Below, piece after piece: positions 1 through 64,000 of a stretch of 64,000 nt of DNA. Under the pieces are notes generated by a model. It made no database searches, was not told the origin of the DNA, and worked only from the letters and a program-made list of their open reading frames with translations. Position 1 is the stretch's first letter; each line of letters opens with the position of its first letter. This DNA comes from Hippopus hippopus. Taxonomy: Eukaryota; Mollusca; Bivalvia; Cardiida; Cardiidae. A program made the position numbers and the translations under genes. The stretch spans positions 12,442,777 through 12,506,776 of the forward strand of contig OX328106.1 in NCBI GenBank assembly GCA_946811185.2, in the 5' to 3' direction.

Positions 1-300
1 TTGCAGAGGTTTCAATTTGGACAAGTCTAAAATCCTGCTAGCTGGTAGGTTGTTAATTTCATGAATGAAATGTATACTCCTATACATTGTGTCTTTACAC
101 TTACACGAATAAATGTTGTTTCATAATGCAACTACAGTCATCCAGAACATGCTACTGGTAATTTAGTAATACAATGATAAACAATATAATCTTTTACCAA
201 ACAACAGAATGTTGGACTCCTTCATATTGAAAGCATTAGTACTGCTGATGAAAAATTAAATTTGGCCCTAATGGTGGGATTTGTCTTTGATAAAGTGGTT

Positions 301-531
301 TAGCCCTTTGCCACACAATCCCGACTTTTAATGACCCTGACGAGGGAGGCTTTTGAAAACATTCTGGGAAAAGGAGAAAATGCTGGTTACCAACATTTCC
401 TCCTTTTCCCAAAATGTTGTCTTCCCTTCCCCCTAAAAAAATTTAATTTTTGAGTCACTTTTATTTTGTCATCTTCAAATGCTTTCAATTTGGACCAGTC
501 TAAAATTCTGTCATTTGGTAAAGAGGTTTAA
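301..531 (+). mobile_element. MITE-1 copy
   Basis: Left arm like the family (CCCTTTGCCACACAATCCCG), imperfect central palindrome, right arm ending TTTGGTAAAGAGGTTTA. Intronic or downstream of x38. Confidence 0.8.
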
Positions 532-1010
532 GCAAACTTTTAGGTGCTGTTTGTAGTGGACAATCGTCTGGTTGTGTGTGATTTGTCATAATGAGGGTGT
601 GATGCAGTTAATAACTTACAAATTGTCAATAATACTGCAGTGGGCAAAGAAAAAACTGCAAAGGTAGTTCCTGACTTCTCGTAAAAGTGTTATCTTCACT
701 CCAGATATTAACTCCCATTAGCAGCTACTAAATTAATTCACTGCAACTGGTAAATGCCAGTATATCACTATTAGCTACATAATAAATTTCATTTTTTGTC
801 CATCAGTATATGTTGGTTATGTGACTGTAGAACCATGGTTTTCAGTCTTTGACTTTTGAAAGAAAAAAAACAGACAAATTTATCTTCCTTTGAGACAACC
901 TTTTTTAAAGGATAATTATTGCACTTATGACATAATAAATACCATTCATGATGTCATTACTGCAGCTGCATAAACATATTACCCTGTAATAGCATTTTAC
1001 ATTTTACCTA
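532..1010. other. Intronic/intergenic stretch, nothing recognised
   Basis: AT-rich sequence without frames, inverted repeats or repeat-family matches that I can see. Confidence 0.5.
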
Positions 1011-1094
1011 ACAGGAATAGAAAACAACATATACACCATTGCACCAGTAAAATATTCGAACTAGGCTGATATTGATTATAAATGAAAAAAAGGA

Positions 1095-1260
1095 TGAATA
1101 GAAAATATTGCTGGTGTCTTGAATTGGCAGCAGTGAGAGAGAAATGAATCCTATCGCAGTGACTAATTGCCAGAGCGTGGGATCAAACCAGAGACCCCCT
1201 GTTCTTGAGTCCTGTACACTACAGACTGCACTACCAAGGCTCAGCAAAACTTCCTGGATC
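1095..1260 (-). mobile_element. tRNA-related SINE, family B, partial
   Basis: Minus strand contains GTAGTGCAGTCTGTAGTGTA and CTGGTTTGATCCCACG. Overlaps a 101-codon frame that is not a gene. Confidence 0.65.
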
Positions 1261-1296
1261 CAAGACACAGACAATCTATACTCTATCAAGATGAAC

Positions 1297-1533
1297 TCTT
1301 TCTCAGACAACAAAAATTTAAACTAGTCCAGTTTGAAAACATCTGCAAACAATAAATTAAATTTTGCTTAAATTATGAGATTTTTTTTTCACAAGATGTT
1401 TTTGAAACGGTAAAAAACATCGTGGAAAAACAGAAAATGCTGGTTACCAGCATTTTCTCCTTTTCCCGCAAGGTTTTCAAAAGCTGTCTTCTGCAAGGTT
1501 GTCAAAACTTGGGATTGTGTGGTAAAGGGTTAA
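1297..1533 (-). mobile_element. MITE-1 copy, reversed
   Basis: Starts in the ACAACAAAAATTTAAACTAG arm, has the GAGAAAATGCTGGTTACCAG core palindrome and ends GGGATTGTGTGGTAAAGGGTTAA, so orientation is opposite to the previous copy. Confidence 0.75.
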
Positions 1534-1564
1534 GGTTTGATACATATAGGATCTGACATGAAGG

Positions 1565-1680
1565 GGTGTTGAGATAAAATTTCATTAAACGGGTCTAGAA
1601 AAAATTTATTAGGTGAGCCCTTGACGAGCTTAGTAACTTTTTTTTCTTGATAAGTTTAATAAAATTTTATCTCAAACGCC
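1565..1680. repeat. Inverted repeat, GAGATAAAATTTCATTAAAC type
   Basis: GAGATAAAATTTCATTAAAC near 1570 is answered by GTTTAATAAAATTTTATCTC near 1656; AT-rich, probably a small MITE. The rest of 1680-1930 shows nothing I can name. Confidence 0.6.
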
Positions 1681-1931
1681 AACGAATGTCAGATATTTTT
1701 TATCACATAATGATATTTCACAAATTATAGATCAGAACATGCAAAACCATCTACAGATGCACCCACTGTAATATCCATAAAACCTATTCACTTCTATGAA
1801 AAAACATACAAAATGATGTCAAAGATGACGTCACACTATTGTGATATCAAACATGTATAAGATAAGAAAATTCATAATGGGTATATTACACTGAAAACAA
1901 GGGAGGTTATGTGATAAACAAAATATCTTAC

Positions 1932-2094
1932 ACAATCAGGTTCCTCCTGGCATGGACTTTTAATTTCGGTCTGGCAACCATACTCAGCTGCTTGGCTGAC
2001 AAATAGGCTCACCAGACTGTCTATCAAACCTGTGACCACTGGTCCACAGTTAAAGATATGGTCATAGACACCTTGCATGCTCTTTGATAAAGCT
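1932..2094 (-). CDS. Exon x38: B half of repeat 23 (4-Cys form)
   Basis: Phase 2 in, phase 0 out, 54 residues: ALSKSMQGVYDHIFNC, a hydrophobic helix, AAEYGC, then KSPCQEEPDC. B1 is missing, in step with A2 lost in x37. The donor TGT|GTAAGA gives phase 0 right after a Cys, unlike the phase 2 used elsewhere, so the protein may change architecture here. It is the last exon I can support; I saw no stop codon or further exon down to position 1. Confidence 0.83.
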
Positions 2095-2160
2095 CTATAA
2101 AAAATGTATGGTAACTCAATAACAGATTACAAAATGTTAATCCTTAATCTGCTAAATGAG

Positions 2161-2389
2161 TTAACTCTTTACCACACAATCCCGGGTTTTAACGACCCTA
2201 GGTGAGAAGGCTTTCGAAAACATTGTGGGAAAAGGAGAAAATGCTGGCAACCAGCATTTTCTCCTTTTCCAACAATGTTTTCTATCCTCTTTTAGACAAA
2301 TTCCAAAGTTTTGGTAAAGTTGAATTTGTAGTCTACAAATGCTTTCAATCTGGACAAGTCTAACCAATTGTCGTGTGGTAAAGAGTTAA
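2161..2389 (+). mobile_element. MITE-1 copy, full length with TTAA ends
   Basis: A 229-bp copy with TTAA at both ends. Left end TTAACTCTTTACCACACAAT, right end GTCGTGTGGTAAAGAGTTAA, near-perfect central palindrome. Lies 66 bp upstream of the x38 acceptor. Confidence 0.9.
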
Positions 2390-2577
2390 ATGAAACTTTC
2401 AAGGAGACAGTAAAAACTCCAAGGTTGCTATTTCAAGTTTTTTTTTCTTTTATTTTTAGAAAAATATCTTCTTATCAAACAGTGTAGATCCAAGATCAGA
2501 CTACACATAGTCTGATCTTGAACTACACTATCCACAAAAGGGTCAATGAGTCAAGGTTAGCAGCCTTGGGTTAACTT
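2390..2577 (+). mobile_element. MITE-2 copy
   Basis: Core inverted repeat (CAGTGTAGATCCAAGATCAG and its complement) at 2483-2532, followed by AGCAGCCTTGGGTTAA. It directly follows the MITE-1 copy ending at 2389. Confidence 0.7.
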
Positions 2578-2886
2578 GTCAGAAATGAAGCATTTGCACA
2601 CAAAAAATTGTTGTTTGAATGATAAGATTTGCATTCCATAGTGTGGAAAATGTTGTGGAAGAAGAAAAAAAAAAATTTTTGCTTACCAGCATTTACTTAT
2701 TTTCCCACAATATTTTCAAAAGTCTTTTTCATCAGGTTCATTGAAGCACAGGGTTGATAGAGTAAGGGTAAATCAATTATAAAGGAAGACTATCAAACAG
2801 AAAATGCCTACAACTTACCTAGTTTTAAACCCTAACACCTATTTGATTTATTTCACCACATTAGGGTTATGCAGTGATAAGTTAGT

Positions 2887-3113
2887 ATATCCCTTTACCA
2901 AACAATCCCTGGTTTTTAACGACCCTTAGATAGAAGCCTTTTGAAAACATTGTGGGAAAAGGAGAAAATGCTGGTAACCAGCATTTTCTCCTTTTCCTAC
3001 AATGCTTTCTACCCTGCCAGAAACAAATTTAAATTCTTGAGTTACGTTTATTTTGTCGTCTGCAAGTGCTTTCACTTTGGACCAGTCTAAATTTTGTCGT
3101 TTGGTAAAGAGAT
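2887..3113 (+). mobile_element. MITE-1 copy
   Basis: Both arms and a central palindrome of over 60 bp are present (AAAACATTGTGGGAAAAGGA and its complement); the TTAA ends are decayed. Confidence 0.85.
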
Positions 3114-3501
3114 ATACCAAATACTCTCTAAGATTCATTGAAAAAACAGTTTTTCAATCACTACATCACAATACTGGACCTGCACTAGAAATTCTTAGAC
3201 TTTGGTTTTACATTTTCTCATTTGACAAATCCTTTGACTTGTCATATTTGACAAATGAGATCATCTTGTTTTGATATGTTTTGTTGAATTTTTTGGATGA
3301 CCTCAACAAAACATCTCTAAAACAAAATGATCTAACAATGCTTTTCACAGCAATAAGGTTTTTGATCTCTCTTGTAAAATTTTCCAAAATGCATACAGAA
3401 AATTTTCCCAGTCACCCCCAAAAATGCTTTCAATATGGACCAATCTGAAATTTTGTCATCTGAAAAAAGGTCAAACAACAAAAGATATCTATTCCAGTTA
3501 C

Positions 3502-3801
3502 ATGCAGATTGCTTTCTTTCTCTTCTCTACAGGCAAGAAGGGATTTGGAGCCTTGTCTGCCAGCTGCCGTAACTGATACAGGGCCATATATGGATTGCAC
3601 TCATAGTCTCCTGTCACAATATTTCTGTCAATACACTCAGCAGGCTCTCCCATTGGCTCCTCTTCCAGATGTGTTCCAGTCGGGCAAATGTCAAGGGCAA
3701 GGCATTCAACCTCTCTGAATGTTGCTATGACAACATCTTGTGAGTCAAAGTCACAGGTAGCCAAAGTCATCCTCAGGCACTGTCTTGTGTACACAAGTTG
3801 A
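3502..3801 (-). CDS. Exon x37: B half of repeat 22, linker, A half of repeat 23
   Basis: Phase 2 in and out, 99 residues. The complete B half (QLVYTRQCLRMTLATC to REVEC) is followed by a linker with two Cys (DICPTGTHLEEEPMGEPAEC). The A half CNPYMALYQLRQLADK runs to KAIC and lacks A2. The donor is AT|GTAACT. Confidence 0.9.
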
Positions 3802-3831
3802 CTGTGTAACACAAAAAAAATGGAATTAAAC

Positions 3832-4192
3832 CTTAAAGATACATCTTTACTCCTTTTCAGCCAGTTTTTTAACCCATTTCATCTTTATTTCATCAACCTA
3901 TAATCATTCTTGTATCTTTATGCCATATGTTGCCCCTGACGGTTGCATGGTGGTAAAGATTATGACCAATAGAAAATGCATTTCATTCTCTTGGGGCCAT
4001 CAAAAGAAGCAATGTTGCCTTTTTCAGTTTAAATCAGAGACAAATCCTTTGAGTTTCTTTATCCTATATACCATATTTATCGATGATTTATTTATGTTTA
4101 CAAAGCTTATCAATATCTGAACCATTCTACACACTATAAAATTTTTACAGCGTTTTTTTTTTTCCTCTCTCTGGCTGTAAAGATGTATCCTT
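3832..4192. mobile_element. TIR element ending in TTAAAGATACATCTTTAC
   Basis: About 360 bp. Left TTAAAGATACATCTTTACTC and right GTAAAGATGTATCCTTAA are inverted. Internal parts match the 47448 copy (CATTCTTGTATCTTTATGCC). Confidence 0.75.
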
Positions 4193-4387
4193 AAAGCACA
4201 AAACAAACTCAATGTACATGTATATTCTAATATTAATACCCTTAAAAAGGTAGTGTAAGTACCGCTATTGTCAAGGATGTCTGAATAAGGCCCACAGTGT
4301 AGATCAAAGATCATACTGTACATTGTGTGCATTCTGATCTTAATCTTCACTGGCTGAAAATGATATTTATAGTAGGGAATAAAGATT

Positions 4388-4605
4388 TAAATCTTTATCG
4401 AACAATTCCATACTTTAACGACTCTGAGAAAGAAAGCTAATGAAAAGATTGTGGGAAAAGGAGAAAATGCTGGTTACCAGCATTTTCTCCTATGCACACA
4501 ATCTTTTCAATTCTTGCAAATATAAATCCAATTGTTTGAGTTACATTAAATTTGTTGTCTGTTAATATCCTCAATTTGGATGAGTTTAAAATTTGACATT
4601 TGGTG
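4388..4605 (+). mobile_element. MITE-1 copy, diverged
   Basis: Central palindrome partly mutated on the right side (TCCTATGCACACAATC); arms still recognisable. Followed by a poly-C tract at 4630-4639. Confidence 0.75.
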
Positions 4606-4769
4606 GAGAACAAAGTGCAAATCAATTTTCCCCCCCCCCACAATTTGAATAGACTCACTTTGTTTAGGTCTAACAGTGCAATTTTTACTGCAAATGAATA
4701 TAATCTGGCCATGTTTAACATCTAAGAACAGACTGAACAATTGTGTATTCTAATCTTGATCTACCAACA

Positions 4770-5030
4770 GGAAACAAGAGCACCACATGCACATGTCAAC
4801 ACGTGGCTGCTGTTAACTTTTTGAAAAAGGGGCATAACTGTCAAAAGTATTTTTATGGTTACCTGCCTCTGTTGTATGGATTCACCTTTGGATGGTCTAC
4901 AACAAGTCCATGTTTGAAGTAAATATCTTTACTAATGATAGAGGTGTTTTGAATGTCAAAATAAGTTTTTGCACCAAGACAATGCAGACGATAGCAGGGC
5001 TACAACAATACTTAGATTTTTTTTTAATTG
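4770..5030 (+). mobile_element. Non-autonomous repeat (ACAAGAGCACCACATGC start)
   Basis: Starts AACAAGAGCACCACATGCAC and contains AAAAAGGGGCATAACTGTCA and GGATGGTCTACAACAAGTCC, shared with 37668 and 42500. An old bivalve repeat; possibly a Helitron-derived type (inference). Confidence 0.65.
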
Positions 5031-5385
5031 AAAAGAGCCAAGCTAGAAATGCAAGAATCAAAATGTTAATATATAATCAGGAATCAATATCTCCTTTGGC
5101 TACACTTTTTTTTATTGTAAGTGGGTTGCTGAAGGGACGATGAGTGTCCTCTGTTACAGAGGTAATGAGACCACTTCTGTAAGGCTTATACACTTCAATT
5201 TGACATGGATTTCTGTCACATACAACTTACATACTTTATTCAGTGATAAGGCCTTTGGCCTATATTACATACATTTATACAAATATACAGATTATGTTTG
5301 TGCCAAGCAACTGTTTGTCTTAATAATTTTTCAAACAAAGTCCTATTTTTTTTTTAAATACAATTATTATAAGACAAAAGTAAAT

Positions 5386-5641
5386 GAGTCATGCTATGGG
5401 AAAAGGGGATATATGCATCTGCAAAAAGTTTCAACTTAGGTCAGCCTATGCATTCCACAGAGGCTGACCTAGGTCGAAACTTGAAACTTCTTGCTCTTGG
5501 TATATTTTCAGCACGTCAAAGGATCTTTCTACCTCAAAATTCAGCCATTGGCAGGCAAAATGGATCCATCATTTTGTGATGACTTACTTAGTTTCATGCA
5601 ACACTGCATAAAACCCCTTTTTGCCAGAATATGGTTCAAAT
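5386..5641 (+). mobile_element. MITE-3 copy (GAGCCATGCTCTGTG family)
   Basis: Diverged terminal repeats (GAGTCATGCTATGGGAAAAG and its counterpart near 5625). Internal palindrome of the GGTCAGCCT...AGGCTGACC type at about 5437-5476. Confidence 0.72.
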
Positions 5642-5663
5642 AAAAACTTGCAATTGCCATTAC

Positions 5664-5900
5664 CTGCAAACTTGTTCATTCTCCACACTTAAATAGTCAT
5701 GGGTGCTGACAGTCTGACCTAATCTCGATATACATGACATGGCTGTCTGTATTGAACACATACGTGGTTCATCTGTGCATATGTCCCCGGCAAATACCAT
5801 CATTTCTGCAAGCTGATAAGCCTCCCATAGGCGACCCCCAGCAGTTCCTCTCTTGCAGTCTGAACCAATGTTTTCTGCACATTCTAGTCTTCCCTCATAT
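5664..5900 (-). CDS. Exon x36: B half of repeat 21, A half of repeat 22
   Basis: Phase 2 in and out, 78 residues. The complete B half (YEGRLECAENIGSDC to FAGDIC) is joined by a very short linker (TDEPRM) to the complete A half CSIQTAMSC, ending NEQVC. This is one of the tightest linkers in the array and helps define the domain boundary. The donor is AG|GTAATG. Confidence 0.9.
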
Positions 5901-6186
5901 CTTGAAATAAAGTATTCTTCTCTAACCATTCAAATTTTAAAACAGTTTGATAATTTTGTTGTAATCTTCACTTAATGCCCAAATTTTAGCCTTGTCCAAA
6001 TTGAGAGCATTTGCAAATGGCAAATAAGATATGGCTCAAATGTTGAGACTCGTCCTGGAATTGGTAGAAAACACTGTGGGAAAAGGAGAATATACTGGAT
6101 TAGCCTCACCTACTTCCATTTAGCAAAAACAGTGGCAACAACTTTTTAGCAGTCATAGTAAACCTTCAATTCTTTTTCTTAGACTA

Positions 6187-6415
6187 TTAACCCTTTACCA
6201 CAAAATCCCAACTTTTAACGACCCTGAAAAAGTAGCCTTTTGAAAACATTGTGGGAAAAAGAGAAAATGCTGGTAACCAGCATTTTCTCCTTTTCCCACA
6301 ATGTTTTCTACTCTTCCCAAAACAAACTTCCCTTTTTCTGTCACATTTATTTTGTCGTCTGCAAATGCTTTCAATTTGGACTAGTCTAAAATTTTGTCAT
6401 CTGGTAAAGAGTTAA
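6187..6415 (+). mobile_element. MITE-1 copy, full length with TTAA ends
   Basis: A 229-bp copy, TTAACCCTTTACCACAAAAT at the left and CTGGTAAAGAGTTAA at the right. A good family reference. Confidence 0.9.
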
Positions 6416-6486
6416 ACAAAGTATTGGTCAGTATAGATCAAAGACCAGACTGCATCATTTAACAACTCTATGCAGCCTAAGAAACT

Positions 6487-6842
6487 TAACTCTTTACGAC
6501 AACAAAATTTCAGACTCATTCAATTTCAGAGCATTTGCCAACGACAGATTAAATCAAAATCAAATTATGGGATTTGGCTGGTAGCCAAAAATTTCTCCTT
6601 TTCCTACGAAGTTTTCTACCCTTTCAAATACAAATTCTATCATATGAATCACTTTTAGATCTAATTTGTAATCTGATTTGGCTGGTAGCCAAAAATTTCT
6701 CCTTTTCCTATGAAGTTTTCTACCCTTTCAAATATAAATTCTATCATATGAATCACTTTTAGATCTAATTTGTAATCTGTTGTCCACAAATGCTTTCAAA
6801 TTAGACAAGCTAGTCTAAGATTTTGTTGTGTGGTAAGAGTTA
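6487..6842. mobile_element. MITE-1 variant with two right-type arms and a 104-bp internal duplication
   Basis: Both ends are of the GACAAAATTTTAGAC type, so the copy is symmetric. The segment from GGCTGGTAGCCAAAAATTTC at about 6576 is repeated at about 6680 (104-bp offset) with few differences. Confidence 0.8.
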
Positions 6843-7114
6843 TGTGTCTTGCCCCACAAAAATCCCACAAAAAATCCAGACCTTTAAGTCAGGATCAAAA
6901 CTAGGTCTTCCAGGTTACCAATTCTACACTTTACCGCTAGGCCATGTATGACCCCCACATACACACATGTGCAAAGAGGGTTGGACACAAGAATTAACTG
7001 GTAGATACAGCATACAAGGCGTTCAAAACGTGAAAATGGACATCATTTTGAACACTTGTTGTAAATCAGTGTATGTTTTGAAAGGTTCTTACGAACATGA
7101 AAGTTCGAAACAAA

Positions 7115-7310
7115 TGCATAGCTCAAATACAAACCGCACCTGGCAGGATTCGAACCCATGCGGACAAATATCCTCGTTTTTCGAGGTTTAAAAGACCAAC
7201 ACCATAACCACTGAGCTAAAGACAATTCTCCCTAACGCAGTTGTTAGGTATTTTGATTTTATACGGGAAAGCTATGCAGTAAGGAAAGAGTGATCTCCCG
7301 TAACAAGGTG
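7115..7310 (-). mobile_element. tRNA-Lys-like SINE
   Basis: The minus strand reads TAGCTCAGTGGTTATGGTGT (A box), CTTTTAA in the anticodon-loop position, and GGGTTCGAATCCTGCCAGG (B box). A tRNA-like head with an extra CTCGAAAAACGAG hairpin follows CTAACAACTG. Same family as 14430 and 14790. Confidence 0.75.
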
Positions 7311-7565
7311 CTAATCACCTTTATTGTTTGAAGTTACCTTACATACTGTGCATGTGATAAAACTTTATTCTTGCACTTACCAAATGGTATAAACTTTACT
7401 ATAATAAATTTTACTGTAATACCTTAATAACAAATATACCTTTAGTATATGTGAAAGGGGTAACATATATTTTTGAACACCCTGACAAAAAATTTCGTTT
7501 TCAACTTTGGAGGGGGCAAGGGAGGACTGGGGGCAGGATAAAAAAAAAAAACTATGATGTCTTAC

Positions 7566-7719
7566 TTTGCACAAAGATCCATTTTCCCTTGTTTAGAGAG
7601 GGCTAGTCCACTAGCAACAAGTTCTGTGTATTTAGCTATACATGATACATCTGATGCACTAACTGAACATTCTTCTTCTTCCTCTTCATCAGTATCTTCC
7701 ATATTCTCCCCTTCATTAT
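7566..7719 (-). CDS. Exon x35: Glu-rich linker and A half of repeat 21
   Basis: Phase 1 in, phase 2 out, 50 residues. NEGENMEDTDEEEEEEC is a short acidic linker with a run of six Glu coded by GAA/GAG triplets. A complete A half follows (CSVSASDVSC to KMDLC). The donor AA|GTAAGA leaves one residue after the Cys before the split codon. Confidence 0.88.
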
Positions 7720-7741
7720 CTGCAAAAAAGAAGCCACATTG

Positions 7742-7935
7742 CTTAACTCGTTACCAAACGACGAAGTTTTAGACTGGTCCAAACTGAGAGCATTGGCAGA
7801 CAACAAATTAATTTTTGCACAAATTATGAAATTTGCCTTTGAAAGAAAGGGAGAAAATGCTGGTCACCAGTATTTTCTCCTTTCCCCACAATGTTTTCGA
7901 AAGTCCTGTATAGATCTGGTAACTTTCAACATTCT
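7742..7935 (-). mobile_element. MITE-1 copy, reversed
   Basis: Starts TTAACTCGTTACCAAACGAC about 20 bp upstream of the x35 acceptor; core palindrome shortened; right arm decayed. Confidence 0.75.
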
Positions 7936-8001
7936 TCATATCTTTTTGTGAGATTCATTTGTCAGATTTTGGAATAAAAAGAAAATCAAGGAAAGGACAT
8001 G

Positions 8002-8229
8002 TTAACTCTTTACCACACAATACCCGATTTTAACGACCCTAAAGAATAAAACTTTTGAAAACATTGTGGGAAAGGAGAAAATGCTGGTAACCAGCATTTT
8101 CTCCTTTACCCATAATGTTTTCTACTCTTTCACACACAAATTCCACCATTTGAGCAACATCTAGTTAATCGTCAGCAAATGCTTTCAATTTGGACAAATC
8201 TAAAATCTTGTTGTTTGGGAAAGAGTTAA
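8002..8229 (+). mobile_element. MITE-1 copy, TTAA ends, shared with a second partial copy
   Basis: A 228-bp copy. Its right TTAA (8226-8229) is also the left end of a partial reversed copy running to about 8375, a head-to-tail pair. Confidence 0.85.
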
Positions 8230-8394
8230 CTCTTTACCAAACGACATAATTGAGCCATTGAGAGCATGTGGCGCTGAAAAAATGAATGTTACTCAAAACA
8301 TGAAAGTTGTCTGTTGTAGGGTAGAAACCATTATGTGAGAATGGAGAAAATGCTGACAACCTGTTCCTAGAATAACCTCAATTCTTTAGGACTG

Positions 8395-8890
8395 ACGTGA
8401 TATCGAGGAAAAAAAAAATGTATTTCATGCTTTTAGGTAGTTTATCGAGAAATACCGGTGAAATATTGTTCGTTACTTCATGGTTATGACCAGTAAAAAA
8501 TACCAATTCTATTTTTTAACTCTTCAATTGAAAGCTGAAACAGTAGTTTCCGCGCAAATGTTACCTAGGTAAACAGGGCACGCCATTCAACCAGATGAAA
8601 ATATGGCATAATTTACCCAACATTTCTTGCGCTTTACGTAATATTGTAATGCATTGTTATGCAGATGGGGTACACCACAGGGAATTACCAAAAACAACTG
8701 TACTGGATTTTGATATAATTCCCCCCTAAAAAAAGGGGTTTAAAGCATGAAATAAATAGAATATTTGTTTTTTCAGTGAAAGATCGAAATTTATTTCATC
8801 TTGTGAACATCAGCGGTAAAGTTAACTCAATGGAATAAATTTCGATCTTTCTCCGAAAAACAAATATCCTCTATTTATTTGAAGGCTTGG
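8395..8890 (+). mobile_element. Inverted-repeat element (GAAAGATCGAAATTTATTTC family)
   Basis: About 500 bp. A large inverted repeat built on GAAAGATCGAAATTTATTTC lies at 8778-8860. The rest matches 56560-57055 in reverse orientation, including the CCTAGGTAAACAGGGCACGC-like segment. Confidence 0.75.
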
Positions 8891-8921
8891 GGTATGATTA
8901 AAAATAATTAATAACACATAC

Positions 8922-9068
8922 CTGTACAGTAACTCATCACAACATGGGACAGAATACTGATTTGTTTGCTAAATAACTGTGGTCCTACAAATATGTCTCC
9001 TATCTGGTCCATGCAGGTTAGATACTCTCCGTAAATTGTACACACAGCTTTGTCAGTATTTGAAATAT
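8922..9068 (-). CDS. Exon x34: symmetric exon with an A-like half
   Basis: Phase 1 in and out, 48 residues: ISNTDKAVCTIYGEYLTCMD, then a helical stretch ending MSYCT. The cysteine pattern C-x8-C-x28-C resembles an A half, but the intron after it is phase 1. It is a skippable cassette: x33 joins x35 in frame without it. The acceptor is tctctttcag and the donor G|GTATGT. Confidence 0.84.
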
Positions 9069-9109
9069 CTGAAAGAGAAAAAGTGTGACTGTATTTCTAT
9101 AAAAAGTCT

Positions 9110-9339
9110 TTAACTCTTTTCCCAAACAACAATATTTTAGACAGGTCCAATTTGAAAGAACTTGCAGACAACAAAATTTATATGGCACAAGTGATGGGAT
9201 TTGAATCAGATAGTCCAGAAAACATTGTGGGAAAAGGAGAAAATGCTGGTTACCAGCATTTTCTCCTTTTCCCACAATGTTTTCAAAAGGCCTACTTCTC
9301 AAGGTCGTTGAAACTCTGGATTGTGTGGTAAAGGGTTAA
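9110..9339 (-). mobile_element. MITE-1 copy, reversed, TTAA ends
   Basis: A 230-bp copy with a near-perfect palindrome, about 40 nt upstream of the x34 acceptor. Confidence 0.88.
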
Positions 9340-9389
9340 GAAGCTTGGATAAAGGTTTACTCTTTATCAGATGACAATATTTTAGACTA

Positions 9390-9955
9390 GCCAATATTAG
9401 CCCTTTATCACACTATTCTGACTCATAACAACCTTAATGAAAAGGGTTTTTGAAAAAGATTAAGGGAAAATGAGAAATGCTGGTATACTAGCTGGTGACA
9501 TTTTCTCCTTTTCCTATAATGTTTTCTGCATTTTAAGAGACAAGTTTTATCATCTGAACTACATTCAATATGTTGTCCGCAAATGTTTTTAACCCTTCAC
9601 CGCACAATCCCGAGTTTTAATCACCTTGATTAACCCTTTACCACACAATCACGAGTTTTAACAACCGTGAGAAAGAAGCCTTTTGAAAACATTTTTTTCC
9701 TTTTCCAACAATGTTTTCTACTCTTCCCAAAACAAATTTAATTTTTGTAGTCATATTTGTTTTGCTGTCTGCATATGCTTTCAATTTTGACCAGTCTGAA
9801 ATTCTGTCATTTGGTAAAGAGTTAAGCATTTACTTCTCCAGTGTTTTCTACTCACTTGAAGGTAACTTTCATTATTGAGCCGTTTTTGATTTGTTGACTG
9901 CATATGATTTGAATTTGGACAAGTCTAAAACCTTATTGTGTAGTAAAGAGTTAAC
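9390..9955 (+). mobile_element. Cluster of degraded MITE-1 copies
   Basis: Contains a degraded copy (9390-9590), a truncated left arm (about 9595-9629), a TTAA-ended 196-bp copy with a deleted core (9630-9825), and a right arm ending at TTAA 9951-9954. Confidence 0.75.
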
Positions 9956-10177
9956 CCTTTACCAAACAATCCCTGGTTTTTACGACCCAGAGGAAGAAGC
10001 CTTCTGAAAACATTGTAGGAAAAGGAGAAAATGCTGGTAACCAGCATTTTCTCCTTTTCCCACAATGTTTTCTACTCTTCTGAGGTCAATTTCAATTTTT
10101 GAGTCACGTTTACTTGTCGTTTGCAAATGCTGTAAATTTGGACAAGTCAAAAATTTTGTCGTTTGGTAAAGAGTTAA
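9951..10177 (+). mobile_element. MITE-1 copy, full length with TTAA ends
   Basis: A 227-bp copy that shares its left TTAA with the preceding fragment. Full palindrome around GAGAAAATGCTGGTAACCAG. Weaker copies follow at 10205-10345 and 10420-10610. Confidence 0.88.
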
Positions 10178-10729
10178 CTTAGACAAGTCTGAAATTTTCT
10201 CATCTGATTACAGGCTAAGAGCAGTTGCGGACAACAAAATATAGGGTTCAAATAATGGATTCTGTCTTTGAAAATTAGGAAACATTTTCTCCTCTTCCAA
10301 CAATGTTTTCAAAAGCTTTCCTGCTCAGTTTCATTTGTTTTGGAAATATTCAACACTTTACATTGACTGATTACAAAAAATGCCACGTGATTCATTCCTC
10401 TTTCATTATGCTAAAAATGGTTACCAGATGACAAAGTTTTAAAAACATTTGCAAAAGAAAAAATAAATCTGGCTTCAATGATTTGATATTCCCTTGAAAG
10501 AGTAGAAAACAATGTGGGAAAAGGACACACTGCTGCTTACCAGCATTTCTCCTTTTTCCACAATGTTTTTCAAAGTTTTCTTCCTTGGGGCTATTGTTTG
10601 GTTAAGGGTCAAGAAAGTCCAGGAACACATGGATAGATGCACCTGCCGTCATAAAATAACTAAAATACCATTTTGAAAATGTGCTATACACCAAGCAAGG
10701 CAACATGTTACAAAAAAGACACTGTTTGT

Positions 10730-10944
10730 ATAACCCTTAACCAAAAATCACGACCCAAGGAAAAAAAGCTTTTGAAAACATGGTGGGAGAAGGAGAAAAT
10801 GTTTTAACCAGCATTTTCTTCTTTTCCCACAATGTTTTCTGTTCTTTCAAAGACAGAAATCATCAGTATAGTTACATTTGTTTAATATTCTGTAAGTGCT
10901 TTCAATTTAGTTGAGTCTAAAATTAGTCATTTGGCAATGAGATA
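10730..10944 (+). mobile_element. MITE-1 copy
   Basis: Complete arms, palindrome with several mismatches. Ends 27 bp from the donor of x33. Confidence 0.75.
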
Positions 10945-10971
10945 AGCAGCCAGACTTTTATCTATACATAC

Positions 10972-11183
10972 CCATAATTCCATCAACCAAACCATCGACA
11001 CACGCGACAAAGCTATCCGTATATCCATCTGGTCTTCTCCAATCAATATCGACTGAGTCTAGGCAGTCACTGCTGTAACCATTGTCCATCAAGGACATTC
11101 TCAGCTGTGACATGAAGGACATATACTCAATACTTCCACAGCCATCCACATACTTCAAACATTGTTTAATAGATACCACAGTT
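10972..11183 (-). CDS. Exon x33: B half of repeat 20 plus extra segment
   Basis: Phase 2 in, phase 1 out, 70 residues. The complete B half TVVSIKQCLKYVDGC to YSSDC is followed by a segment (DSVDIDWRRPDGYTDS) and FVACVDGLVDGIMG. The phase-1 exit departs from the usual exit after Cys, and the next exon x34 is symmetric 1-1. A MITE-1 copy lies about 28 nt upstream of the acceptor. Confidence 0.88.
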
Positions 11184-11211
11184 CTGTAAGTACACAAAAA
11201 TAGGATTCCTT

Positions 11212-11438
11212 CAAACCCTTTACCACACAATTCTGAGTTTTAACTACCCTTAGAAAGAAGCCTTTGGAAAATATTGTGGGAAAAGGAGAAAATGCTGGTA
11301 ACCAGCATTTTCTCCTTTTACCACAATGTTTTCTAACCTATCAAGGATGACTTCCTTAATTTTGGCCACATTTGATTTAGCCTCTACATATGCTCTGGGT
11401 TTGGACAAGTCCAATATTGTCGTGTGGTAGAAACTTAA
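11212..11438 (+). mobile_element. MITE-1 copy close to the x33 acceptor
   Basis: Near full length; begins about 28 nt upstream of the x33 acceptor, so the branch-point region may lie inside the element. Confidence 0.85.
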
Positions 11439-12283
11439 ACCATTAGCCACTTCATCCAGAGTTTTAATAACCCCCAAAAAAGTTATGTTTATGCAACCAG
11501 TGTAGATCAAAATGAAACTACACAAAAACTTGCAGTCTGATCTTTGATGTACACTTTCTGACTTGCCAAGAAATGCTGAAGAAGAGAAACCTCGAAATTG
11601 CAATTTGTTTTGTCTTGGCAAGACATTCTGGACAAGAGAAACGGTGTGTGCTGTGCTTTTTCCAGCTGGAGGTTTTTGCATGTAATGGTAACAGAAGTTT
11701 GGGGTATTCAAACAAATATGGGGGTTAAAATCTAAACAACATTATCACTCTTTAGTATCAATGTCAATGACAACTTGCTGATAGTTGAAATGTTTTCAAA
11801 CAATATACAGATACAAGTTTTCAAAGATAAAAGATTTTGAGCTTTTGAAAACACTGGGGGAAAAGGAAAATGTGCTTGGAATAATGAGTTGATCCTTTTC
11901 TTACAATGCCCGATTCCACAGAAGGTTCGATGTTTATTGCAAAACCCAAAGATTGATCATGCTCTGTTACTAAAAATAGCACTTTGGCCGTCCGCAACAT
12001 ATTGGATACGATGCAATTTCAAGGGAAATGATTAGGTAACATTCCTGTCCTGCAAACTGGTACCTGTTATATGTCACATTACCATTGGATAATTATATAC
12101 GACGATGGATAGCAGCCATTCTGTTTTTGGATTTGGAAAACCCGTCCAAGAGAAGTAATTGTAAACATTTCGCTGCAGTAAATTTCTGAAATTTGACTTT
12201 TTTAAATTTTCAATTGCGCAAGTTTTTTTTACGTTCCAGTACATCTTAGAGGCACTGAATGTATGTGAATCACTATTTTTATT

Positions 12284-12517
12284 TTAACCCTTTACCACAC
12301 AATGACCACTTTTACCAACCCTGAGGAAGAAGCCTTATTAAAACATTGTGGGAAAAGGAGAAAATGCTGGTAACCAGCATTTTCTCCTTTTCCTACAAAG
12401 TTTTCTACCCTATCAAAGAAAAACTGCGTCATTTGAGCAATTATGAAATTGTTGACAGCATAATTATGCTTTCAATCTGGATTGGTCTAAAATTTTGGCC
12501 ATGTGGTAAAGGGTTAA
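12284..12517 (+). mobile_element. MITE-1 copy, TTAA ends
   Basis: A 234-bp copy with TTAACCCTTTACCACACAAT left end and GTGGTAAAGGGTTAA right end. Confidence 0.88.
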
Positions 12518-12807
12518 ACGTGAATCACGTACATTTATATGCGATGGCACACACTGGACAAACCATGACATTATAATTATTAAGTCTTATTTCCAGACTA
12601 AAGATATCTGATAGGTTTATTTGGCCCTTTTTGGGTTAACATTTAGGTTGTTTAAACCAAGAACTATGTGCTAAAAGGGATAATTCAGAATAAAAACACC
12701 TCATCATGCAAAGAAAGAGATATCAATTTAAATTTAGATACTAGTACATAGTCTTAGATGAAGTATGAGGAATGAAAAAAATTGATGTAATTGATAAAAA
12801 ACCTTAC

Positions 12808-13104
12808 CCACAAGTTCCTGAATCCAGCTCTGTCAAACCTTCAATGCATTTTTTAACACCCATAGTATCACACTCATTTACGACAGCACAGACGGGCAGC
12901 ATTCCCACAGTATAATTGTCTGGAAGTTCAAGCTTGTCAGGCAGGCTACATCCCAATCTATTTCCGGCCATGTAGATACTATCGAAGTCATAATTCTCCT
13001 CCATGGCAGTCTGAAGATCGGTGAGGAGTGGGCGAGCACATGTCTTTTCCATAAATCTACTCAAGGCGCAAGTCATAACTTGGTTCAACATCTCAACCAG
13101 TCCC
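12808..13104 (-). CDS. Exon x32: B half of repeat 19, A half of repeat 20
   Basis: Phase 2 in and out, 98 residues. The B half (GLVEMLNQVMTC, FMEKTC, then about 30 residues to NRLGC) is complete and slightly long. A neutral linker with an NYT sequon and a Cys-containing segment (VCAVVNEC) leads to the A half CDTMGVKKCIEGLTELDSGTC. The donor is GG|GTAAGG. Repeats 19 and 20 are both complete. Confidence 0.9.
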
Positions 13105-13644
13105 CTGCATCAAAGGAAAAATTAAGTAAATATACTGCTTAAGTTAAGTGTTTGCCCAGTGGGGTAGCTAAGTCAGGCTCATAATCTAGAGGTTGTGAGT
13201 TGGATTCTTACTGCTGGCCTTTCCACCCAGTAAAATTTTAGACTGGTCTAAATTGAAAGCTATGCAGATGACAAATTAAATTTCACTTAACTAAAAGGTA
13301 ACCTTTTGTCGGCAAACAGCATTTTCTCCTTCGTCCACATTGTTTTCAAAGCTTCTCTCCATGAGGTTGTTTTGTCAAGGATTAACTCTTTGCTAGGATA
13401 GATGATAGTCACTTTGACAGCATTCATTCCTATTTCATCTCTCAAAATTTTTTTGATGTCTATTTGAAAAGCAGCCAGACACTTAGAATGAGAGTTGTAT
13501 GAAGTACTGGTAAAAGAAGCTCAAGGAAACCATTGACAGGTGCACTATCTGATGTGCTTTGACTGTGTGATGTGCTTTGACAGAGAAAATGTTGAAAATG
13601 CTGCTATACACCAAACACACAAACAGTAAAATATTTTAACTCAC

Positions 13645-13821
13645 AAACATGGATCTTTGATGGACAGGTCTATTTCAGAAAAGTCTGTACTCTCCACACA
13701 TTCTGTCGCAATGGTTTCAAGGTCACATGACTCTATCTCAGCGTCTCCAGTTTCCTCCGTGTCTTCGGTCTCTGCAGGAAGTTGTCCCCAACATTGTAGG
13801 TCTTCTATAATCTCTGGACAT
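13645..13821 (-). CDS. Exon x31: end of repeat 18, acidic linker, A half of repeat 19
   Basis: Phase 2 in and out, 58 residues. CPEIIEDLQCWGQLP is followed by an acidic linker (ETEDTEETGDAEIE) and a complete A half (CDLETIATEC to KDPC). The donor TT|GTGAGT gives Leu at the junction. A MITE-1 copy begins about 24 nt upstream of the acceptor. Confidence 0.87.
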
Positions 13822-13845
13822 CTGTAGGTATGTCAAAGTATTTCT

Positions 13846-14070
13846 TTAACAATTTATCAAACAATCCCGTGATTTAATGACACTGAACAAGAACGTTTCT
13901 GAAAACATTGTGGGAATAGGAGAAAATGCTGGTTATAGCATTTTCTCCTTTTCCCATAATGTTTTCTACCATTGCAAAGACAGAGATTATCTTTTGAGCT
14001 ATATTGAGTTTTGTGACACCTTCAAATGCTGTCAATTTCAAAACAAGCCCGAATTTTTTTTCAGATAATA
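13846..14070 (+). mobile_element. MITE-1 copy close to the x31 acceptor
   Basis: Starts about 24 nt upstream of the x31 acceptor; palindrome has a small central deletion. Confidence 0.8.
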
Positions 14071-14126
14071 AATAGATAACTTTTAACTGGATACAAAATT
14101 TGAAGCTCTCTCATTTCTGAAACTAA

Positions 14127-14391
14127 ATGAGCCATACCCTGCGAAAAGGGGTTAATGTGTCTGCAAAAAGTATTGACCCATGTCAGCCTGCAAGTCCACG
14201 CAGGCTGACATGGGTCAAAACTTTTTGCTACCAGTCAATTTTTCTGCATGTCTGAGGAAAATCTACCTCATGATTCAGTAGCTTGTTAGACAAAATGGAT
14301 TTTATGGATACATGGTAAATGTGATGAGTTGCTTGGTTTAATGCATCACTGAGATGCATTAAAACCTCTTTTGCGAGAACTTATCTCAATT
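14127..14391 (+). mobile_element. MITE-3 copy
   Basis: GAGCCATACCCTGCGAAAAG left end; palindrome GACCCATGTCAGCCTGC and complement at about 14171-14217; right end GCGAGAACTTATCTCA. Confidence 0.75.
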
Positions 14392-14429
14392 ATTTAGTAC
14401 CCTATCAAGGCAAGTCTTATTGCTTTATA

Positions 14430-14660
14430 ATATCGTACGAACATGAAAGTCTGCAACAAATGCATAGCTGAAATACAAACTGCCTCTGGCAGGATTCGAA
14501 CCCATGACGGGCAAATATCCTCGTTTTTCGCGGTTTAAAAGACCAACACCATAACCACTGAGCTACAGAGATATCTCCCTAACGCAGTTGTTAGGTATCG
14601 TATTTAAATTGGGACGAAGCAATGCATGAAGGAGTGGTCTCCCATAACACACCCCCTCTT
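14430..14660 (-). mobile_element. tRNA-Lys-like SINE, copy 2
   Basis: A box and B box as in the copy at 7115 (GGGTTCGAATCCTGCCAGAG); same CTCAGTGGTTATGGTGTTGG head. Confidence 0.77.
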
Positions 14661-14789
14661 AAAGTCATCATTTATTGATGACTCAAAGCCTTATTAGGCA
14701 GTAAGTCTATTATTTAGACAACAAATGTCCGGTTTTGAACAACAAATGGGATTAATGGCTCAATGGCCAATCCCGGACGAGCCCCCATC

Positions 14790-15003
14790 TTACAAACATG
14801 AAAGTCCGCAACAAATGCATAGCTGAAATACAAACCGCCTCTGGCGGGATTCAAACCCATGACGGGCAAATATCCTTGTTTTTCGAGGTTTAAAAGACCA
14901 ACACCATAACCACTGAGCTAAAGAAATATCTTCCTAACGCAGTTGTTAGGTATTGTATTTAAATTGGGACGAAGCCAAGCATGAAGGAGTGGTCTCCTGT
15001 AAC
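14790..15003 (-). mobile_element. tRNA-Lys-like SINE, copy 3 in tandem
   Basis: Repeats copy 2 with about 360 bp between starts; B box slightly mutated (GGGTTTGAATCCCGCCAGAG). Both copies end in CATGAAGGAGTGGTCTCC-type sequence. Confidence 0.77.
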
Positions 15004-15059
15004 AAATATCATCTACAAACGCTTTCAATTTGGATGAAAACTGTTTGGTAAAGAGTTCA

Positions 15060-15310
15060 TACCCATTCTTTCTCACTAAGAAATGTGAACAAAAGCTTAT
15101 GTTTATAGTAAATAATGATGATCATAAGAAATAACATATGATATTGTCTCCTTTTAAGGCCTCCCCCCCTCCCCACATCCATGGCATTACATTTTCTAGA
15201 AGGGAGTTATTCTGTGGTAAATTTGAGATGCATTTAATATACTGTCGGCAATTATTTTAGATTTCAACAGGTCTAAAACTTTGTTATGTAGTAAAGAATT
15301 AAATGTTTGA
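15060..15310. other. Intron remainder with MITE-1 right-arm traces
   Basis: Only short traces of MITE-1 right arms (ACAGGTCTAAAACTTTGTTA with a GTAGTAAAGAATTAA end) and a CCCCCCCTCCCC tract. Confidence 0.5.
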
Positions 15311-15326
15311 TATTGCCAATACTTAC

Positions 15327-15425
15327 CTGTTTCTTACCAATGATGCATAGAATACAACCTCTGGTATCAATCCATCACATGTCAGCCCATAGTAGTTAAG
15401 ACACTGGACCATGTTTGCTACCACA
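15327..15425 (-). CDS. Exon x30: B half of repeat 18
   Basis: Phase 2 in and out, 32 residues: VVANMVQCLNYYGLTC, then a helical stretch ending SLVRN. B1 and B2 are present and B3 is the first Cys of x31 (RCPEII). The donor AG|GTAAGT is near consensus. It is shorter than any continuous frame that would be noticed by length alone. Confidence 0.85.
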
Positions 15426-15529
15426 CTATTGTGGAAAAAATATAAAAAAAGGTTAATACATTACCAAAATTTAATTCAAAATTGTAACATCTACCATTCT
15501 ATTGACTGATAGTATGGTGTTCCATGCCA

Positions 15530-15900
15530 TTTTCAACATTATTTCAGTTAAATCCTGGTGGCCACTGCACCTATCCATGCTCTTCTGGAGTTTCTTTTAC
15601 CATTTCTTTGAACAATATTCTTCCCAAGTCACTTGATGTTTTCTTACAAAACAATCATCGAAACAATAACTGGTGGTAAGAGAAGAATGAATTCTGTCAC
15701 AATGACTCATCAATACTCTTAAAAGAAATTTGCCGAGGTGTTCTCAAGTCCCGTATTTGCAACAGGGCTTGGAAACAATTATCCATAACTGAAGTTCTAT
15801 GAACAAAATTCTGTGCATTTGACAGTAAGATAAAGATGAGGTTGCATAGAATGTGCTGATCTTTTTCTTGTAAATATTCCATGGCCACTATTTATTTACC
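15530..15900 (-). mobile_element. SINE family B, diverged
   Basis: Shares TCCTGGTGGCCACTGCACCT and CTTCTGGAGTTTCTTTTACC with the copies at 29860 and 45790; head region decayed. Confidence 0.55.
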
Positions 15901-16489
15901 AGACTTTCTTGATAGCATTCTAAGTCTTGTACTAGATTTAGAAAGTACAGCAAATTCTGCAAGTGTATGGTTTAGCCAATCAGCAAAATTAATTCATTAG
16001 CTAATTAGACGTAGCACTACTTTAGAAATTAAGAAAATTATTGACGTAAACACTGAGGTTGTTTTTAAGAATGGTGGGTTAATATATGTGGAAGTTAGCC
16101 TTGAAACTGAACAAGATGTCTGTTTGTAAAACAGTCATGCCCCTCTACTGCCACACTGATACAGGAAAATTGATTGGGAAATATCAATGTCATCTTTTTG
16201 ATTTATAGCCCACTTCAATTGTTAAACGTGATAATCTGTCAACAGTTCGCATAATTATACACACCGCTGTGTGTATACATACAAGATTGTAAACAGTCGC
16301 CGATACACAGACTGGGTTATCGATTTTCTTTTCGGCACGCGCGTTCGACTTCCGCTTTTTCCCAGTCGACTTCGATGCTTACTACGTCCCTGTTAATACG
16401 CGAATAAAATGTTGGAGCCACAAGTTGAGCCGCATATGATGATTTTTGAGACACTTTAATTTTTTTTCAGCAAATGGCTCAAGTGGCGA

Positions 16490-17660
16490 ACGGCAGCGCG
16501 GGCCCTGAATCATCTGGTGGTCACTGTGACCTTGACCTTTCACAGATTAACCTTAAAATCTATAGGGATCATTTACACTCCGAGATGAATATCTGTACAG
16601 AATGTGAAGAACCTATGTCAATTCTGTGTCTAGTTATCATCTGGACAAGGTTTGGTCTATATATCATTAAGTTGAAGGCCACTGTGACCTTGACCTTTGA
16701 TGGATTAATCTCAAAATCAATAGGGATCATCTGCACTCCAAGACAAATGTCTGTGGCAAATTTGACGAATCTAGGTCAATTCTGTGTCTAGTTATCATCC
16801 AGACAATGTTTGGTCTATATATCAACATGTTGACGGTCACTGTGACCTTGACATTTGACCGATTGACCTCAAAATCAATAGGGATCATCTACACTCGGAG
16901 ACAAATGTCTGTGCCAAATTTGACGAACCTAGGTCACTTCTATGTCTAGTTATCATCCGGACAAGGTTTGGTCTATATATCAACATGTTGACGGTCACTG
17001 TGACCTTGACATTTGACCAATTGACCTCAAAATCAATAGGGATCATCTACACTCCAAGATGCATGTCTGTGCCAAATTTGACGAACCTAGGTTAATTCCG
17101 TGTCTAGTTATCATCCGGACAATGTTTGGTCTATATATCAACATGTTGACAGTCACTGTGACCTTGACATTTGACTGATTGACCTCAAAATCAATAGGGA
17201 TCATCTGCACTCCAAGACAAATGTCTGTGCCAAATTTGACAAACCTAGGTCAATTCTGTGTCTAGTTATCATCCGGACAAGGTTTAGTCTATATATCAAC
17301 ATGTTGACGGTCACTCTGACCTTGACCTTTAACCGATTGACCTCAAAATCAATAGGGATCATCTACACTCCAAGATGCATGTCTGTGCCAAATTTGACAA
17401 ACCTAGGTCACTTCTGTGTCTAGTTATCATCCGGACAATGTTTGGTCTATATATCAACATGTTGACAGTCACTGTGACCTTGACATTTGACCGATTGACC
17501 TCAAAATCAGTAGGGATCATCTACACTCCGAGACGCATGTCTGTGCCAAATTTGACGAACCTAGGGCAATTCTGTGTCTAGTTACCATGCGGACAAGGTA
17601 AGGTCTACCGACGGACGTGTGCAAAGCAATATACCCCCACTTCGTTGAAGGGGGGCATAA
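16490..17660 (+). repeat. 158-bp tandem array (about 7 copies) with pearl/Helitron-like end
   Basis: GTTATCATC recurs at 16633, 16791, 16949, 17107, 17264, 17423 and (GTTACCATG) 17581, a period of 157-159 bp. Each unit contains GGTCACTGTGACCTTGAC. The array ends with ACCGACGGACGTG and a hairpin ACCCCCACTTCGTTGAAGGGGG, resembling bivalve pearl elements. Confidence 0.87.
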
Positions 17661-17969
17661 ATATCTAGAACTACTCTGAAAAAAAAAAGTGGCAATAAAA
17701 AGTTTTTTCTAGTGGGTGAAATTAAGTTTAAACCAAGCTACATTTAGCACCAAATACAAGTTGAGATGCAGCAGCTCTGAGTTCTAATAGCATTTGAAGA
17801 AACTCATTCTGAAAATTCATTTTCTTCACCTGTATGTCATTATCAACATTCATTCATCTTTTTTCAACATTCAGCACGCACAAAACATACGAAGCCAAAT
17901 TAAAAGCTTTTTCATGACAATCTGGAGGAAAAGAATATATTGCAACAAAAAGTGAAAGTGCTGAGGTAC

Positions 17970-18203
17970 CTGCAAACCATCTCATCGTCAATGGCAGCAG
18001 TTCTGAGGAACTGCGTGGAATCTCCCACACAGTATTCCACTCTGGTAAGGTCACATGACCCAGTCAGTTCCTCTGTCACAGTTAAACAAGTTGTTGATGT
18101 GAGGGCAGTGATCATCCTCTGCACAATCTGGATTGCCTTGGTTTGGTAAGAAGCACAGGAAACCGACAAGCTAGCTACAGAACTTGAAGCAGTTGATATA
18201 GTG
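17970..18203 (-). CDS. Exon x29: B half of repeat 17, A half of repeat 18
   Basis: Phase 2 in and out, 77 residues. The B half begins Ser/Ala-rich (TISTASSSVASLSVSC) with no B1, then a helix and LTSTTC. A short segment with one Cys (TEELTGSC) overlaps the A half CDLTRVEYC to DDEMVC. The open frame reads on into both introns for 200 residues, but the splice sites and phases define the exon. Confidence 0.88.
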
Positions 18204-18219
18204 CTAGAGAAAAACAAGA

Positions 18220-18480
18220 AATATGAGAGATTAGCTTTTACATAAGTGGAAATTTTTGCAATGTGGAAATTTTTTGCAAATTCGCAAATTTGCAAAATTT
18301 GTATACTTTTCTGTTCACGTATTTTACCACAAGTATACCAACAAATATTAAGTAATACAAGTGTATTGAATTCGCAAACATTTCCATACGCAAAAATGTA
18401 ACCAATCGGTATATTCGCAAATTTTTCAACAACCATATTCATCCATGTATACAGTATCTTATTTTCTCTCAACTCACATT
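18220..18480. repeat. AT-rich GCAAAT-type inverted repeat
   Basis: Many short GCAAATTTGCAAAATTTG-type palindromes; unidentified small element upstream of x29. Confidence 0.5.
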
Positions 18481-18523
18481 TTCCAACCTCTATGCCATTA
18501 GAAGACAAACACATGCTTATTTA

Positions 18524-18748
18524 TTGAACTCTTTACCACACGACATTATTTTAGACTGCTCCTTATTGAAAGCATTTTACAGACAAAAGTTTGGCTAAAA
18601 TGACTAGATTTATTTCTGAAAGGTCAGAAAACATTGTGGAAAAAGGAGAAAATGCTGGTTACCAGCATTTTCTCCTTTTCCCATAATGTTTTCAAAAGGC
18701 CTTTTTCTAAGGGTAGCTAAAACTTGGATTTGTGTGGTAAAATGTTAA
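18524..18748 (-). mobile_element. MITE-1 copy, reversed
   Basis: TTGA/TTAA ends, full core palindrome. A weaker copy follows at about 18760-18930. Confidence 0.83.
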
Positions 18749-19088
18749 AAGAGGACAAGACTTGATCTGTCCAGTCTATAAGCATTCACAGACAGGTTAG
18801 ATGTGGCTCAAAGGACAAAGAGGATAAAAAAACACCATGAGAAAAGGAGAAAATGCTGGTTAACAGCACTTTCTCTTTGTCCTGTTATGCGTTCAAAAGC
18901 AGTCTTAAAACTGAGCTTTGATAGAGGATTTAGCCCCTTACCAAACAATCCTTAGTTTCAACAACCCTGAGGAATAAAGCTGTTGAAAACATTATGGGAT
19001 ACGGAAAAAATGCTTGTAACCAGTATTTTTTCCTCTTCCCATTATCTTTTCTAGCATTTCAAAGAACAATATATCATTTGAACAACAT

Positions 19089-19315
19089 TTAACCCTTTAC
19101 CGCACAATGCCAACTTTTAATGACCCTGAGAAAGAAGCCTTTTGAAAACATTGTGCGAAAAGGAGAAAATGCTGGTAACCAGCATTTTCTCCTTTTCCCA
19201 CCATGTTTTCTTCTCTACCAAAGAAAAATTGCACCATTTGAGCCACACTGAAATTGTCGTCTTTGTCGTCTCAATTTGGACAAGGCTATATTTTTGCCGT
19301 CTGGTAAAGGGTTAA
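19089..19315 (+). mobile_element. MITE-1 copy, full length with TTAA ends
   Basis: A 227-bp copy inserted between a degraded copy (about 18930-19088) and the right arm of another (19316-19385). Confidence 0.88.
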
Positions 19316-19704
19316 ATTTGTTGTCTTCAAATGTATTTAATTTGGATGAGTCTAAAATTTTGTTGTTTGGTAAAAAGTTGAAAATTATACATTAGATGTG
19401 TCTCAAATAATTTGTCATTGAAGGGATATCAAACATTGCAGGAAGAAGGAGAGAATGCCGATTGATTTAATACCATAACATTCTCCTTTTCCAATCATAT
19501 TTTAAAAAAAGCATCCTTCCTCAGGGAAAAAAACTGGTTACCAGCATTTTACATTTTCCCCACAATGTTTTCTGAATTATCAATGACAAATTCCATGTTC
19601 AAAACCAAACATTGTTTGTCATTAGCATAATGCTTTCAATACTGGACAAGTCTATTTGCTTTCAATATGGACAAATTCGAAATAGTCTCATATGATTAAG
19701 AGGT

Positions 19705-19895
19705 ACTATTAATTAGAGCTGTCACTGAATGTGATTTAATACCTCCGCCAGCGCTTTGACAGAAACAGGCAATTATTTGTACACAGACAGACACACGGAC
19801 GGACAAACGGACGGACGGACGAACGGACGGACACACGGACAGACAGGCTGATTCCAGTATACCCCCGAAAACATTCGTTTTACGGGGGTATAATT
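19705..19895 (+). mobile_element. Short CGGACGG-tailed element
   Basis: AGAGCTGTCACTGAATGTGA start, CGGACGGACGGACGAACGGA run, ATACCCCCGAAAACATTCG and TTTACGGGGGTATAA hairpin end. Same type as 28025-28372. Confidence 0.72.
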
Positions 19896-20083
19896 ATAAA
19901 TAAACTGTGTTATTGCATTTATATGACAAACACTGTGCGGACAATACCGTAAGACAAACTCCAAAAATATCAGCAACCTTTACCAATATGAGAAATACTT
20001 GGCTAATATCACATAAAACAAGGCCAATATGACTTGGCCAATTTCAAATCTGAAATTTACGACTTATCCCAGCCGTCTATTAT

Positions 20084-20305
20084 TTCTTTACCGCACAATC
20101 TCGACTTTTCACAACCCTGAGGAAATAGCTTTTTGAAAACCTTGTGGGAAAAGGAGAAAATGCTGGTAACCAGCATTTTCTCCTTTCCCCACAATGTTTT
20201 CTACCCTTCTAAAGGCAAATCACATCACTTGCATAAATCTAAAGTTGTCTCTAATTGCTTTCAGATTGGACATGTCTAAAATTTGGTTGTTAGGTAAAGA
20301 GTTAA
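20084..20305 (+). mobile_element. MITE-1 copy
   Basis: Left TTAA lost, right TTAA kept; strong palindrome. About 130 bp downstream of x28 in transcript direction. Confidence 0.83.
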
Positions 20306-20434
20306 TCAAATAATTTTGTATTAACCCAGATACAGCTACTCAACCTGCAAATAGGAAATCACCTGATTTTGGCAATAACAATACAGTATACCCTTTACAG
20401 AAATAAGTCAAACCACACCTAGCCCCTTATTTAC

Positions 20435-20549
20435 CTGCATATGGAAGTTTTATCCTTGTAACTAGAGTAAGAGCTGGTGAATGACAGCATCATTGTCTCA
20501 CAGACTTCATAAACTAGTTCCAAATACTCACATTGGCTAGGTGTGTCAA
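20435..20549 (-). CDS. Exon x28: A half of repeat 17
   Basis: Phase 1 in, phase 2 out, 37 residues: DTPSQCEYLELVYEVC, then Ser/Tyr-rich residues to KTSIC. The second Cys sits nine residues after the first, slightly off the usual spacing. It is the first exon after the vWA domain and re-enters the repeat array. The donor is AG|GTAAAT. Confidence 0.85.
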
Positions 20550-20602
20550 CTGAAAGGGAAAAAATCACAACTTTGTTTGGTTGGTGCATGTTGAACACAG
20601 TT

Positions 20603-20826
20603 TTAACCCTTTACACAAAATCCCAAGTTTTAACTACCCTATAGAGGAAGACATTTTAAAACATTGTGGAAAAAAGGAAAATGCTGGTAACCAGCATTTT
20701 CTCTTTTTCCCACAATGATTTCTACCATACCAAAAACAAATTTTAATTTCTGGGCCACAAGTTTCGGTACATCACAAATGATTTCAGTTTGGACAAGTCT
20801 AAATTTTGTTGTGTTGTACAGTATTA
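20603..20826 (+). mobile_element. MITE-1 copy
   Basis: Left TTAA present, right end decayed (GTGTTGTACAGTATTA); core palindrome present with a few mismatches. Confidence 0.8.
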
Positions 20827-20859
20827 CACTATTTAAGTCATATTGCAGTGGCCAGTGCA

Positions 20860-21110
20860 TCCATCAATACATTCCTTGATTTTTTACCTGCACTTCACGA
20901 ACATTCTTTCCAAAGCACTGGCTGCTTTCTAGCATATACATTCTAAAGATGTGTTAACTGTTAAGCGGTTAGAGTGGAATGAATCCTAGCGGAATAACTA
21001 TCAATTTATCTTTGTAAAGAGCTTGACTGAGCTGGGATATGAGTTAATGACCCCTGGATTACAAGTCCTGAATGTTTATCACTAACGCTACCTGGCTCAG
21101 CTAAATCATA
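20860..21110 (-). mobile_element. SINE family B, diverged
   Basis: Contains CAGTGGCCAGTGCATCCATC at the left and a tRNA-like GAGCCAGGTAGCGTTAGTGA head on the minus strand at the right. Confidence 0.6.
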
Positions 21111-21297
21111 CCCATCTGACACCAGATACCATACTTAGGAAACTTGAGTTAAAGGTCAGCTGAGTTTGTGCTCAACTTTTAATTTCATTAGTGCTTCAAA
21201 GTGAGAGGACTTGAAAAAGAGATATAATCTATGGAGATGAAGGAAGGAACTGCTCTAACAGCTCAGAATTTATTCGGTAAGTTATATCGAACTATAT

Positions 21298-21561
21298 TTG
21301 AGCCATACTCTGGCAAAAGGGGGCTTTTTGCATCTCCATGATGCATGATACCAAGCAAGTCATCACATGACCATGGATCCATAAAGTTCATCTTATCTAA
21401 CAACTGACTGAATCAATAGGTACACTGGTACTTTGACATACAAAAAATTGATCAATAGGAAAAAGTTTCGGCCCAGGTCAGCCTGCACAGTCCGTGCAGG
21501 CTGACCTGGGTCGATAGTTTTCACAGATGCATTAAGCCCCCTTTTCACAGAGCATGGCTCA
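21298..21561 (-). mobile_element. MITE-3 copy
   Basis: Terminal repeats GAGCCATACTCTGGCAAAAG and ACAGAGCATGGCTCA; palindrome CCCAGGTCAGCCTGCAC with complement at about 21472-21512. Confidence 0.82.
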
Positions 21562-22172
21562 TTTATATAACTGTGAAATTTCATGCTAAAATGAAATGAG
21601 CACAAAAATTTTTTATAAGCACTCAGCCTGGAATCAAATCTTCAACCTCCTTCTCCAAATGCAGATACCTTATATGCTTGATCATGAAACATGCCTACAG
21701 AACAATTTTACAGTGTCTTGAGTTCTTCTAGTATCCTGTAAAACCTGAAATGTTCACGTTGTGAAAATCTTGGCGATTTTCTCGTATTGATAAAAATCGC
21801 AAAGATATCCTCCCGCAAAAATTATGGTATATCAAGGTATATTTTACCTAGACATCGGGTTATATGCGAGCGAATGACTGGGACCCTTGTCGACAACAAT
21901 GAGTGCCCTCTTTCATCGAAGTCGACCAGAGTACCAATCTAGTGGTGCTTAGTACTGCCAAATGTACACATTTAATCGAATGTACACATTTAATCGAAGT
22001 GAAAACAGATTTATTGAATAGAGTAATGACTTAGTTATGCTGCACACAGTTAGAATAGAAAATTTGGAATTCTATCTTAAACTCTTGCAGAAATTAAAAC
22101 ACGCGTATGGTCAGTATTTGGTGGTTTGCGAAATTTTAGACCCGCAGTAATAGCCACTTTTACAGTACTTAC

Positions 22173-22772
22173 TTCTACAGAACCACAAGAAAATCTTGGT
22201 GAAGATATCCTCCAGTTGATCAAAAGTGTCAATATTTAGAACATTCAAGTGGGTAGGTTCGCTAGCAATACCATTCACCTCAGCTCGAGCAGACTCTGAC
22301 TTCATATCGATTCCAACAGCAAACATGTGTATCCCCTGATCCTTTGAGATCCCAGCTTCAGTGATAGGGTTAGGACCCTCATTGGCCTCGCCATCTGTGA
22401 TCACAAGCATATGTTTTGGAACTCCTGGTCTTGCACCATTATCCTCTGAAAAGTAAGTTACTCTTGCTCTCTCTATCGCACCACCAGTATTCGTTCTGCC
22501 CTCTTGGTAAGGCATATTTTCAAGTACCTCTAACACTTTTGCCTTGTTCTGTACCAATTTGCCATCAATTTCTTCCAAGAAATCATTCATAAAGAACTGG
22601 TCCCACATAAATGTTGTGTATTGAAGAGCGCCAATTCTCACTGCACCGGTTTCTAACTCAGCTAGTTGGACCACATTTATGGCGAACTGTCGCATCTTCT
22701 CAAAGTTTTCAGCTCCCACACTCGCGGAACCATCAATAACTAAAACCATGTCAAGTTGTAACTGAGAACATT
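22173..22772 (-). CDS. Exon x27: von Willebrand factor A domain
   Basis: A single symmetric exon (phase 1 in and out), 199 residues. The vWA fold begins LDMVLVIDGSASVG, which holds the MIDAS DxSxS motif. GRTNTGGAI supplies the MIDAS Thr and MLVITDGEANEG the MIDAS Asp. All metal-coordinating residues are intact, so divalent-cation-dependent ligand binding is plausible. It starts with ECSQ and ends WFCRSK, giving a Cys at each edge that may pair. Similar vWA modules occur in matrilins, collagens and mollusc matrix proteins. Confidence 0.94.
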
Positions 22773-22899
22773 CTGAAATAAAAACAGATATTTCTAATAC
22801 ATGGGCAATATGCAACTTATTTCATTATCTTTGTCCATAACCCTTGCACAAAAATTTAATTAATTGAAACAGTATTGAATACCTGCAGACCTGCAAACT

Positions 22900-23130
22900 T
22901 TATCCCTCTACCTAACAACAGAAATTTAGACTTAACCAAATTGAAAGCATTTGCAGACGACAATTTTAATTTTATTCAAACAATGTGATTTGCCTTTGGA
23001 AGGGAAGAAAACATCGTGGGAAAAGGAGAAAATGCTGGGAACCAGCATTTTCTCCTTTTCCCACAATGTTTTCAAAAGGTTTCTTTCACAGTGTTGTTAA
23101 ATCTCAGGATTGTGTGGTATATGATTAAAA
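22900..23130 (-). mobile_element. MITE-1 copy, reversed
   Basis: Full arms and core palindrome; ends decayed. About 130 nt upstream of the vWA exon. A remnant follows at 23150-23285. Confidence 0.8.
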
Positions 23131-23338
23131 TGAAACAAAGCAAAAGCATTCATAGAAAATAAAGATAAAGTGCTTCAATACCACTGAAACATTGTGTGAA
23201 AAGGAACAATTGCTTGTCGAAAGTAATTGCTCCTTTTACCCGAGTGTTTTCCAACGGATCAAACTTAACTTTTGAGGTAATTAGTTAATATGCGCTGCTG
23301 TTGGTTTAGCTAGAGTTTCAGAATGTACATGTATTATC

Positions 23339-23549
23339 CCTAATCCTGCTAGATAAGAGAAATGAAACTTTTAACCTGATAGTAAACTCCCAAATTTTGC
23401 TATTTCGAATGTAATTTTTGGGGGAAAATATGTTCTGATCGGACAGTGTAGATCAAAGATCAGACTGCATGTTTTGTGCAGTCTGAACTGATCTTGATCT
23501 ACACTGTCTGCAAAAGGTTGGAGATTTGTGCTTAGCAACCTAAGGGTTA
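23339..23549 (+). mobile_element. MITE-2 copy
   Basis: Starts CCTAATCCTGCTAGATAAGA, carries the GTGTAGATCAAAGATCAGAC hairpin at 23447-23508 and ends AGCAACCTAAGGGTTA. Confidence 0.75.
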
Positions 23550-23988
23550 TTATCCAACATCCAAATAGATAGTTCATTTTTTATCATTGTGTACTCATCC
23601 GTCCATTCTTTCCTTCCACTCGTATGAGATTTAAGATACAGAATTATGCTTTCAGTTGCTCACTAAATATTAATTGTGACAAAATTCAAGTCGTCTAGCT
23701 TCCAAATATGCATGGATGTAACCACGTCAAATTTATTAACTCCAATTTTTTTTTTAAACTTGGACACATTTGAGATAAGGATTATATGACATCATAATCA
23801 TGTGATGTCACTTTAAACTATGCTCAGAGGAATGAGTGTTGTTTTACTCATGGAAATTCCTATGTGTGCATTTATGCTTTTAAATATTCTGACCTAAAAT
23901 TACTGAGAACCTGGCATTTGTTGGCTTTTTAGAAAATATTCAATCAAGCTTGTCCACAAAACTTATATCAAGTTCACCAGAGGCTTAC

Positions 23989-24204
23989 TTAACAGTTTAC
24001 CACACAATCCTGTGTTTTAATCACCCTGACGAAAACATTGTGGGAAAAGGAGAAAATGCTGGTAATCAGCATTTTCTCCTTTTCCCACAATGTGTTCTAC
24101 TCTTCCTAAAACAAACTTCAATTTATAAGTCACATTTAATTCATCATCCACAGATCCTTTTAATTTAGACAAGTCTAAAATTTTGTTCTATGGTATAGAG
24201 TTAA
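23989..24204 (+). mobile_element. MITE-1 copy, TTAA ends
   Basis: A 216-bp copy lacking part of the left arm; TTAA at both ends and a strong palindrome. Confidence 0.83.
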
Positions 24205-24328
24205 TAACAATTTTCTAAATTTGTTTCATAGAATTTTATCTCAAATGCTTACATATTCAGATCTTTCATACCTCAAATCTCAAAATATTTCTTATCATAA
24301 TTTGGTAAAAGAAAGCTTTCACATGTAC

Positions 24329-24594
24329 CTTCTTTAACTTCTTCTTCATTGATTGCAGTATTTTCACAAACTTCACTCAGCTCGTCAATGATGCCTTCAA
24401 GATTGGATGATGCATATAAGTCAAGGAGAGGTGGTTTTTCTACTTCAGTAAGGTTGGCCTTTAATTCAGTGATATAATTGCAGACATCTTCGTTAAAGTT
24501 GAGAGACCCTATCAGTGACTGTTGAACCTTCAAGACAAACTCAGAGTAGAAGCTGGTGATACTTGAAAACTCATCAACAAGGAAAATCTCTGCC
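24329..24594 (-). CDS. Exon x26: divergent repeat segment and acidic linker before vWA
   Basis: Phase 2 in, phase 1 out, 88 residues. AEIFLVDEFSSITSFYSEFV begins a helical stretch with few cysteines (EDVC and SEVC), then the linker NEEEVKE. The donor AAGAAG|GTACAT at 24327-24328 is moderate, but it alone joins in frame to the vWA exon. If it is not used, the frame continues to a TGA at 24273-24275, just before another donor-like GGTATG. An alternative short product ending before vWA is therefore possible. Confidence 0.75.
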
Positions 24595-24629
24595 CTGGAA
24601 TGGAAATCCAGAAAGAAAATAAATTTTTT

Positions 24630-24892
24630 GAGCCATGCTCTGTGAAAAGGGGGTTTAATGCATCTCTGTGATGCATGATACCAAGTAGATCATCGCTCTA
24701 AGGGATCCATAAAATCCATTTTGACATACAACTGACTGATTCATGAGGCAAAATGGTCCTTGGACATGCAAAATATTGATCGGTAGCAAAAAGATTTGGC
24801 CCAGGTCAGCCTATGCCAACTGCACAGGCTGACCTGGGTATATAATTTTTGCAGATGCATGAAGCCCCCTTTTCCAGAGCATGACTCATTTA
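24630..24892 (-). mobile_element. MITE-3 copy
   Basis: TGAGCCATGCTCTGTGAAAA and CCAGAGCATGACTCA ends, internal palindrome at about 24798-24840. About 35 bp upstream of the x26 acceptor. Confidence 0.83.
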
Positions 24893-25204
24893 TTCACCCT
24901 GTTACAAACAATTCCATATCTCAAAAACCTTGAGAAAAAAAGCTTTTAAAAACACTGGTGAACAAGGAGACAATACTGGTAAAATAGTCAAAATTGAAAG
25001 CGTTTGTCGACAAGAAATCAAATGTGGCTCACATGTCGGAATCTGATTTTAGAACGGAAAGAAAAAGTCTCATAAAAGAGAAAAAATGGTAGGTAATCTT
25101 GATTTTCTCTAAAAATTTTCAAAAGCTTTCATCTGCAAAAAAATGGAATTGTTTAATCAATACTGGCAAATGTAATGAAATTATACATAGTGTTATAGTC
25201 AACA

Positions 25205-25395
25205 GTGGTGGGACACTGTGGTGTTGGGGTACGGCATCAGTCTTTTGCATCCAACCCCATGATAAGCAGGGGTTAACTTTTGCAAATACTCACATCGTAG
25301 CGTAAGACAGTGCTGCTTAAAGTTTCCAAGAAGCAACAACTGAGAGTGATTAATATAAGTTGTTAGAACTTGTAGCACAATTGATGCATAATAAA
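25205..25395 (+). mobile_element. SINE family C copy
   Basis: tRNA-like head degraded; tail AGAGTGATTAATATAAGTTG shared with copies at 58845, 48805 and (reversed) 35500. Confidence 0.65.
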
Positions 25396-25401
25396 CATGT
25401 T

Positions 25402-25636
25402 TCACACTTCAACACACAATCCAAAGTTTTAACCAACCTTACAGAAACGACTTTTGAAAACATTGTGGGAAGAGGAGAAAATGCTGGTAACCAGCATTTT
25501 CTCCCCTTCCCACAATGTTTTCTACTCTTTCCAAGACAAAACCTTTCATTTGAGCCACATCTTGTTAAATTTTTGTCATCTGCAAATGCTTTCTATTTCG
25601 ACTGATATTAAGTTTTGTCATGTCATGAAGAGTTGA
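25402..25636 (+). mobile_element. MITE-1 copy
   Basis: Complete arms and palindrome, inserted directly after a SINE tail. Ends without TTAA. Confidence 0.8.
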
Positions 25637-25685
25637 ACTAAAGTGATAGTAATGGGTTTTATTACAAAGTCTGACATGTCCTCAC

Positions 25686-25850
25686 CTAAGTTGATCAAAG
25701 TCAGTTGTGATCTCCTGGCCGTCTGGGCAGGCAAGGACAGATAAATCCAAATGCCTTTGCACTTTCAGAAAAATCCCACTTCTCTCTATAGAGTTACATC
25801 CCTTGGTGTAGGAAATACAGCACTGTTTAAAGGCTTCATACATGGCATCA
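25686..25850 (-). CDS. Exon x25: B half of repeat 16
   Basis: Phase 2 in and out, 54 residues: DAMYEAFKQCCISYTKGC, a helix, then SVLAC and a short linker ending FDQLR. B1 is doubled (CC). Together with x24 it gives a clean six-Cys repeat plus one. It ends without an A half, so the intron here is not after a Cys. Confidence 0.88.
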
Positions 25851-25939
25851 CTAAAATCATACAGACACAAGAGTTGGAATAAATTGTGATTCTTTTCATG
25901 AGATATTTTGATGATTAATTCTGTATCACTAATTCCAAT

Positions 25940-27360
25940 GTTAAAGATCTTGAGGAAGAGGCCTTTTGAAAACATTTCTGGAAAAGGGAGAACACGCATG
26001 TAACCAGCATTTTCTCCTTTTCCCACAATGTTTTTTACCCCATAAGAGTACTTAAGCTCATTTGTACCAATTTGGAATTTGTCATCTAATGTCGCAGATG
26101 CTTTGAATTTTAAAGTCTAAAATTTGTTGTTTGGGAAAAAGCTTATTGAAAAAAGTTTCCTTTAACAGAAAACATTGCAGGAGAAGGAGAAAATTAGTGC
26201 TTATCAGCATTTTCTCCTCTTCCCACAATTTTTCCAAAAGCCTTCTCTTAGTATCATGAAAACATGGATTGCTTGGTTAGAGGTTAAAATATTACAACTT
26301 CCAACCCAAAAAGATTAATGTAGATACATAATAACTAAGCAAAGATCATTAAAAATCTCATCACGATAAATAAATCATGAGAAAGAACCCCACTGATATT
26401 ATCTGTACATTCAGAATGAGGAAATATTGTAAGCAAAGCTATGACATGGCCCTTTTGAGCACTTTTTTCCATTCATCACAATATTCTTTACTACTGGGCC
26501 AGAGATACAGGAAAGACTATTGTAAAAAAGCTCAGGCTTAAATTTTATGTGTGTTACAATAGGTTACCAAGAAAGTAAGCTCAGTTGGTAACACAGGTGC
26601 TTGAAAACAGGGGGGGGGGGGGGGGGGGGGGGGGCAATGGTTTGAATCCCAGCTTGGCCAATTTCTTTGTGAGGATTGATGATAGTCCTTGTGACAGGAT
26701 TCATTATTCTCTAATCCCTTGACACTTGGTAATGTTTATGTGGGAAAATAGCCAGTGGTCTGGAAGGAAGGTAGAGTGAAGTAAAAGCAAATCCAGGAAA
26801 GTATTGTCCACTTGCTGTCGTAATATGACTGAGATAATGTTTCATACAGCTTATAGTTACATATTACAAGCACACAGTTTAGATCTGTCAATGTAGTCCC
26901 TTGTAGACCCACTGGTGTTGACTCATTACCACAAAGTCCAGTGTTTTATCAACCCAAAGGAAGACAGCTTTTAAAAACAATGTGGGAAAACGGAAAAAAC
27001 CTTGTGCATTTTCTCCTTTTTCAACATTGTTTTCTACCCTTCCAAAGAGAATTTCAACCATATCAGCCACATTAAATTTGTGGTTTTTTCAAATGCTATG
27101 GATTTTGAAAAGTCCAAAATTTTGTTTTGTATATTACTCTTGAGCAAAAAGATGAAATTCTGGACTTATCTAAATTAAAATAACCCGCAGGCGATAGATT
27201 CAGTGTGCCTCATTAAATGGACATGTCTATGAAAGAGTTAAAAACATTTTGCCAAAAGGAGAAAATGCTGGGAACCAGCATTTTCTCTTTTTTCCAAAAT
27301 GTTTTCCAAACCTATTTTCTTCAGGGTTAGTGAAACACAGAATTGTATGTAAATGGGCAT
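25940..27360. mobile_element. Several degraded MITE-1 copies
   Basis: Recognisable cores at about 25975-26045, 26165-26245, 26965-27030 and 27245-27315, in both orientations. Between them, 26290-26570 shows nothing I can name. Confidence 0.65.
26560..26700 (+). mobile_element. tRNA-like SINE fragment with poly-G expansion
   Basis: AAGTAAGCTCAGTTGGTAAC (A box) and GGTTTGAATCCCAGCTTGG (B box) are separated by a run of about 23 G at 26611-26633, which replaces the normal spacer. Confidence 0.65.
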
Positions 27361-27393
27361 ACAGCAAGAGGTCTAGGGCTGTTTAATTCTTAC

Positions 27394-27621
27394 CTGCATT
27401 CACTGGCATCAGCTGGAACTCTCCATGTTTTAGACTCAATACATTCCGTAATTGCCAAGTCTATCTCGCACACATCATTGCTATCTTCCGGTATTACACA
27501 ATAACCAGTCAACTGATCCGTAGCAAAGTCGAATGAGGCAGAGATCGGCCCCAGGTCCTCTGCAGGGCAAATGTCTTCATCCAAAACAAGATCTATTGCT
27601 GTAGATGTGGCCTCATAATGA
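27394..27621 (-). CDS. Exon x24: degenerate B half of repeat 15, A half of repeat 16
   Basis: Phase 2 in and out, 75 residues. The first part (HYEATSTAIDLVLDEDIC) keeps one Cys and appears to be a shortened B half. A linker (PAEDLGPISASFDFATDQ) with one Cys leads to a complete A half (CEIDLAITEC to DASEC). A MITE-1 copy starts 17 nt upstream of its acceptor. Confidence 0.88.
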
Positions 27622-27640
27622 CTGCAATGAAAAATTCACT

Positions 27641-27856
27641 TTAACTTACCAAAGACAAAAAACTGTACTTAACTACATTAAAAGCATTTACAGATGAAAA
27701 CCTAAGTGTGGCTCATATGATAATTTCTGTCTTTGATAGAGCAGAAAACATTGTGAGAAAAGCAGAAAATGCTGGTTACCAGCATTTCCTCCTTTTCCAA
27801 CAATGTTTTCAAAATCCTACATCAGTAAAATTCAGGATTGTGTGTTAAAGGGTTAA
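27641..27856 (-). mobile_element. MITE-1 copy 17 nt from the x24 acceptor
   Basis: TTAA at both ends (27641-27644 and 27853-27856), core palindrome with mismatches. Its edge is 17 nt upstream of the x24 acceptor. Confidence 0.83.
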
Positions 27857-28024
27857 TTCCTTGCCAGACAGTAAAATAGAGAGAATCATAAATATTGAAT
27901 TGTTGATATGCTGTTTGCCAGAACCTTCTCCCTTATCCACGATGTTTTCAAATGTCCTCAAAACTTCCTCAGGGTTGTAGTATGATCAAAGTTTTGGTGC
28001 TGGATGAAAAAGCAACCAAAAAAC

Positions 28025-28372
28025 TAGAGCTGTCACTAAACGTGATCAATACCCCCCACCAGCTCCTTGTCACAAAACAGGTCTTTGTCAGAGAAAGCAG
28101 AACGGTTTAGTACAAAAGTAAGAGTTGAAAAAAGTTCAAGGGGAGGTAATTCTGCAACAAATCGCACCAGGGTCATGAAAATTGCACATGCACAACTTCA
28201 TATATATAAGAACACTGTGTGCAAATTTGAGTTCAGTACCTGAAAAACTGTCAGAGTATTTCGCCGGACAAATTTGTGTCTATGGACAGACGGATGAACA
28301 GACGGACAGACAGCCATGGCGATTCCCGTATACCCCCCTCCACTTCGTTGTGGGGGGTATAACAACACAACA
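28025..28372 (+). mobile_element. CGGACGG-tailed element
   Basis: AGAGCTGTCACTAAACGTGA start, ATGGACAGACGGATGAACAG run, and ATACCCCCCTCCACTTCG plus GTGGGGGGTATAA hairpin end. Non-autonomous element of a common bivalve type. Confidence 0.75.
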
Positions 28373-28559
28373 CCAAATAAAAAAAGACAAGTTACTGTAT
28401 AAAACAAATAAGAGCATGGCATGTGAGTGCCAACCCTTGACTGCAGTTGCTTGATTTTCAGTGGAAGTCCTAGGTTGAAAAAAAAGTTTTTTGCAAAACA
28501 GTGACCCAGACGACACCTGGGCTACAGCAATACCTCAATGTTTTCTTTGAAAACAGACA

Positions 28560-28980
28560 AGCTCATAATGTAAAGAGATAAATGGTAACAAACTACAATT
28601 TATCTACAATGAGTAAAACAGGATTCATTTCCCTTGATTATTTAAACAAGCTCTAATGAAGTTCGTTATGATCTATAATTTAGCATAGGCACATCAGCAC
28701 TGTTCTTTGCCTGAACAAAACTAAAAATAAGATCTGACAGAGATCAACCCACTAGTCATAGAGTGCCAATCTGTAAAAAATTCTGATTTGCCATTTTGGA
28801 GAAGATTATCAGTATCTTTTAATTTTGTTGCCATTGGGACCTTGGTTTCAAGAGAATTAATTCTTTAAGGAATCCTAAAGTGCACTATAATAGCACAATT
28901 TCTGTGATGTTTGGTCAAAATTAGGTAAGTCATTTCATAAGCATGGGGCAATGACAAAGGCTATGCTGGCAATAAAAAAT
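28560..28980. other. Intron stretch, nothing recognised
   Basis: No exon, tandem repeat or clear mobile element found between the repeat at 28410 and the MITE-1 remnant at 28985-29200. Confidence 0.5.
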
Positions 28981-29238
28981 TGTCTAATTTCAACTCTTTG
29001 GAGACAACAAACTTTTAGATCTTTCCAAACTGAAAGCATCTGCAGACCACACATTAAACATGCCTCAATCGATGATAATTATTTTGCTATGAAAAAGTAG
29101 AAAAACTTGTGGGGAAAGGAGAAAATGTTGGTTACCAGTATTTTCTTCTTTTCACACAGGGATCTTCTTCTTCAGTGTAATATAAACACAGGAATGTTTG
29201 TTGAACAGATAAGACAGTTTAGATAGTATAGTGCTTAC

Positions 29239-29457
29239 CTGCAAACAGACATCTTGTCTGCATATTTATTCCGCATGATGTAAGCCAGAGACAGGATAGA
29301 TGAGGTCCCACACAGAGGGTCCCCAAACTCTGTAACACATTCTCCGACTTGGAAAATCTCAATGATTCCAAGACAAACAGTGTAGAGTTGGTGATAGTTG
29401 TAAGACTTGCAGCCAATCGTGTGCTCCATTACGCAGTCAAGTTTAGCCTGGATTGCT
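29239..29457 (-). CDS. Exon x23: B half of repeat 14, A half of repeat 15
   Basis: Phase 2 in and out, 72 residues. The B half (AIQAKLDCVMEHTIGCKS) has an extra internal Cys (LYTVCLG) and closes at QVGEC. The A half that follows (GDPLCGTSSILSLAYIM to KMSVC) lacks A2. The acceptor has a T-rich tract and the donor is AG|GTAAGC. Confidence 0.88.
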
Positions 29458-29489
29458 CTGAGGAAAAAAAAAAGCATCATTTGTGACCC

Positions 29490-29718
29490 TTAACCCTTTA
29501 CCAGACGACAGAATTTTAATCTTGTCCAAATTGAAAGTATTTGCAGACAACAATATCAATGTGGCTCAAATGGTGCAATAATTTTTTGATCAGGTAGAAA
29601 ACGTTGTGGAAAAAGGAGAAAATGCTGGTTACCAGCATTTTCTCCTTTTCCCACAATGTTTTCAAAAGGCTTCTTTCCCAGGGTTGTTAAAAGTTGGCAT
29701 CGTATGGTAAAGGGTTAA
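29490..29718 (-). mobile_element. MITE-1 copy, full length with TTAA ends
   Basis: A 229-bp reversed copy starting about 30 nt upstream of the x23 acceptor. Clean example with ends TTAACCCTTTACCAGACGAC and ATGGTAAAGGGTTAA. Confidence 0.9.
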
Positions 29719-29859
29719 AACACACAATAAACCCAACAGGAATAAGACGCAAGTAACTGCAGTTTCAAGGTTACTGGTTTCCAAAATGGGTATGCAAAGC
29801 GGAATGTGGAAATCAAATTTGTTTTCTTGTGTGTTTAACGATGTTTTCAAAGTTATTTT

Positions 29860-30180
29860 GGTTATATTGCTGCAGCCAGTGCATCTATCCATTTTTTCCT
29901 GGTGTTTCGTTCACCAGTGCTTGGCACAAACATCTTCCCAAGCCACTGGCTGATTACCCACATAACCATCATCAAAACAATGATCAATGGTGTAAGAAAC
30001 AGAAATTCTATTGCTATGACTATCATCAATCTTCGGAAAGAAATCTACCGAGCTGGGGCTTTGAACCAGCAACCCCCCTGGTTTCAAGTAAATTTTGGAC
30101 AAGCCAGGGAGTCAAACTCACAACCACAACCTTCATACTACTTTCACTTAGTTATCAGGACCTCCCTCTGTTACATATAA
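29860..30180 (-). mobile_element. SINE family B copy
   Basis: Minus strand has a B-box-like GGTTCAAAGCCCCAGCTCG and body segments shared with 45790, 50660 and 52165. Three overlapping frames here are artefacts of the repeat. Confidence 0.68.
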
Positions 30181-30469
30181 AGAGGCCTGAAACATTTAAC
30201 TCTTTACCAAACAACAATAATTTAGACTAGTCCATACTGAAAGAAATATTTGCTGAAGATAAATTATACCATAGATAAATCATAGAAAAAACCTTTTGTG
30301 TGAGCCACACATCTGCAAATACTTTCAATTAGTGTAAGTCAGAAAGTTTGCTATCTGGTAAAGAGCTATCCTTTCACAGCCAAAATAAATGGCTTTTATT
30401 ATATAAACTTGACTTCTTTCAACAACTCGAATACAATCTACTGCATTTAAGAACGATTTTCGTTCTGTA

Positions 30470-30660
30470 GACTCACCTAAACAAGCTGACAGCATAGATC
30501 AAAAATCAGACTACACTTTCTGTGCAGCCTGATCTTGATCTATGTTGTCAACAGAAGCCCAAGTTTTTACCTATGCTGCTGATAGGGTTTAGAAAAAAAG
30601 CCCATATTTTTGCCTATGACCAAATGGGGTCAAGATTACCTTAATGACAGGGTTTCAGTT
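30470..30660 (+). mobile_element. MITE-2 partial copy
   Basis: Hairpin core at about 30490-30545 with GACTGCAC-type loop replaced; ends are unclear and overlap the x22 donor region. Confidence 0.6.
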
Positions 30661-30730
30661 GAGATAGATATAGACACCAGTTCAAATGCACATGTCATCG
30701 CAATGGACACATCACACTTTTCTTCTGGCT
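30640..30730 (-). CDS. Exon x22: A half of repeat 14
   Basis: Phase 1 in, phase 2 out, 29 residues: PEEKCDVSIAMTCAFELVSI, ending TETLSL. A1 and A2 are present but the Cys expected just before the intron is replaced by Leu. Otherwise CDVSIAMTC closely resembles CDVEMASTC in x17. It links LU domain 2 back to the repeats. Confidence 0.85.
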
Positions 30731-30775
30731 CTGAAAATAAAAAAGAATATTACACTAAGATTGTTTGAACAGTGT

Positions 30776-31004
30776 TTAACCCTTTACCACACAATCCCGA
30801 CTTTTAACGACCCTGAGAAAGAAGCCCTTTGAAAACATTGTGGTAAAAGGAGAAAATGCTGGAAACCAGCATTTTCTCCTTTTACCACAATGTTTTCTAC
30901 CCTTTCCAAACCAAATTTTAATTGTTCAGTCACATTTATTTTGTCGTCTGCAAATCCTTTCAATTTGGACTAGCCTATAATTTTGTCGTTTGGTAAAGGG
31001 TTAA
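30776..31004 (+). mobile_element. MITE-1 copy, full length, best match to consensus
   Basis: A 229-bp copy, TTAACCCTTTACCACACAAT to GTTTGGTAAAGGGTTAA, palindrome nearly perfect. A partial copy lies at 30198-30370. Confidence 0.92.
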
Positions 31005-31009
31005 CACCA

Positions 31010-31215
31010 TTTTCAACATTATTTCTGTTACACTATGGCACAGGATTACCTATGCATGTATGTTCTGGGTTTCAATACTACCAGGCAAGGGCTTTTAAAG
31101 TGTCTTGCCAAAGGACATTCATGTGAAGAAAACCAATTTCCTTGAGTGAGAATTGAACATCAGACCTCTAGGTTGTGCCACCTACACCTTCATAACACTG
31201 AGCCAGACCCAAATT
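31010..31215 (-). mobile_element. SINE family B, diverged
   Basis: Body CATTTTCAACATTATTTCTG and a degraded tRNA-like head (GGCTCAGTGTTATGAAGGTG on the minus strand). Confidence 0.55.
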
Positions 31216-31379
31216 ATACAACTAAAGAATAACACATATCAATCTTGATCTACAGTGGCCACAAAGGCAATTGTATTTCGAAATGCATGATTGAAAATTA
31301 ACATGATTATTGATATCACTCAGACCATCTTCAAAGGCATTCTAGGGTTACTATAGCCTCTCAAAATTGAAGATCAACT

Positions 31380-31650
31380 CTTTAACAAACAAGCAATTTT
31401 GTTGAAATGATATCCCCCGCCAAAAAAGAGCTTTTCAAAAATTTATGCAACCGTGTAACTCAAAATCGCTCCCCGTCGGCCATTTTGCATCAGATCAAAA
31501 AAAAAAAAGAAAAGAACGATATTGACAGAATAGGTTACTGTACATACGTATAAAGTTTCACGAAATTCCGTCCAATGATATTGGAGATATTGTCCCGGAC
31601 GGACGGACGGACAACGCTAAAACTATATCGCTCTGCCTTCAGCGGGGGAA
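31380..31650 (+). mobile_element. CGGACGGACGG element, other subfamily
   Basis: CAAAATCGCTCCCCGTCGGC, poly-A interruption at 31498-31511, TAAAGTTTCACGAAATTCCG and CCCGGACGGACGGACGGACA, ending CCTTCAGCGGGGGAAAA. Confidence 0.68.
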
Positions 31651-31840
31651 AACAACAAAATTTTAGACTTGTCCAAGTAGATAGCAGTTGCAGACAATAA
31701 ATTAAAGGTGGCTAAAATGCTGTGGGCTGTCTTTGATAGGGAAGAAAACATTGTGGGAAAAGGAGAAAATGCTGGTTACCATCATTTTCTCCTTTTCTCA
31801 AAATGTTTTCAAAAGCTTTCTTTCTCTTGGTTTAAAAACT
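31651..31840 (-). mobile_element. MITE-1 copy, reversed, truncated
   Basis: Right-type arm and palindrome present; joins the 3' end of the CGGACGGACGG element at 31650. Ends about 37 bp from the donor of x21. Confidence 0.7.
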
Positions 31841-31876
31841 CAGTATAGAGTGGGGCATTAAAAAAGAACAACTCAC

Positions 31877-32006
31877 TTTCATTGAGTCCATCTTCGTTAC
31901 ATTTGTATCCATGACAACAATAGCAGTTGTCTTTCCCCTCACATTCCTCACATTTCTCTGAACATCCCTTTGTGTAGGCACCATCCTCGTATTTACTGTA
32001 ACACAT
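31877..32006 (-). CDS. Exon x21: second half of LU domain 2
   Basis: Phase 0 in, phase 1 out, 43 residues: MCYSKYEDGAYTKGC, then a very Cys-rich loop (SEKCEECEGKDNCYCC) and the closing HGYKCN. The CC pair and terminal Cys-Asn are diagnostic of LU domains. Twelve cysteines in total exceed the usual ten, so an extra disulfide in finger III is likely. The donor is A|GTGAGT. Confidence 0.88.
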
Positions 32007-32711
32007 CTAGTGGGATAAAATAAAGATAGAGAATTACTGAAACTCCTCATCAGGAAATAATGTTCAATGAAAGAATGCATATGAAAAGATCATGGGATAA
32101 AAATAATGTAAAATGAAAGAATGCATATGAAAAGATTGCAGGAAAATAGGACATTTAGAAAAATTGCCGGAGGAAAATTGCCCCAACAACTGCCAAGCCA
32201 AGGATACTTTCATCAAAAAAAAAATATATACTTCAGGGGCAAAAACGAATGCATGTCTATTTTTTTTGTCTTTGTCTAAGATATAAACAAGAAATATAAT
32301 TAAACAGCATGTTTTCAAAGGGGGCAATTTTTCCACAAGGATTTTTTCCCCTGCAGTGAATACAGTAGGAAGAAAAAACTCCAGAGGGTATTTTCGAGAA
32401 AGTGAAAGGCAGTTTTTCTTGCTGCAAATTAGTAATTACAATGTGCATTAATAGAAAACAAAAACTAATTATAGCAAGAGATATTTTCTCTATCTATTCA
32501 AAGTCAAGAATTCAATACATGTTACCGGCATTTTCACCTTTTCAAACAATGTTTTGAAAACAATCTTCTCAGGGATGTAAAAACATGAGATTCTTAGGTG
32601 GAGGGATAACAGATAGTGCAAATATCATGTAGTTTTCAGTCAATATACATGACATGTAACTTAACAATTTCTACCCTCATAAACATAGCATTACAAGCAC
32701 ATGCATTTTAC

Positions 32712-32797
32712 CTGTTGATAAGCTGGGCAGGGGTATGTAACTTGTCTATTGCATTCTTCATTGTCAGACAAACCCATACAGCTGTAGCAATGTTGTG
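32712..32797 (-). CDS. Exon x20: first half of LU domain 2
   Basis: Phase 1 in, phase 0 out, 28 residues: QHCYSCMGLSDNEEC, then TYPCPAYQQ. CYSC plus two spaced cysteines is the canonical Ly-6/uPAR start. The donor is CAG|GTAAAA. The split into two exons by a phase-0 intron matches LU domain 1. Confidence 0.86.
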
Positions 32798-32871
32798 CTG
32801 AAATTTAAACCATTGCAGAAATATAAAAATATCTCTATAAACAATTCTGAACTGAAAACTAGATTTGCATG

Positions 32872-33097
32872 TAACTCATTACAAATGACAAAATTTTAAA
32901 CTGGTCCTGTCCGAAAGCATTTGCAGATGACAAACTAAATATTGCAGAAATTTGGAAATATTTCTGTGAAAGGATATAAAACATTGTGCGAAAAGGATAA
33001 ATTGCTTGTTACCAGCATTTTCTCCTTTTCCAACAATATTTTCCAAAGTCTTTTCTCTTGTTTTCTTGTACACTTTCGATTTTGTGGTACAAGGTTA
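32872..33097 (-). mobile_element. MITE-1 copy, reversed
   Basis: Arms recognisable, palindrome with many mismatches; right TTAA kept. About 75 nt upstream of x20. Confidence 0.72.
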
Positions 33098-33224
33098 ATA
33101 TAAATGTTCAGTTTACCACAGCTTAACTTACGATAATTCATTGCTAAATTTTGTAGACCTGTCTACCTTTTACATGGTGCATATTTCAGAGGTTAATTTT
33201 GTAGGAACTGCAGGAACTCTTTTG

Positions 33225-33350
33225 AAGTAGACAGTTCTATAAAAAAGACAGTTCTATGAAAAAGACAGTCTTATTAACTATAACATTGTGACAGTTCTAT
33301 AAAAAAGACAGTTCTATGAAAAAGACAATCTTATTAACTATAACATTACT
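33225..33350 (+). repeat. Tandem direct repeat of about 60 bp
   Basis: GACAGTTCTATAAAAAAGAC and GACAGTTCTATGAAAAAGAC alternate; the whole unit through AACTATAACATT is present twice. Confidence 0.8.
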
Positions 33351-33547
33351 ATCATACACACAATAGGGAAAACTCTTGTCATTTAAAGGCAGCTCCAGTA
33401 GCAAGCACTTATCTACACTGTAAAGCTACACAAATTTAATATAAATATTCTTTCATATTACATATAAATGACACATTTCACGGCAACTCCAGGGGCGCAT
33501 ATTTTCCTAGACCGTAAAGATTCACAAACATACTATATACAGAATAA

Positions 33548-33712
33548 TTGTCTTTTTCAGTGTAAGATCGAAATTTCTTTCATCGAGTGAATAGCAAAGG
33601 CTATATTTCACGATTGGCAAAGCCGCCAGTGAAAATACGGCCATAGCTTTTCTCCAGATGAAAGAAATTTCGATCATACACCGAAACAAACGATTACCCT
33701 ATTTCTTTTATG
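33548..33712 (+). mobile_element. Inverted-repeat element, short copy
   Basis: Arms GTAAGATCGAAATTTCTTTC and complement flank CACGATTGGCAAAGCCGCCAG; same fold as the copy at 56560 but only the hairpin part is clear. Confidence 0.7.
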
Positions 33713-34199
33713 CTCCTCCATTTAACTTTTCTTTTCACGACTAATTTTTGTTCATCGTGAAAAATATGCGTGTTTTTCGAGCTAAATAGATCTATTCAAT
33801 GTAGTCTGATATGGACTAGCTGTAATGATGATGTCATGAGTGATGTTGACTATACCATAAAACGTGACCTTTTTCCTGCTTAAAATTCATTCATGTTCTA
33901 TAAATATTTGTGGTAATGTCAAAAATAAAAGTTACAATATTCACCGGTGAATTATAGGAATATAATTCACTGTTAGATTTCTATAGACTATTGGAAAACA
34001 TAAAAGAAATAGATTCTATCATGTGCTACACATTAACAATTATGTCAATTCAAGGCAACCCCATAGCAGATACTTTCCTACACTGTAAAGATACACCAAT
34101 GTGCCATAAAGGTACTATAACATACTGAAACAATAACTCATATGTCATTTCAAAGCTACTCCAGTAACATTCAGCTTTTGCAGACAATACTTTCAACAA

Positions 34200-34460
34200 G
34201 GCTTGAATGATAGGATTTATCTATGAAAGGAGAGAAAACACTGTGGAAAAAGGAGAAAATGCTGGTTACCAGCATTTTCTCTTTTTTCCATAATGTTTTC
34301 AAAAACCTTCTTCCAGGTTGTTAAAAGACAGGATTGTTTTCTATAGAGTTGAGTAACAGATTACAAACAGGCTGGTTACCAGCATTTTCTCCTTTTCCCA
34401 TAATATTTTCAAAAGCCTTCCTCCGGGCTGTTAGAGCACAGGATTTTTTTCGTAAAGGGT
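34200..34460 (-). mobile_element. Two overlapping partial MITE-1 copies
   Basis: One core palindrome at about 34235-34305; a second half core plus right arm (34370-34460) repeats the same end, giving a direct duplication next to the x19 donor. Confidence 0.7.
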
Positions 34461-34489
34461 GGAGTACAGATTACAAACACCTGACTTAC

Positions 34490-34860
34490 CTCTACATTTC
34501 TCCTCAACTGCATTTTTCAATCCAGTCAACAAAAGATGGAGCACAGATCTAGTCCTCCTATGTACAGCTTTCAAACTCTTCTCCACACACATCCAGGCTT
34601 CTTCCACATCTTTACATAGGTCTACGACATGGTCTTCATACACTCTAATGTCCTCATTCACCCTTGAGCTACGACTCCCTGTCCATGTGTCTGTGCCTGT
34701 GTCAGTGTCACCTGTCCCTGTCTTTGAATCATCAGAGTCCTCATCATCACTAGTGTCATCGCTATCATCATCACTTTCACCATCATCATCAACTTCATCA
34801 TTTCCATCATCTCTTTCTCCATCTCCCATATCTTCTTCTTTATCAGTAATGTCTTCAAAT
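34490..34860 (-). CDS. Exon x19: long Asp/Ser/Thr acidic region plus A-like half
   Basis: Phase 2 in, phase 1 out, 123 residues. About 70 residues are dominated by Asp, Glu, Ser and Thr (DDDGESDDDSDDTSDDEDSD, then GTGDTDTGTDTWTG). They are coded by GAT/GAC/ACA-rich repeats. A helical segment with C-x7-C and a final EEKC follows, then the splice into LU domain 2. The acidic block could bind Ca2+ or carry phosphate or O-glycans; that is inference. A 140-residue Ser-rich frame on the opposite strand is an antisense shadow. Confidence 0.9.
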
Positions 34861-34891
34861 CTGAAAGAAATAAAATGGTAAAAATATGTGT

Positions 34892-35119
34892 TTGACCCTT
34901 TACCACACAATCCCCGATTTTTACAACCCTGAAAAAGAAGCCTTTTGAAAACTTTGTAGGAAAAGGAGAAAATGCTGCTAACCAGCATTTTCTCCTTTTC
35001 TCACAATGTTTTCTACCTCTCCTAAACAAATTTCAAATCTTGAGTCACACTAATTTTGTTGCCTGAAAATGCTTTCAATTTGGAGGAGTCTAAAATTTTG
35101 TCGTTTGGTAAAGAGTTAA
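34892..35119 (+). mobile_element. MITE-1 copy near the x19 acceptor
   Basis: A 228-bp copy, TTGA/TTAA ends, starting about 29 nt upstream of the x19 acceptor. Confidence 0.87.
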
Positions 35120-35499
35120 ATATGGTCTCATGCCACTTAAATGGTATTTCAGTCATTGGACAACTTCAGCTCACCTACTCAAATCATCTCTAAGTTTCAT
35201 CAGATACTAGGCTGGGACTCTGCAGTGACCAGCTAAAAAGACAATATAAAATTATTTGTTGGTTGAGAACTACAAATCCAATACCCTCAATACTAAGCCA
35301 TGGAGATCCCTGGTATGAAGTAGAGATACATGAAAAATGGGAAAACTATCACAAGATTTAGAAAGCATTTTACATTTCCCACAATGTTTTCTACCCTATT
35401 TAAGGTGAATCCAATTATTTAAGCTACACTGAATTTGTTATCTACAAATGCATTCAATTCAGTTTGTTTGTATTGGAGTTTAACACAATTTTTACAGCT

Positions 35500-35715
35500 T
35501 AGTTTAAACATATTTATTTTACATTGATTGAGAAACAAGTTCTTACAACTTATACTAATCTCTCTTGATTCTGCTTTCTGGAAACTACACCAGTACTCGA
35601 GCCGAATGTGTGGGCCACTAAAAAATCCCAAAGCTGACACCCACTACCGGGTATCAAACTCGGGACCTCATGATTATGAGGCCGACGCTCTACCTCATGA
35701 CCACGGACGCCACAC
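35500..35715 (-). mobile_element. SINE family C copy
   Basis: Minus strand has GAGGTAGAGCGTCGGCCTCA (A box) and GAGTTTGATACCCGGTAG (B box); tail GATTAGTATAAGTTGTAAGA as at 48805. Confidence 0.72.
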
Positions 35716-35749
35716 AGCTTGTGTCATATCACAGAGGTCAGTGCACCTA

Positions 35750-35945
35750 CTCATGTGTTTCCTGGCTCTCTCACACCAGTACTGACAACTTTCTTTCCAC
35801 GCCACTAACTACTTTTCTCACATGCATCAGAGGTGACAGGCAAAATATATCTGAAATGAAAGTTTGCCTCAGCAGGGAATCCAACCCTCAACCACCAGGT
35901 TACAAGTCAGACATGCTAACCACTGAGCTACCTGGCTGGTGCTTT
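35750..35945 (-). mobile_element. SINE family B copy, tRNA head preserved
   Basis: Minus strand: CAGGTAGCTCAGTGGTTAGC (A box) and GTGGTTGAGGGTTGGATTCC (B box region). Confidence 0.65.
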
Positions 35946-36772
35946 TCAGTTTGGACAAGTTTAAAAAGTTGCCAATTGGTCAATTAAAATATTGAGAGAT
36001 TAGTCAAAATTGAAAGATTTGGCAAATGATAAAACAAATTAAACTGAGACAATACTATATGCTTTTTGAAGGACGTTCGAAGATTCAACCTGTGTGCTAT
36101 GACGCATCACCATCCCATGGATTGGGGAAATGATTAGCCCACTTATAAAGTAGCAATGGAGAAAATGGCTATACACAATACATCTGTGGAAAAATGTAGC
36201 CTGTTTTTCGCTCCAAATATCTTGAAAATTCAATTATTTCAAATGGGGGAAAAAAAAAAAGTTTTCACAAATACTCTTGTTTTACTGTACATCTTTGAAT
36301 AGTCTCTAAATATAGACTTTAGGGAAACCAGGATTCATGCAGGATTTTACAACATGACTTATCAACAAGAAGTGTCTTGGCTTGTATCGAACCAATGAAC
36401 CAAGCCTGTCGGGGCTGTTTTTATAAATGGCCAGTGCATACGTTACATGCTGGCTGACCATAGGTGAATGAATCGTACCAGGTAGCATTAAATTGATTAA
36501 ACATTTATTTTATCTTGAAATTCAAAAGTAACGGTTGTAGTTTTGAAAAGTAGTCCGTTTCTGTACCGAGAATGTCCAAATCAGATGTGTATTTGAAAAA
36601 TGCCACCTAGCAGAAAATAAATTATGTTTTGAAGGATAGAAACATTGCTGAAAATGGAGAAAATGCTGGTGGCCAGCACTTTCTCCTTTTTCAACAAAGT
36701 TTCCTAAAGCTTTCTTCCTAAAGATCATCAAAACACAGAATACATTGGTAAAGATTTAAGAACACTACTCAC

Positions 36773-36973
36773 TTGAAGTCCAGTAACATTTTTGCCTTGG
36801 TAACAAAGTTATTAAGACACGCTTCTACATCAACATCATCATCATCAGGTCTCAGACACACAGTAGATGAAATAATCCGAACATTTGTTAACATTCTCTT
36901 TAACACAAGCTGTCTGTCAATATCACACTCTATGTTGGCTTTGTGGATGCACACCTTAGTCTCCTCAGCTAGC
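36773..36973 (-). CDS. Exon x18: B half of repeat 12, degenerate A half
   Basis: Phase 2 in and out, 66 residues. A complete B half (LAEETKVCIHKANIEC to SSTVC) is followed by the short linker LRPDDDDVDVE. The A half has kept only one Cys (EACLNNFVTKAKMLLDFK). The exon ends LDFK without the A3 Cys, and the next exon opens with the long acidic region, so repeat 13 looks broken here. Confidence 0.88.
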
Positions 36974-37125
36974 CTAAAGGGGGAAAAAAGGCAAATGACG
37001 GCACTTTAAGTCACCATGCTGGTCTGACACTGTTCAACATGTGGCAATATTAAATTACAATTTTCGATTTCATCCCAAGTTAGCCCTAAAAAGTGCTAAT
37101 CAACCACAGCAAGTAGGATCCCATA

Positions 37126-37356
37126 TTAATTCTTTACCAAACAACAAATTTTTTTTAGACTTGTTCATATAGAAAGCATTTGCAGGTGACAAAATAAATG
37201 TGACCCAAAACTTGAAAGTTGTTTTGGGAAGGGCTGAAAACATTGTGGGAAAAGGAGAAAATGCTGGTTACCAGCATTTTCTCCTTTTCCCACAATGTTT
37301 TCAAAAGCTTTCTTTCTCAGGGTCATTAAAAGTCAAAATTGTGTGGTTAAGGATTA
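37126..37356 (-). mobile_element. MITE-1 copy, reversed, TTAA ends
   Basis: A 231-bp copy with a near-perfect palindrome, followed at once by a second, diverged forward copy to about 37560. Confidence 0.87.
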
Positions 37357-37667
37357 ACCCCAACATTTAACAACCCTGAGAAAAAAAGTTTCTGACAACA
37401 TTGTGGGAAAATGCTGGTTTCCAACAGTTTCTCCTTTTGATCACAATGTTTTATTTACCTAATGAAAGACATATTTCATCACTTTAGTCACAATTAATTT
37501 GTTGTCTACAAATGCCTTCAGTTTGGACAAGGCTAAACTTTTGTCTTCAGGTAAAGACTTACGGTCACAAGATCCCATCAAAATCACTTTTACAAGCAAT
37601 ATTGAGACGGGATTCTTTATAAAGAAGTTCACCCAAAAGACACATGACATATTACTTAGATAACAAG

Positions 37668-37935
37668 AGCACTGCATGCGGGTGCCAATGCTCAGCTGCA
37701 AGTGCTTGATTTTTAGTGAAAATTGTAAGTCAAAAAAGGGGCATATCTGTGTCAAAAATATTTTGATGCTTACCTGTCACAGTTGTATGAGTTCCGCTTT
37801 TGATAGTTAACAACTTGTCCAAGTTTGATGATGATTTCATAGACGCTGCCGACAACGACGCTGCCGACAACGATGGCTGGGCTATGACAATAACTTGTTT
37901 TCTTAAAACTTTTTGCAATTGTTTGGCATGCTGAA
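37668..37935 (+). mobile_element. Non-autonomous repeat, copy 2
   Basis: ACAAGAGCACTGCATGCGGG start and the GATAGTTAACAACTTGTCCA segment; contains a short direct repeat (CGACGCTGCCGACAACGA twice). Confidence 0.68.
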
Positions 37936-38203
37936 GATTTTGCAAATGCTTGTAAACTTACTGCCAGAGTTTGAGAAACACCCTCACTGGAAATATAATG
38001 GTGCTCTGATGTCCTCAGAAATAGGCATTTTTACGATGTTTTTTACAAACAGAGCCAAATTTGAACATTTCTTTTAATCATAGTGTCTCCATCTTTGCTA
38101 AATTTCAGTACAGTGCAACCCCTGCAATTTTTCACAAGCAGATTGTTTTGCCATGTAATACTAATATATTATGGTAAATATGAAATTTTTGCAACAAACT
38201 CAC

Positions 38204-38437
38204 CGGCAGATGTAATCTTCTCCTTTCATAATGCTTGTCTTCAGTTTTTCAACACAAGTAGACGCCATTTCCACATCACATCTCTCTGGCTCAATGATGA
38301 CAGGGCACCAGATGTCCTTGCATCGACCTTCAAACTGTTCCAGTGATTTTTCCATCAATGGATTGAGAAGTCCCTTAAACTCTCGATCACAGGAAGATGT
38401 GTAATCCAGATAGCATTTGACAGCATATCGAAGAGAT
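38204..38437 (-). CDS. Exon x17: B half of repeat 11, A half of repeat 12
   Basis: Phase 2 in and out, 77 residues; a reference exon for the repeat. The B half reads SLRYAVKCYLDYTSSC, about 24 residues, then FEGRC. A short segment (KDIWCPVIIEPER, one extra Cys) leads to the A half CDVEMASTCVEKLKTSIMK, ending YIC. The split codon after YIC becomes Arg, as in several other repeats. Confidence 0.92.
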
Positions 38438-38533
38438 CTGCAATAAAAACAAAACAGAAATGTGTAAAAATTCTGTCAGTTAGCCCTTTATCAAACAATC
38501 CCGAGCTAAAACGACCCCAAGGAAGAAGGATTT

Positions 38534-38744
38534 TTAACCCTTATAGCGCCAAATAAACCTTTCTGACATTTTCAAACTAGAAATACTACCCAATTAATTG
38601 AAATTTCATGTTTGCTTTTGGCTACAGTGTTTCAGCAAAGCGGACAGTGTAGATCAAAGATCAGGCTGCACATTTTGTGCAGCCTGATCTTGATCTACAC
38701 TGGCTGCAGAGGCAACTATAATCGTGAAAGGAGCCTTAAGAGTT
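38534..38744 (+). mobile_element. MITE-2b copy with TTAA ends
   Basis: TTAACCCTTATAGCGCCAAA at the left and CCTTAAGAGTTAA at the right; GACAGTGTAGATCAAAGATC hairpin at 38644-38704. It splits a MITE-1 copy (left arm about 38484, core about 38750). Confidence 0.78.
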
Positions 38745-39349
38745 AAAAAAAATTGTGGGAAAAAGAGAAAATGCTATCAGCATTTTCTTCTTTCCCCACA
38801 ATATTTTCTATTCTTTGAAAGACAATTTCAACCACAGGAGCCACATTTATCATTTGGAAATGCTTTTGATTTGAACAGGACTCCAGAATGTTGTCATTTG
38901 ATAAAGATTTAATTGACAATTACTATTAGATCTAGCTAAATGAGAGATACAAAGATAAACTATTCAAAGAAAAGGAAATCATAACTTGTAAGTAGTACTC
39001 CAATATTGTGGGAAACAGAGTAAATGCCAGTTACAACCAGAAATATGACACAGATGCCCCTATCAAGTACTATAAAAAGTTGGACAAAGGCCGTAACTTT
39101 TAATTGGCAAATTTTACCCTGAATCATGTCATTGTACCTATATTCTATCATTACTCAACTCTCTGTGAAAAATGAATTGAATTCATTGACCATTTCAAAA
39201 GAAAATGAATGGGAAGTAGCATTACAAAACTACATGTTTTGAATAAAGTTTCACAAACAGTAAAAATGTTGCAGCAGCTACATGTAGCATTCTAATGTAA
39301 CTTCACCCCATTTGAAACAATTCTGTGTGTTTATATGTTTATAACCAAA

Positions 39350-39945
39350 TGAAGGATGACTTGAAAACACAGCTTTTGAAAACATTATGGGAAAAGAAGA
39401 AAACGCTGGTAACCAGCATTTTCTTCTTTTTCCACAATGCTTTCTACCCTTTTAAAAGACAATTCCCATTTTTTAAGCCACGTGTCATTTGTCATCTGCA
39501 AATGCTTTCAATATGAGCCAAGTCTAAATTAATCCTTTACCAAACAATGTTGTTTTGTACAACCTTACAAAAAACTGCTTTTGAAATAGTCATGGAAAAT
39601 ACTGGTAACCAAGATTTTCTCTTTCATCCATAATGTTTTCAACCCCCTGCAAAGACAATTCTTATTATTTTAGGGATATAATATCATCATTTGTTGCCTT
39701 CAAATGCTTTCATCATGGCACCAGTCTAAAATTTTGTCACCTGGTACAGATGATTCGTTACCTTATTTTCATTGTGGGACCAGTCTAAAATTTTGTCATC
39801 TGGTACAGATGATTTGTTGCCTTCAAATGCTTTTATTGTGGGACCAGTCTATAATTTTGTCATTTGGTATAGATAATTTGTCACCTTCAAATACTTTGAT
39901 TATGGGACCAGTCTAAAATTTTGTTATCTGGTACAGAGTTGAAGT
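39350..39945 (+). mobile_element. MITE-1 copies with tandemly repeated right arm
   Basis: A copy at 39350-39535 and a second from 39533. The right arm of the second (GGGACCAGTCTAAAATTTTG followed by a CTGGTACAGA-type end) is repeated four times with a period of about 62-63 bp between 39700 and 39945, ending close to the donor of x16. Confidence 0.75.
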
Positions 39946-39954
39946 TGTACTTAC

Positions 39955-40227
39955 ACACAAAATCTGTCTTCAGTACTATATTCTGCAAAAACTTCTCTCT
40001 CCAAATCAGTGAGACACATCAATGCTTTATCAGCTCTGCACATGCCATCAGATGGTCTCCGATCATATTCCACACAAGAAGGCGTGTCCGAAAGATCCAC
40101 CATCTCTTTGCATACTTTATCTACCAAGGCATATATTCCAATCCATGTATGCTCTATTTGTTTTTGTATGGTCTCGGAACAGTTGGTTATATGAGCCTTC
40201 ACAGCAACTTCTATGATGTGGACTGAC
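39955..40227 (-). CDS. Exon x16: B half of repeat 10, A half of repeat 11
   Basis: Phase 2 in and out, 90 residues. The B half (VKAHITNCSETIQKQIEH to VDKVC) lacks B1, in step with A2 lost in x15. A short linker with one extra Cys (TPSCVEYDRRPSDGMC) leads to a complete A half (CRADKALMC to EDRFC). The donor is GT|GTAAGT. Confidence 0.88.
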
Positions 40228-40361
40228 CTAGAAAATAGAAACGAAATGAAAAATAAAGCCATCGTTTAGTTTAAACCCATTTATTTTACATTGTTTGTCA
40301 TACTCACTTAACACTGATTGTTGTTTAAACTTCTCATATTTATAATTGCTTCCTTGAAATC

Positions 40362-40591
40362 TTAACTCTTCATCAACCAATCACAACTACTAACAACCCT
40401 GAGGAAGACTGGGCTTTTAAAAATATTGTGGGAAAAGGAGAAAATGCTGGAAATCAGCATTTTCTCCTTTTAACACAATATTTTCTACCAAATCCATTAC
40501 AATTACCTGATTTAAGCCATTTGTGATTTGTCGTTTGTAAATGCTTTCAATTGGGATGCGTCTAGGATTTTGTCGAATGGTAACGAGTTGA
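40362..40591 (+). mobile_element. MITE-1 copy
   Basis: A 230-bp copy with TTAA/TTGA ends, ending about 7 bp before the donor of x15 (downstream side in the transcript). Confidence 0.83.
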
Positions 40592-40599
40592 CATCTTAC

Positions 40600-40776
40600 C
40601 GGCAAACTTTCTCTCTGAGTCCATCATCATTTTGACATTCTGACAAGGCTAACGACAGTTGAGAGATCAGTTCCATGGCCCTGTCAGGCATACAATCTGT
40701 CGCAGGATCTGGGTCCGGGGTGGGTTCAGGATCCTCGGGCCAAACAGGCTCCTCGGGTTCTTCACAGACATCTATA
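40600..40776 (-). CDS. Exon x15: end of repeat 9, Pro/Glu/Asp linker, A half of repeat 10
   Basis: Phase 2 in and out, 58 residues. It starts IDVC (last Cys of repeat 9), then has a stiff acidic linker with Pro at nearly every second or third position (EEPEEPVWPEDPEPTPDPDP). The A half of repeat 10 follows (CMPDRAMELISQLSLAL to REKVC). The canonical A2 is missing and one Cys is displaced (SECQND). The donor is CG|GTAAGA. Confidence 0.88.
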
Positions 40777-41183
40777 CTGTAAGAGGTATGATATTAATGG
40801 TCATCTAATTTCAACAAAAAGCAACATGTGAGGGTGCCAGCGGTTGGCTGCAGTTTAGTGCAGTGCTTGGCAGCTCTTGATTGATTAGTGAAAAAAATTA
40901 AAAAAGTAAAAATTAAATTGAAAAAAGGGGGCAATCTTCTGTAACAACAGAGATTTGATATTAGAAAATGTCAAAGCAGACAATCTCAGGGTTGTTACGC
41001 TACTTTTGTATAAGAAAACAGCAAAGCAAAAGATGATCTGTTTACCTCTTTACCAACTGATAAAATTTTGGACTTGTCCAAAGCATTTAATTGCATACAA
41101 GAAATTAAATATTGCTAAAAAATTTGGGATTTTGCTTTGAAAGGGTAGCAAACATTGCCTTAAAAGGTGGGTCTGTATTTACC

Positions 41184-41343
41184 AATCATTCTTAAGAACA
41201 TTCTTGGTCTAATTCTAGATTTAGAAAGTTACACAACTTCTGATTGGCTAAACTATATGGTGTAGCCAATCAGAGCTTGTTTTACTTTCAATTTTAATAA
41301 ATTCTTGAAACTTTTGAGACTAAGAATATTCTTAAGAATGAAT
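41184..41343. mobile_element. Short TIR element (CATTCTTAAGAA ends)
   Basis: ATCATTCTTAAGAACATTCT at the left and AAGAATATTCTTAAGAATGA at the right are inverted; ATTGGCTAAACTAT...AGCCAATCAG forms an inner palindrome. A diverged relative lies at about 15900-16050. Confidence 0.7.
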
Positions 41344-41654
41344 GATGAATACGTACACTACGATTTTCTCCGTTTCCTACAATGTCCTCAAAAGCCTTTT
41401 TTCTCAAGTGTTTTAAACTCAGCAATGTGAAACCATGTTTTTATGACATCCCAGGAAGAATGCTTTTTGAACATATTGCGGAATAAGGAGAAAATGCAGG
41501 TGACCAGCGTTTTCTCCTTTTCCCACCATGATTTCATCCCTTTAACAAATCCAATCTTCTGAGTCACATGTAATTGGTTGTTTGCAAATGCTTTCAAAAT
41601 ACATGTTGACAAGCCTGAAATTTTGTCATCAGGTTAAGAGTAAACTGGATACTG

Positions 41655-42000
41655 TATAAGTCAATATTTGGTAATTCCCTGTTGTGTACCTCCCCCCACA
41701 TAAGAACGCATTACAATAAAATGTTAAGACTGAGAAATGTAGGGTTAATGCAAGTAAATCATGTCATATTTCCCTCTGGTTGAATGGCATGCACTGCTTA
41801 CTCAGGTAACTAGTGCGCGGGAACTACTGTTTCGACCTTTGATTGAAGAGTTACAGAAATATTTACAGTAAATTTCACTGGTTGTAACCATGAATTATCA
41901 CACCATATAACACACCATTATTTCCTGATAAATTATCCAAAAGTATGAAATAAGAAATCCTATATAGGAAGGTATGCATTACCCTGAAAAAAACTCAAAA
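41655..42000 (+). mobile_element. Inverted-repeat element, partial copy
   Basis: Shares the segments around ACTAGTGCGCGGGAACTACT and GTTGTAACCATGAATTATC with 56820-57000. It ends about 30 bp from the x14 donor. Confidence 0.68.
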
Positions 42001-42031
42001 GGTTATTGGTATAGAATACGAAAAAAGTTAC

Positions 42032-42148
42032 CCTGATGCAAAGTTGAAGATTTCGTTTCGAAACCAGGTAAACTGATTCATTTCTGGCGAAGTTATGTCA
42101 CATAGAAAAATGTAGCTCCCGCATGTTGTACTCAAAGTTTGAAATAGA
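42032..42148 (-). CDS. Exon x14: B half of repeat 9
   Basis: Phase 2 in and out, 38 residues: LFQTLSTTCGSYIFLCD, then a helical stretch rich in Phe (WFRNEIFNFAS). Its first two cysteines fit B1 and B2, and B3 is supplied by IDVC at the start of x15. I found it because the array logic required a B half between x13 and x15. It has a T-rich acceptor (tatatttttacag) and donor GG|GTAACT. MITE-1 begins only 11-12 nt upstream of the acceptor. Confidence 0.8.
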
Positions 42149-42161
42149 CTGTAAAAATATA

Positions 42162-42390
42162 GTAACCCTTTACCAAACAATCACAAGTTTAAACGACCTC
42201 AAGGAAAAGGCCTTCTGCAAAAATTGTGAGAAAAAGAGAAAATGCTGGTAAACAGCATTTTCTCCTTTTCCCACAATGCTTTCTTACCTATCTATACCTG
42301 ATTTCATTATTTGAGCGACAATAAATTTGTTGTCTGAAAATGTTTTCAATTTGGCCATGTGTACTTTTTTTTTTGTTTGGCACAGAGTTG
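42162..42390 (+). mobile_element. MITE-1 copy 12 nt from the x14 acceptor
   Basis: Begins GTAACCCTTTACCAAACAAT directly behind the short T-tract of the x14 acceptor; the branch point must lie inside it. Right end decayed with a T run. Confidence 0.83.
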
Positions 42391-42499
42391 ATAGATATCT
42401 GGGAAAAAAAATTCTTTTATAACAAAGAAAAACAAGTTCAGTACAAAGACTAACTTTGAACATTCATTGTATAAATAAAAATGCTCATTCACTTTTCTA

Positions 42500-42800
42500 A
42501 ACAAAAGCTCCGCATGTAGTTGCCAACACTTGGCTGCAGTTGCTTGACTTTATGTGAAAATTCCAAGTCAAAAAAGTGGCATAACTGTGTCAAAAATAAT
42601 TTGATGTTGGTTACCTACCCCTGTTGTATGGGTTCCCCTTTTGATAGTTAACCACAAGTCCAAATTTGAAGTAGATATCTTCAGTAATGACAGAGAAATT
42701 ACAAATGTCAAAGTTTTTGCATGACAATGGCGACGCAGACACAGACAATGAGAGGGCCACAACAATACCTCAACATTTTCTTCAAAACAGCCACACTAAA
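42500..42800 (+). mobile_element. Non-autonomous repeat, copy 3
   Basis: Matches 37668 through AAGTCAAAAAAGTGGCATAA and TTGATAGTTAACCACAAGTC. Partial copies also occur at 28410-28545, 40820-40940 and 52080-52140. Confidence 0.68.
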
Positions 42801-43089
42801 ACTTGTTCACTATTCATTTTCAACAAATATCCACATAAGATAACCACAATGATTCTTAAAATGTTAAAACCCAACACTTTGCTATCCTTCCAACATGCTC
42901 TCCTTTGTATCATTTATTCTTGTTTTGGCTTTTCTGAATATGCTTGTAATGGATTTATTCTGGATCATTTGCCCTTGCCTGCCATATCATTTAAATTCAT
43001 AACATAATATTCTTTGATGACAACCTCTCACTAAATTCAGCATATAAATGTCATGGCTGATAATCTTTTGAGAAATTCAGTACAAAATT

Positions 43090-44130
43090 GTAAGTTGTGA
43101 TGCTTCCTCACCACATTTAGTAATGAAAGTCAGTGCTGACAATCATTTGACTCATTTGGCTGTACATAACTATGTGTGCAGTATATGAATGTCAGTATTG
43201 ATAATCTTTTGCCATATTAAGTAATGTCAGTGCTGACATTGTTTTGCCACATAAAGTGCATGAATGTCAGTGCTGACAATCTCTTACCACATTAAGTACA
43301 TGAATGTCAGTGCTGACAATCTTTTACCACACTAAGTACATTGTATGTCAGTGCTGACAATCCCTTGCCACATTAAGTACATGAATGTCAGTGTTGACAA
43401 TCTTTTGCCATATTAAGTACATGAATATCAGAGCTGACATCTTTGCCACATTAAATACATGAATGTCAATGCTGACAATCTTATACCACATTCAGTACAT
43501 GAATATCTCTGCTGAAGTCCCCTGCCACATTCAGTTGTACATAACTATGTGTGTAGCGTATGAATTTCAGTGTTGCAGCATGAATGTCAGTGCTGGCAAG
43601 CATTTACCAAATTTAGTACATGAATATTTGTCTTGTGGTTCCCCCTGTCACATTCAGAACATGAATTTAAAGGTTAACAATCTTTTGCCACATTAGGATC
43701 ATGAATTGATAGATTGACAATCTTTTTGCCACATTCAGAGCATGAATTTAAAGGTTAACAATCTTTTGCCACATTCAGAATGTAATTTAAAGGTTGACAA
43801 TCTTTTGCCACATTCAGAACAGGAAGTTAAAGGTTAACAATCTTTTGCCACATTCAGAGCATAAATTTAGAGGTTGATAATCTTTTGCCACTTTCAGAAC
43901 AGGAAGTTAAAGGTTAACAATCTTTTGCCACATTCAGAGAATGAATTTAAAGGTTGACAATCTTTTTGCCACATTCAGAACATGAATTTTAAGGTTGACA
44001 ATCTTTTTGCCACATTCAGAATATGAATTTTAAGGTTGACAATCTTTTTGCCACATTCAGAATATGAATTTTAAGGTTGACAATCTTTTGCCACATTCAG
44101 AACATAAATTTCAGCACTGATGGTTTGCTG
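43090..44130 (+). repeat. 40-bp minisatellite, two sub-blocks
   Basis: The unit ATGAATGTCAGTGCTGACAA plus TCTCTTACCACATTAAGTAC is 40 bp and repeats about 25 times. In the first half the middle is GTCAGTGCTGAC; after about 43640 it becomes TTTAAAGGTTGACA. Intronic, between x13 and x14. Confidence 0.85.
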
Positions 44131-44217
44131 CCTTCAATACAATGCCAGTCCTTATAATCTCTGAAATCCAGTTCAATTATTACAGAAAGGGTTTTACAAG
44201 TTAGATAAGAGACGAAT

Positions 44218-44278
44218 GATCAGACAAACAGACAAAATGACAGACAGACAGAGTGACAGAGAGACAGACAGACACCAA
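44218..44278 (+). repeat. GACA-rich simple repeat
   Basis: GACAGACAGACAGAGTGACA-like sequence, just downstream of the x13 donor in the transcript. Confidence 0.8.
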
Positions 44279-44291
44279 AGATAAGACCCAC

Positions 44292-44406
44292 TTGGTTGTA
44301 CAAAGGTCAGTTTTTTCCGCATCTGGCATTAATGGGCTTGTAACATACAACATTCCATAGCTCAATACACAATGAGTAGCAAGTCCAATATTACAGCCGG
44401 CTGTCA
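44292..44406 (-). CDS. Exon x13: A half of repeat 9
   Basis: Phase 1 in, phase 2 out, 37 residues from TAGCNIGLATHCVLSYGM to KTDLCTT. It is a complete A half (C-x7-C-x22-C). The donor AA|GTGGGT is weak but in frame, and its last residues extend two beyond the Cys. A (GACA)n-like tract (44220-44275) lies just downstream in the intron. Confidence 0.75.
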
Positions 44407-44432
44407 CTGCATTAATAAAAGACAAGAAAAAA

Positions 44433-44647
44433 TCTTAACCCTTCAGCTGCTAAGCAAGACTCACTGACCATTTGCAGACAGTGCAGATCAAGATCAGACA
44501 GCACAGAATGTGCAGTCTGATCTTGAATGTACACTGTCCGATAAGTAGATATTTTTCTCCAAGAATGTGTTTGAAATAACATTATTTGGCTTTTTTCTAT
44601 TGGCTTGAAAGTTTCATTTAACTTCTTTAGCAGGATAAGAGTTAAAC
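44433..44647 (-). mobile_element. MITE-2 copy with TTAA ends
   Basis: TTAACCCTTCAGCTGCTAAG at the left and CTTTAGCAGGATAAGAGTTAA at the right show clear terminal inverted repeats; hairpin core at about 44478-44540. Confidence 0.82.
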
Positions 44648-44692
44648 AAAATTCTAGACTGATTCATTTGAAAGCATTTGCAGACCACATAT

Positions 44693-44900
44693 TAACCCTC
44701 AGAACACCAAATAAAATTATCATTTTCATCACACAAATACAACCAAGATAATTACAATTTCATAGCTGCTCTTAGTGTTTTAGCAAAGCGGACAGGGTAG
44801 ATCAAAGATCAGGCTTCATATTTTGTGCAGCCTGATCTTGATCTACACTGGCCATACAGAGAACTATAGTCATGAAAGACACTGTAAGATCTTCGAGTTA
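44693..44900 (+). mobile_element. MITE-2b copy
   Basis: TTAACCCTCAGAACACCAAA start, hairpin at 44790-44850, ends TTCGAGTTAA. Same subfamily as 38534-38744. Confidence 0.77.
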
Positions 44901-44907
44901 AAGAATG

Positions 44908-45440
44908 CTTATTTCTTTACCAAACAACAGCAATGTAGACTTGTCTAAATTGACAGCATTTGCAGACATTTTAAATGTTGCTTCAATGATAGAATTTGTC
45001 TTTCTTAGTGTATAAAACATTGTGGAAAAAGGAGTAAATGCTGGTTACCAGCATTTTCTCCTTTTCCATGGATATTTTCAAAAGCCATATTTGTAAGTGT
45101 TGTTCAGAATTGTGTGGTACCGAGTTAAATGTTCAGATTTGTATTTGAAAGGTTGGAAAACATAGTTGAAAAATGGAAAAAAACGCTGTTTACTAGCATT
45201 TGTTCATTCACAATGTTTTCAAAAACTTTTTTCTTCAGGGTCGTTAAATCTTTGGATTGTATGGTAAACAGTTAACTGATTTACTAAACAGTCTTGTTCT
45301 CTACCTCACTGAAAGCATTTTTCAGCCAACTAATCAAATCGTGTTGTCTGTGAAATGGTAGAAAATATTGTCGGAACAATGTTTTCAAAAGCCTTCTTTC
45401 CCAAGCCTAGTTAAAACTTAAAATTGTTCGAAAAAGGGTT
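44908..45440 (-). mobile_element. MITE-1 copy followed by two degraded copies
   Basis: A reversed copy at 44908-45128 (right TTAA 45125-45128), then degraded copies at about 45130-45276 and 45280-45440. Confidence 0.75.
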
Positions 45441-45789
45441 AAAAATCTGTGTAACTTTAAATATGGGTTTTGGACTTGTATGCACCTGTAGAACTGTGAA
45501 TTGTTTACCATACAGTACCAAGAAAACTCACTGAACGTTTCTAGTCAAGAAATAAGTCGTCAATAGTTACAATTTCGACACTGCTTTTTAGAGAATATTC
45601 AAAAAGTCAAATCAAATATGTCTTGTGCAGTCTGATCTTGATTCTCACTAGCTACAAAAGCAACTAAAATTGTGAAAGGCGCTTGAAGGTCTGTTAAAAC
45701 AGACTGCTGGTCACCAACATTTTCTCCTTTTCCAACAATGTTTTCCAAAGCCATCATACATAATTGATTGATTGTATAGTGTTTAACGC

Positions 45790-46062
45790 AGTTTATAACA
45801 TTATTTCAGTTAAATCATGGTGACCAGTGCACTTATCCATGCTTTCCTGGAGTTTCCGTTACCAGTACTCCACACAATATTTTTAACAAGCCATTGGCTG
45901 CTTTCCCACATAACAATGATCAGATGTGAAAGAGGAATGAAACCTGTCTTAATGACTATCATCAATCCTCTGAAAGAAATTGGCTGAGGTGGGGATTGAA
46001 CCAGCAACTCTCTGTTCTTGAGTCCTGTACGATACCGTCTGTGCTACCGGGGCCTGGCCCAC
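45790..46062 (-). mobile_element. SINE family B copy
   Basis: Minus strand begins GGCCCCGGTAGCACAGACGG, B box GGTTCAATCCCCACC, and the GATTGATGATAGTCATTAAG body. Confidence 0.72.
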
Positions 46063-46123
46063 CATACATAAAGTAAAAAAAAAAAGACATTTGATTGTTA
46101 AGCAGGATAGATAAATCACATAC

Positions 46124-46153
46124 CTTGCAGTGGATTGTCAGGATCTTCAACAG
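46124..46153 (-). CDS. Exon x12: 30-nt cassette encoding an acidic linker
   Basis: A tiny exon with a good acceptor (ctgtttttcag) and donor (AAG|GTATGTG). It is phase 1 on both sides and encodes VEDPDNPLQ with flanking split codons. Its acidic, Pro-rich content suits an inter-repeat linker. It is symmetric, so skipping keeps the frame (x11 joins x13 as Val). It is short, so confidence is lower; RNA evidence would settle it. Confidence 0.65.
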
Positions 46154-46448
46154 CTGAAAAACAGAAAATACCAGTTTTCAAATATTTATAATCACAATGG
46201 TCTTTCTCTACTTTCTCATATCTATGATTTTATCCTCAACCTATTTACAAAAATTTAATACTCTTCAAACTTGAAAGCATCTGCAGACAACAAATCTGAT
46301 ATTGGTACAAATAAACAAAAGTTCTCAGATAGAAAACCATGTAGAAAAAAGAGAAAATGCCGGGTAAAAGCATATCCCAAATTCCAACAATGTTATTTAG
46401 CCGCTTATTCATACAAGACATTAAAACACCGGATTGATTGTTTAAGGG

Positions 46449-46906
46449 TTAACTGTTAACCACACAATCCCGAGTTTTAAAGACCCTAAGGAAGAAGGCC
46501 TTTGAAAACACTGTGTGAAAAGAAGAAAATGCAGGTAACCAGCATTTTCTCCTTTACCCACAATATTTTCTAACCTGTAAGAGACAAATTCCATCATTTG
46601 AGCCATAATGAATTTGTTGTCTACAAATACTGTCAATTTAGACAAGTCTAAATTTTGCTGTGTGGTAAAAGTTAACCCTTTACAACACAATCCTGAGGTT
46701 TTAGTGACTGCAAAAAAAAAGGACTTTTGAAAAACATTGTGGGAAAAGGAGAAAATGCTGGTAACCAGCATTTTCTTCTTTTCCCACAATTTTTTCTGCT
46801 CTATCAAGGACAAGTTTTACCCTTTGAGATTTTTTTTTTATTTGTCGTATACAAGTGCTGTCAATTTTGACCAGTCTAAAATTTTGCCTTTTGGTAAAAG
46901 AGTTTA
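46449..46906 (+). mobile_element. Two MITE-1 copies head to tail sharing one TTAA
   Basis: The first spans 46449-46675 and the second 46672-46906. TTAA at 46672-46675 is common to both. A degraded copy precedes them from about 46225. Confidence 0.85.
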
Positions 46907-47067
46907 GAAAAAAATTCATAATTAACCCTTGCACAGCCAATTGCTACTTGAAAATATCTATAGCAGATGGCATAAATCCAGATCACAGTGCAAAGAACAC
47001 GCAGTCTGATCATGATTCTACTTGTCATGAACCCAAAGCTAGAATTTTGCCAAACTTATTTATATTT

Positions 47068-47303
47068 GAGCCATGCTCTGTGAGGAGGGGATCTAACACA
47101 TTTTTAAATAGTATTGACTCAGGTCTGCCTATGCAGTCAGTACAGGCCTAGGACCTTCGTTGAAACTTTTTGCTTTTGTAGATTTTCAGCATGTCCAAGG
47201 ACCAGTCTCCCATGATTTAGTCCGTTGTTAGACAAAATAGATTTTATGGATCCATAAATATGTGATGTCTTGCTTGGTAAAATTCATCATGGAGATATGA
47301 TAA
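47068..47303 (+). mobile_element. MITE-3 copy, right end lost
   Basis: Left end TGAGCCATGCTCTGTGAGGA and a decayed palindrome at 47127-47158; right end replaced by a MITE-1 fragment. Confidence 0.7.
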
Positions 47304-47447
47304 CCCTTTTCCACACAATCACTAAATCTACCGCCCCAAGAAAGGAGGCTTTTAAAAATACAGGGAAAACGGATATAAAGGTGGTTACCAGCTTTTTTCT
47401 CTTATTTCAACAATATTTTCTACCCTATCAAAGCAAAATCTTAAAGA

Positions 47448-48076
47448 GGCCCTGATACTCATTTTCAGCCAGTTTTAATTCATCTTTATTTTATCAAACT
47501 ATAGTCATTCTCATATCTTCATGCCAAATATTGTGCCTCACGGTTGCAAGGTTGCTTAGATTACGGTCGATAGAAAATGCATTTCGCTGAGTTGCGGCCT
47601 TCCATGTAAACAGACTCGTTGTTTCCGGTTTTTGAATCGAAGATTTCGATATGTCCGTGATACATTCGGGTAGATTCATATGATGATCATGCATTCTGTC
47701 ATGTGACTATATTTGACCTTCGCCCTGTGTCTAATGAGGTAAACAAAGGAAAATGGAGGCTTCTTTGTTTCAGCCTCGATTTTCAGACAGAGGTCGCGGC
47801 CTATATATGCAAATTACACCGTATCCGACTCTAGGCGGAAACCAACGATAAATTTCCGTAACACACCGCCATTGTTTACAGCTCCGATCATCAGCCAGTT
47901 TTCTTCTGACCAATGTTCGGTTTCTAATACAAATCTCTGTGTTTCTTTTTTTCAAGTACACCATATATGTCAGTAATTTATCCATGTTTACACAAAGGAC
48001 TGATTTCTGTACCATTCTAAATTGTTTGAAATTTAACAGCGTTTCTGCTCACCGGCTGTAGACGGGCATCTTTAAC
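47448..48076. mobile_element. TIR element, longer copy of the 3832 family
   Basis: About 630 bp with ends AAAGAGGCCCTGATACTCAT and CTGTAGACGGGCATCTTTAA. It has more unique middle sequence than the copy at 3832. An 81-codon minus-strand frame inside is not supported as a gene. Confidence 0.7.
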
Positions 48077-48084
48077 ATTTGAGC

Positions 48085-48604
48085 AGCATTAAATTTGTTA
48101 TCTGCAAAATGCTTTCAATTTGGGAAAGTCTAAACTTTTGTGGTCTGGTAAAGAGTTAACTCTTTTACCAAACGACAAAATTTCAGATTGGTCCAAATTG
48201 AAAGCACTTGCAGACGACAAAATAAACGTTGCTAAAAAAAATTGAAACTTGTTTCCAGCAGGGTAGAAAACATTGTGGGAAAAGGAGAAAATGCTGGTTA
48301 CCCAGCATTTTCTCCTTTTCCCACAATGTTTTCAAAAGGCTTCTATCTCAGGGTCGTAAAAACCAGGGATTGACTCTTTACTTGCACAATCCTGAGTTTT
48401 AATGACCCCTAGGAAAAAACCTTTTGAAAACATTGTTGGAAAAGAAGAAAATGCTGGTAACCAGCATTTTCTCCTTTTCCCACAACATTTTCTACCATTT
48501 CAAAACAAATTACATCATTTGAGCCACATTTTATTTGTTGCCTGCAAATGCTTTTAATTTGGACATCACAGTCTTCATTTTATCTCATGTGGTAAAAAGT
48601 TTAA
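48085..48604. mobile_element. Three adjoining MITE-1 copies
   Basis: A right arm ends at TTAA 48156-48159; a reversed copy spans 48156-48372; a forward copy spans 48370-48604 with a right TTAA. The last is followed by a fragment of MITE-3 (CCCCCTTTTGCCAGAGCATG). Confidence 0.83.
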
Positions 48605-48804
48605 CCCCCCTTTTGCCAGAGCATGGCTCAACTTCAATGGACACAGTGAGTCATTACCATACAGCAAAACTTCTGGCTAATCCATATGCAAAACATTTGC
48701 TGACACCAATTAATTTGGCTTATAGGATGGGAAATTATGAGAAAGAGGTCATAGAGAATATATAGCTTTGAAGACAGATTTTGTTTGTAGATAAAGATTT
48801 TGTG

Positions 48805-49020
48805 TGGTGTCCATGGTTGTGAGGTACAGCGTCCATCTCGTAACCAAAAGGTCCTGAGTTTGATACCCGGGAGTGGGTACCAACTTTGGGATTATTCATT
48901 AGCCTACACATTTGGCGCGAGTACTGGTGTAGTTTCAAGGAAGCAGAATCAAGAGAGGTAAGTATAAGTTGCAAGAACTTGTTTCTCAATCAATGTAAAA
49001 AATATGTTTAAACTAAACTA
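48805..49020 (+). mobile_element. SINE family C copy
   Basis: TTGTGAGGTACAGCGTCCAT (A box), TGAGTTTGATACCCGGGAG (B box), same GGAAGCAGAATCAAGAGAGG tail as the reversed copy at 35500. Confidence 0.72.
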
Positions 49021-49234
49021 AAACTTTAACTCTTTAGCAGAAACCAAAATTTTAGACTTGTCTCAAATTGAAAGTATTTGTGGACAGTAACTTAAATATG
49101 ACTCAAGAGATGGGATTTTTCTGTGAAAGGATTGGATAATATTCTACGAAAATGAGAAAATGCTGGTGAGAACCAATTCTGCTTTTTCCAACAGAAAGTT
49201 CTTTTATCATAAGAATGGTGTGAAAGGTGTTTAC

Positions 49235-49391
49235 CTGGGCAGTCCTCTGTCATATTTTTAGCCCATTCAAGGACATCTTTGAGAAGCTCCGTCTCTAACA
49301 GGTAGCTGTCTAAACCATTGAGACAGGTGTAAAAAGTTCTTGAGGCATTGCAAAAAGCTTGAACTTGGGAGGAATTGAACAAAAGGGTAAC
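49235..49391 (-). CDS. Exon x11: B half of repeat 8
   Basis: Phase 0 in, phase 1 out, 52 residues. VTLLFNSSQVQAFCNASRTF continues to YTC and about 25 helical residues, then TEDC. The B half is complete with its three cysteines. NSS, NAS and NMT sequons are present. The phase-1 exit leads into the 30-nt cassette x12, or directly to x13 if that cassette is skipped. Confidence 0.85.
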
Positions 49392-49509
49392 CTAGAAACA
49401 AAAATATGGTTGTGGATTTACTGATTTTCCGTTTATTTATCATTGCAACTGGGTTGCCCATGTGGGCAACACCCAAATGAGGCTGTTAGTTATGTTATGG
49501 AGGATAGTG

Positions 49510-50612
49510 CAAAATACAGGATAACAAGACCGGCAAATTGTCACAAGATACGCCCGTCCCACCGCCAGTTGTCGAGGGGGGATAATAATCGTAAAGGGCA
49601 GGTAGAGGAAAATAGTAGGGCAGCAGAAATCATGTGATTGAAATAGGTATGAATGTCTCCTCTAATGTTAAGGAAACATGCATATAAAGTTTCAGGTGAA
49701 AAGACAAAGTTATATTGTAGAGATCGAAGCATGAAAAGCTGTAAAAAAAAAATAATGATTACGGAATAATTCCAGAAGGGCACTAGGTAAGGTTACGCCT
49801 CTAGTGCATTGCACTTTTCGTAACTGCAACAAACATGTTTACCAAGTCTTAAGTCAATTTGACTTGAGGTGACAAAGTTCCATTCCGGACAAGCAAGAAA
49901 TACTGTAAAAATGAAGATCAAAGTAGAATTACTCAAAATCCGCGCTAGGTAGAGTTATTGTTCTTGCGCACTGTACTCCATAATATTGCAACAAACATGC
50001 ATACCAAGTTTGAAGTCGTTCTGACTTGAGATGACAAAGTTATATTCCGGACAAGCACTAAATGCTGTAAAAATGACGATCAAAGGGAAATAACTCAAAG
50101 ACAGCACAAGGTAGAGTTACAATTCTTGTGCACTGCACTTCCAAATATTGCAACAAATAAGCATACCATATTTCAAGTCATTCCTACTTAAGATGACAAA
50201 GTTATGCTCCGGACAAGCAAGAAATGCTATAAAATGAAGATCAAAGGGGGAATAACTCAAAATTTGTGCTAGGAAGAGTTATGGTTCTTGTGCACTGCAC
50301 TTCGTAATTTTTCAACAATCATCCATACCAAATTTGAAGATGTTCAGACTATAGATGACAAAGTTATATTCCGGACAAGCAGAAAATGCTGTAAAAATGA
50401 CGATCAAAGGGAAATAACTCAAAGACAGTATGAGGTAGAGTTATGGTTTTTTTCACACTGCACTCCGTATTATTGCAATAAACACAAATGCCAAGTTTCA
50501 AGTCAATCGGACTGGAGATGACAAAGTTATGCTCCGGACAAAGAACTGGACGCTGCCCGCCAGTACGCCATGGGTGATCCCATAATACGTCCCGTCTTCG
50601 ATGGGCGTATAA
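49510..50612 (+). mobile_element. Pearl/Helitron-like element with about 165-bp tandem repeats
   Basis: Begins ATAACAAGACCGGCAAATTG and ends with a hairpin TACGTCCCGTCTTCGATGGGCG followed by TATAAAAA. In between, GACAAAGTTATATTCCGGAC recurs roughly every 152-172 bp about five times. No coding capacity. Confidence 0.77.
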
Positions 50613-50659
50613 AAACCAATATTAAGTTATGTCTGGATCCATAACAAGCTTTGTGTATG

Positions 50660-50910
50660 GTACCATCACACTTGACCTAGATTAAGCGTTGCCTCCAAAA
50701 GACTTTTAGTATATTCTTTTGAGTTGACCAGCTCTAGGAATCCCATGTAACCACTGTTGAAACAATGGTCAGCGGTTACAGAGGAATGAATCCTGTTGCA
50801 ATGACTATCACCAATCTTCTGAAAGAAATTGACTGAGCAGGGGATCGAACCAGTGACCCCCTGTTCTGAAGTCCTGTACACTGCCGACTGAGCTGCCAGG
50901 GCTCAACTGT
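50660..50910 (-). mobile_element. SINE family B copy, best preserved
   Basis: Minus strand: GAGCCCTGGCAGCTCAGTCG (A box) and CACTGGTTCGATCCCCTGC (B box), then AGATTGGTGATAGTCATTGC. A tRNA-derived SINE. Confidence 0.77.
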
Positions 50911-50922
50911 GTGTCGAGAGTG

Positions 50923-51134
50923 TTAACTCATTCATTACCAAAGACAACTTAAGTGGCTTTCGCAAACGGCAAACATCAAGATCAGACTGCACAGAATGTG
51001 CAGTCCAATCTTGGATCTATACCGTGCGATCTGTGGTACTTATCTATGACAATATTTCTCTTCAAATGCAATGAACATCTACTCTTAAAACCAGAAAACA
51101 AGTGGAATTTCAGGACTTGGTAGTGAAAGAGTTA
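50923..51134 (-). mobile_element. MITE-2 copy with TTAA ends
   Basis: TTAACTCATTCATTACCAAA at the left, TTGGTAGTGAAAGAGTTAA at the right; imperfect hairpin at 50970-51030. Confidence 0.75.
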
Positions 51135-51159
51135 ATAATAACTATGTAGAATAAAAAGT

Positions 51160-51650
51160 GTATAGCCCTCTATCCTTATATAGCCTAGCAATGGAAAGAA
51201 AACAGAAGGTGATCAGCCTTTAGAGTACCAAATAAATTTAACCCTTTTCCACACAATCCTGAGTTTTAATGACCCTACGGAAAAGGCCTTTCAAAAACAT
51301 TGTGGGAAAAGGAGAAAATGCTGGCTACCAGCATTTTCTCGTTTTCCAACAATATTTTTTACTGTTTGACAGAAATATTTTCAATTTTGAATTACAACTA
51401 ATTTGTTGTCTGCAAATGCTTCAAATTTGGACAAGTCTAAAATTTTGTTGTTTGGTAAAGAGTTAACAGACACTTTCAGTCTAGAAGTAAGACCAGAATA
51501 ATTGCTGTCTCAGGGTTGCTATTGTTCGGAATGTCTTAGTAAAGCAGACAGTGAAGATCAAAGATCAGACTGCATATTTTGTGCTGTCTGATCTTAATCT
51601 ACACAGGCCGCAAAAACAACTATAGATGTGAAAGGCACTCTTTTCAACAC
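51160..51650 (+). mobile_element. MITE-2b copy interrupted by MITE-1
   Basis: Left part to 51237 and right part from 51467 flank the MITE-1 insertion; hairpin core at 51548-51608. Confidence 0.77.
51238..51466 (+). mobile_element. MITE-1 copy inserted in a MITE-2 copy
   Basis: A 229-bp TTAA-ended copy. Left flank GAGTACCAAATAAAT and right flank CAGACACTTTCAGTCTAG belong to one MITE-2b copy (compare 38550-38580), so the TTAA was duplicated on insertion. Confidence 0.87.
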
Positions 51651-51773
51651 ATAAACAATACTTTTCAACCCAAGTGGGAAAAAAAAAATCAACCTTTTTT
51701 AGTCAGGGATAAAAGCTCCAGAATCGCCACCAATTTTCGACCAGCATGTATTAGTATAGGAGAAAGTTTACAT

Positions 51774-51806
<33 letters not shown>

Positions 51807-51818
51807 AGGGAGAGAGAG
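51774..51818 (+). repeat. (GA)n microsatellite
   Basis: Run of GA dinucleotides with GGGAGGGAGGGA interruption, adjoining the x10 donor. On the transcript it is a CT-rich tract right after the 5' splice site. Confidence 0.9.
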
Positions 51819-51824
51819 CTTTAC

Positions 51825-52005
51825 CTCTTCCATGAAAGTTCTCACACAGACTTGCCATGGTGTACTCTCAAGCTCTATGGTTGGTGATAAATTGCAACTG
51901 TAAAATTCTATTCCTTTGAAGAAAGCATACTCTGGTACTGTTGCCAGTGGACTAGAGCATCCATAATATAATGAGGATATTTCTGGCATTTTGTCAGCAG
52001 CATTT
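51825..52005 (-). CDS. Exon x10: B half of repeat 7, A half of repeat 8
   Basis: Phase 2 in, but phase 0 out, 60 residues ending FMEE. The B half lacks B1 (SSLYYGC first), in step with the missing A2 of x9. The following A half (CNLSPTIELESTPWQVC) has no third cysteine, and the intron falls after Glu rather than after Cys. The (GA)n microsatellite at 51775-51818 lies just beyond the donor. This is the one repeat where the intron phase departs from the array rule. Confidence 0.82.
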
Positions 52006-52164
52006 CTGAAAAGATATAAAAAAAAAAGAGAAAATAATTGCTTAAAGGATAAACATTTACTAAGGCAAAGACTTTGGTCACAAGAGCACAGCATGTCAGT
52101 GCTAACACTCAGTCAAAGCAATTTTTTCAGTGAAAATTCAGTCAATTAACTGATTAACTGTACT

Positions 52165-52485
52165 GTGTTTAAAGCCATTTTCAACATTATTTCATTTAGA
52201 TCACGCCAGCCAGTGCACCTATCCATACAGTCCAAAAGTTCTGCAACCAGTGCTCTGCACAACATTTTTCCCAAGCTAGTTGCTGCTTTCCCACATAACC
52301 ATTGTCAAAACAATGATCAGCGGTGAGAGAGGAATGAATCCTGTCATAATGACTATCATCGATCCTCCTAAAGAAACTGGCATCATCAATCCTTGGAAAG
52401 AAAGTCACCTAGCTAGGGATTCGAACCAGTAATTTCCTGGCCTCAAGTCCTGTATGCTACCAATTGTGCTAACAGGGCTTGGTTG
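52165..52485 (-). mobile_element. SINE family B copy with internal duplication
   Basis: B-box-like TACTGGTTCGAATCCCTAG; the AGAAACTGGCATCATCAATC segment repeats the body boundary twice. Just downstream of x9 in the transcript. Confidence 0.72.
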
Positions 52486-52525
52486 TATGGACAAAGAGTT
52501 AAACCCTCGAAATAAATTGTCTTAC

Positions 52526-52714
52526 TCGCAAATTAGGGTTTGATTGGACTCTGTGTTGGAATCTTGAATGAAGGTAGCAGAATCATCTACAGCTTGATAA
52601 GGCGTACAAGTTGCGTTACAATTCGTAAGGTTGGCCAGATATTGCTGTTTCTGATCACTATCTGGGCAGTTCTTCACATAGCAGTTGACACACTCATATT
52701 GTTTTTTCCTTTTC
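52526..52714 (-). CDS. Exon x9: B half of repeat 6 with extra Cys, A half of repeat 7
   Basis: Phase 2 in and out, 62 residues. The N-terminal KRKKQYECVNCYVKNC is basic and has one cysteine more than the usual B half. NLT, NAT and NQT sequons follow, so this segment is probably glycosylated. The A half runs from NATCTPYQA to TLIC and lacks a canonical A2. The acceptor has a T-rich tract and the donor is GA|GTAAGA. A dibasic KRKK at the exon start could be a processing site; that is speculative. Confidence 0.85.
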
Positions 52715-53164
52715 CTGAAAAAAACAGAGAAACAAATAGAGCATTTTGCATGTACAAGGAACTTGAAATTAAGGAAATAAGCTAAAAAATTAACTCAATT
52801 TCAAGAGATAATTATCTATTCGAGTGACACTTAACCCTTTACCAAATAACCCCTGGTTTTCATGACCCTGGAAAAGATGTCTTTTGAAAACATTGTGAGA
52901 AAAGGAGAAAATGATGGTAACCAGCATTTTCTCCTTTTTCCAAAATGTTTTCTGCCATATCAGAGAGCTAAAGCTCATTTGTACCAATGTTGAATTTGTC
53001 CTCTGCACATTGTTAGAATTTGAAATGGGATTCATCCAAAGAACAAGCTTCAAGTGTCAATGAACATTGTTTATGTATACAGATATAAAAGATAGACTAG
53101 TGAACAGGATTGTAAATTTTAAAGTGCAAAATAAACTGAGACCTTCCTTTGTTTAACAATTATA

Positions 53165-53660
53165 CATGTACATTTCTAATATGCCTACCTGAACAGTAAG
53201 TAATTTCTTAACATTTGAGACCGGCGCAAGATCAGACATAATTCAATTGGAATGGGGGGGGGGGAGGGTCCTGGGGAGACACCAAGCCTTTTTGGTGGTT
53301 TCAGCTTGGCCTTATCCTCAGCCTGACAGTCTCACAAGCTGCAGGTTGTGTAGTGTGGTTTTGTAGTTGTACATGTCTGGGTGTTTTTGGGATGGGGCCT
53401 ACCTCTGTATAACGAGGGGGTCCCCCTCCACCTCTATGTATAGAGGGAAGGTTCAGAGCAGCAAAACACTCTGATCCTTTACTTCGAGGATGGGGTATAC
53501 GGGCTGACCCCTTCAGGCTGTCCACATGGGAGTAACCTGTGGGACGTCGTCACTTTGACAACACTGGACATGGACTGGCCAGAAACACGATGGGTCGTAG
53601 GTAGTCTGTAGTCTCCCCATGGCTGGGGGCACAAAATGTCATTTGTTAGTTATGATTGTT
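53165..53660. other. GC-rich intronic patch, unidentified
   Basis: Markedly more GC-rich than its surroundings (GGGGGGGGGAGGGTCCTGGG, GTCCCCCTCCACCTCTATG). No splice-site-bounded frame fits the gene, and the 74-codon minus frame lacks conserved features. Possibly a fragment of a different transposon. Confidence 0.45.
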
Positions 53661-54028
53661 CAATGTAATTTCTAGTTTTTTCCTGACCTTGCCGCCCAAA
53701 TATGCCAACAAAATTGTAATTGTAAAATCTGCATTAAATGAGATATTTTGAGTCAAATCAGTATTACAGTGTTAATTTTATCCCTTGTTGCTTCAATGAC
53801 AAAGTTGAAGCCATCAGGTATATTTAAGTTCTTTTCATTCTGTCAATACTGATTTAAAAGGAGAAAATACTGGATACCAGCAATTTCTCATACCACAATG
53901 TTTTCTCCTTTTCCAAAAAAGCTTTTTCAAAAATGTTTTCAAGTGTTTTTCTTCAGGGTTGTTAAGACATAGGATTGTTTGACAGGGGGTTATTCAATCC
54001 CAAAATCCTTTTTGAAGAGCAAACTCAC

Positions 54029-54286
54029 ATGCACTTTTCCTCCTCTGAATCCGTGTCGTTAATCTGGTTCTCATCTTCACAGACCTGTGCTTGTGCAAAA
54101 TCACAGTCTGCAGCAGAATCGCCTCGTGTTGCAGCACAAATTTTCTCATCTAAGTCAATGTCGCAATACATGGAGCCTTTTACCATTCGCAGCACCTTTA
54201 AAACTCCATCTGCAATAGCTTTACGCTCGTCCTCCGTGCAGGTTGTCATTAGTGCATCTAGACATTCAAAACCAGTAGCAATATGC
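54029..54286 (-). CDS. Exon x8: B half of repeat 5, A half of repeat 6
   Basis: Phase 2 in and out, 85 residues. A complete B half (HIATGFECLDALMTTC, then about 24 residues and C) is followed by a short linker with an extra Cys (EKICAATRGDSAADC). A complete A half follows (CDFAQAQVC to EEEKC). An NDT sequon is present. The donor AT|GTGAGT gives Met at the junction with x9. Repeat 5 is one of the clean six-cysteine copies. Confidence 0.9.
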
Positions 54287-54409
54287 CTGAAAATATTGAA
54301 GAACTCATATAATTAATTTTAGTCTTTTTTGGACATATTTAGTTCAACATTACAGTATGGACCTATGCCAGACACACCAAATAATGATGAAGATCACACA
54401 AAATAAAAC

Positions 54410-54673
54410 TGAGCTATGCTCTGTGAAAAGGGGGTTTAATGCATCTGCAAAGAGTATCATCCCAGGTCAGTCTGGGCAGTCCGTGCAGGCTGACCTGGGT
54501 CCATACTAATAACTATTGATCACTTCTCTGCATGTCAAAGGACCAGTTTACCTCATGATTAAGATGGTTGTTAGACAAAATGAATTTTATAGATCCATAA
54601 TTATATGATGACTTTCTAAGTATAATGGATCATGGAGCTACATTAAACTGCCTTTTGCCAGAGTATGGCTCAG
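54410..54673 (+). mobile_element. MITE-3 copy
   Basis: GAGCTATGCTCTGTGAAAAG and CCAGAGTATGGCTCA ends; palindrome CCCAGGTCAGTCTGGGC at about 54460-54500. Directly followed by the MITE-1 array. Confidence 0.82.
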
Positions 54674-54684
54674 TTATTCGTCTC

Positions 54685-55189
54685 TTAACCCTTTATCAGA
54701 CGACAAAATTTTAGCCTTGTCCAAACTGAAAGCATTTGCACATGACAATTTCAATGTGGCCAAAACGGTGCAATGTTTCTTTGATAGGGTATAAAACATT
54801 GTGGGAAAAGGAGAAAATGCTGGCTACCAGCATTTTCTCCCAGCATTTTCTCCATTTCCCACAATGTTTTCCAAAGGCTTCTTTGCCAGGGTTGTTAAAG
54901 TCAGCATTGTGCAGTTACGGGTTATCCAGAAACTTAATTTTAAGGCAATCTATATTGAAAGCATTTGCAGGTGACAGAGTAAATGTGGGTAAAATTGTGG
55001 GATTTGTCTTGGAAAGGGTAAAAAATTTTTTGTAAACTGAGTGATGGTTACCAATGTTTTCAAATGGCCTTCTTCCTCTAGGCCAAACAATCCGAACAGC
55101 TTTTAAAAACATTGTGGGAAAAGGAGAAAATGCTGGAAACCAGCCTTTTCTCCTTTTCCAACAATGTTTTCTACTCCCCCCCCCCCCCC

Positions 55190-55243
<54 letters not shown>

Positions 55244-56236
55244 CAAATTTTGAGTCACATTTTATTGGTTTCTCCTGCAACTGTATTCAATTTGTACTAG
55301 TCTAAAATTTTCTTGTATGGTAAAGTGTTAAGCTCCTAACTATTATTAACTCTATGCAAAACAACAAAATTTAAGACCAGTTTTAACTGAAAGCATTTGC
55401 AGATAGATAAAAAACAAAATTTTGCAGTTGGGAAATTCAGAATTTTTTTTCTTTAAAAAGGTAAAAAATATAGTGAGAAAAGTAGAAAACACTAGTGACT
55501 AACATTTTCACCTTTTCCTACAATGTTTTCAAAAGTCCCTTTCCTTGGGGTCGTTAAAACTCTGCATTATGTGGTGATCCTTTACCATACAATAACACTT
55601 TTTAGTGACCCTGAAAAAGTAGGCCTTTGAAAACATCATTGGAAAAGGAGAAAATGCTGGTAACCAGCATTTTCTCCTTTTCCAACGATGTTTTCTACCC
55701 TATCAAAAACAAATTCCATCATTTGAACCACATTAGTTTGTCGTCTGCTAATGCTTTCAATTTGGACAAGTCTAAAATTTTCTTGTGTGGTAAGGAGTTG
55801 AAGGTTTAACCCTTTACCACACAATTCCGAGTTTTAATGACCCTGAGGATGAAGCCTTTTGAAAACATTGTGGAAAAAGAAGAAAATGCTGGAGACCAGC
55901 ATTTTCTCCTTTTCCCACAATGTTTTCTACCCTATCAAAGAAATATCAAATAATTTGAGCCACTTTGACACTGTCGTCTGCAAATGCTTTCAATTTGGAC
56001 AAGACTAACTCTTTACCACGTAGTCCTGACTTTTTACGAGCCTGAGGAAGACGCGTTTTGAAAACATTGTGAGAAAAGGAGAAAATGCATGCGGTAACCA
56101 GCATTTTCTACTTTTCCCACAATGTTTTCTGCTCTATCAAGGAAATATTGAGTCATTTTTGCCACCTTTAATTTGTCGTCTGTAATTGCTTTCAATTTGG
56201 ACAAATCCAAAATTTTGTCGTTTGGTAAATAGTTAA
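54685..56236. mobile_element. Array of about seven MITE-1 copies in 1.55 kb
   Basis: Copies at about 54685-54925 (reversed, core partly duplicated), 54930-55080, 55083-55330 (with a poly-C/poly-A insertion), 55345-55575, 55576-55800, 55806-56007 and 56003-56236. Most abut end to end at TTAA or its remnants. Confidence 0.8.
55177..55241 (+). repeat. Poly-C/poly-A tract inside MITE-1
   Basis: About 14 C followed by about 51 A interrupt the right arm of the 55083 MITE-1 copy. Length is likely unstable and sequencing there may be unreliable. Confidence 0.9.
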
Positions 56237-56246
56237 AAGCACTGTT

Positions 56247-56476
56247 TTGACTGTTAACCCGTATCCTGCTAAGTAAGTCAAATCAAACTTTCACTAAGTA
56301 TGTCAAACTTTCAAGTTGATGGTAAAAACCTAAATAATGATATTTATAACTTTTTTTCCTGAGAAAAAATGTCTCCGTATCAGACAGTGTAGATCTAAGA
56401 TCAGACTGCACATTCTGTGCAGTCTGATCTTGATGTACACTGTCTGCAAAAGGTCAGTGAGTCCCGCATAGCAGCC
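56247..56476 (+). mobile_element. MITE-2 copy with terminal inverted repeats
   Basis: GTTAACCCGTATCCTGCTAA at the left and AGCAGCCTAAGGCTTAA at the right; perfect hairpin at about 56390-56450. Confidence 0.82.
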
Positions 56477-56559
56477 TAAGGCTTAACTTTATACAAACTT
56501 GGATTGAAAGACCACTTCCTGTAGCACTTCTGTGCTTGTTAGTGAATACAAATATGTTG

Positions 56560-57055
56560 ATTATATTTGCTTTTTACGGTGAAAGATCGAAATTTATTTC
56601 ATTGAGTGAAATCGTCGGTAATATTTTCACGAGTGGCGCAGCCACGAGTGAAAATATTACTGATGATGTCCACGAGATGAAATAAATTTCGATCTTTCAA
56701 CGAAAAAATCAAATATTCTACTTATTTCATGCTTTTAACACTTTCTGGGGGGAACTTAATCGAAATCCAGTACAGTTCTTTTCTGTGGCGTAACCCCTCC
56801 GCATAGCAACGCATTACAGTATTACATCAAGCGCAAGAAATGTAAGGTAAATTACGTCATATTTCCATCTGGTTGTGAGGCACACGCATTTTACCAAGGT
56901 AACTAGTGCACGGGAACAATTGTTTCCGCCTTCAACTGAAGAGTTAGAATATAAAAATCAGTATTTTCACTGGTCGTAACCATGAAATATCGAAAAATAT
57001 TTCACCGATATTTCTCGATAACCTACCGGAAAGCATGAAATAATACTGTATAATG
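56560..57055 (-). mobile_element. Inverted-repeat element, long copy
   Basis: GGTGAAAGATCGAAATTTATT hairpin arms at 56578-56703 around a CACGAGTGGC...GCCACGAGTG centre, then the shared segment to 57055, about 25 bp short of the x7 donor. Confidence 0.75.
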
Positions 57056-57082
57056 AAGTAGTAATGATCCAAATTTACTCAC

Positions 57083-57376
57083 ACACACTCCCTTTCTGCA
57101 CCATTGGTTCTGAAGTATGGTATCACAGGTCCTAAGCATTTCTTCCAATTACAGCTCATCTCTTCCTCCTCTCCTCCTTCCTGTTCCTCACCTTCCTCTC
57201 CTCCTTCTTGCTCGCCTTCCTCTTCTCCCTCTGTCCCCATGTCTGTGACTGGTTCCCCACAAACATGAAGTCTTAAGGAATCAAAAGAGCTGGATACCTT
57301 CTCAATACGGTCACTGATAGCTTCTGAACATGATTCTTTGACTGTTACAAACATGTCATCCATTGGTCCATTTTCA
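57083..57376 (-). CDS. Exon x7: B half of repeat 4, Glu/Gly linker, A half of repeat 5
   Basis: Phase 2 in and out, 97 residues. The B half (VTVKESCSEAISDRIEK to LRLHVC) lacks its first Cys, matching the missing A2 in x6. A roughly 35-residue low-complexity linker follows, made of GEEEGEQEGG-type units. Then comes a compact A half, C-x4-C-x16-C. The linker unit is partly repeated in the DNA (cctcctctcctccttcc), so length variation is expected. Confidence 0.88.
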
Positions 57377-57599
57377 CTGTAAAAATGAAAGACTGTCATA
57401 GAACATTTTAAACTCTTACAGCATTAAATAACCTGACAAAAATGTTTAGTCTATTCACCCTTTAACACACAACAAGTTTTAACTACCCAAAAGAAGAAGG
57501 CGTTTGAAAAACAGTGGATGAAGGGGAAAATGCTGGTCACCAGAATTTGATCTTTTACCCACAATGTTTGCTAGCCTTCCAAAAATAAAGTTCAATTTT

Positions 57600-57890
57600 C
57601 AAGTCCAGTGAGGCTAAAACCTGAGGCTTCCGGGTTACGAGTTCCACACTTTACCACTGAGCAAAGCAGAGTTCTTTTTACCAGTACTCCACACAATATT
57701 CTTTCCAAGCCACTGGCTGCTTTCCAAAATAACAATCATGGAATCAATAGTCAGCAGTGAGGAAGGAACGAATCCTGTTGCAGTATCATCAATCCTGGGG
57801 AAAAAATTGGCCATGCAGGGGATCAAACTAGCCACTTCCTGTTTTCAAGTCCTGTAAGCTACCGACTGAGCTACTGTAGCTCAGCTGAGC
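57600..57890 (-). mobile_element. SINE family B copy
   Basis: Minus strand A box TAGCTCAGTCGGTAGCTTAC and B box GTTTGATCCCCTGCATGGC; a second tRNA-like fragment lies at 57610-57665. Confidence 0.72.
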
Positions 57891-58002
57891 CTAGCAGGAA
57901 CAAAAGGATGCTTTAAAAGTCTGCTGCAACTTCGTATCATGCTATAATGTCTTCATTTCATGAGTGAGTGTTGATGTATGAAAAAAGAGGAAAGATCTTA
58001 AC

Positions 58003-58123
58003 CTGCAGTACATCATGGAGTCATCTGAATGGTAAAATGGGAGTATCATAGCTTTTAAAACAGCTTTATCCACAGTGTCCCTGACATTCATGTACATACA
58101 GGCCTCATCGGGTTCCGTCATTT
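58003..58123 (-). CDS. Exon x6: A half of repeat 4 (4-Cys form)
   Basis: Phase 1 in, phase 2 out, 39 residues starting MTEPDEACMYMNVRD and ending DSMMYC. The first and third A cysteines are kept and the middle one is lost. The donor AG|GTTAAG is weaker than average but in the expected place directly after the last Cys. It joins LU domain 1 back to the repeat array. Confidence 0.8.
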
Positions 58124-58511
58124 CTGAAACAAAGTTCAAACATCTCATGCAGATTACCAGTACCTTTTGGATAACATTGTGCAATTTAGAACATGCCAAC
58201 AAAGGCCAATTTCCCCATTAAATTTTAACACAATTTTCTGTCCTTTATCAAAATTAAACAGCTCCGGTATTTTTGATTTACAGTGAGGCTTCAAAGTATG
58301 TACTTCACATGTTTGACAGAAGTTTAACCTTTCAACAAAGAATTTGTTTTGCTACCTTGAGAAGAGAGGCTTTTAAAAACATTTTGTGAAAAGAAGAAAA
58401 TGCTTGTAGAGTTGTTTTTTTTGTGTACAGTGCAAAGAACATTCAATCTGACCTTGAATCTTAGCAATCATTATTTTATGACTTTCACTGGCTCTTTTTG
58501 GCCCAATATCT

Positions 58512-58745
58512 TTAACCCTTCATCACACAGTCCCTAGTTTGAATGACCCTGAGACAAAAGCTTTTGAAAACATTGTGGGGAATGGAGAAAATTCTGGTCA
58601 CCAGCATTTTCTCTTTTTCCTACAATGTTTTCTACTCTTCCAAAAATAGATTTAAATTTTTGGGTCTCATTTATTTTGTCATATGCATATGCTTTCAATT
58701 GGAATGGGTCTATAATTTTGTCATTTGTAAACTTTAACGAGTTAA
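58512..58745 (+). mobile_element. MITE-1 copy, TTAA ends
   Basis: A 234-bp forward copy; palindrome with mismatches. A truncated left arm lies at 58320-58410. Confidence 0.82.
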
Positions 58746-58844
58746 AGCTTTGTACAGCCATATTCAAAAAGGTAGCAGTTGACCTGTGAAGGGTTAAATG
58801 TACATGCTTAGAGAGCAAACCAGAACTAATATCACATTCCCATT

Positions 58845-59045
58845 TGATGGGAAACAGTGGTGTAGGGGGCTAGAATGCCGCCCTCTCATACCAGAGAGTC
58901 TAGGTTCAAAGCCAGCAATAAGCGGGATAAACCTTTTGAGGTACTCACAACATGGTGCAAGTACGGGTTAAAGTTTCCAGAAGGCAATCATTGAGAGTGA
59001 TTAATATAAAATGAAAGAACTTCTTTCACAATTCATGTAAAATAA
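58845..59045 (+). mobile_element. SINE family C copy
   Basis: GGTGTAGGGGGCTAGAATGC head, GTCTAGGTTCAAAGCCAGC B-box region, and the AGAGTGATTAATATAAAATG tail. Confidence 0.68.
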
Positions 59046-59049
59046 GTAA

Positions 59050-59220
59050 TATAGCTATAAACTAAAACTAATATTACTATTGGTGACAGTGTAGATCAAA
59101 ATCAAGACTACACAGAACACAGAACATGCAAACTGATCTCGGATCTACACGGTCCCTTACTTTGTACACATTTTGGCCAAAACAAACTTTAACTTGGAAT
59201 ATTTCTGCAGTTTATTATAA
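59050..59220 (-). mobile_element. MITE-2 remnant
   Basis: Hairpin core at about 59090-59155 with a duplicated CACAGAACA loop; ends unclear. Confidence 0.6.
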
Positions 59221-59288
59221 TATTTGTCTTTAGGTGGTAAGAAACATTGTGGAAACAACGTTTTCAAAAGTCCTCTACCTTGGGGCTA

Positions 59289-59518
59289 TTAACTCCTTAC
59301 CAAACAACAAAGGTTTAGACTTGCCGAAATTGAAAGCATTTGGAGATGACAAAATAAATGTGACTAACAAATTTAAATTTGTTTTTGGAAGGATGAAAAA
59401 TATTGTGGGAAAAGGAGAAAATGCTGGTTACCAGCATTTTCTCCTTTTCCCACAATTTTTTCAAAAGCCATCTTTTTTGGGGGTCGTTTGAAGTTGGCAT
59501 TGTGAGGTAAAGGGTTAA
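59289..59518 (-). mobile_element. MITE-1 copy, reversed, TTAA ends
   Basis: A 230-bp copy with strong palindrome, preceded by the core-less end of another (59230-59290). Its edge lies about 38 bp from the x5 donor. Confidence 0.86.
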
Positions 59519-59556
59519 TGAGTGTCCAAAGGGTCGAAAAATAATCAAACATTTAC

Positions 59557-59791
59557 CATCATCTGTACCCTCTCCATCAGTATCTCCCTCCCCGTCTGTC
59601 TCATTTCCATTTGTTTCCGTCTTGTCCAGTTGGAGAGGCTGGTTACAGTGACTACTCTCACAGAAATATTCATAGTGCATTCTTGTCTTGGTAAATGTCC
59701 ATTTATCCTTGCTGTAGCTGGATGCAGGATTTTGACAGCCTTTAGTTACTCTGTAACCGTCAGCCATCACTTCCACTCTAGACATGCAGTG
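59557..59791 (-). CDS. Exon x5: second half of LU domain 1 plus acidic linker
   Basis: Phase 0 in, phase 1 out, 78 residues. It opens with HCMSRVEVMADGYRVTKGC and closes the LU fold with EYFCESSHCN; the terminal Cys-Asn is the family signature. One cysteine of the usual adjacent CC pair is absent (FC instead of CC), so one canonical disulfide may be missing. A Thr/Gly/Glu/Asp linker (NETDGEGDTDGEGTDD) ends the exon. Confidence 0.85.
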
Positions 59792-60298
59792 CTTTACAAA
59801 AACAAAACATAATTATTGCTCTTAGCCCTTTACTTCACAATCTTGAGTTTTTACGGCTCTGAGATATATAGTCTCATCTGAAAGACTATTAGTAATTTTA
59901 TATGTCAAGCCGTGGAGCTCAAACCCCCATCCTCAAGTGGCAAAAGACTTGCTGTTTACAAGTCAGCTCAGGCTGGTCAAAAGAAACCTTGAAAGTATAT
60001 CCCTAATAAGCATTTTTACATCGCTATATCTTCCTACAGTTTTGCTGTCATTTGAAGTCCGATTTTGCATTTTAACCCCTTTTAGAAACAATCCGTAGTT
60101 TTAGAGAGTCTTTACAGAGGACATTGAAAACATTTTGGGAATTTTTAGGAGAAAATACTGGTAAGCACCATTTTATGCTTTTAAAACGTACCATTCTAAA
60201 AAACTGTTGTCCAGTATAGAGGTAAGTGAGCTATGCTACTTGAAAAATAAACACCTTTCCCCACTTGCTGCATTATCATTTTGAAAAAGGCAACTCAC

Positions 60299-60390
60299 CA
60301 TTTCACTAAAAGAACAAACTTCTGTTTCATTACAAGCATTGTTGTCCATTTCATCTTCACAAATGTAACATTCCAGAGGTGAACTTCTCT
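60299..60390 (-). CDS. Exon x4: first half of LU (Ly-6/uPAR) domain 1
   Basis: Phase 1 in, phase 0 out, 30 residues. LECYICEDEMDNNAC followed by NETEVC is the typical start of a Ly-6/uPAR domain (CxxC, then two further cysteines). The donor ATG|GTGAGT is strong. LU domains are three-finger folds in secreted or GPI-anchored proteins. This one is bracketed by phase-1 introns with an internal phase-0 intron, the same layout as LU domain 2. Confidence 0.85.
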
Positions 60391-60454
60391 CTATAAATAT
60401 AGAAATATGTGTTCTTTTATCTTTAAGATGCAATCTACATGTATTACCACACAA

Positions 60455-61005
60455 ATACGTTTTCTGTCATGTCTAACAGTGGTAAGCTTTTAAAGCACTC
60501 AGAAAAAAGAAGCTATGAAATGTGACTTTATTTTACAAAACTATAACACAGGACGTCTAAGAAATTCATATAATTCATTTGCTATCATGTCAGGATATTA
60601 CATCCTTTTAGCAACTCAAGGTGCAATCGAGTATTTAATCCAAACATAAAGTATCGATCATGAATTCTGTTAGACATAAACATTTGTTTAGATTTTCCTA
60701 TCTTAACACTTCAGTCTGAATCTTTTTGAACAAATGATTCAAAAACTATTTTTTCTATTCAATTTTGGTTCACCTAACTATCTTATGTCTTCATTCAGCT
60801 TTCAACAGTTAGTTCAAATACCTACAGTTAGTTCAAATACCCATCAGAAGTTATTTACTCTTTACAACTTTAACTGTATCAAAAGTAACTCATAACCAGT
60901 CCTTATCTACTACACACATGTACCAACTGAAACAAGTTTAGATTGATAACTTTGAAACAAACTTTTCAAAAAAAAATTAATCAACAAAAATTATAGTATT
61001 AGTTA
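60455..61005. other. Intron stretch, nothing recognised
   Basis: AT-rich, with only a small direct repeat (CAGTTAGTTCAAATACC twice near 60805-60840). One of the few sizeable MITE-free blocks. Confidence 0.5.
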
Positions 61006-61006
61006 A

Positions 61007-61233
61007 TTGACCCTTTTTCGCACAATGCCAAGTTTTAATGACCCCTAGGAAGAAGACATCTGAAAACATTGTGGGGAAAGGTGAACATGCTGTACCAGGA
61101 TTTTCTCCAATTCCCACAATGTTTTCTACATTTTCAAAAATTTATTCCAATATCCAAGTCAAATATGATTTATCCTCTGCTAATGTTTGCAATTTGGACA
61201 AGTCTAAAATTTTGTTGTTTGGCAAAAAGTTAA
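61007..61233 (+). mobile_element. MITE-1 copy
   Basis: A 227-bp copy, TTGA/TTAA ends, palindrome with several mismatches. A degraded copy lies at 60072-60190. Confidence 0.82.
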
Positions 61234-61301
61234 CTGTATTTCTACACCTTGAAAAAGTCTACTCAAGCTATTTGGCGGTAAAGCAAATAAATTTCACAAA
61301 C

Positions 61302-61693
61302 CTCCTTCCATAGTAAAATTGTCACAAAGATATTCCTGTACTGCATCTGCTACTTTAAGCATCCTAGAAACATATGCTTTAGCCTGAAGGTTTGGAATCT
61401 TATAGATGCAACTCTTCAAATATTCGGAAGCGCCACACATGTCATCGAGCTGTCCATACGGCAAAAATTTGTCGACCAATCCGCCAACAAATGTATATCG
61501 ATAGTTCATTAAACACTGCAACACTGGCATTAATGTATTGCTAGACAAGTCAACTAGTTGAATGTCACATGTAATTGAGGATTTGTTCAAAGCTTCCAGA
61601 TGCTCCATCAGGACCTCATGTAACTCTGCCATTTGGAACAAGTTACAATCTTTTGTCATAGAACTTGTACAGTTCAGGTATTCAACCAGGTCT
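61302..61693 (-). CDS. Exon x3: B half of repeat 2 plus intronless repeat 3
   Basis: Phase 2 in, phase 1 out, 130 residues; the second-longest repeat-coding exon. It starts with a complete B half (DLVEYLNCTSSMTKDC, about 24 residues, then C). A second pair of A- and B-like halves follows without the usual intron (VLQC, DDMC, then C-x7-C-x24-C). NCT, NKS and NFT sequons are present. The phase-1 exit leads into LU domain 1. The missing intron suggests intron loss or an older repeat copy. Confidence 0.88.
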
Positions 61694-61950
61694 CTGTAAA
61701 AGGAAAACATCAGATTCACAACTTCCTATTGAAAGTAATCACTTCTTTTTAACCCTTTACACTAGAAAGTATCTGAAAACATTGTGGGAAAAGTAGAAAT
61801 GCTGCTGGCCAGTACTTTCTCCTTTTCCCACAATTTATTTTACACTTTTCAAGACCAGTGTAATTACTTGATCCACATTTAAGTTGTTGGATGGGCTGAA
61901 GTCTTGAAGGTGTGGGATATGCAATCAAGAGGACCAAGTTTAAATACTCA

Positions 61951-62174
61951 CTTAGCCATTACCAAACAATCCCCAGTTTTGACGACCCTAATGAAGAAAG
62001 CTTTTTAAAACATTGTAGGAAAAGGAGAAAATGCTGGTAACCAGCATTTTCTCCTTTTCCTACAAGTGTTTTACCCTACGAAAGGCAAACCCCTCCATTT
62101 GGGTCACATTTATTTTGTAATTTGCTAAAGCTTTCAATTTTGATAACAATAAAATTTTGTTGTTTGGCAAAGGG
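61951..62174 (+). mobile_element. MITE-1 copy
   Basis: Forward copy with strong palindrome; ends decayed. A shorter degraded copy lies at about 61750-61860. Confidence 0.8.
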
Positions 62175-62279
62175 AAGGGATAAAAGACTGTTTTTTTGGT
62201 GGGTATGCCCTTGGAAAAGACACTTCAGTGCCTTAGTGCACTTCATGCTTACAGGAGCTAAAAATAAAAGGTCACTTAC

Positions 62280-62558
62280 TGGCAATCATAGGACTCTGTA
62301 ATATTTGGCAGCATGCACATTTCTTGTATTTCTTCATAAGATGTGCACATCATCTCTTTTTCTTCTTCTTCTTCTTCTTCTTCATCATCTTTATCACCCT
62401 GGTCTATGTCACCCGTGTCTGATCCTTCCATTTCACACACTGTCCGATCAAAGTCCAATGTCTTTTCAGCCTCAGCGGTGATTTCTTCCACTTTTTCACT
62501 TATCTTGCACTCTTTTAAAAGCTCTTCTGCCTTAGTCCAGTATTCTTTCTGCAACAAT
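62280..62558 (-). CDS. Exon x2: B half of repeat 1, Glu tract, A half of repeat 2
   Basis: Phase 2 in and out, 92 residues. A helical B half (KAEELLKECKISEKVEE) has only the second and third B cysteines, matching the missing A2 in x1. Next comes a strongly acidic linker (GDIDQGDKDD, then eight Glu in a row coded by a GAA/GAG microsatellite). The A half of repeat 2 follows: C-x9-C-x10-C, with an NIT glycosylation sequon. The donor is CA|GTAAGT. The Glu tract is likely length-polymorphic. Confidence 0.88.
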
Positions 62559-62584
62559 CTGTTCAAAGAATATATAATATTCTT

Positions 62585-62813
62585 TTAAGTCTTTGCCAAA
62601 CGACAAAATTTTAGACTTTCCTGTATTCAAAGCACCTGCAGACAAAAATTTAAAAGTTACTCAAAACCTTAAATTTTTATTTCAAAGGGTAGTAAACATT
62701 GTAGGTAAAGGAGAAAATGCTGATTACCAGCATTTTCATCTATTCTCACAATATTTTCTAAAGCCTTCTCTCTCAAGGTCTTTAAAACTTGGGACTGTGT
62801 GGTAAAGAGTTAA
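62585..62813 (-). mobile_element. MITE-1 copy near the x2 acceptor
   Basis: A 229-bp reversed copy with TTAA at both ends, starting about 25 nt upstream of the x2 acceptor. Confidence 0.85.
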
Positions 62814-63022
62814 ACCTCACACTAAGTATTCTATTCAACTTCAAAGTACCTTCAGAAAGCAGTTGACTGACACTCTGTCCATTGGAATATTAAATAGCTC
62901 AATGAAATTTTGTGATATAAACCTGTTTCAGTTCCTTTATGCCATTTGCTAAACTGTTTTCAAAGATTTCTTCCTCAGGATGGTACAAACAAAGGCTTGC
63001 ATTGAAAATGGTAGACATCTTC

Positions 63023-63222
63023 ATAACCCTTCACCTGATAAATAAGTTAATTAAAACTTTCATGCTGATAGTAAAAACACAAATATTGCAATTTTGGGGG
63101 AAATATATCTCCTTATCGGACAGCGTAGATCCAAGATCAGACTGCACGTTCTGTGCAGTCTGATCTTGATCTACACTGTCTGCAAAAGGTCCTTGGTCGT
63201 GCTTAGCAGCATAAGAGTCAAT
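63023..63222 (+). mobile_element. MITE-2 copy
   Basis: Starts TAACCCTTCACCTGATAAAT, hairpin with arms of about 28 bp at 63118-63180, ends TTAGCAGCATAAGAGTCAA. Confidence 0.8.
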
Positions 63223-63424
63223 ATAACACACAGCACTTTCTCCTGTTTCAAAAAAAAAAAATTTCCAAAGCTTCCTTCCTACTGGTCATAAAAGCCTTCA
63301 TGGTAAAGAGTGAAGCATCTGCCTCGTGTAAACATTGTTTTACCACTATGTCCTCCTTTTCCAACAATGTTTTTAAAATTCCTTTTTCTTTCAGATCATA
63401 TACTACTAACCAGAGGGTTGTTCG

Positions 63425-63638
63425 GTTAACTCTTTCACTATCAAGTAAATGATTTACACTTTTTCATTGGCTATAAATATAGTTCCCCTGCAAGATGAAT
63501 AGACAGTTTGGCGTTAATCTAAAATAAAGTAGTGGACAGTGTAGATCAGAGATCAGACTGCACGTTCTGTGCAGTCTGATCTTGATCTGCACTGTCCACA
63601 ACAGCCTCTGGTGTCATAAACAGTAAGGAAAGAGTTAA
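63425..63638 (+). mobile_element. MITE-2-like copy with TTAA ends
   Basis: TTAACTCTTTCACTATCAAG to AGTAAGGAAAGAGTTAA; perfect hairpin (GGACAGTGTAGATCAGAGAT arm) at about 63534-63598, just downstream of x1 in the transcript. Confidence 0.8.
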
Positions 63639-63660
63639 TGGTTATATCTAATGCTTATAC

Positions 63661-63769
63661 CTGCACTTAAGGTTGTCTGGGAGATATGTCAACAATGGTT
63701 TGATGACATCTACAATAAAGGTGTTCAGTTTGTGCTGCACTGTAGAACAGTTAGATTCTAACTCTGTAA
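63661..63769 (-). CDS. Exon x1: A half of repeat 1 (4-Cys form)
   Basis: First exon of the gene inside the window, phase 1 in and phase 2 out. It encodes 35 whole residues beginning TELESNCSTV and ending NLKC. Only the first and third A-half cysteines are present; the middle one is replaced. The donor falls in the codon after the last Cys (AG|GTATAAG) and completes Arg with x2. An acceptor with a pyrimidine tract (tatatttcag) precedes it. Upstream exons lie outside the window. Confidence 0.8.
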
Positions 63770-63825
63770 CTGAAATATATATGGTGGAATACTGACTTTT
63801 CAAATATGTAATATGCCTGATAATT

Positions 63826-64000
63826 TTAATCCGTTACCAAACAATTCTATGTTAAAAGAAACTTTTGAAAAATCTATGGAAAAAACGAGAACAATCTGGT
63901 AACCAGCATTCGCTTCTTTTCCCACACAGTTTTCTTCAAACCAAGAGACAAATTTTACCACTTGAGCCACTTTTAGATTGTCAACAGCAAATGCTTAAAC
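63826..64000 (+). mobile_element. MITE-1 copy cut by the window end
   Basis: Left TTAA, left arm and a diverged core are present; the right arm continues to the last base. Confidence 0.75.

Follow-up and report, generated by a model that had tools for sequence, protein, structure and literature searches.

Repeats of a cysteine-rich, predicted helical unit appear to form a giant mosaic gene in Hippopus hippopus

In the usual account of exon shuffling, phase-1 modules are joined one next to another. Among tandem repeats, the GLG1/ESL-1 repeat (PF00839) forms units that are cysteine-rich, seem to be helical and have a C-x7-C step, and the T20D4.11-like or DUF19 domain (PF01579) is a cysteine-rich secreted domain. 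In molluscs, excerpts of a study on the abalone shell matrix report WAP (perlwapin), Kunitz, vWA and acidic proteins, and describe vWA shell proteins that carry chitin-binding domains too (PMC6003135).

At the level of gene architecture, the locus described here resembles phase-1 exon-shuffled extracellular mosaics, with known modules on phase-1-to-phase-1 exons in one long frame. However, its core repeat is mostly phase-2-bordered and, in our reading, has a phase-1 acceptor site within its own loop, so that the modules sit inside split repeat units, not between domains. It shares with GLG1/ESL-1 the tandem cysteine-rich, apparently helical units and the C-x7-C step, but the number and spacing of cysteines differ in all compared copies but one (by eye, against the GLG1 pattern), and there was no profile match. 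T20D4.11/DUF19 is likewise a cysteine-rich secreted domain, with no profile match to the unit. The vWA domain is related to that of proximal thread matrix protein 1, which is among its PDB matches (6.2e-21). Acidic runs are shared with molluscan vWA/acidic matrix proteins of the Pif/BMSP type, and WAP and Kunitz proteins occur in the same matrix, whereas the repeat seen here is not described in the excerpts on those proteins (PMC6003135).

We consider it reasonably likely that this is one very large minus-strand gene, reaching past both ends of the window (the whole stretch of DNA analysed, 64,000 nucleotides) and encoding a secreted mosaic scaffold of tandem A+B repeats. The same repeats run on outside the window, from about +125 kb to -18 kb, and the window coordinates cut this longer array at both ends. 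The outside part, which the original prediction did not cover, brings WAP, Kunitz, LU and VWD modules plus P/T-rich and acidic parts. We appear to be looking at an animal gene that probably exceeds 100 kb, encoding a giant protein from dozens of cysteine-rich helical units; judging from the sequence, all exons would lie on one transcript and the protein would be secreted. No convincing start exon was found, and the single signal-peptide-like candidate (131801-131886) is absent from the chain. Some outlying exons may be part of neighbouring genes, namely a Pacifastin-like one at +136.9 kb and those for VWD near -27 kb.

Within the window, our curated set comprises 36 minus-strand exons from 63763 to 1932, coding for 2530 amino acids with 157 cysteines and no stop, the last by construction. 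The original prediction had placed 38 exons in one continuous frame. The long minus-strand frame stands, but the number changes: the automatic exon chain also holds 38 exons in the window, of which 63035-63242, 37774-37860 and 7140-7210 were judged doubtful in curation and left out, and exon 63661-63763, which that chain lacks, was added. The 22 A-type and 21 B-type halves that we counted by reading come near the roughly 23 two-half copies proposed before. The LU and vWA domains said to be mixed in were also recovered, the vWA and one LU above Pfam cut-offs and a second LU-like pair below.

All exons below are on the minus strand, with phases given as entry>exit; unless another basis is named, they were taken by the automatic 184-kb exon chain, and "held-out" marks those also picked without a phase rule. 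Complete A+B units, all 2>2, lie at 62280..62558 (acidic linker; held-out), 57083..57376 (long Glu-rich linker; held-out), 54029..54286, 39955..40227, 38204..38437, 36773..36973 (short B), 29239..29457, 27394..27621, 17970..18203, 12808..13104, 5664..5900 and 3502..3801. The exon at 5664..5900 has a weak acceptor, carries the A/B motif and gave a profile match, the chain having taken 5664-5805 as 1>2. Separate halves are an A' half at 49235..49391 (0>1), a B half at 44292..44406 (1>2), B halves at 40600..40776 (2>2, Pro/Glu-rich lead; held-out) and 13645..13821 (2>2, acidic lead; held-out), an A-type exon with a weak acceptor at 25686..25850 (2>2), A halves at 15327..15425 (2>2) and 10972..11183 (2>1), an A' half at 8922..9068 (1>1), and a B half with an acidic lead at 7566..7719 (1>2). 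The A-type exon at 1932..2094 (2>0) has uncertain borders, and the chain took 1932-1995. Two cysteine-rich exons are unclassed, 52526..52714 (2>2; held-out; no credible Pfam match) and 51825..52005 (2>0); tried together as a possible LU, they gave no LU match.

The remaining exons flank or form the inserted modules. An exon at 63661..63763 (1>2; not in the chain) follows an outside-window Kunitz exon and, with two cysteines, is a B half by position. The A+B'+A' exon at 61302..61693 (2>1) precedes an LU domain encoded by a spliced pair matching Pfam, 60299..60390 (1>0) and 59557..59791 (0>1), after which comes 58003..58123 (1>2; held-out), again B by position with two cysteines and a weak donor. 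At 34490..34860 (2>1), an Asp/Ser-rich run and an A' half lead to an LU-like pair, 32712..32797 (1>0, weak acceptor) and 31877..32006 (0>1), which once spliced stays below the Pfam cut-off and is followed by a B half at 30640..30730 (1>2). Finally, an A-type half with two cysteines (24329..24594, 2>1) precedes the vWA exon at 22173..22772 (1>1; Pfam VWA 6.3e-37), and a B half follows at 20435..20549 (1>2). The held-out pick stopped the vWA exon early, as 1>0 not 1>1.

The vWA exon scored 127.9 bits against PF00092 (cut-off 23.8; profile positions 1-173 of 174) and retains the metal-site residues D-x-S-x-S and a later T and D. The LU pair 60299+59557 exceeded the cut-offs of both PF00021 (UPAR_LY6; 26.9 vs. 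24.8 bits) and PF00087 (Toxin_TOLIP; 34.1 vs. 21.2). An outside-window pair, 82523+80556, passed PF00087 (23.0 vs. 21.2) and fell below PF00021 (18.3 vs. 24.8), and the pair 32712+31877 remained below PF00087 (14.8 vs. 21.2) despite a nearly full-length match. Also outside the window, three WAP modules (PF00095; 32.5, 38.5 and 29.8 vs. 20.8), the Kunitz module (PF00014; 53 vs. 21) and the VWD module were above their cut-offs.

Unit borders are mostly phase-2 introns, and a phase-1 intron lies inside the loop between Cys3 and Cys4. The LU, vWA, WAP and Kunitz modules start and finish in phase 1 and are located at these loop introns. We compared seven module sites, taken from the automatic chain except for the Kunitz exon and 63661, which were placed by hand; the Kunitz acceptor is very weak (score -2.9), so the chain was unable to use that exon. 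The exon after the module is 1>2 at all seven sites, its phase-1 entry being partly by construction. It is a clear B half at three (79806, 30640, 20435) and B by position alone at the other four (69836, 63661, 58003, -6073). Before the module, an A half ending in phase 1 has three cysteines at four sites (86181, 61302, 34490, -3155) and is A-like with two cysteines at two more (76457, 24329); before the Kunitz exon there is a weak candidate only, 66956. We do not favour chance placement of the modules, although the chain enforces phase and a clear B half follows at 3/7 sites only.

The intron phases, which the original prediction had not considered, suggest how the mosaic was built. Because unit borders are mostly in phase 2, whole units could duplicate in tandem, and a phase-1 intron in the loop would let phase-1 modules (LU, vWA, WAP, Kunitz) be inserted with the frame intact. 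In other copies, the same loop appears to carry acidic or Pro-rich runs. We infer that the Cys3-Cys4 loop is an insertion port. What seems new here is this contrast between phase-2 unit borders and a phase-1 loop intron carrying modules: the two phases seem to split the work, one copying the repeat and the other admitting foreign domains into its interior. Should this hold, nature would offer a case of a repeat domain that evolved into a chassis accepting inserted domains.

The likely role of such a protein would be in extracellular structure and adhesion, with its braced units strung like beads to present binding modules and acidic runs. That the protein instead belongs to the shell matrix or is otherwise associated with biomineral, and is not a mucus, cuticle or adhesive scaffold, is rather unlikely. 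In favour of this reading, the curated protein is strongly acidic (18.9% D+E vs. 7.9% K+R, with Asp-rich runs), and the abalone matrix has the same WAP, Kunitz, vWA and acidic protein types in the excerpts (PMC6003135); against it, no chitin-binding domain was reported in the scanned exons, which are part of the exon set.

The array could also represent several neighbouring genes for secreted proteins of the same kind, tandem duplicates on one strand, which we find rather unlikely. Several curated splice sites are weak, the links at 51825-49235 and 1932 are weak, and introns reach 4828 bases. Moreover, both the chain and the curated set owe part of their phase agreement to the way they were made, as exons were chosen to be compatible. 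In a held-out test, a codon model was trained on 15 outside-window exons, and the picking followed no phase rule. At the loosest of four cuts (14), 24/29 neighbours were phase-compatible (order-shuffles averaged 14.3 and 1 of 2000 was as high), with no exon picked on the plus strand. At stricter cuts, 19/23 (3/2000 shuffles as high), 13/19 (366/2000) and 9/16 (1283/2000) were compatible, so the agreement was not significant at the two strictest. The loose-cut agreement argues against separate genes, as do the A and B halves that lie on different exons either side of a module, exons that cannot stand alone. The single-gene reading also fits the automatic chain over 184 kb, which scored 1412 with 77 exons on the minus strand vs. 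14 with 5 exons on the plus strand, 19 of its 30 training exons lying inside the window.

Regarding the repeat itself, half A is mostly C-x7-C-x22-30-C and half B mostly C-x7-C-x10-22-C, with a spacing of 7 commonest in both (18/30 A, 14/26 B). Other units are only 11-26% identical to the first, and several copies miss cysteines. A and B as duplicates of one half was unsupported (HHalign probability about 3% over 7 columns). The unit matched no Pfam model: 18 unit sequences gave scattered matches (E 0.029-3.7), one unit for each of eight unrelated families, and four further exons, one overlapping a unit, gave no family match for the repeat. A PDB profile search returned a single row (E 0.42) and nothing credible, and fold searches of the predicted unit against PDB gave nothing credible among the matches listed. 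The repeat is named in none of the titles and abstract openings among the literature matches listed, subscription papers being mostly outside their scope.

We consider it improbable that the unit is a strongly diverged offshoot of a described cysteine-rich helical repeat, such as GLG1 or T20D4.11/DUF19. Half A has the C-x7-C step in common with the GLG1 repeat, and copy 29239 also fits C-x7-C-x11-C-L-x10-C, but neither PF00839 nor PF01579 appeared at E up to 10 with the 18 units and further exons, in a search where HMMER discards most weak matches at the filter stage. The original prediction had found no named family and judged the DUF19 likeness superficial, and no strong match to an existing family in Pfam or PDB has overturned this.

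AlphaFold2 models of two units (38204 and 39955) agree on three main helices, of which A supplies two and B one, in line with the small helical bundles expected earlier. The best models reached pLDDT 79.0 and 79.8 and pTM 0.65 and 0.69, within a spread of 59 to 80 pLDDT over the five models per unit, and confidence was lowest in the loop between Cys3 and Cys4 in both. In our reading of the models, the helices pack into a small bundle that disulfides probably hold together, and the Cys3-Cys4 stretch is predicted to be a loop of free length. We tentatively propose a new family of extracellular domains, in which disulfides brace a three-helix bundle and the loop between helix 2 and helix 3 serves as insertion port, with phase-2 borders for duplication and a phase-1 loop for module capture, making a scaffold of about 40 units that shows LU, vWA, WAP and Kunitz domains from inside repeats. 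If true, annotation would gain a new extracellular domain, and the loops would be of interest for display engineering. Domain-based annotation would show this putative giant secreted protein only as scattered LU, vWA, WAP and Kunitz domains.

Single exons have close relatives in other contigs: P0001 is identical to exon 61302..61693 at 93/121 positions (77%) and P0002 to exon 54029..54286 at 76/92 (83%), keeping all aligned cysteines (6/6 and 7/7). A word-based homologue search gave no candidate with a single unit as query; at E up to 1, the 18-unit alignment found two proteins, each a near relative of a single exon, and the longest repeat exon found one of them again. This search is blind to distant relatives and is no measure of absence from other animals.

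Exons with A/B motifs (three allowed phase classes, score 10) form 24 non-overlapping clusters on the minus strand and none on the plus strand (26 vs. 3 at score 8), and 60 dinucleotide shuffles yielded 0-4. It is highly improbable that the array is decayed, a pseudogene or a relic whose open frames arose by chance: although the copies are divergent, several lack cysteines and some splice sites are weak, motif exons exceed the shuffles and both relatives keep their aligned cysteines. Counting candidate exons with at least three cysteines whether or not they fit the motif, the minus strand exceeds the plus in 9/9 phase classes (2-15 vs. 0-2 clusters per class). With a leave-one-out repeat profile, 14/23 units beat all plus-strand frames, one tied and eight did not, the row for u57083 being an overlapping frame and not the unit itself. 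Three untrained minus-strand frames reached E 1.7e-6, 0.015 and 0.026 vs. 0.29 for the best plus-strand frame, and the first of them, outside the window at 104196-104429, reads as a full unit.

The array of repeat exons claimed in the original prediction is real. With an exon finder restricted to three phase classes and requiring both splice sites and an A or B cysteine motif, we retrieved 24 clusters of motif exons on the minus strand of the window vs. none on the plus strand at score 10 (26 vs. 3 at score 8), and 60 dinucleotide-shuffled versions of the minus strand gave 0 to 4 clusters each. The array exons lie on the minus strand of the window, which covers positions 12442777-12506776 of its contig; the assembly has 34 contigs and totals 1.07 Gb. 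Our curated window set contained 36 exons (7592 nt, 2530 amino acids) with a median intron of 1505 bases, and presented 157 cysteines (6.2%), 18.9% D+E, and 7.9% K+R. Open frames and AG/GT borders were built into this set by selection, and some borders are weak, notably those of exons 63661, 58003, 32712, 25686, 5664, and 1932 (exons are named by their lower coordinate).

The 35 of 35 phase-compatible junctions of the curated chain are no test by themselves, since the chain was chosen for phase compatibility. For a held-out phase test, 15 exons from beyond the window served to train the codon model, and exons were picked without a phase rule. The loosest cut picked 30 exons on the minus strand and 0 on the plus strand, and 24 of 29 neighbours were phase-compatible (shuffle mean of 14.3; 1 of 2000 shuffles as high). 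At cut 18, compatibility was 19 of 23, with 3 of 2000 shuffles as high, and at cuts 22 and 26 (13 of 19 and 9 of 16) it was no different from shuffles; linking exons are lost at these last two cuts, which we count as a limit on the test. The computed exon path through the window and its flanks (184-kb chain) scored 1412 on the minus strand, with 77 exons, 38 of them inside the window, vs. 14 with 5 exons on the plus strand, a gap that is inflated because 19 of the 30 training exons of its codon model came from the window.

Each repeat unit joins an A half and a B half, and a first cysteine spacing of 7 was shared by 18 of the 30 A halves and 14 of the 26 B halves listed. The units are only 11-26% identical to the first one. 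Using leave-one-out profiles, 14 of 23 units scored above all plus-strand frames, one tied, and eight failed. Besides, three minus-strand frames that were not used in training outscored every plus-strand frame; the best of them (E 1.7e-6) can be read as a full unit at 104196-104429.

The original prediction was right to be cautious and name no family: the repeat is unnamed in the databases searched. Pfam gave no credible family match for 18 units and further exons, a PDB profile search with the unit returned a single row (E 0.42), and Foldseek and VIA-align retrieved no credible solved fold for the predicted unit. AlphaFold2 predicted helices at residues 2-13, 18-33, and 55-71 for the 38204 unit (18 sequences; best pLDDT 79.0, five models 59.4-79.0; pTM 0.65), and at 2-13, 18-38, and 65-80, plus a short one at 86-89, for the 39955 unit (19 sequences; best pLDDT 79.8, range 68.9-79.8; pTM 0.69). 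The lowest certainty in both models was in the stretch joining helix 2 to helix 3.

A second class of A half, A', was seen in exons 34490, 49235, 8922, 86181, and -3155, all ending in phase 1; several present an aromatic residue shortly ahead of the second cysteine. The longer exons 61302 and 108374 read A-B'-A'.

The array extends past the window. The upstream flank analysed (80 kb) and the downstream one (40 kb) carry more units on the same strand, reaching roughly +125 kb on one side and -18 kb on the other (window coordinates), and by reading of the exon list the whole array holds some 40 A-type halves. Two large acidic exons, rich in Asp, Glu, and Ser (86181-86969 and 114986-115723, minus strand), belong to the same array in the 184-kb chain. 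Also on the minus strand outside the window are a P/T-repeat exon (-3155 to -2323) and VWD exons near -27 kb. The P/T repeat is of the KTPTEKTPSTGTA type, mucin-like, and is flanked by an A half on one side and an A' half on the other; its opposite strand reads as a W/C-rich repeat. The outermost exons of the array may belong to other genes. A Pacifastin_I match (28.1 bits vs. a cut-off of 27.9) was observed at exon 136873-136992, possibly part of another gene.

At the level of exon structure, most A+B exons in the 184-kb chain begin and end in phase 2. When A and B are split over two exons, the A exon ends and the B exon starts in phase 1, and the intron falls between Cys3 and Cys4. By hand count, the junctions of the curated window chain are in phase 2 (23 of 35), phase 1 (9), and phase 0 (3). 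The modules placed among the repeat exons were three LU or LU-like pairs, a vWA, three WAP, and a Kunitz domain, and every one begins and ends in phase 1 in the exon versions chosen; the vWA exon picked without a phase rule ended early, in a different phase, and the Kunitz acceptor was too weak for use by the 184-kb chain.

These modules occupy seven sites over the 184 kb. Three are inside the window (LU 60299/59557, LU-like 32712/31877, and vWA 22173), and the others lie outside it, on the minus strand (LU 82523/80556, WAP 76020 with WAP 72613, Kunitz 64856, and WAP -3760). The exon after the module begins in phase 1 and ends in phase 2 at all seven sites (63661 was placed by hand); it is a clear B half at three (79806, 30640, and 20435) and B by position only at 69836, 63661, 58003, and -6073. 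Ahead of the module, an exon ending in phase 1 carries a full three-Cys A half at four of seven sites (86181, 61302, 34490, and -3155) and a two-Cys A-like half at two (76457 and 24329); nothing convincing was found ahead of Kunitz (candidate 66956).

The phase-1 position of the modules matches the loop modelled with low confidence, and other copies (57083, 62280, 40600, and 7566) have Glu-, Asp-, or Pro-rich runs at this same Cys3-Cys4 location. This loop could serve as an insertion port, usable through the phase-1 intron within it, and phase-2 borders would permit tandem copying of units. Such exon-phase logic may explain the mosaic. Introns of symmetrical phase are a known route of domain gain by insertion, according to PMC2926785.

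Two protein records are related to single exons of the array: P0001 is identical to 61297-61725 at 93 of 121 positions, with six of six aligned cysteines kept, and P0002 to 54028-54312 at 76 of 92, with seven of seven. Each record is a short frame, and the 'ena' contigs that carry them measure 3.9 and 4.1 Mb. They are close relatives of these exons and probably their orthologues. Full cysteine retention at these identity levels, taken alone, is only mildly unexpected.

At the functional level, we infer that the array protein is secreted because of its modules and cysteine content; one candidate for a signal-peptide-like start was found (131801-131886). The vWA exon bears the residues typical of a site for metal-dependent adhesion, and among its PDB matches are collagen VI, proximal thread matrix protein 1, and integrin alpha-L. 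In the Kunitz exon, Asp takes the position at which canonical trypsin inhibitors have a basic residue, and this suggests a structural use of the domain. A matrix role for the array protein is plausible, since PMC6003135 lists WAP, Kunitz, and vWA proteins along with acidic proteins in the abalone shell matrix. With SCREPs, as presented in the available part of PMC6262176, the array shares the idea of tandem Cys-rich repeats and nothing more.

Finally, the introns hold repeats of their own. Tandem arrays were found at 16519-17607 (158-bp unit, 6.9 copies, 90% matches), 49825-50541 (162-bp unit, 4.4 copies), and 43180-44114 (40-bp unit, 23.4 copies), the last stopping some 180 bases away from B exon 44292-44406. 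A dispersed repeat with the translation ENIVGKGENAGYQHFLLFPQCF, or near it, is present on both strands in many introns of the window, for example at 6195-6380 (minus), 9089-9331 (plus), and 37173-37370 (plus).
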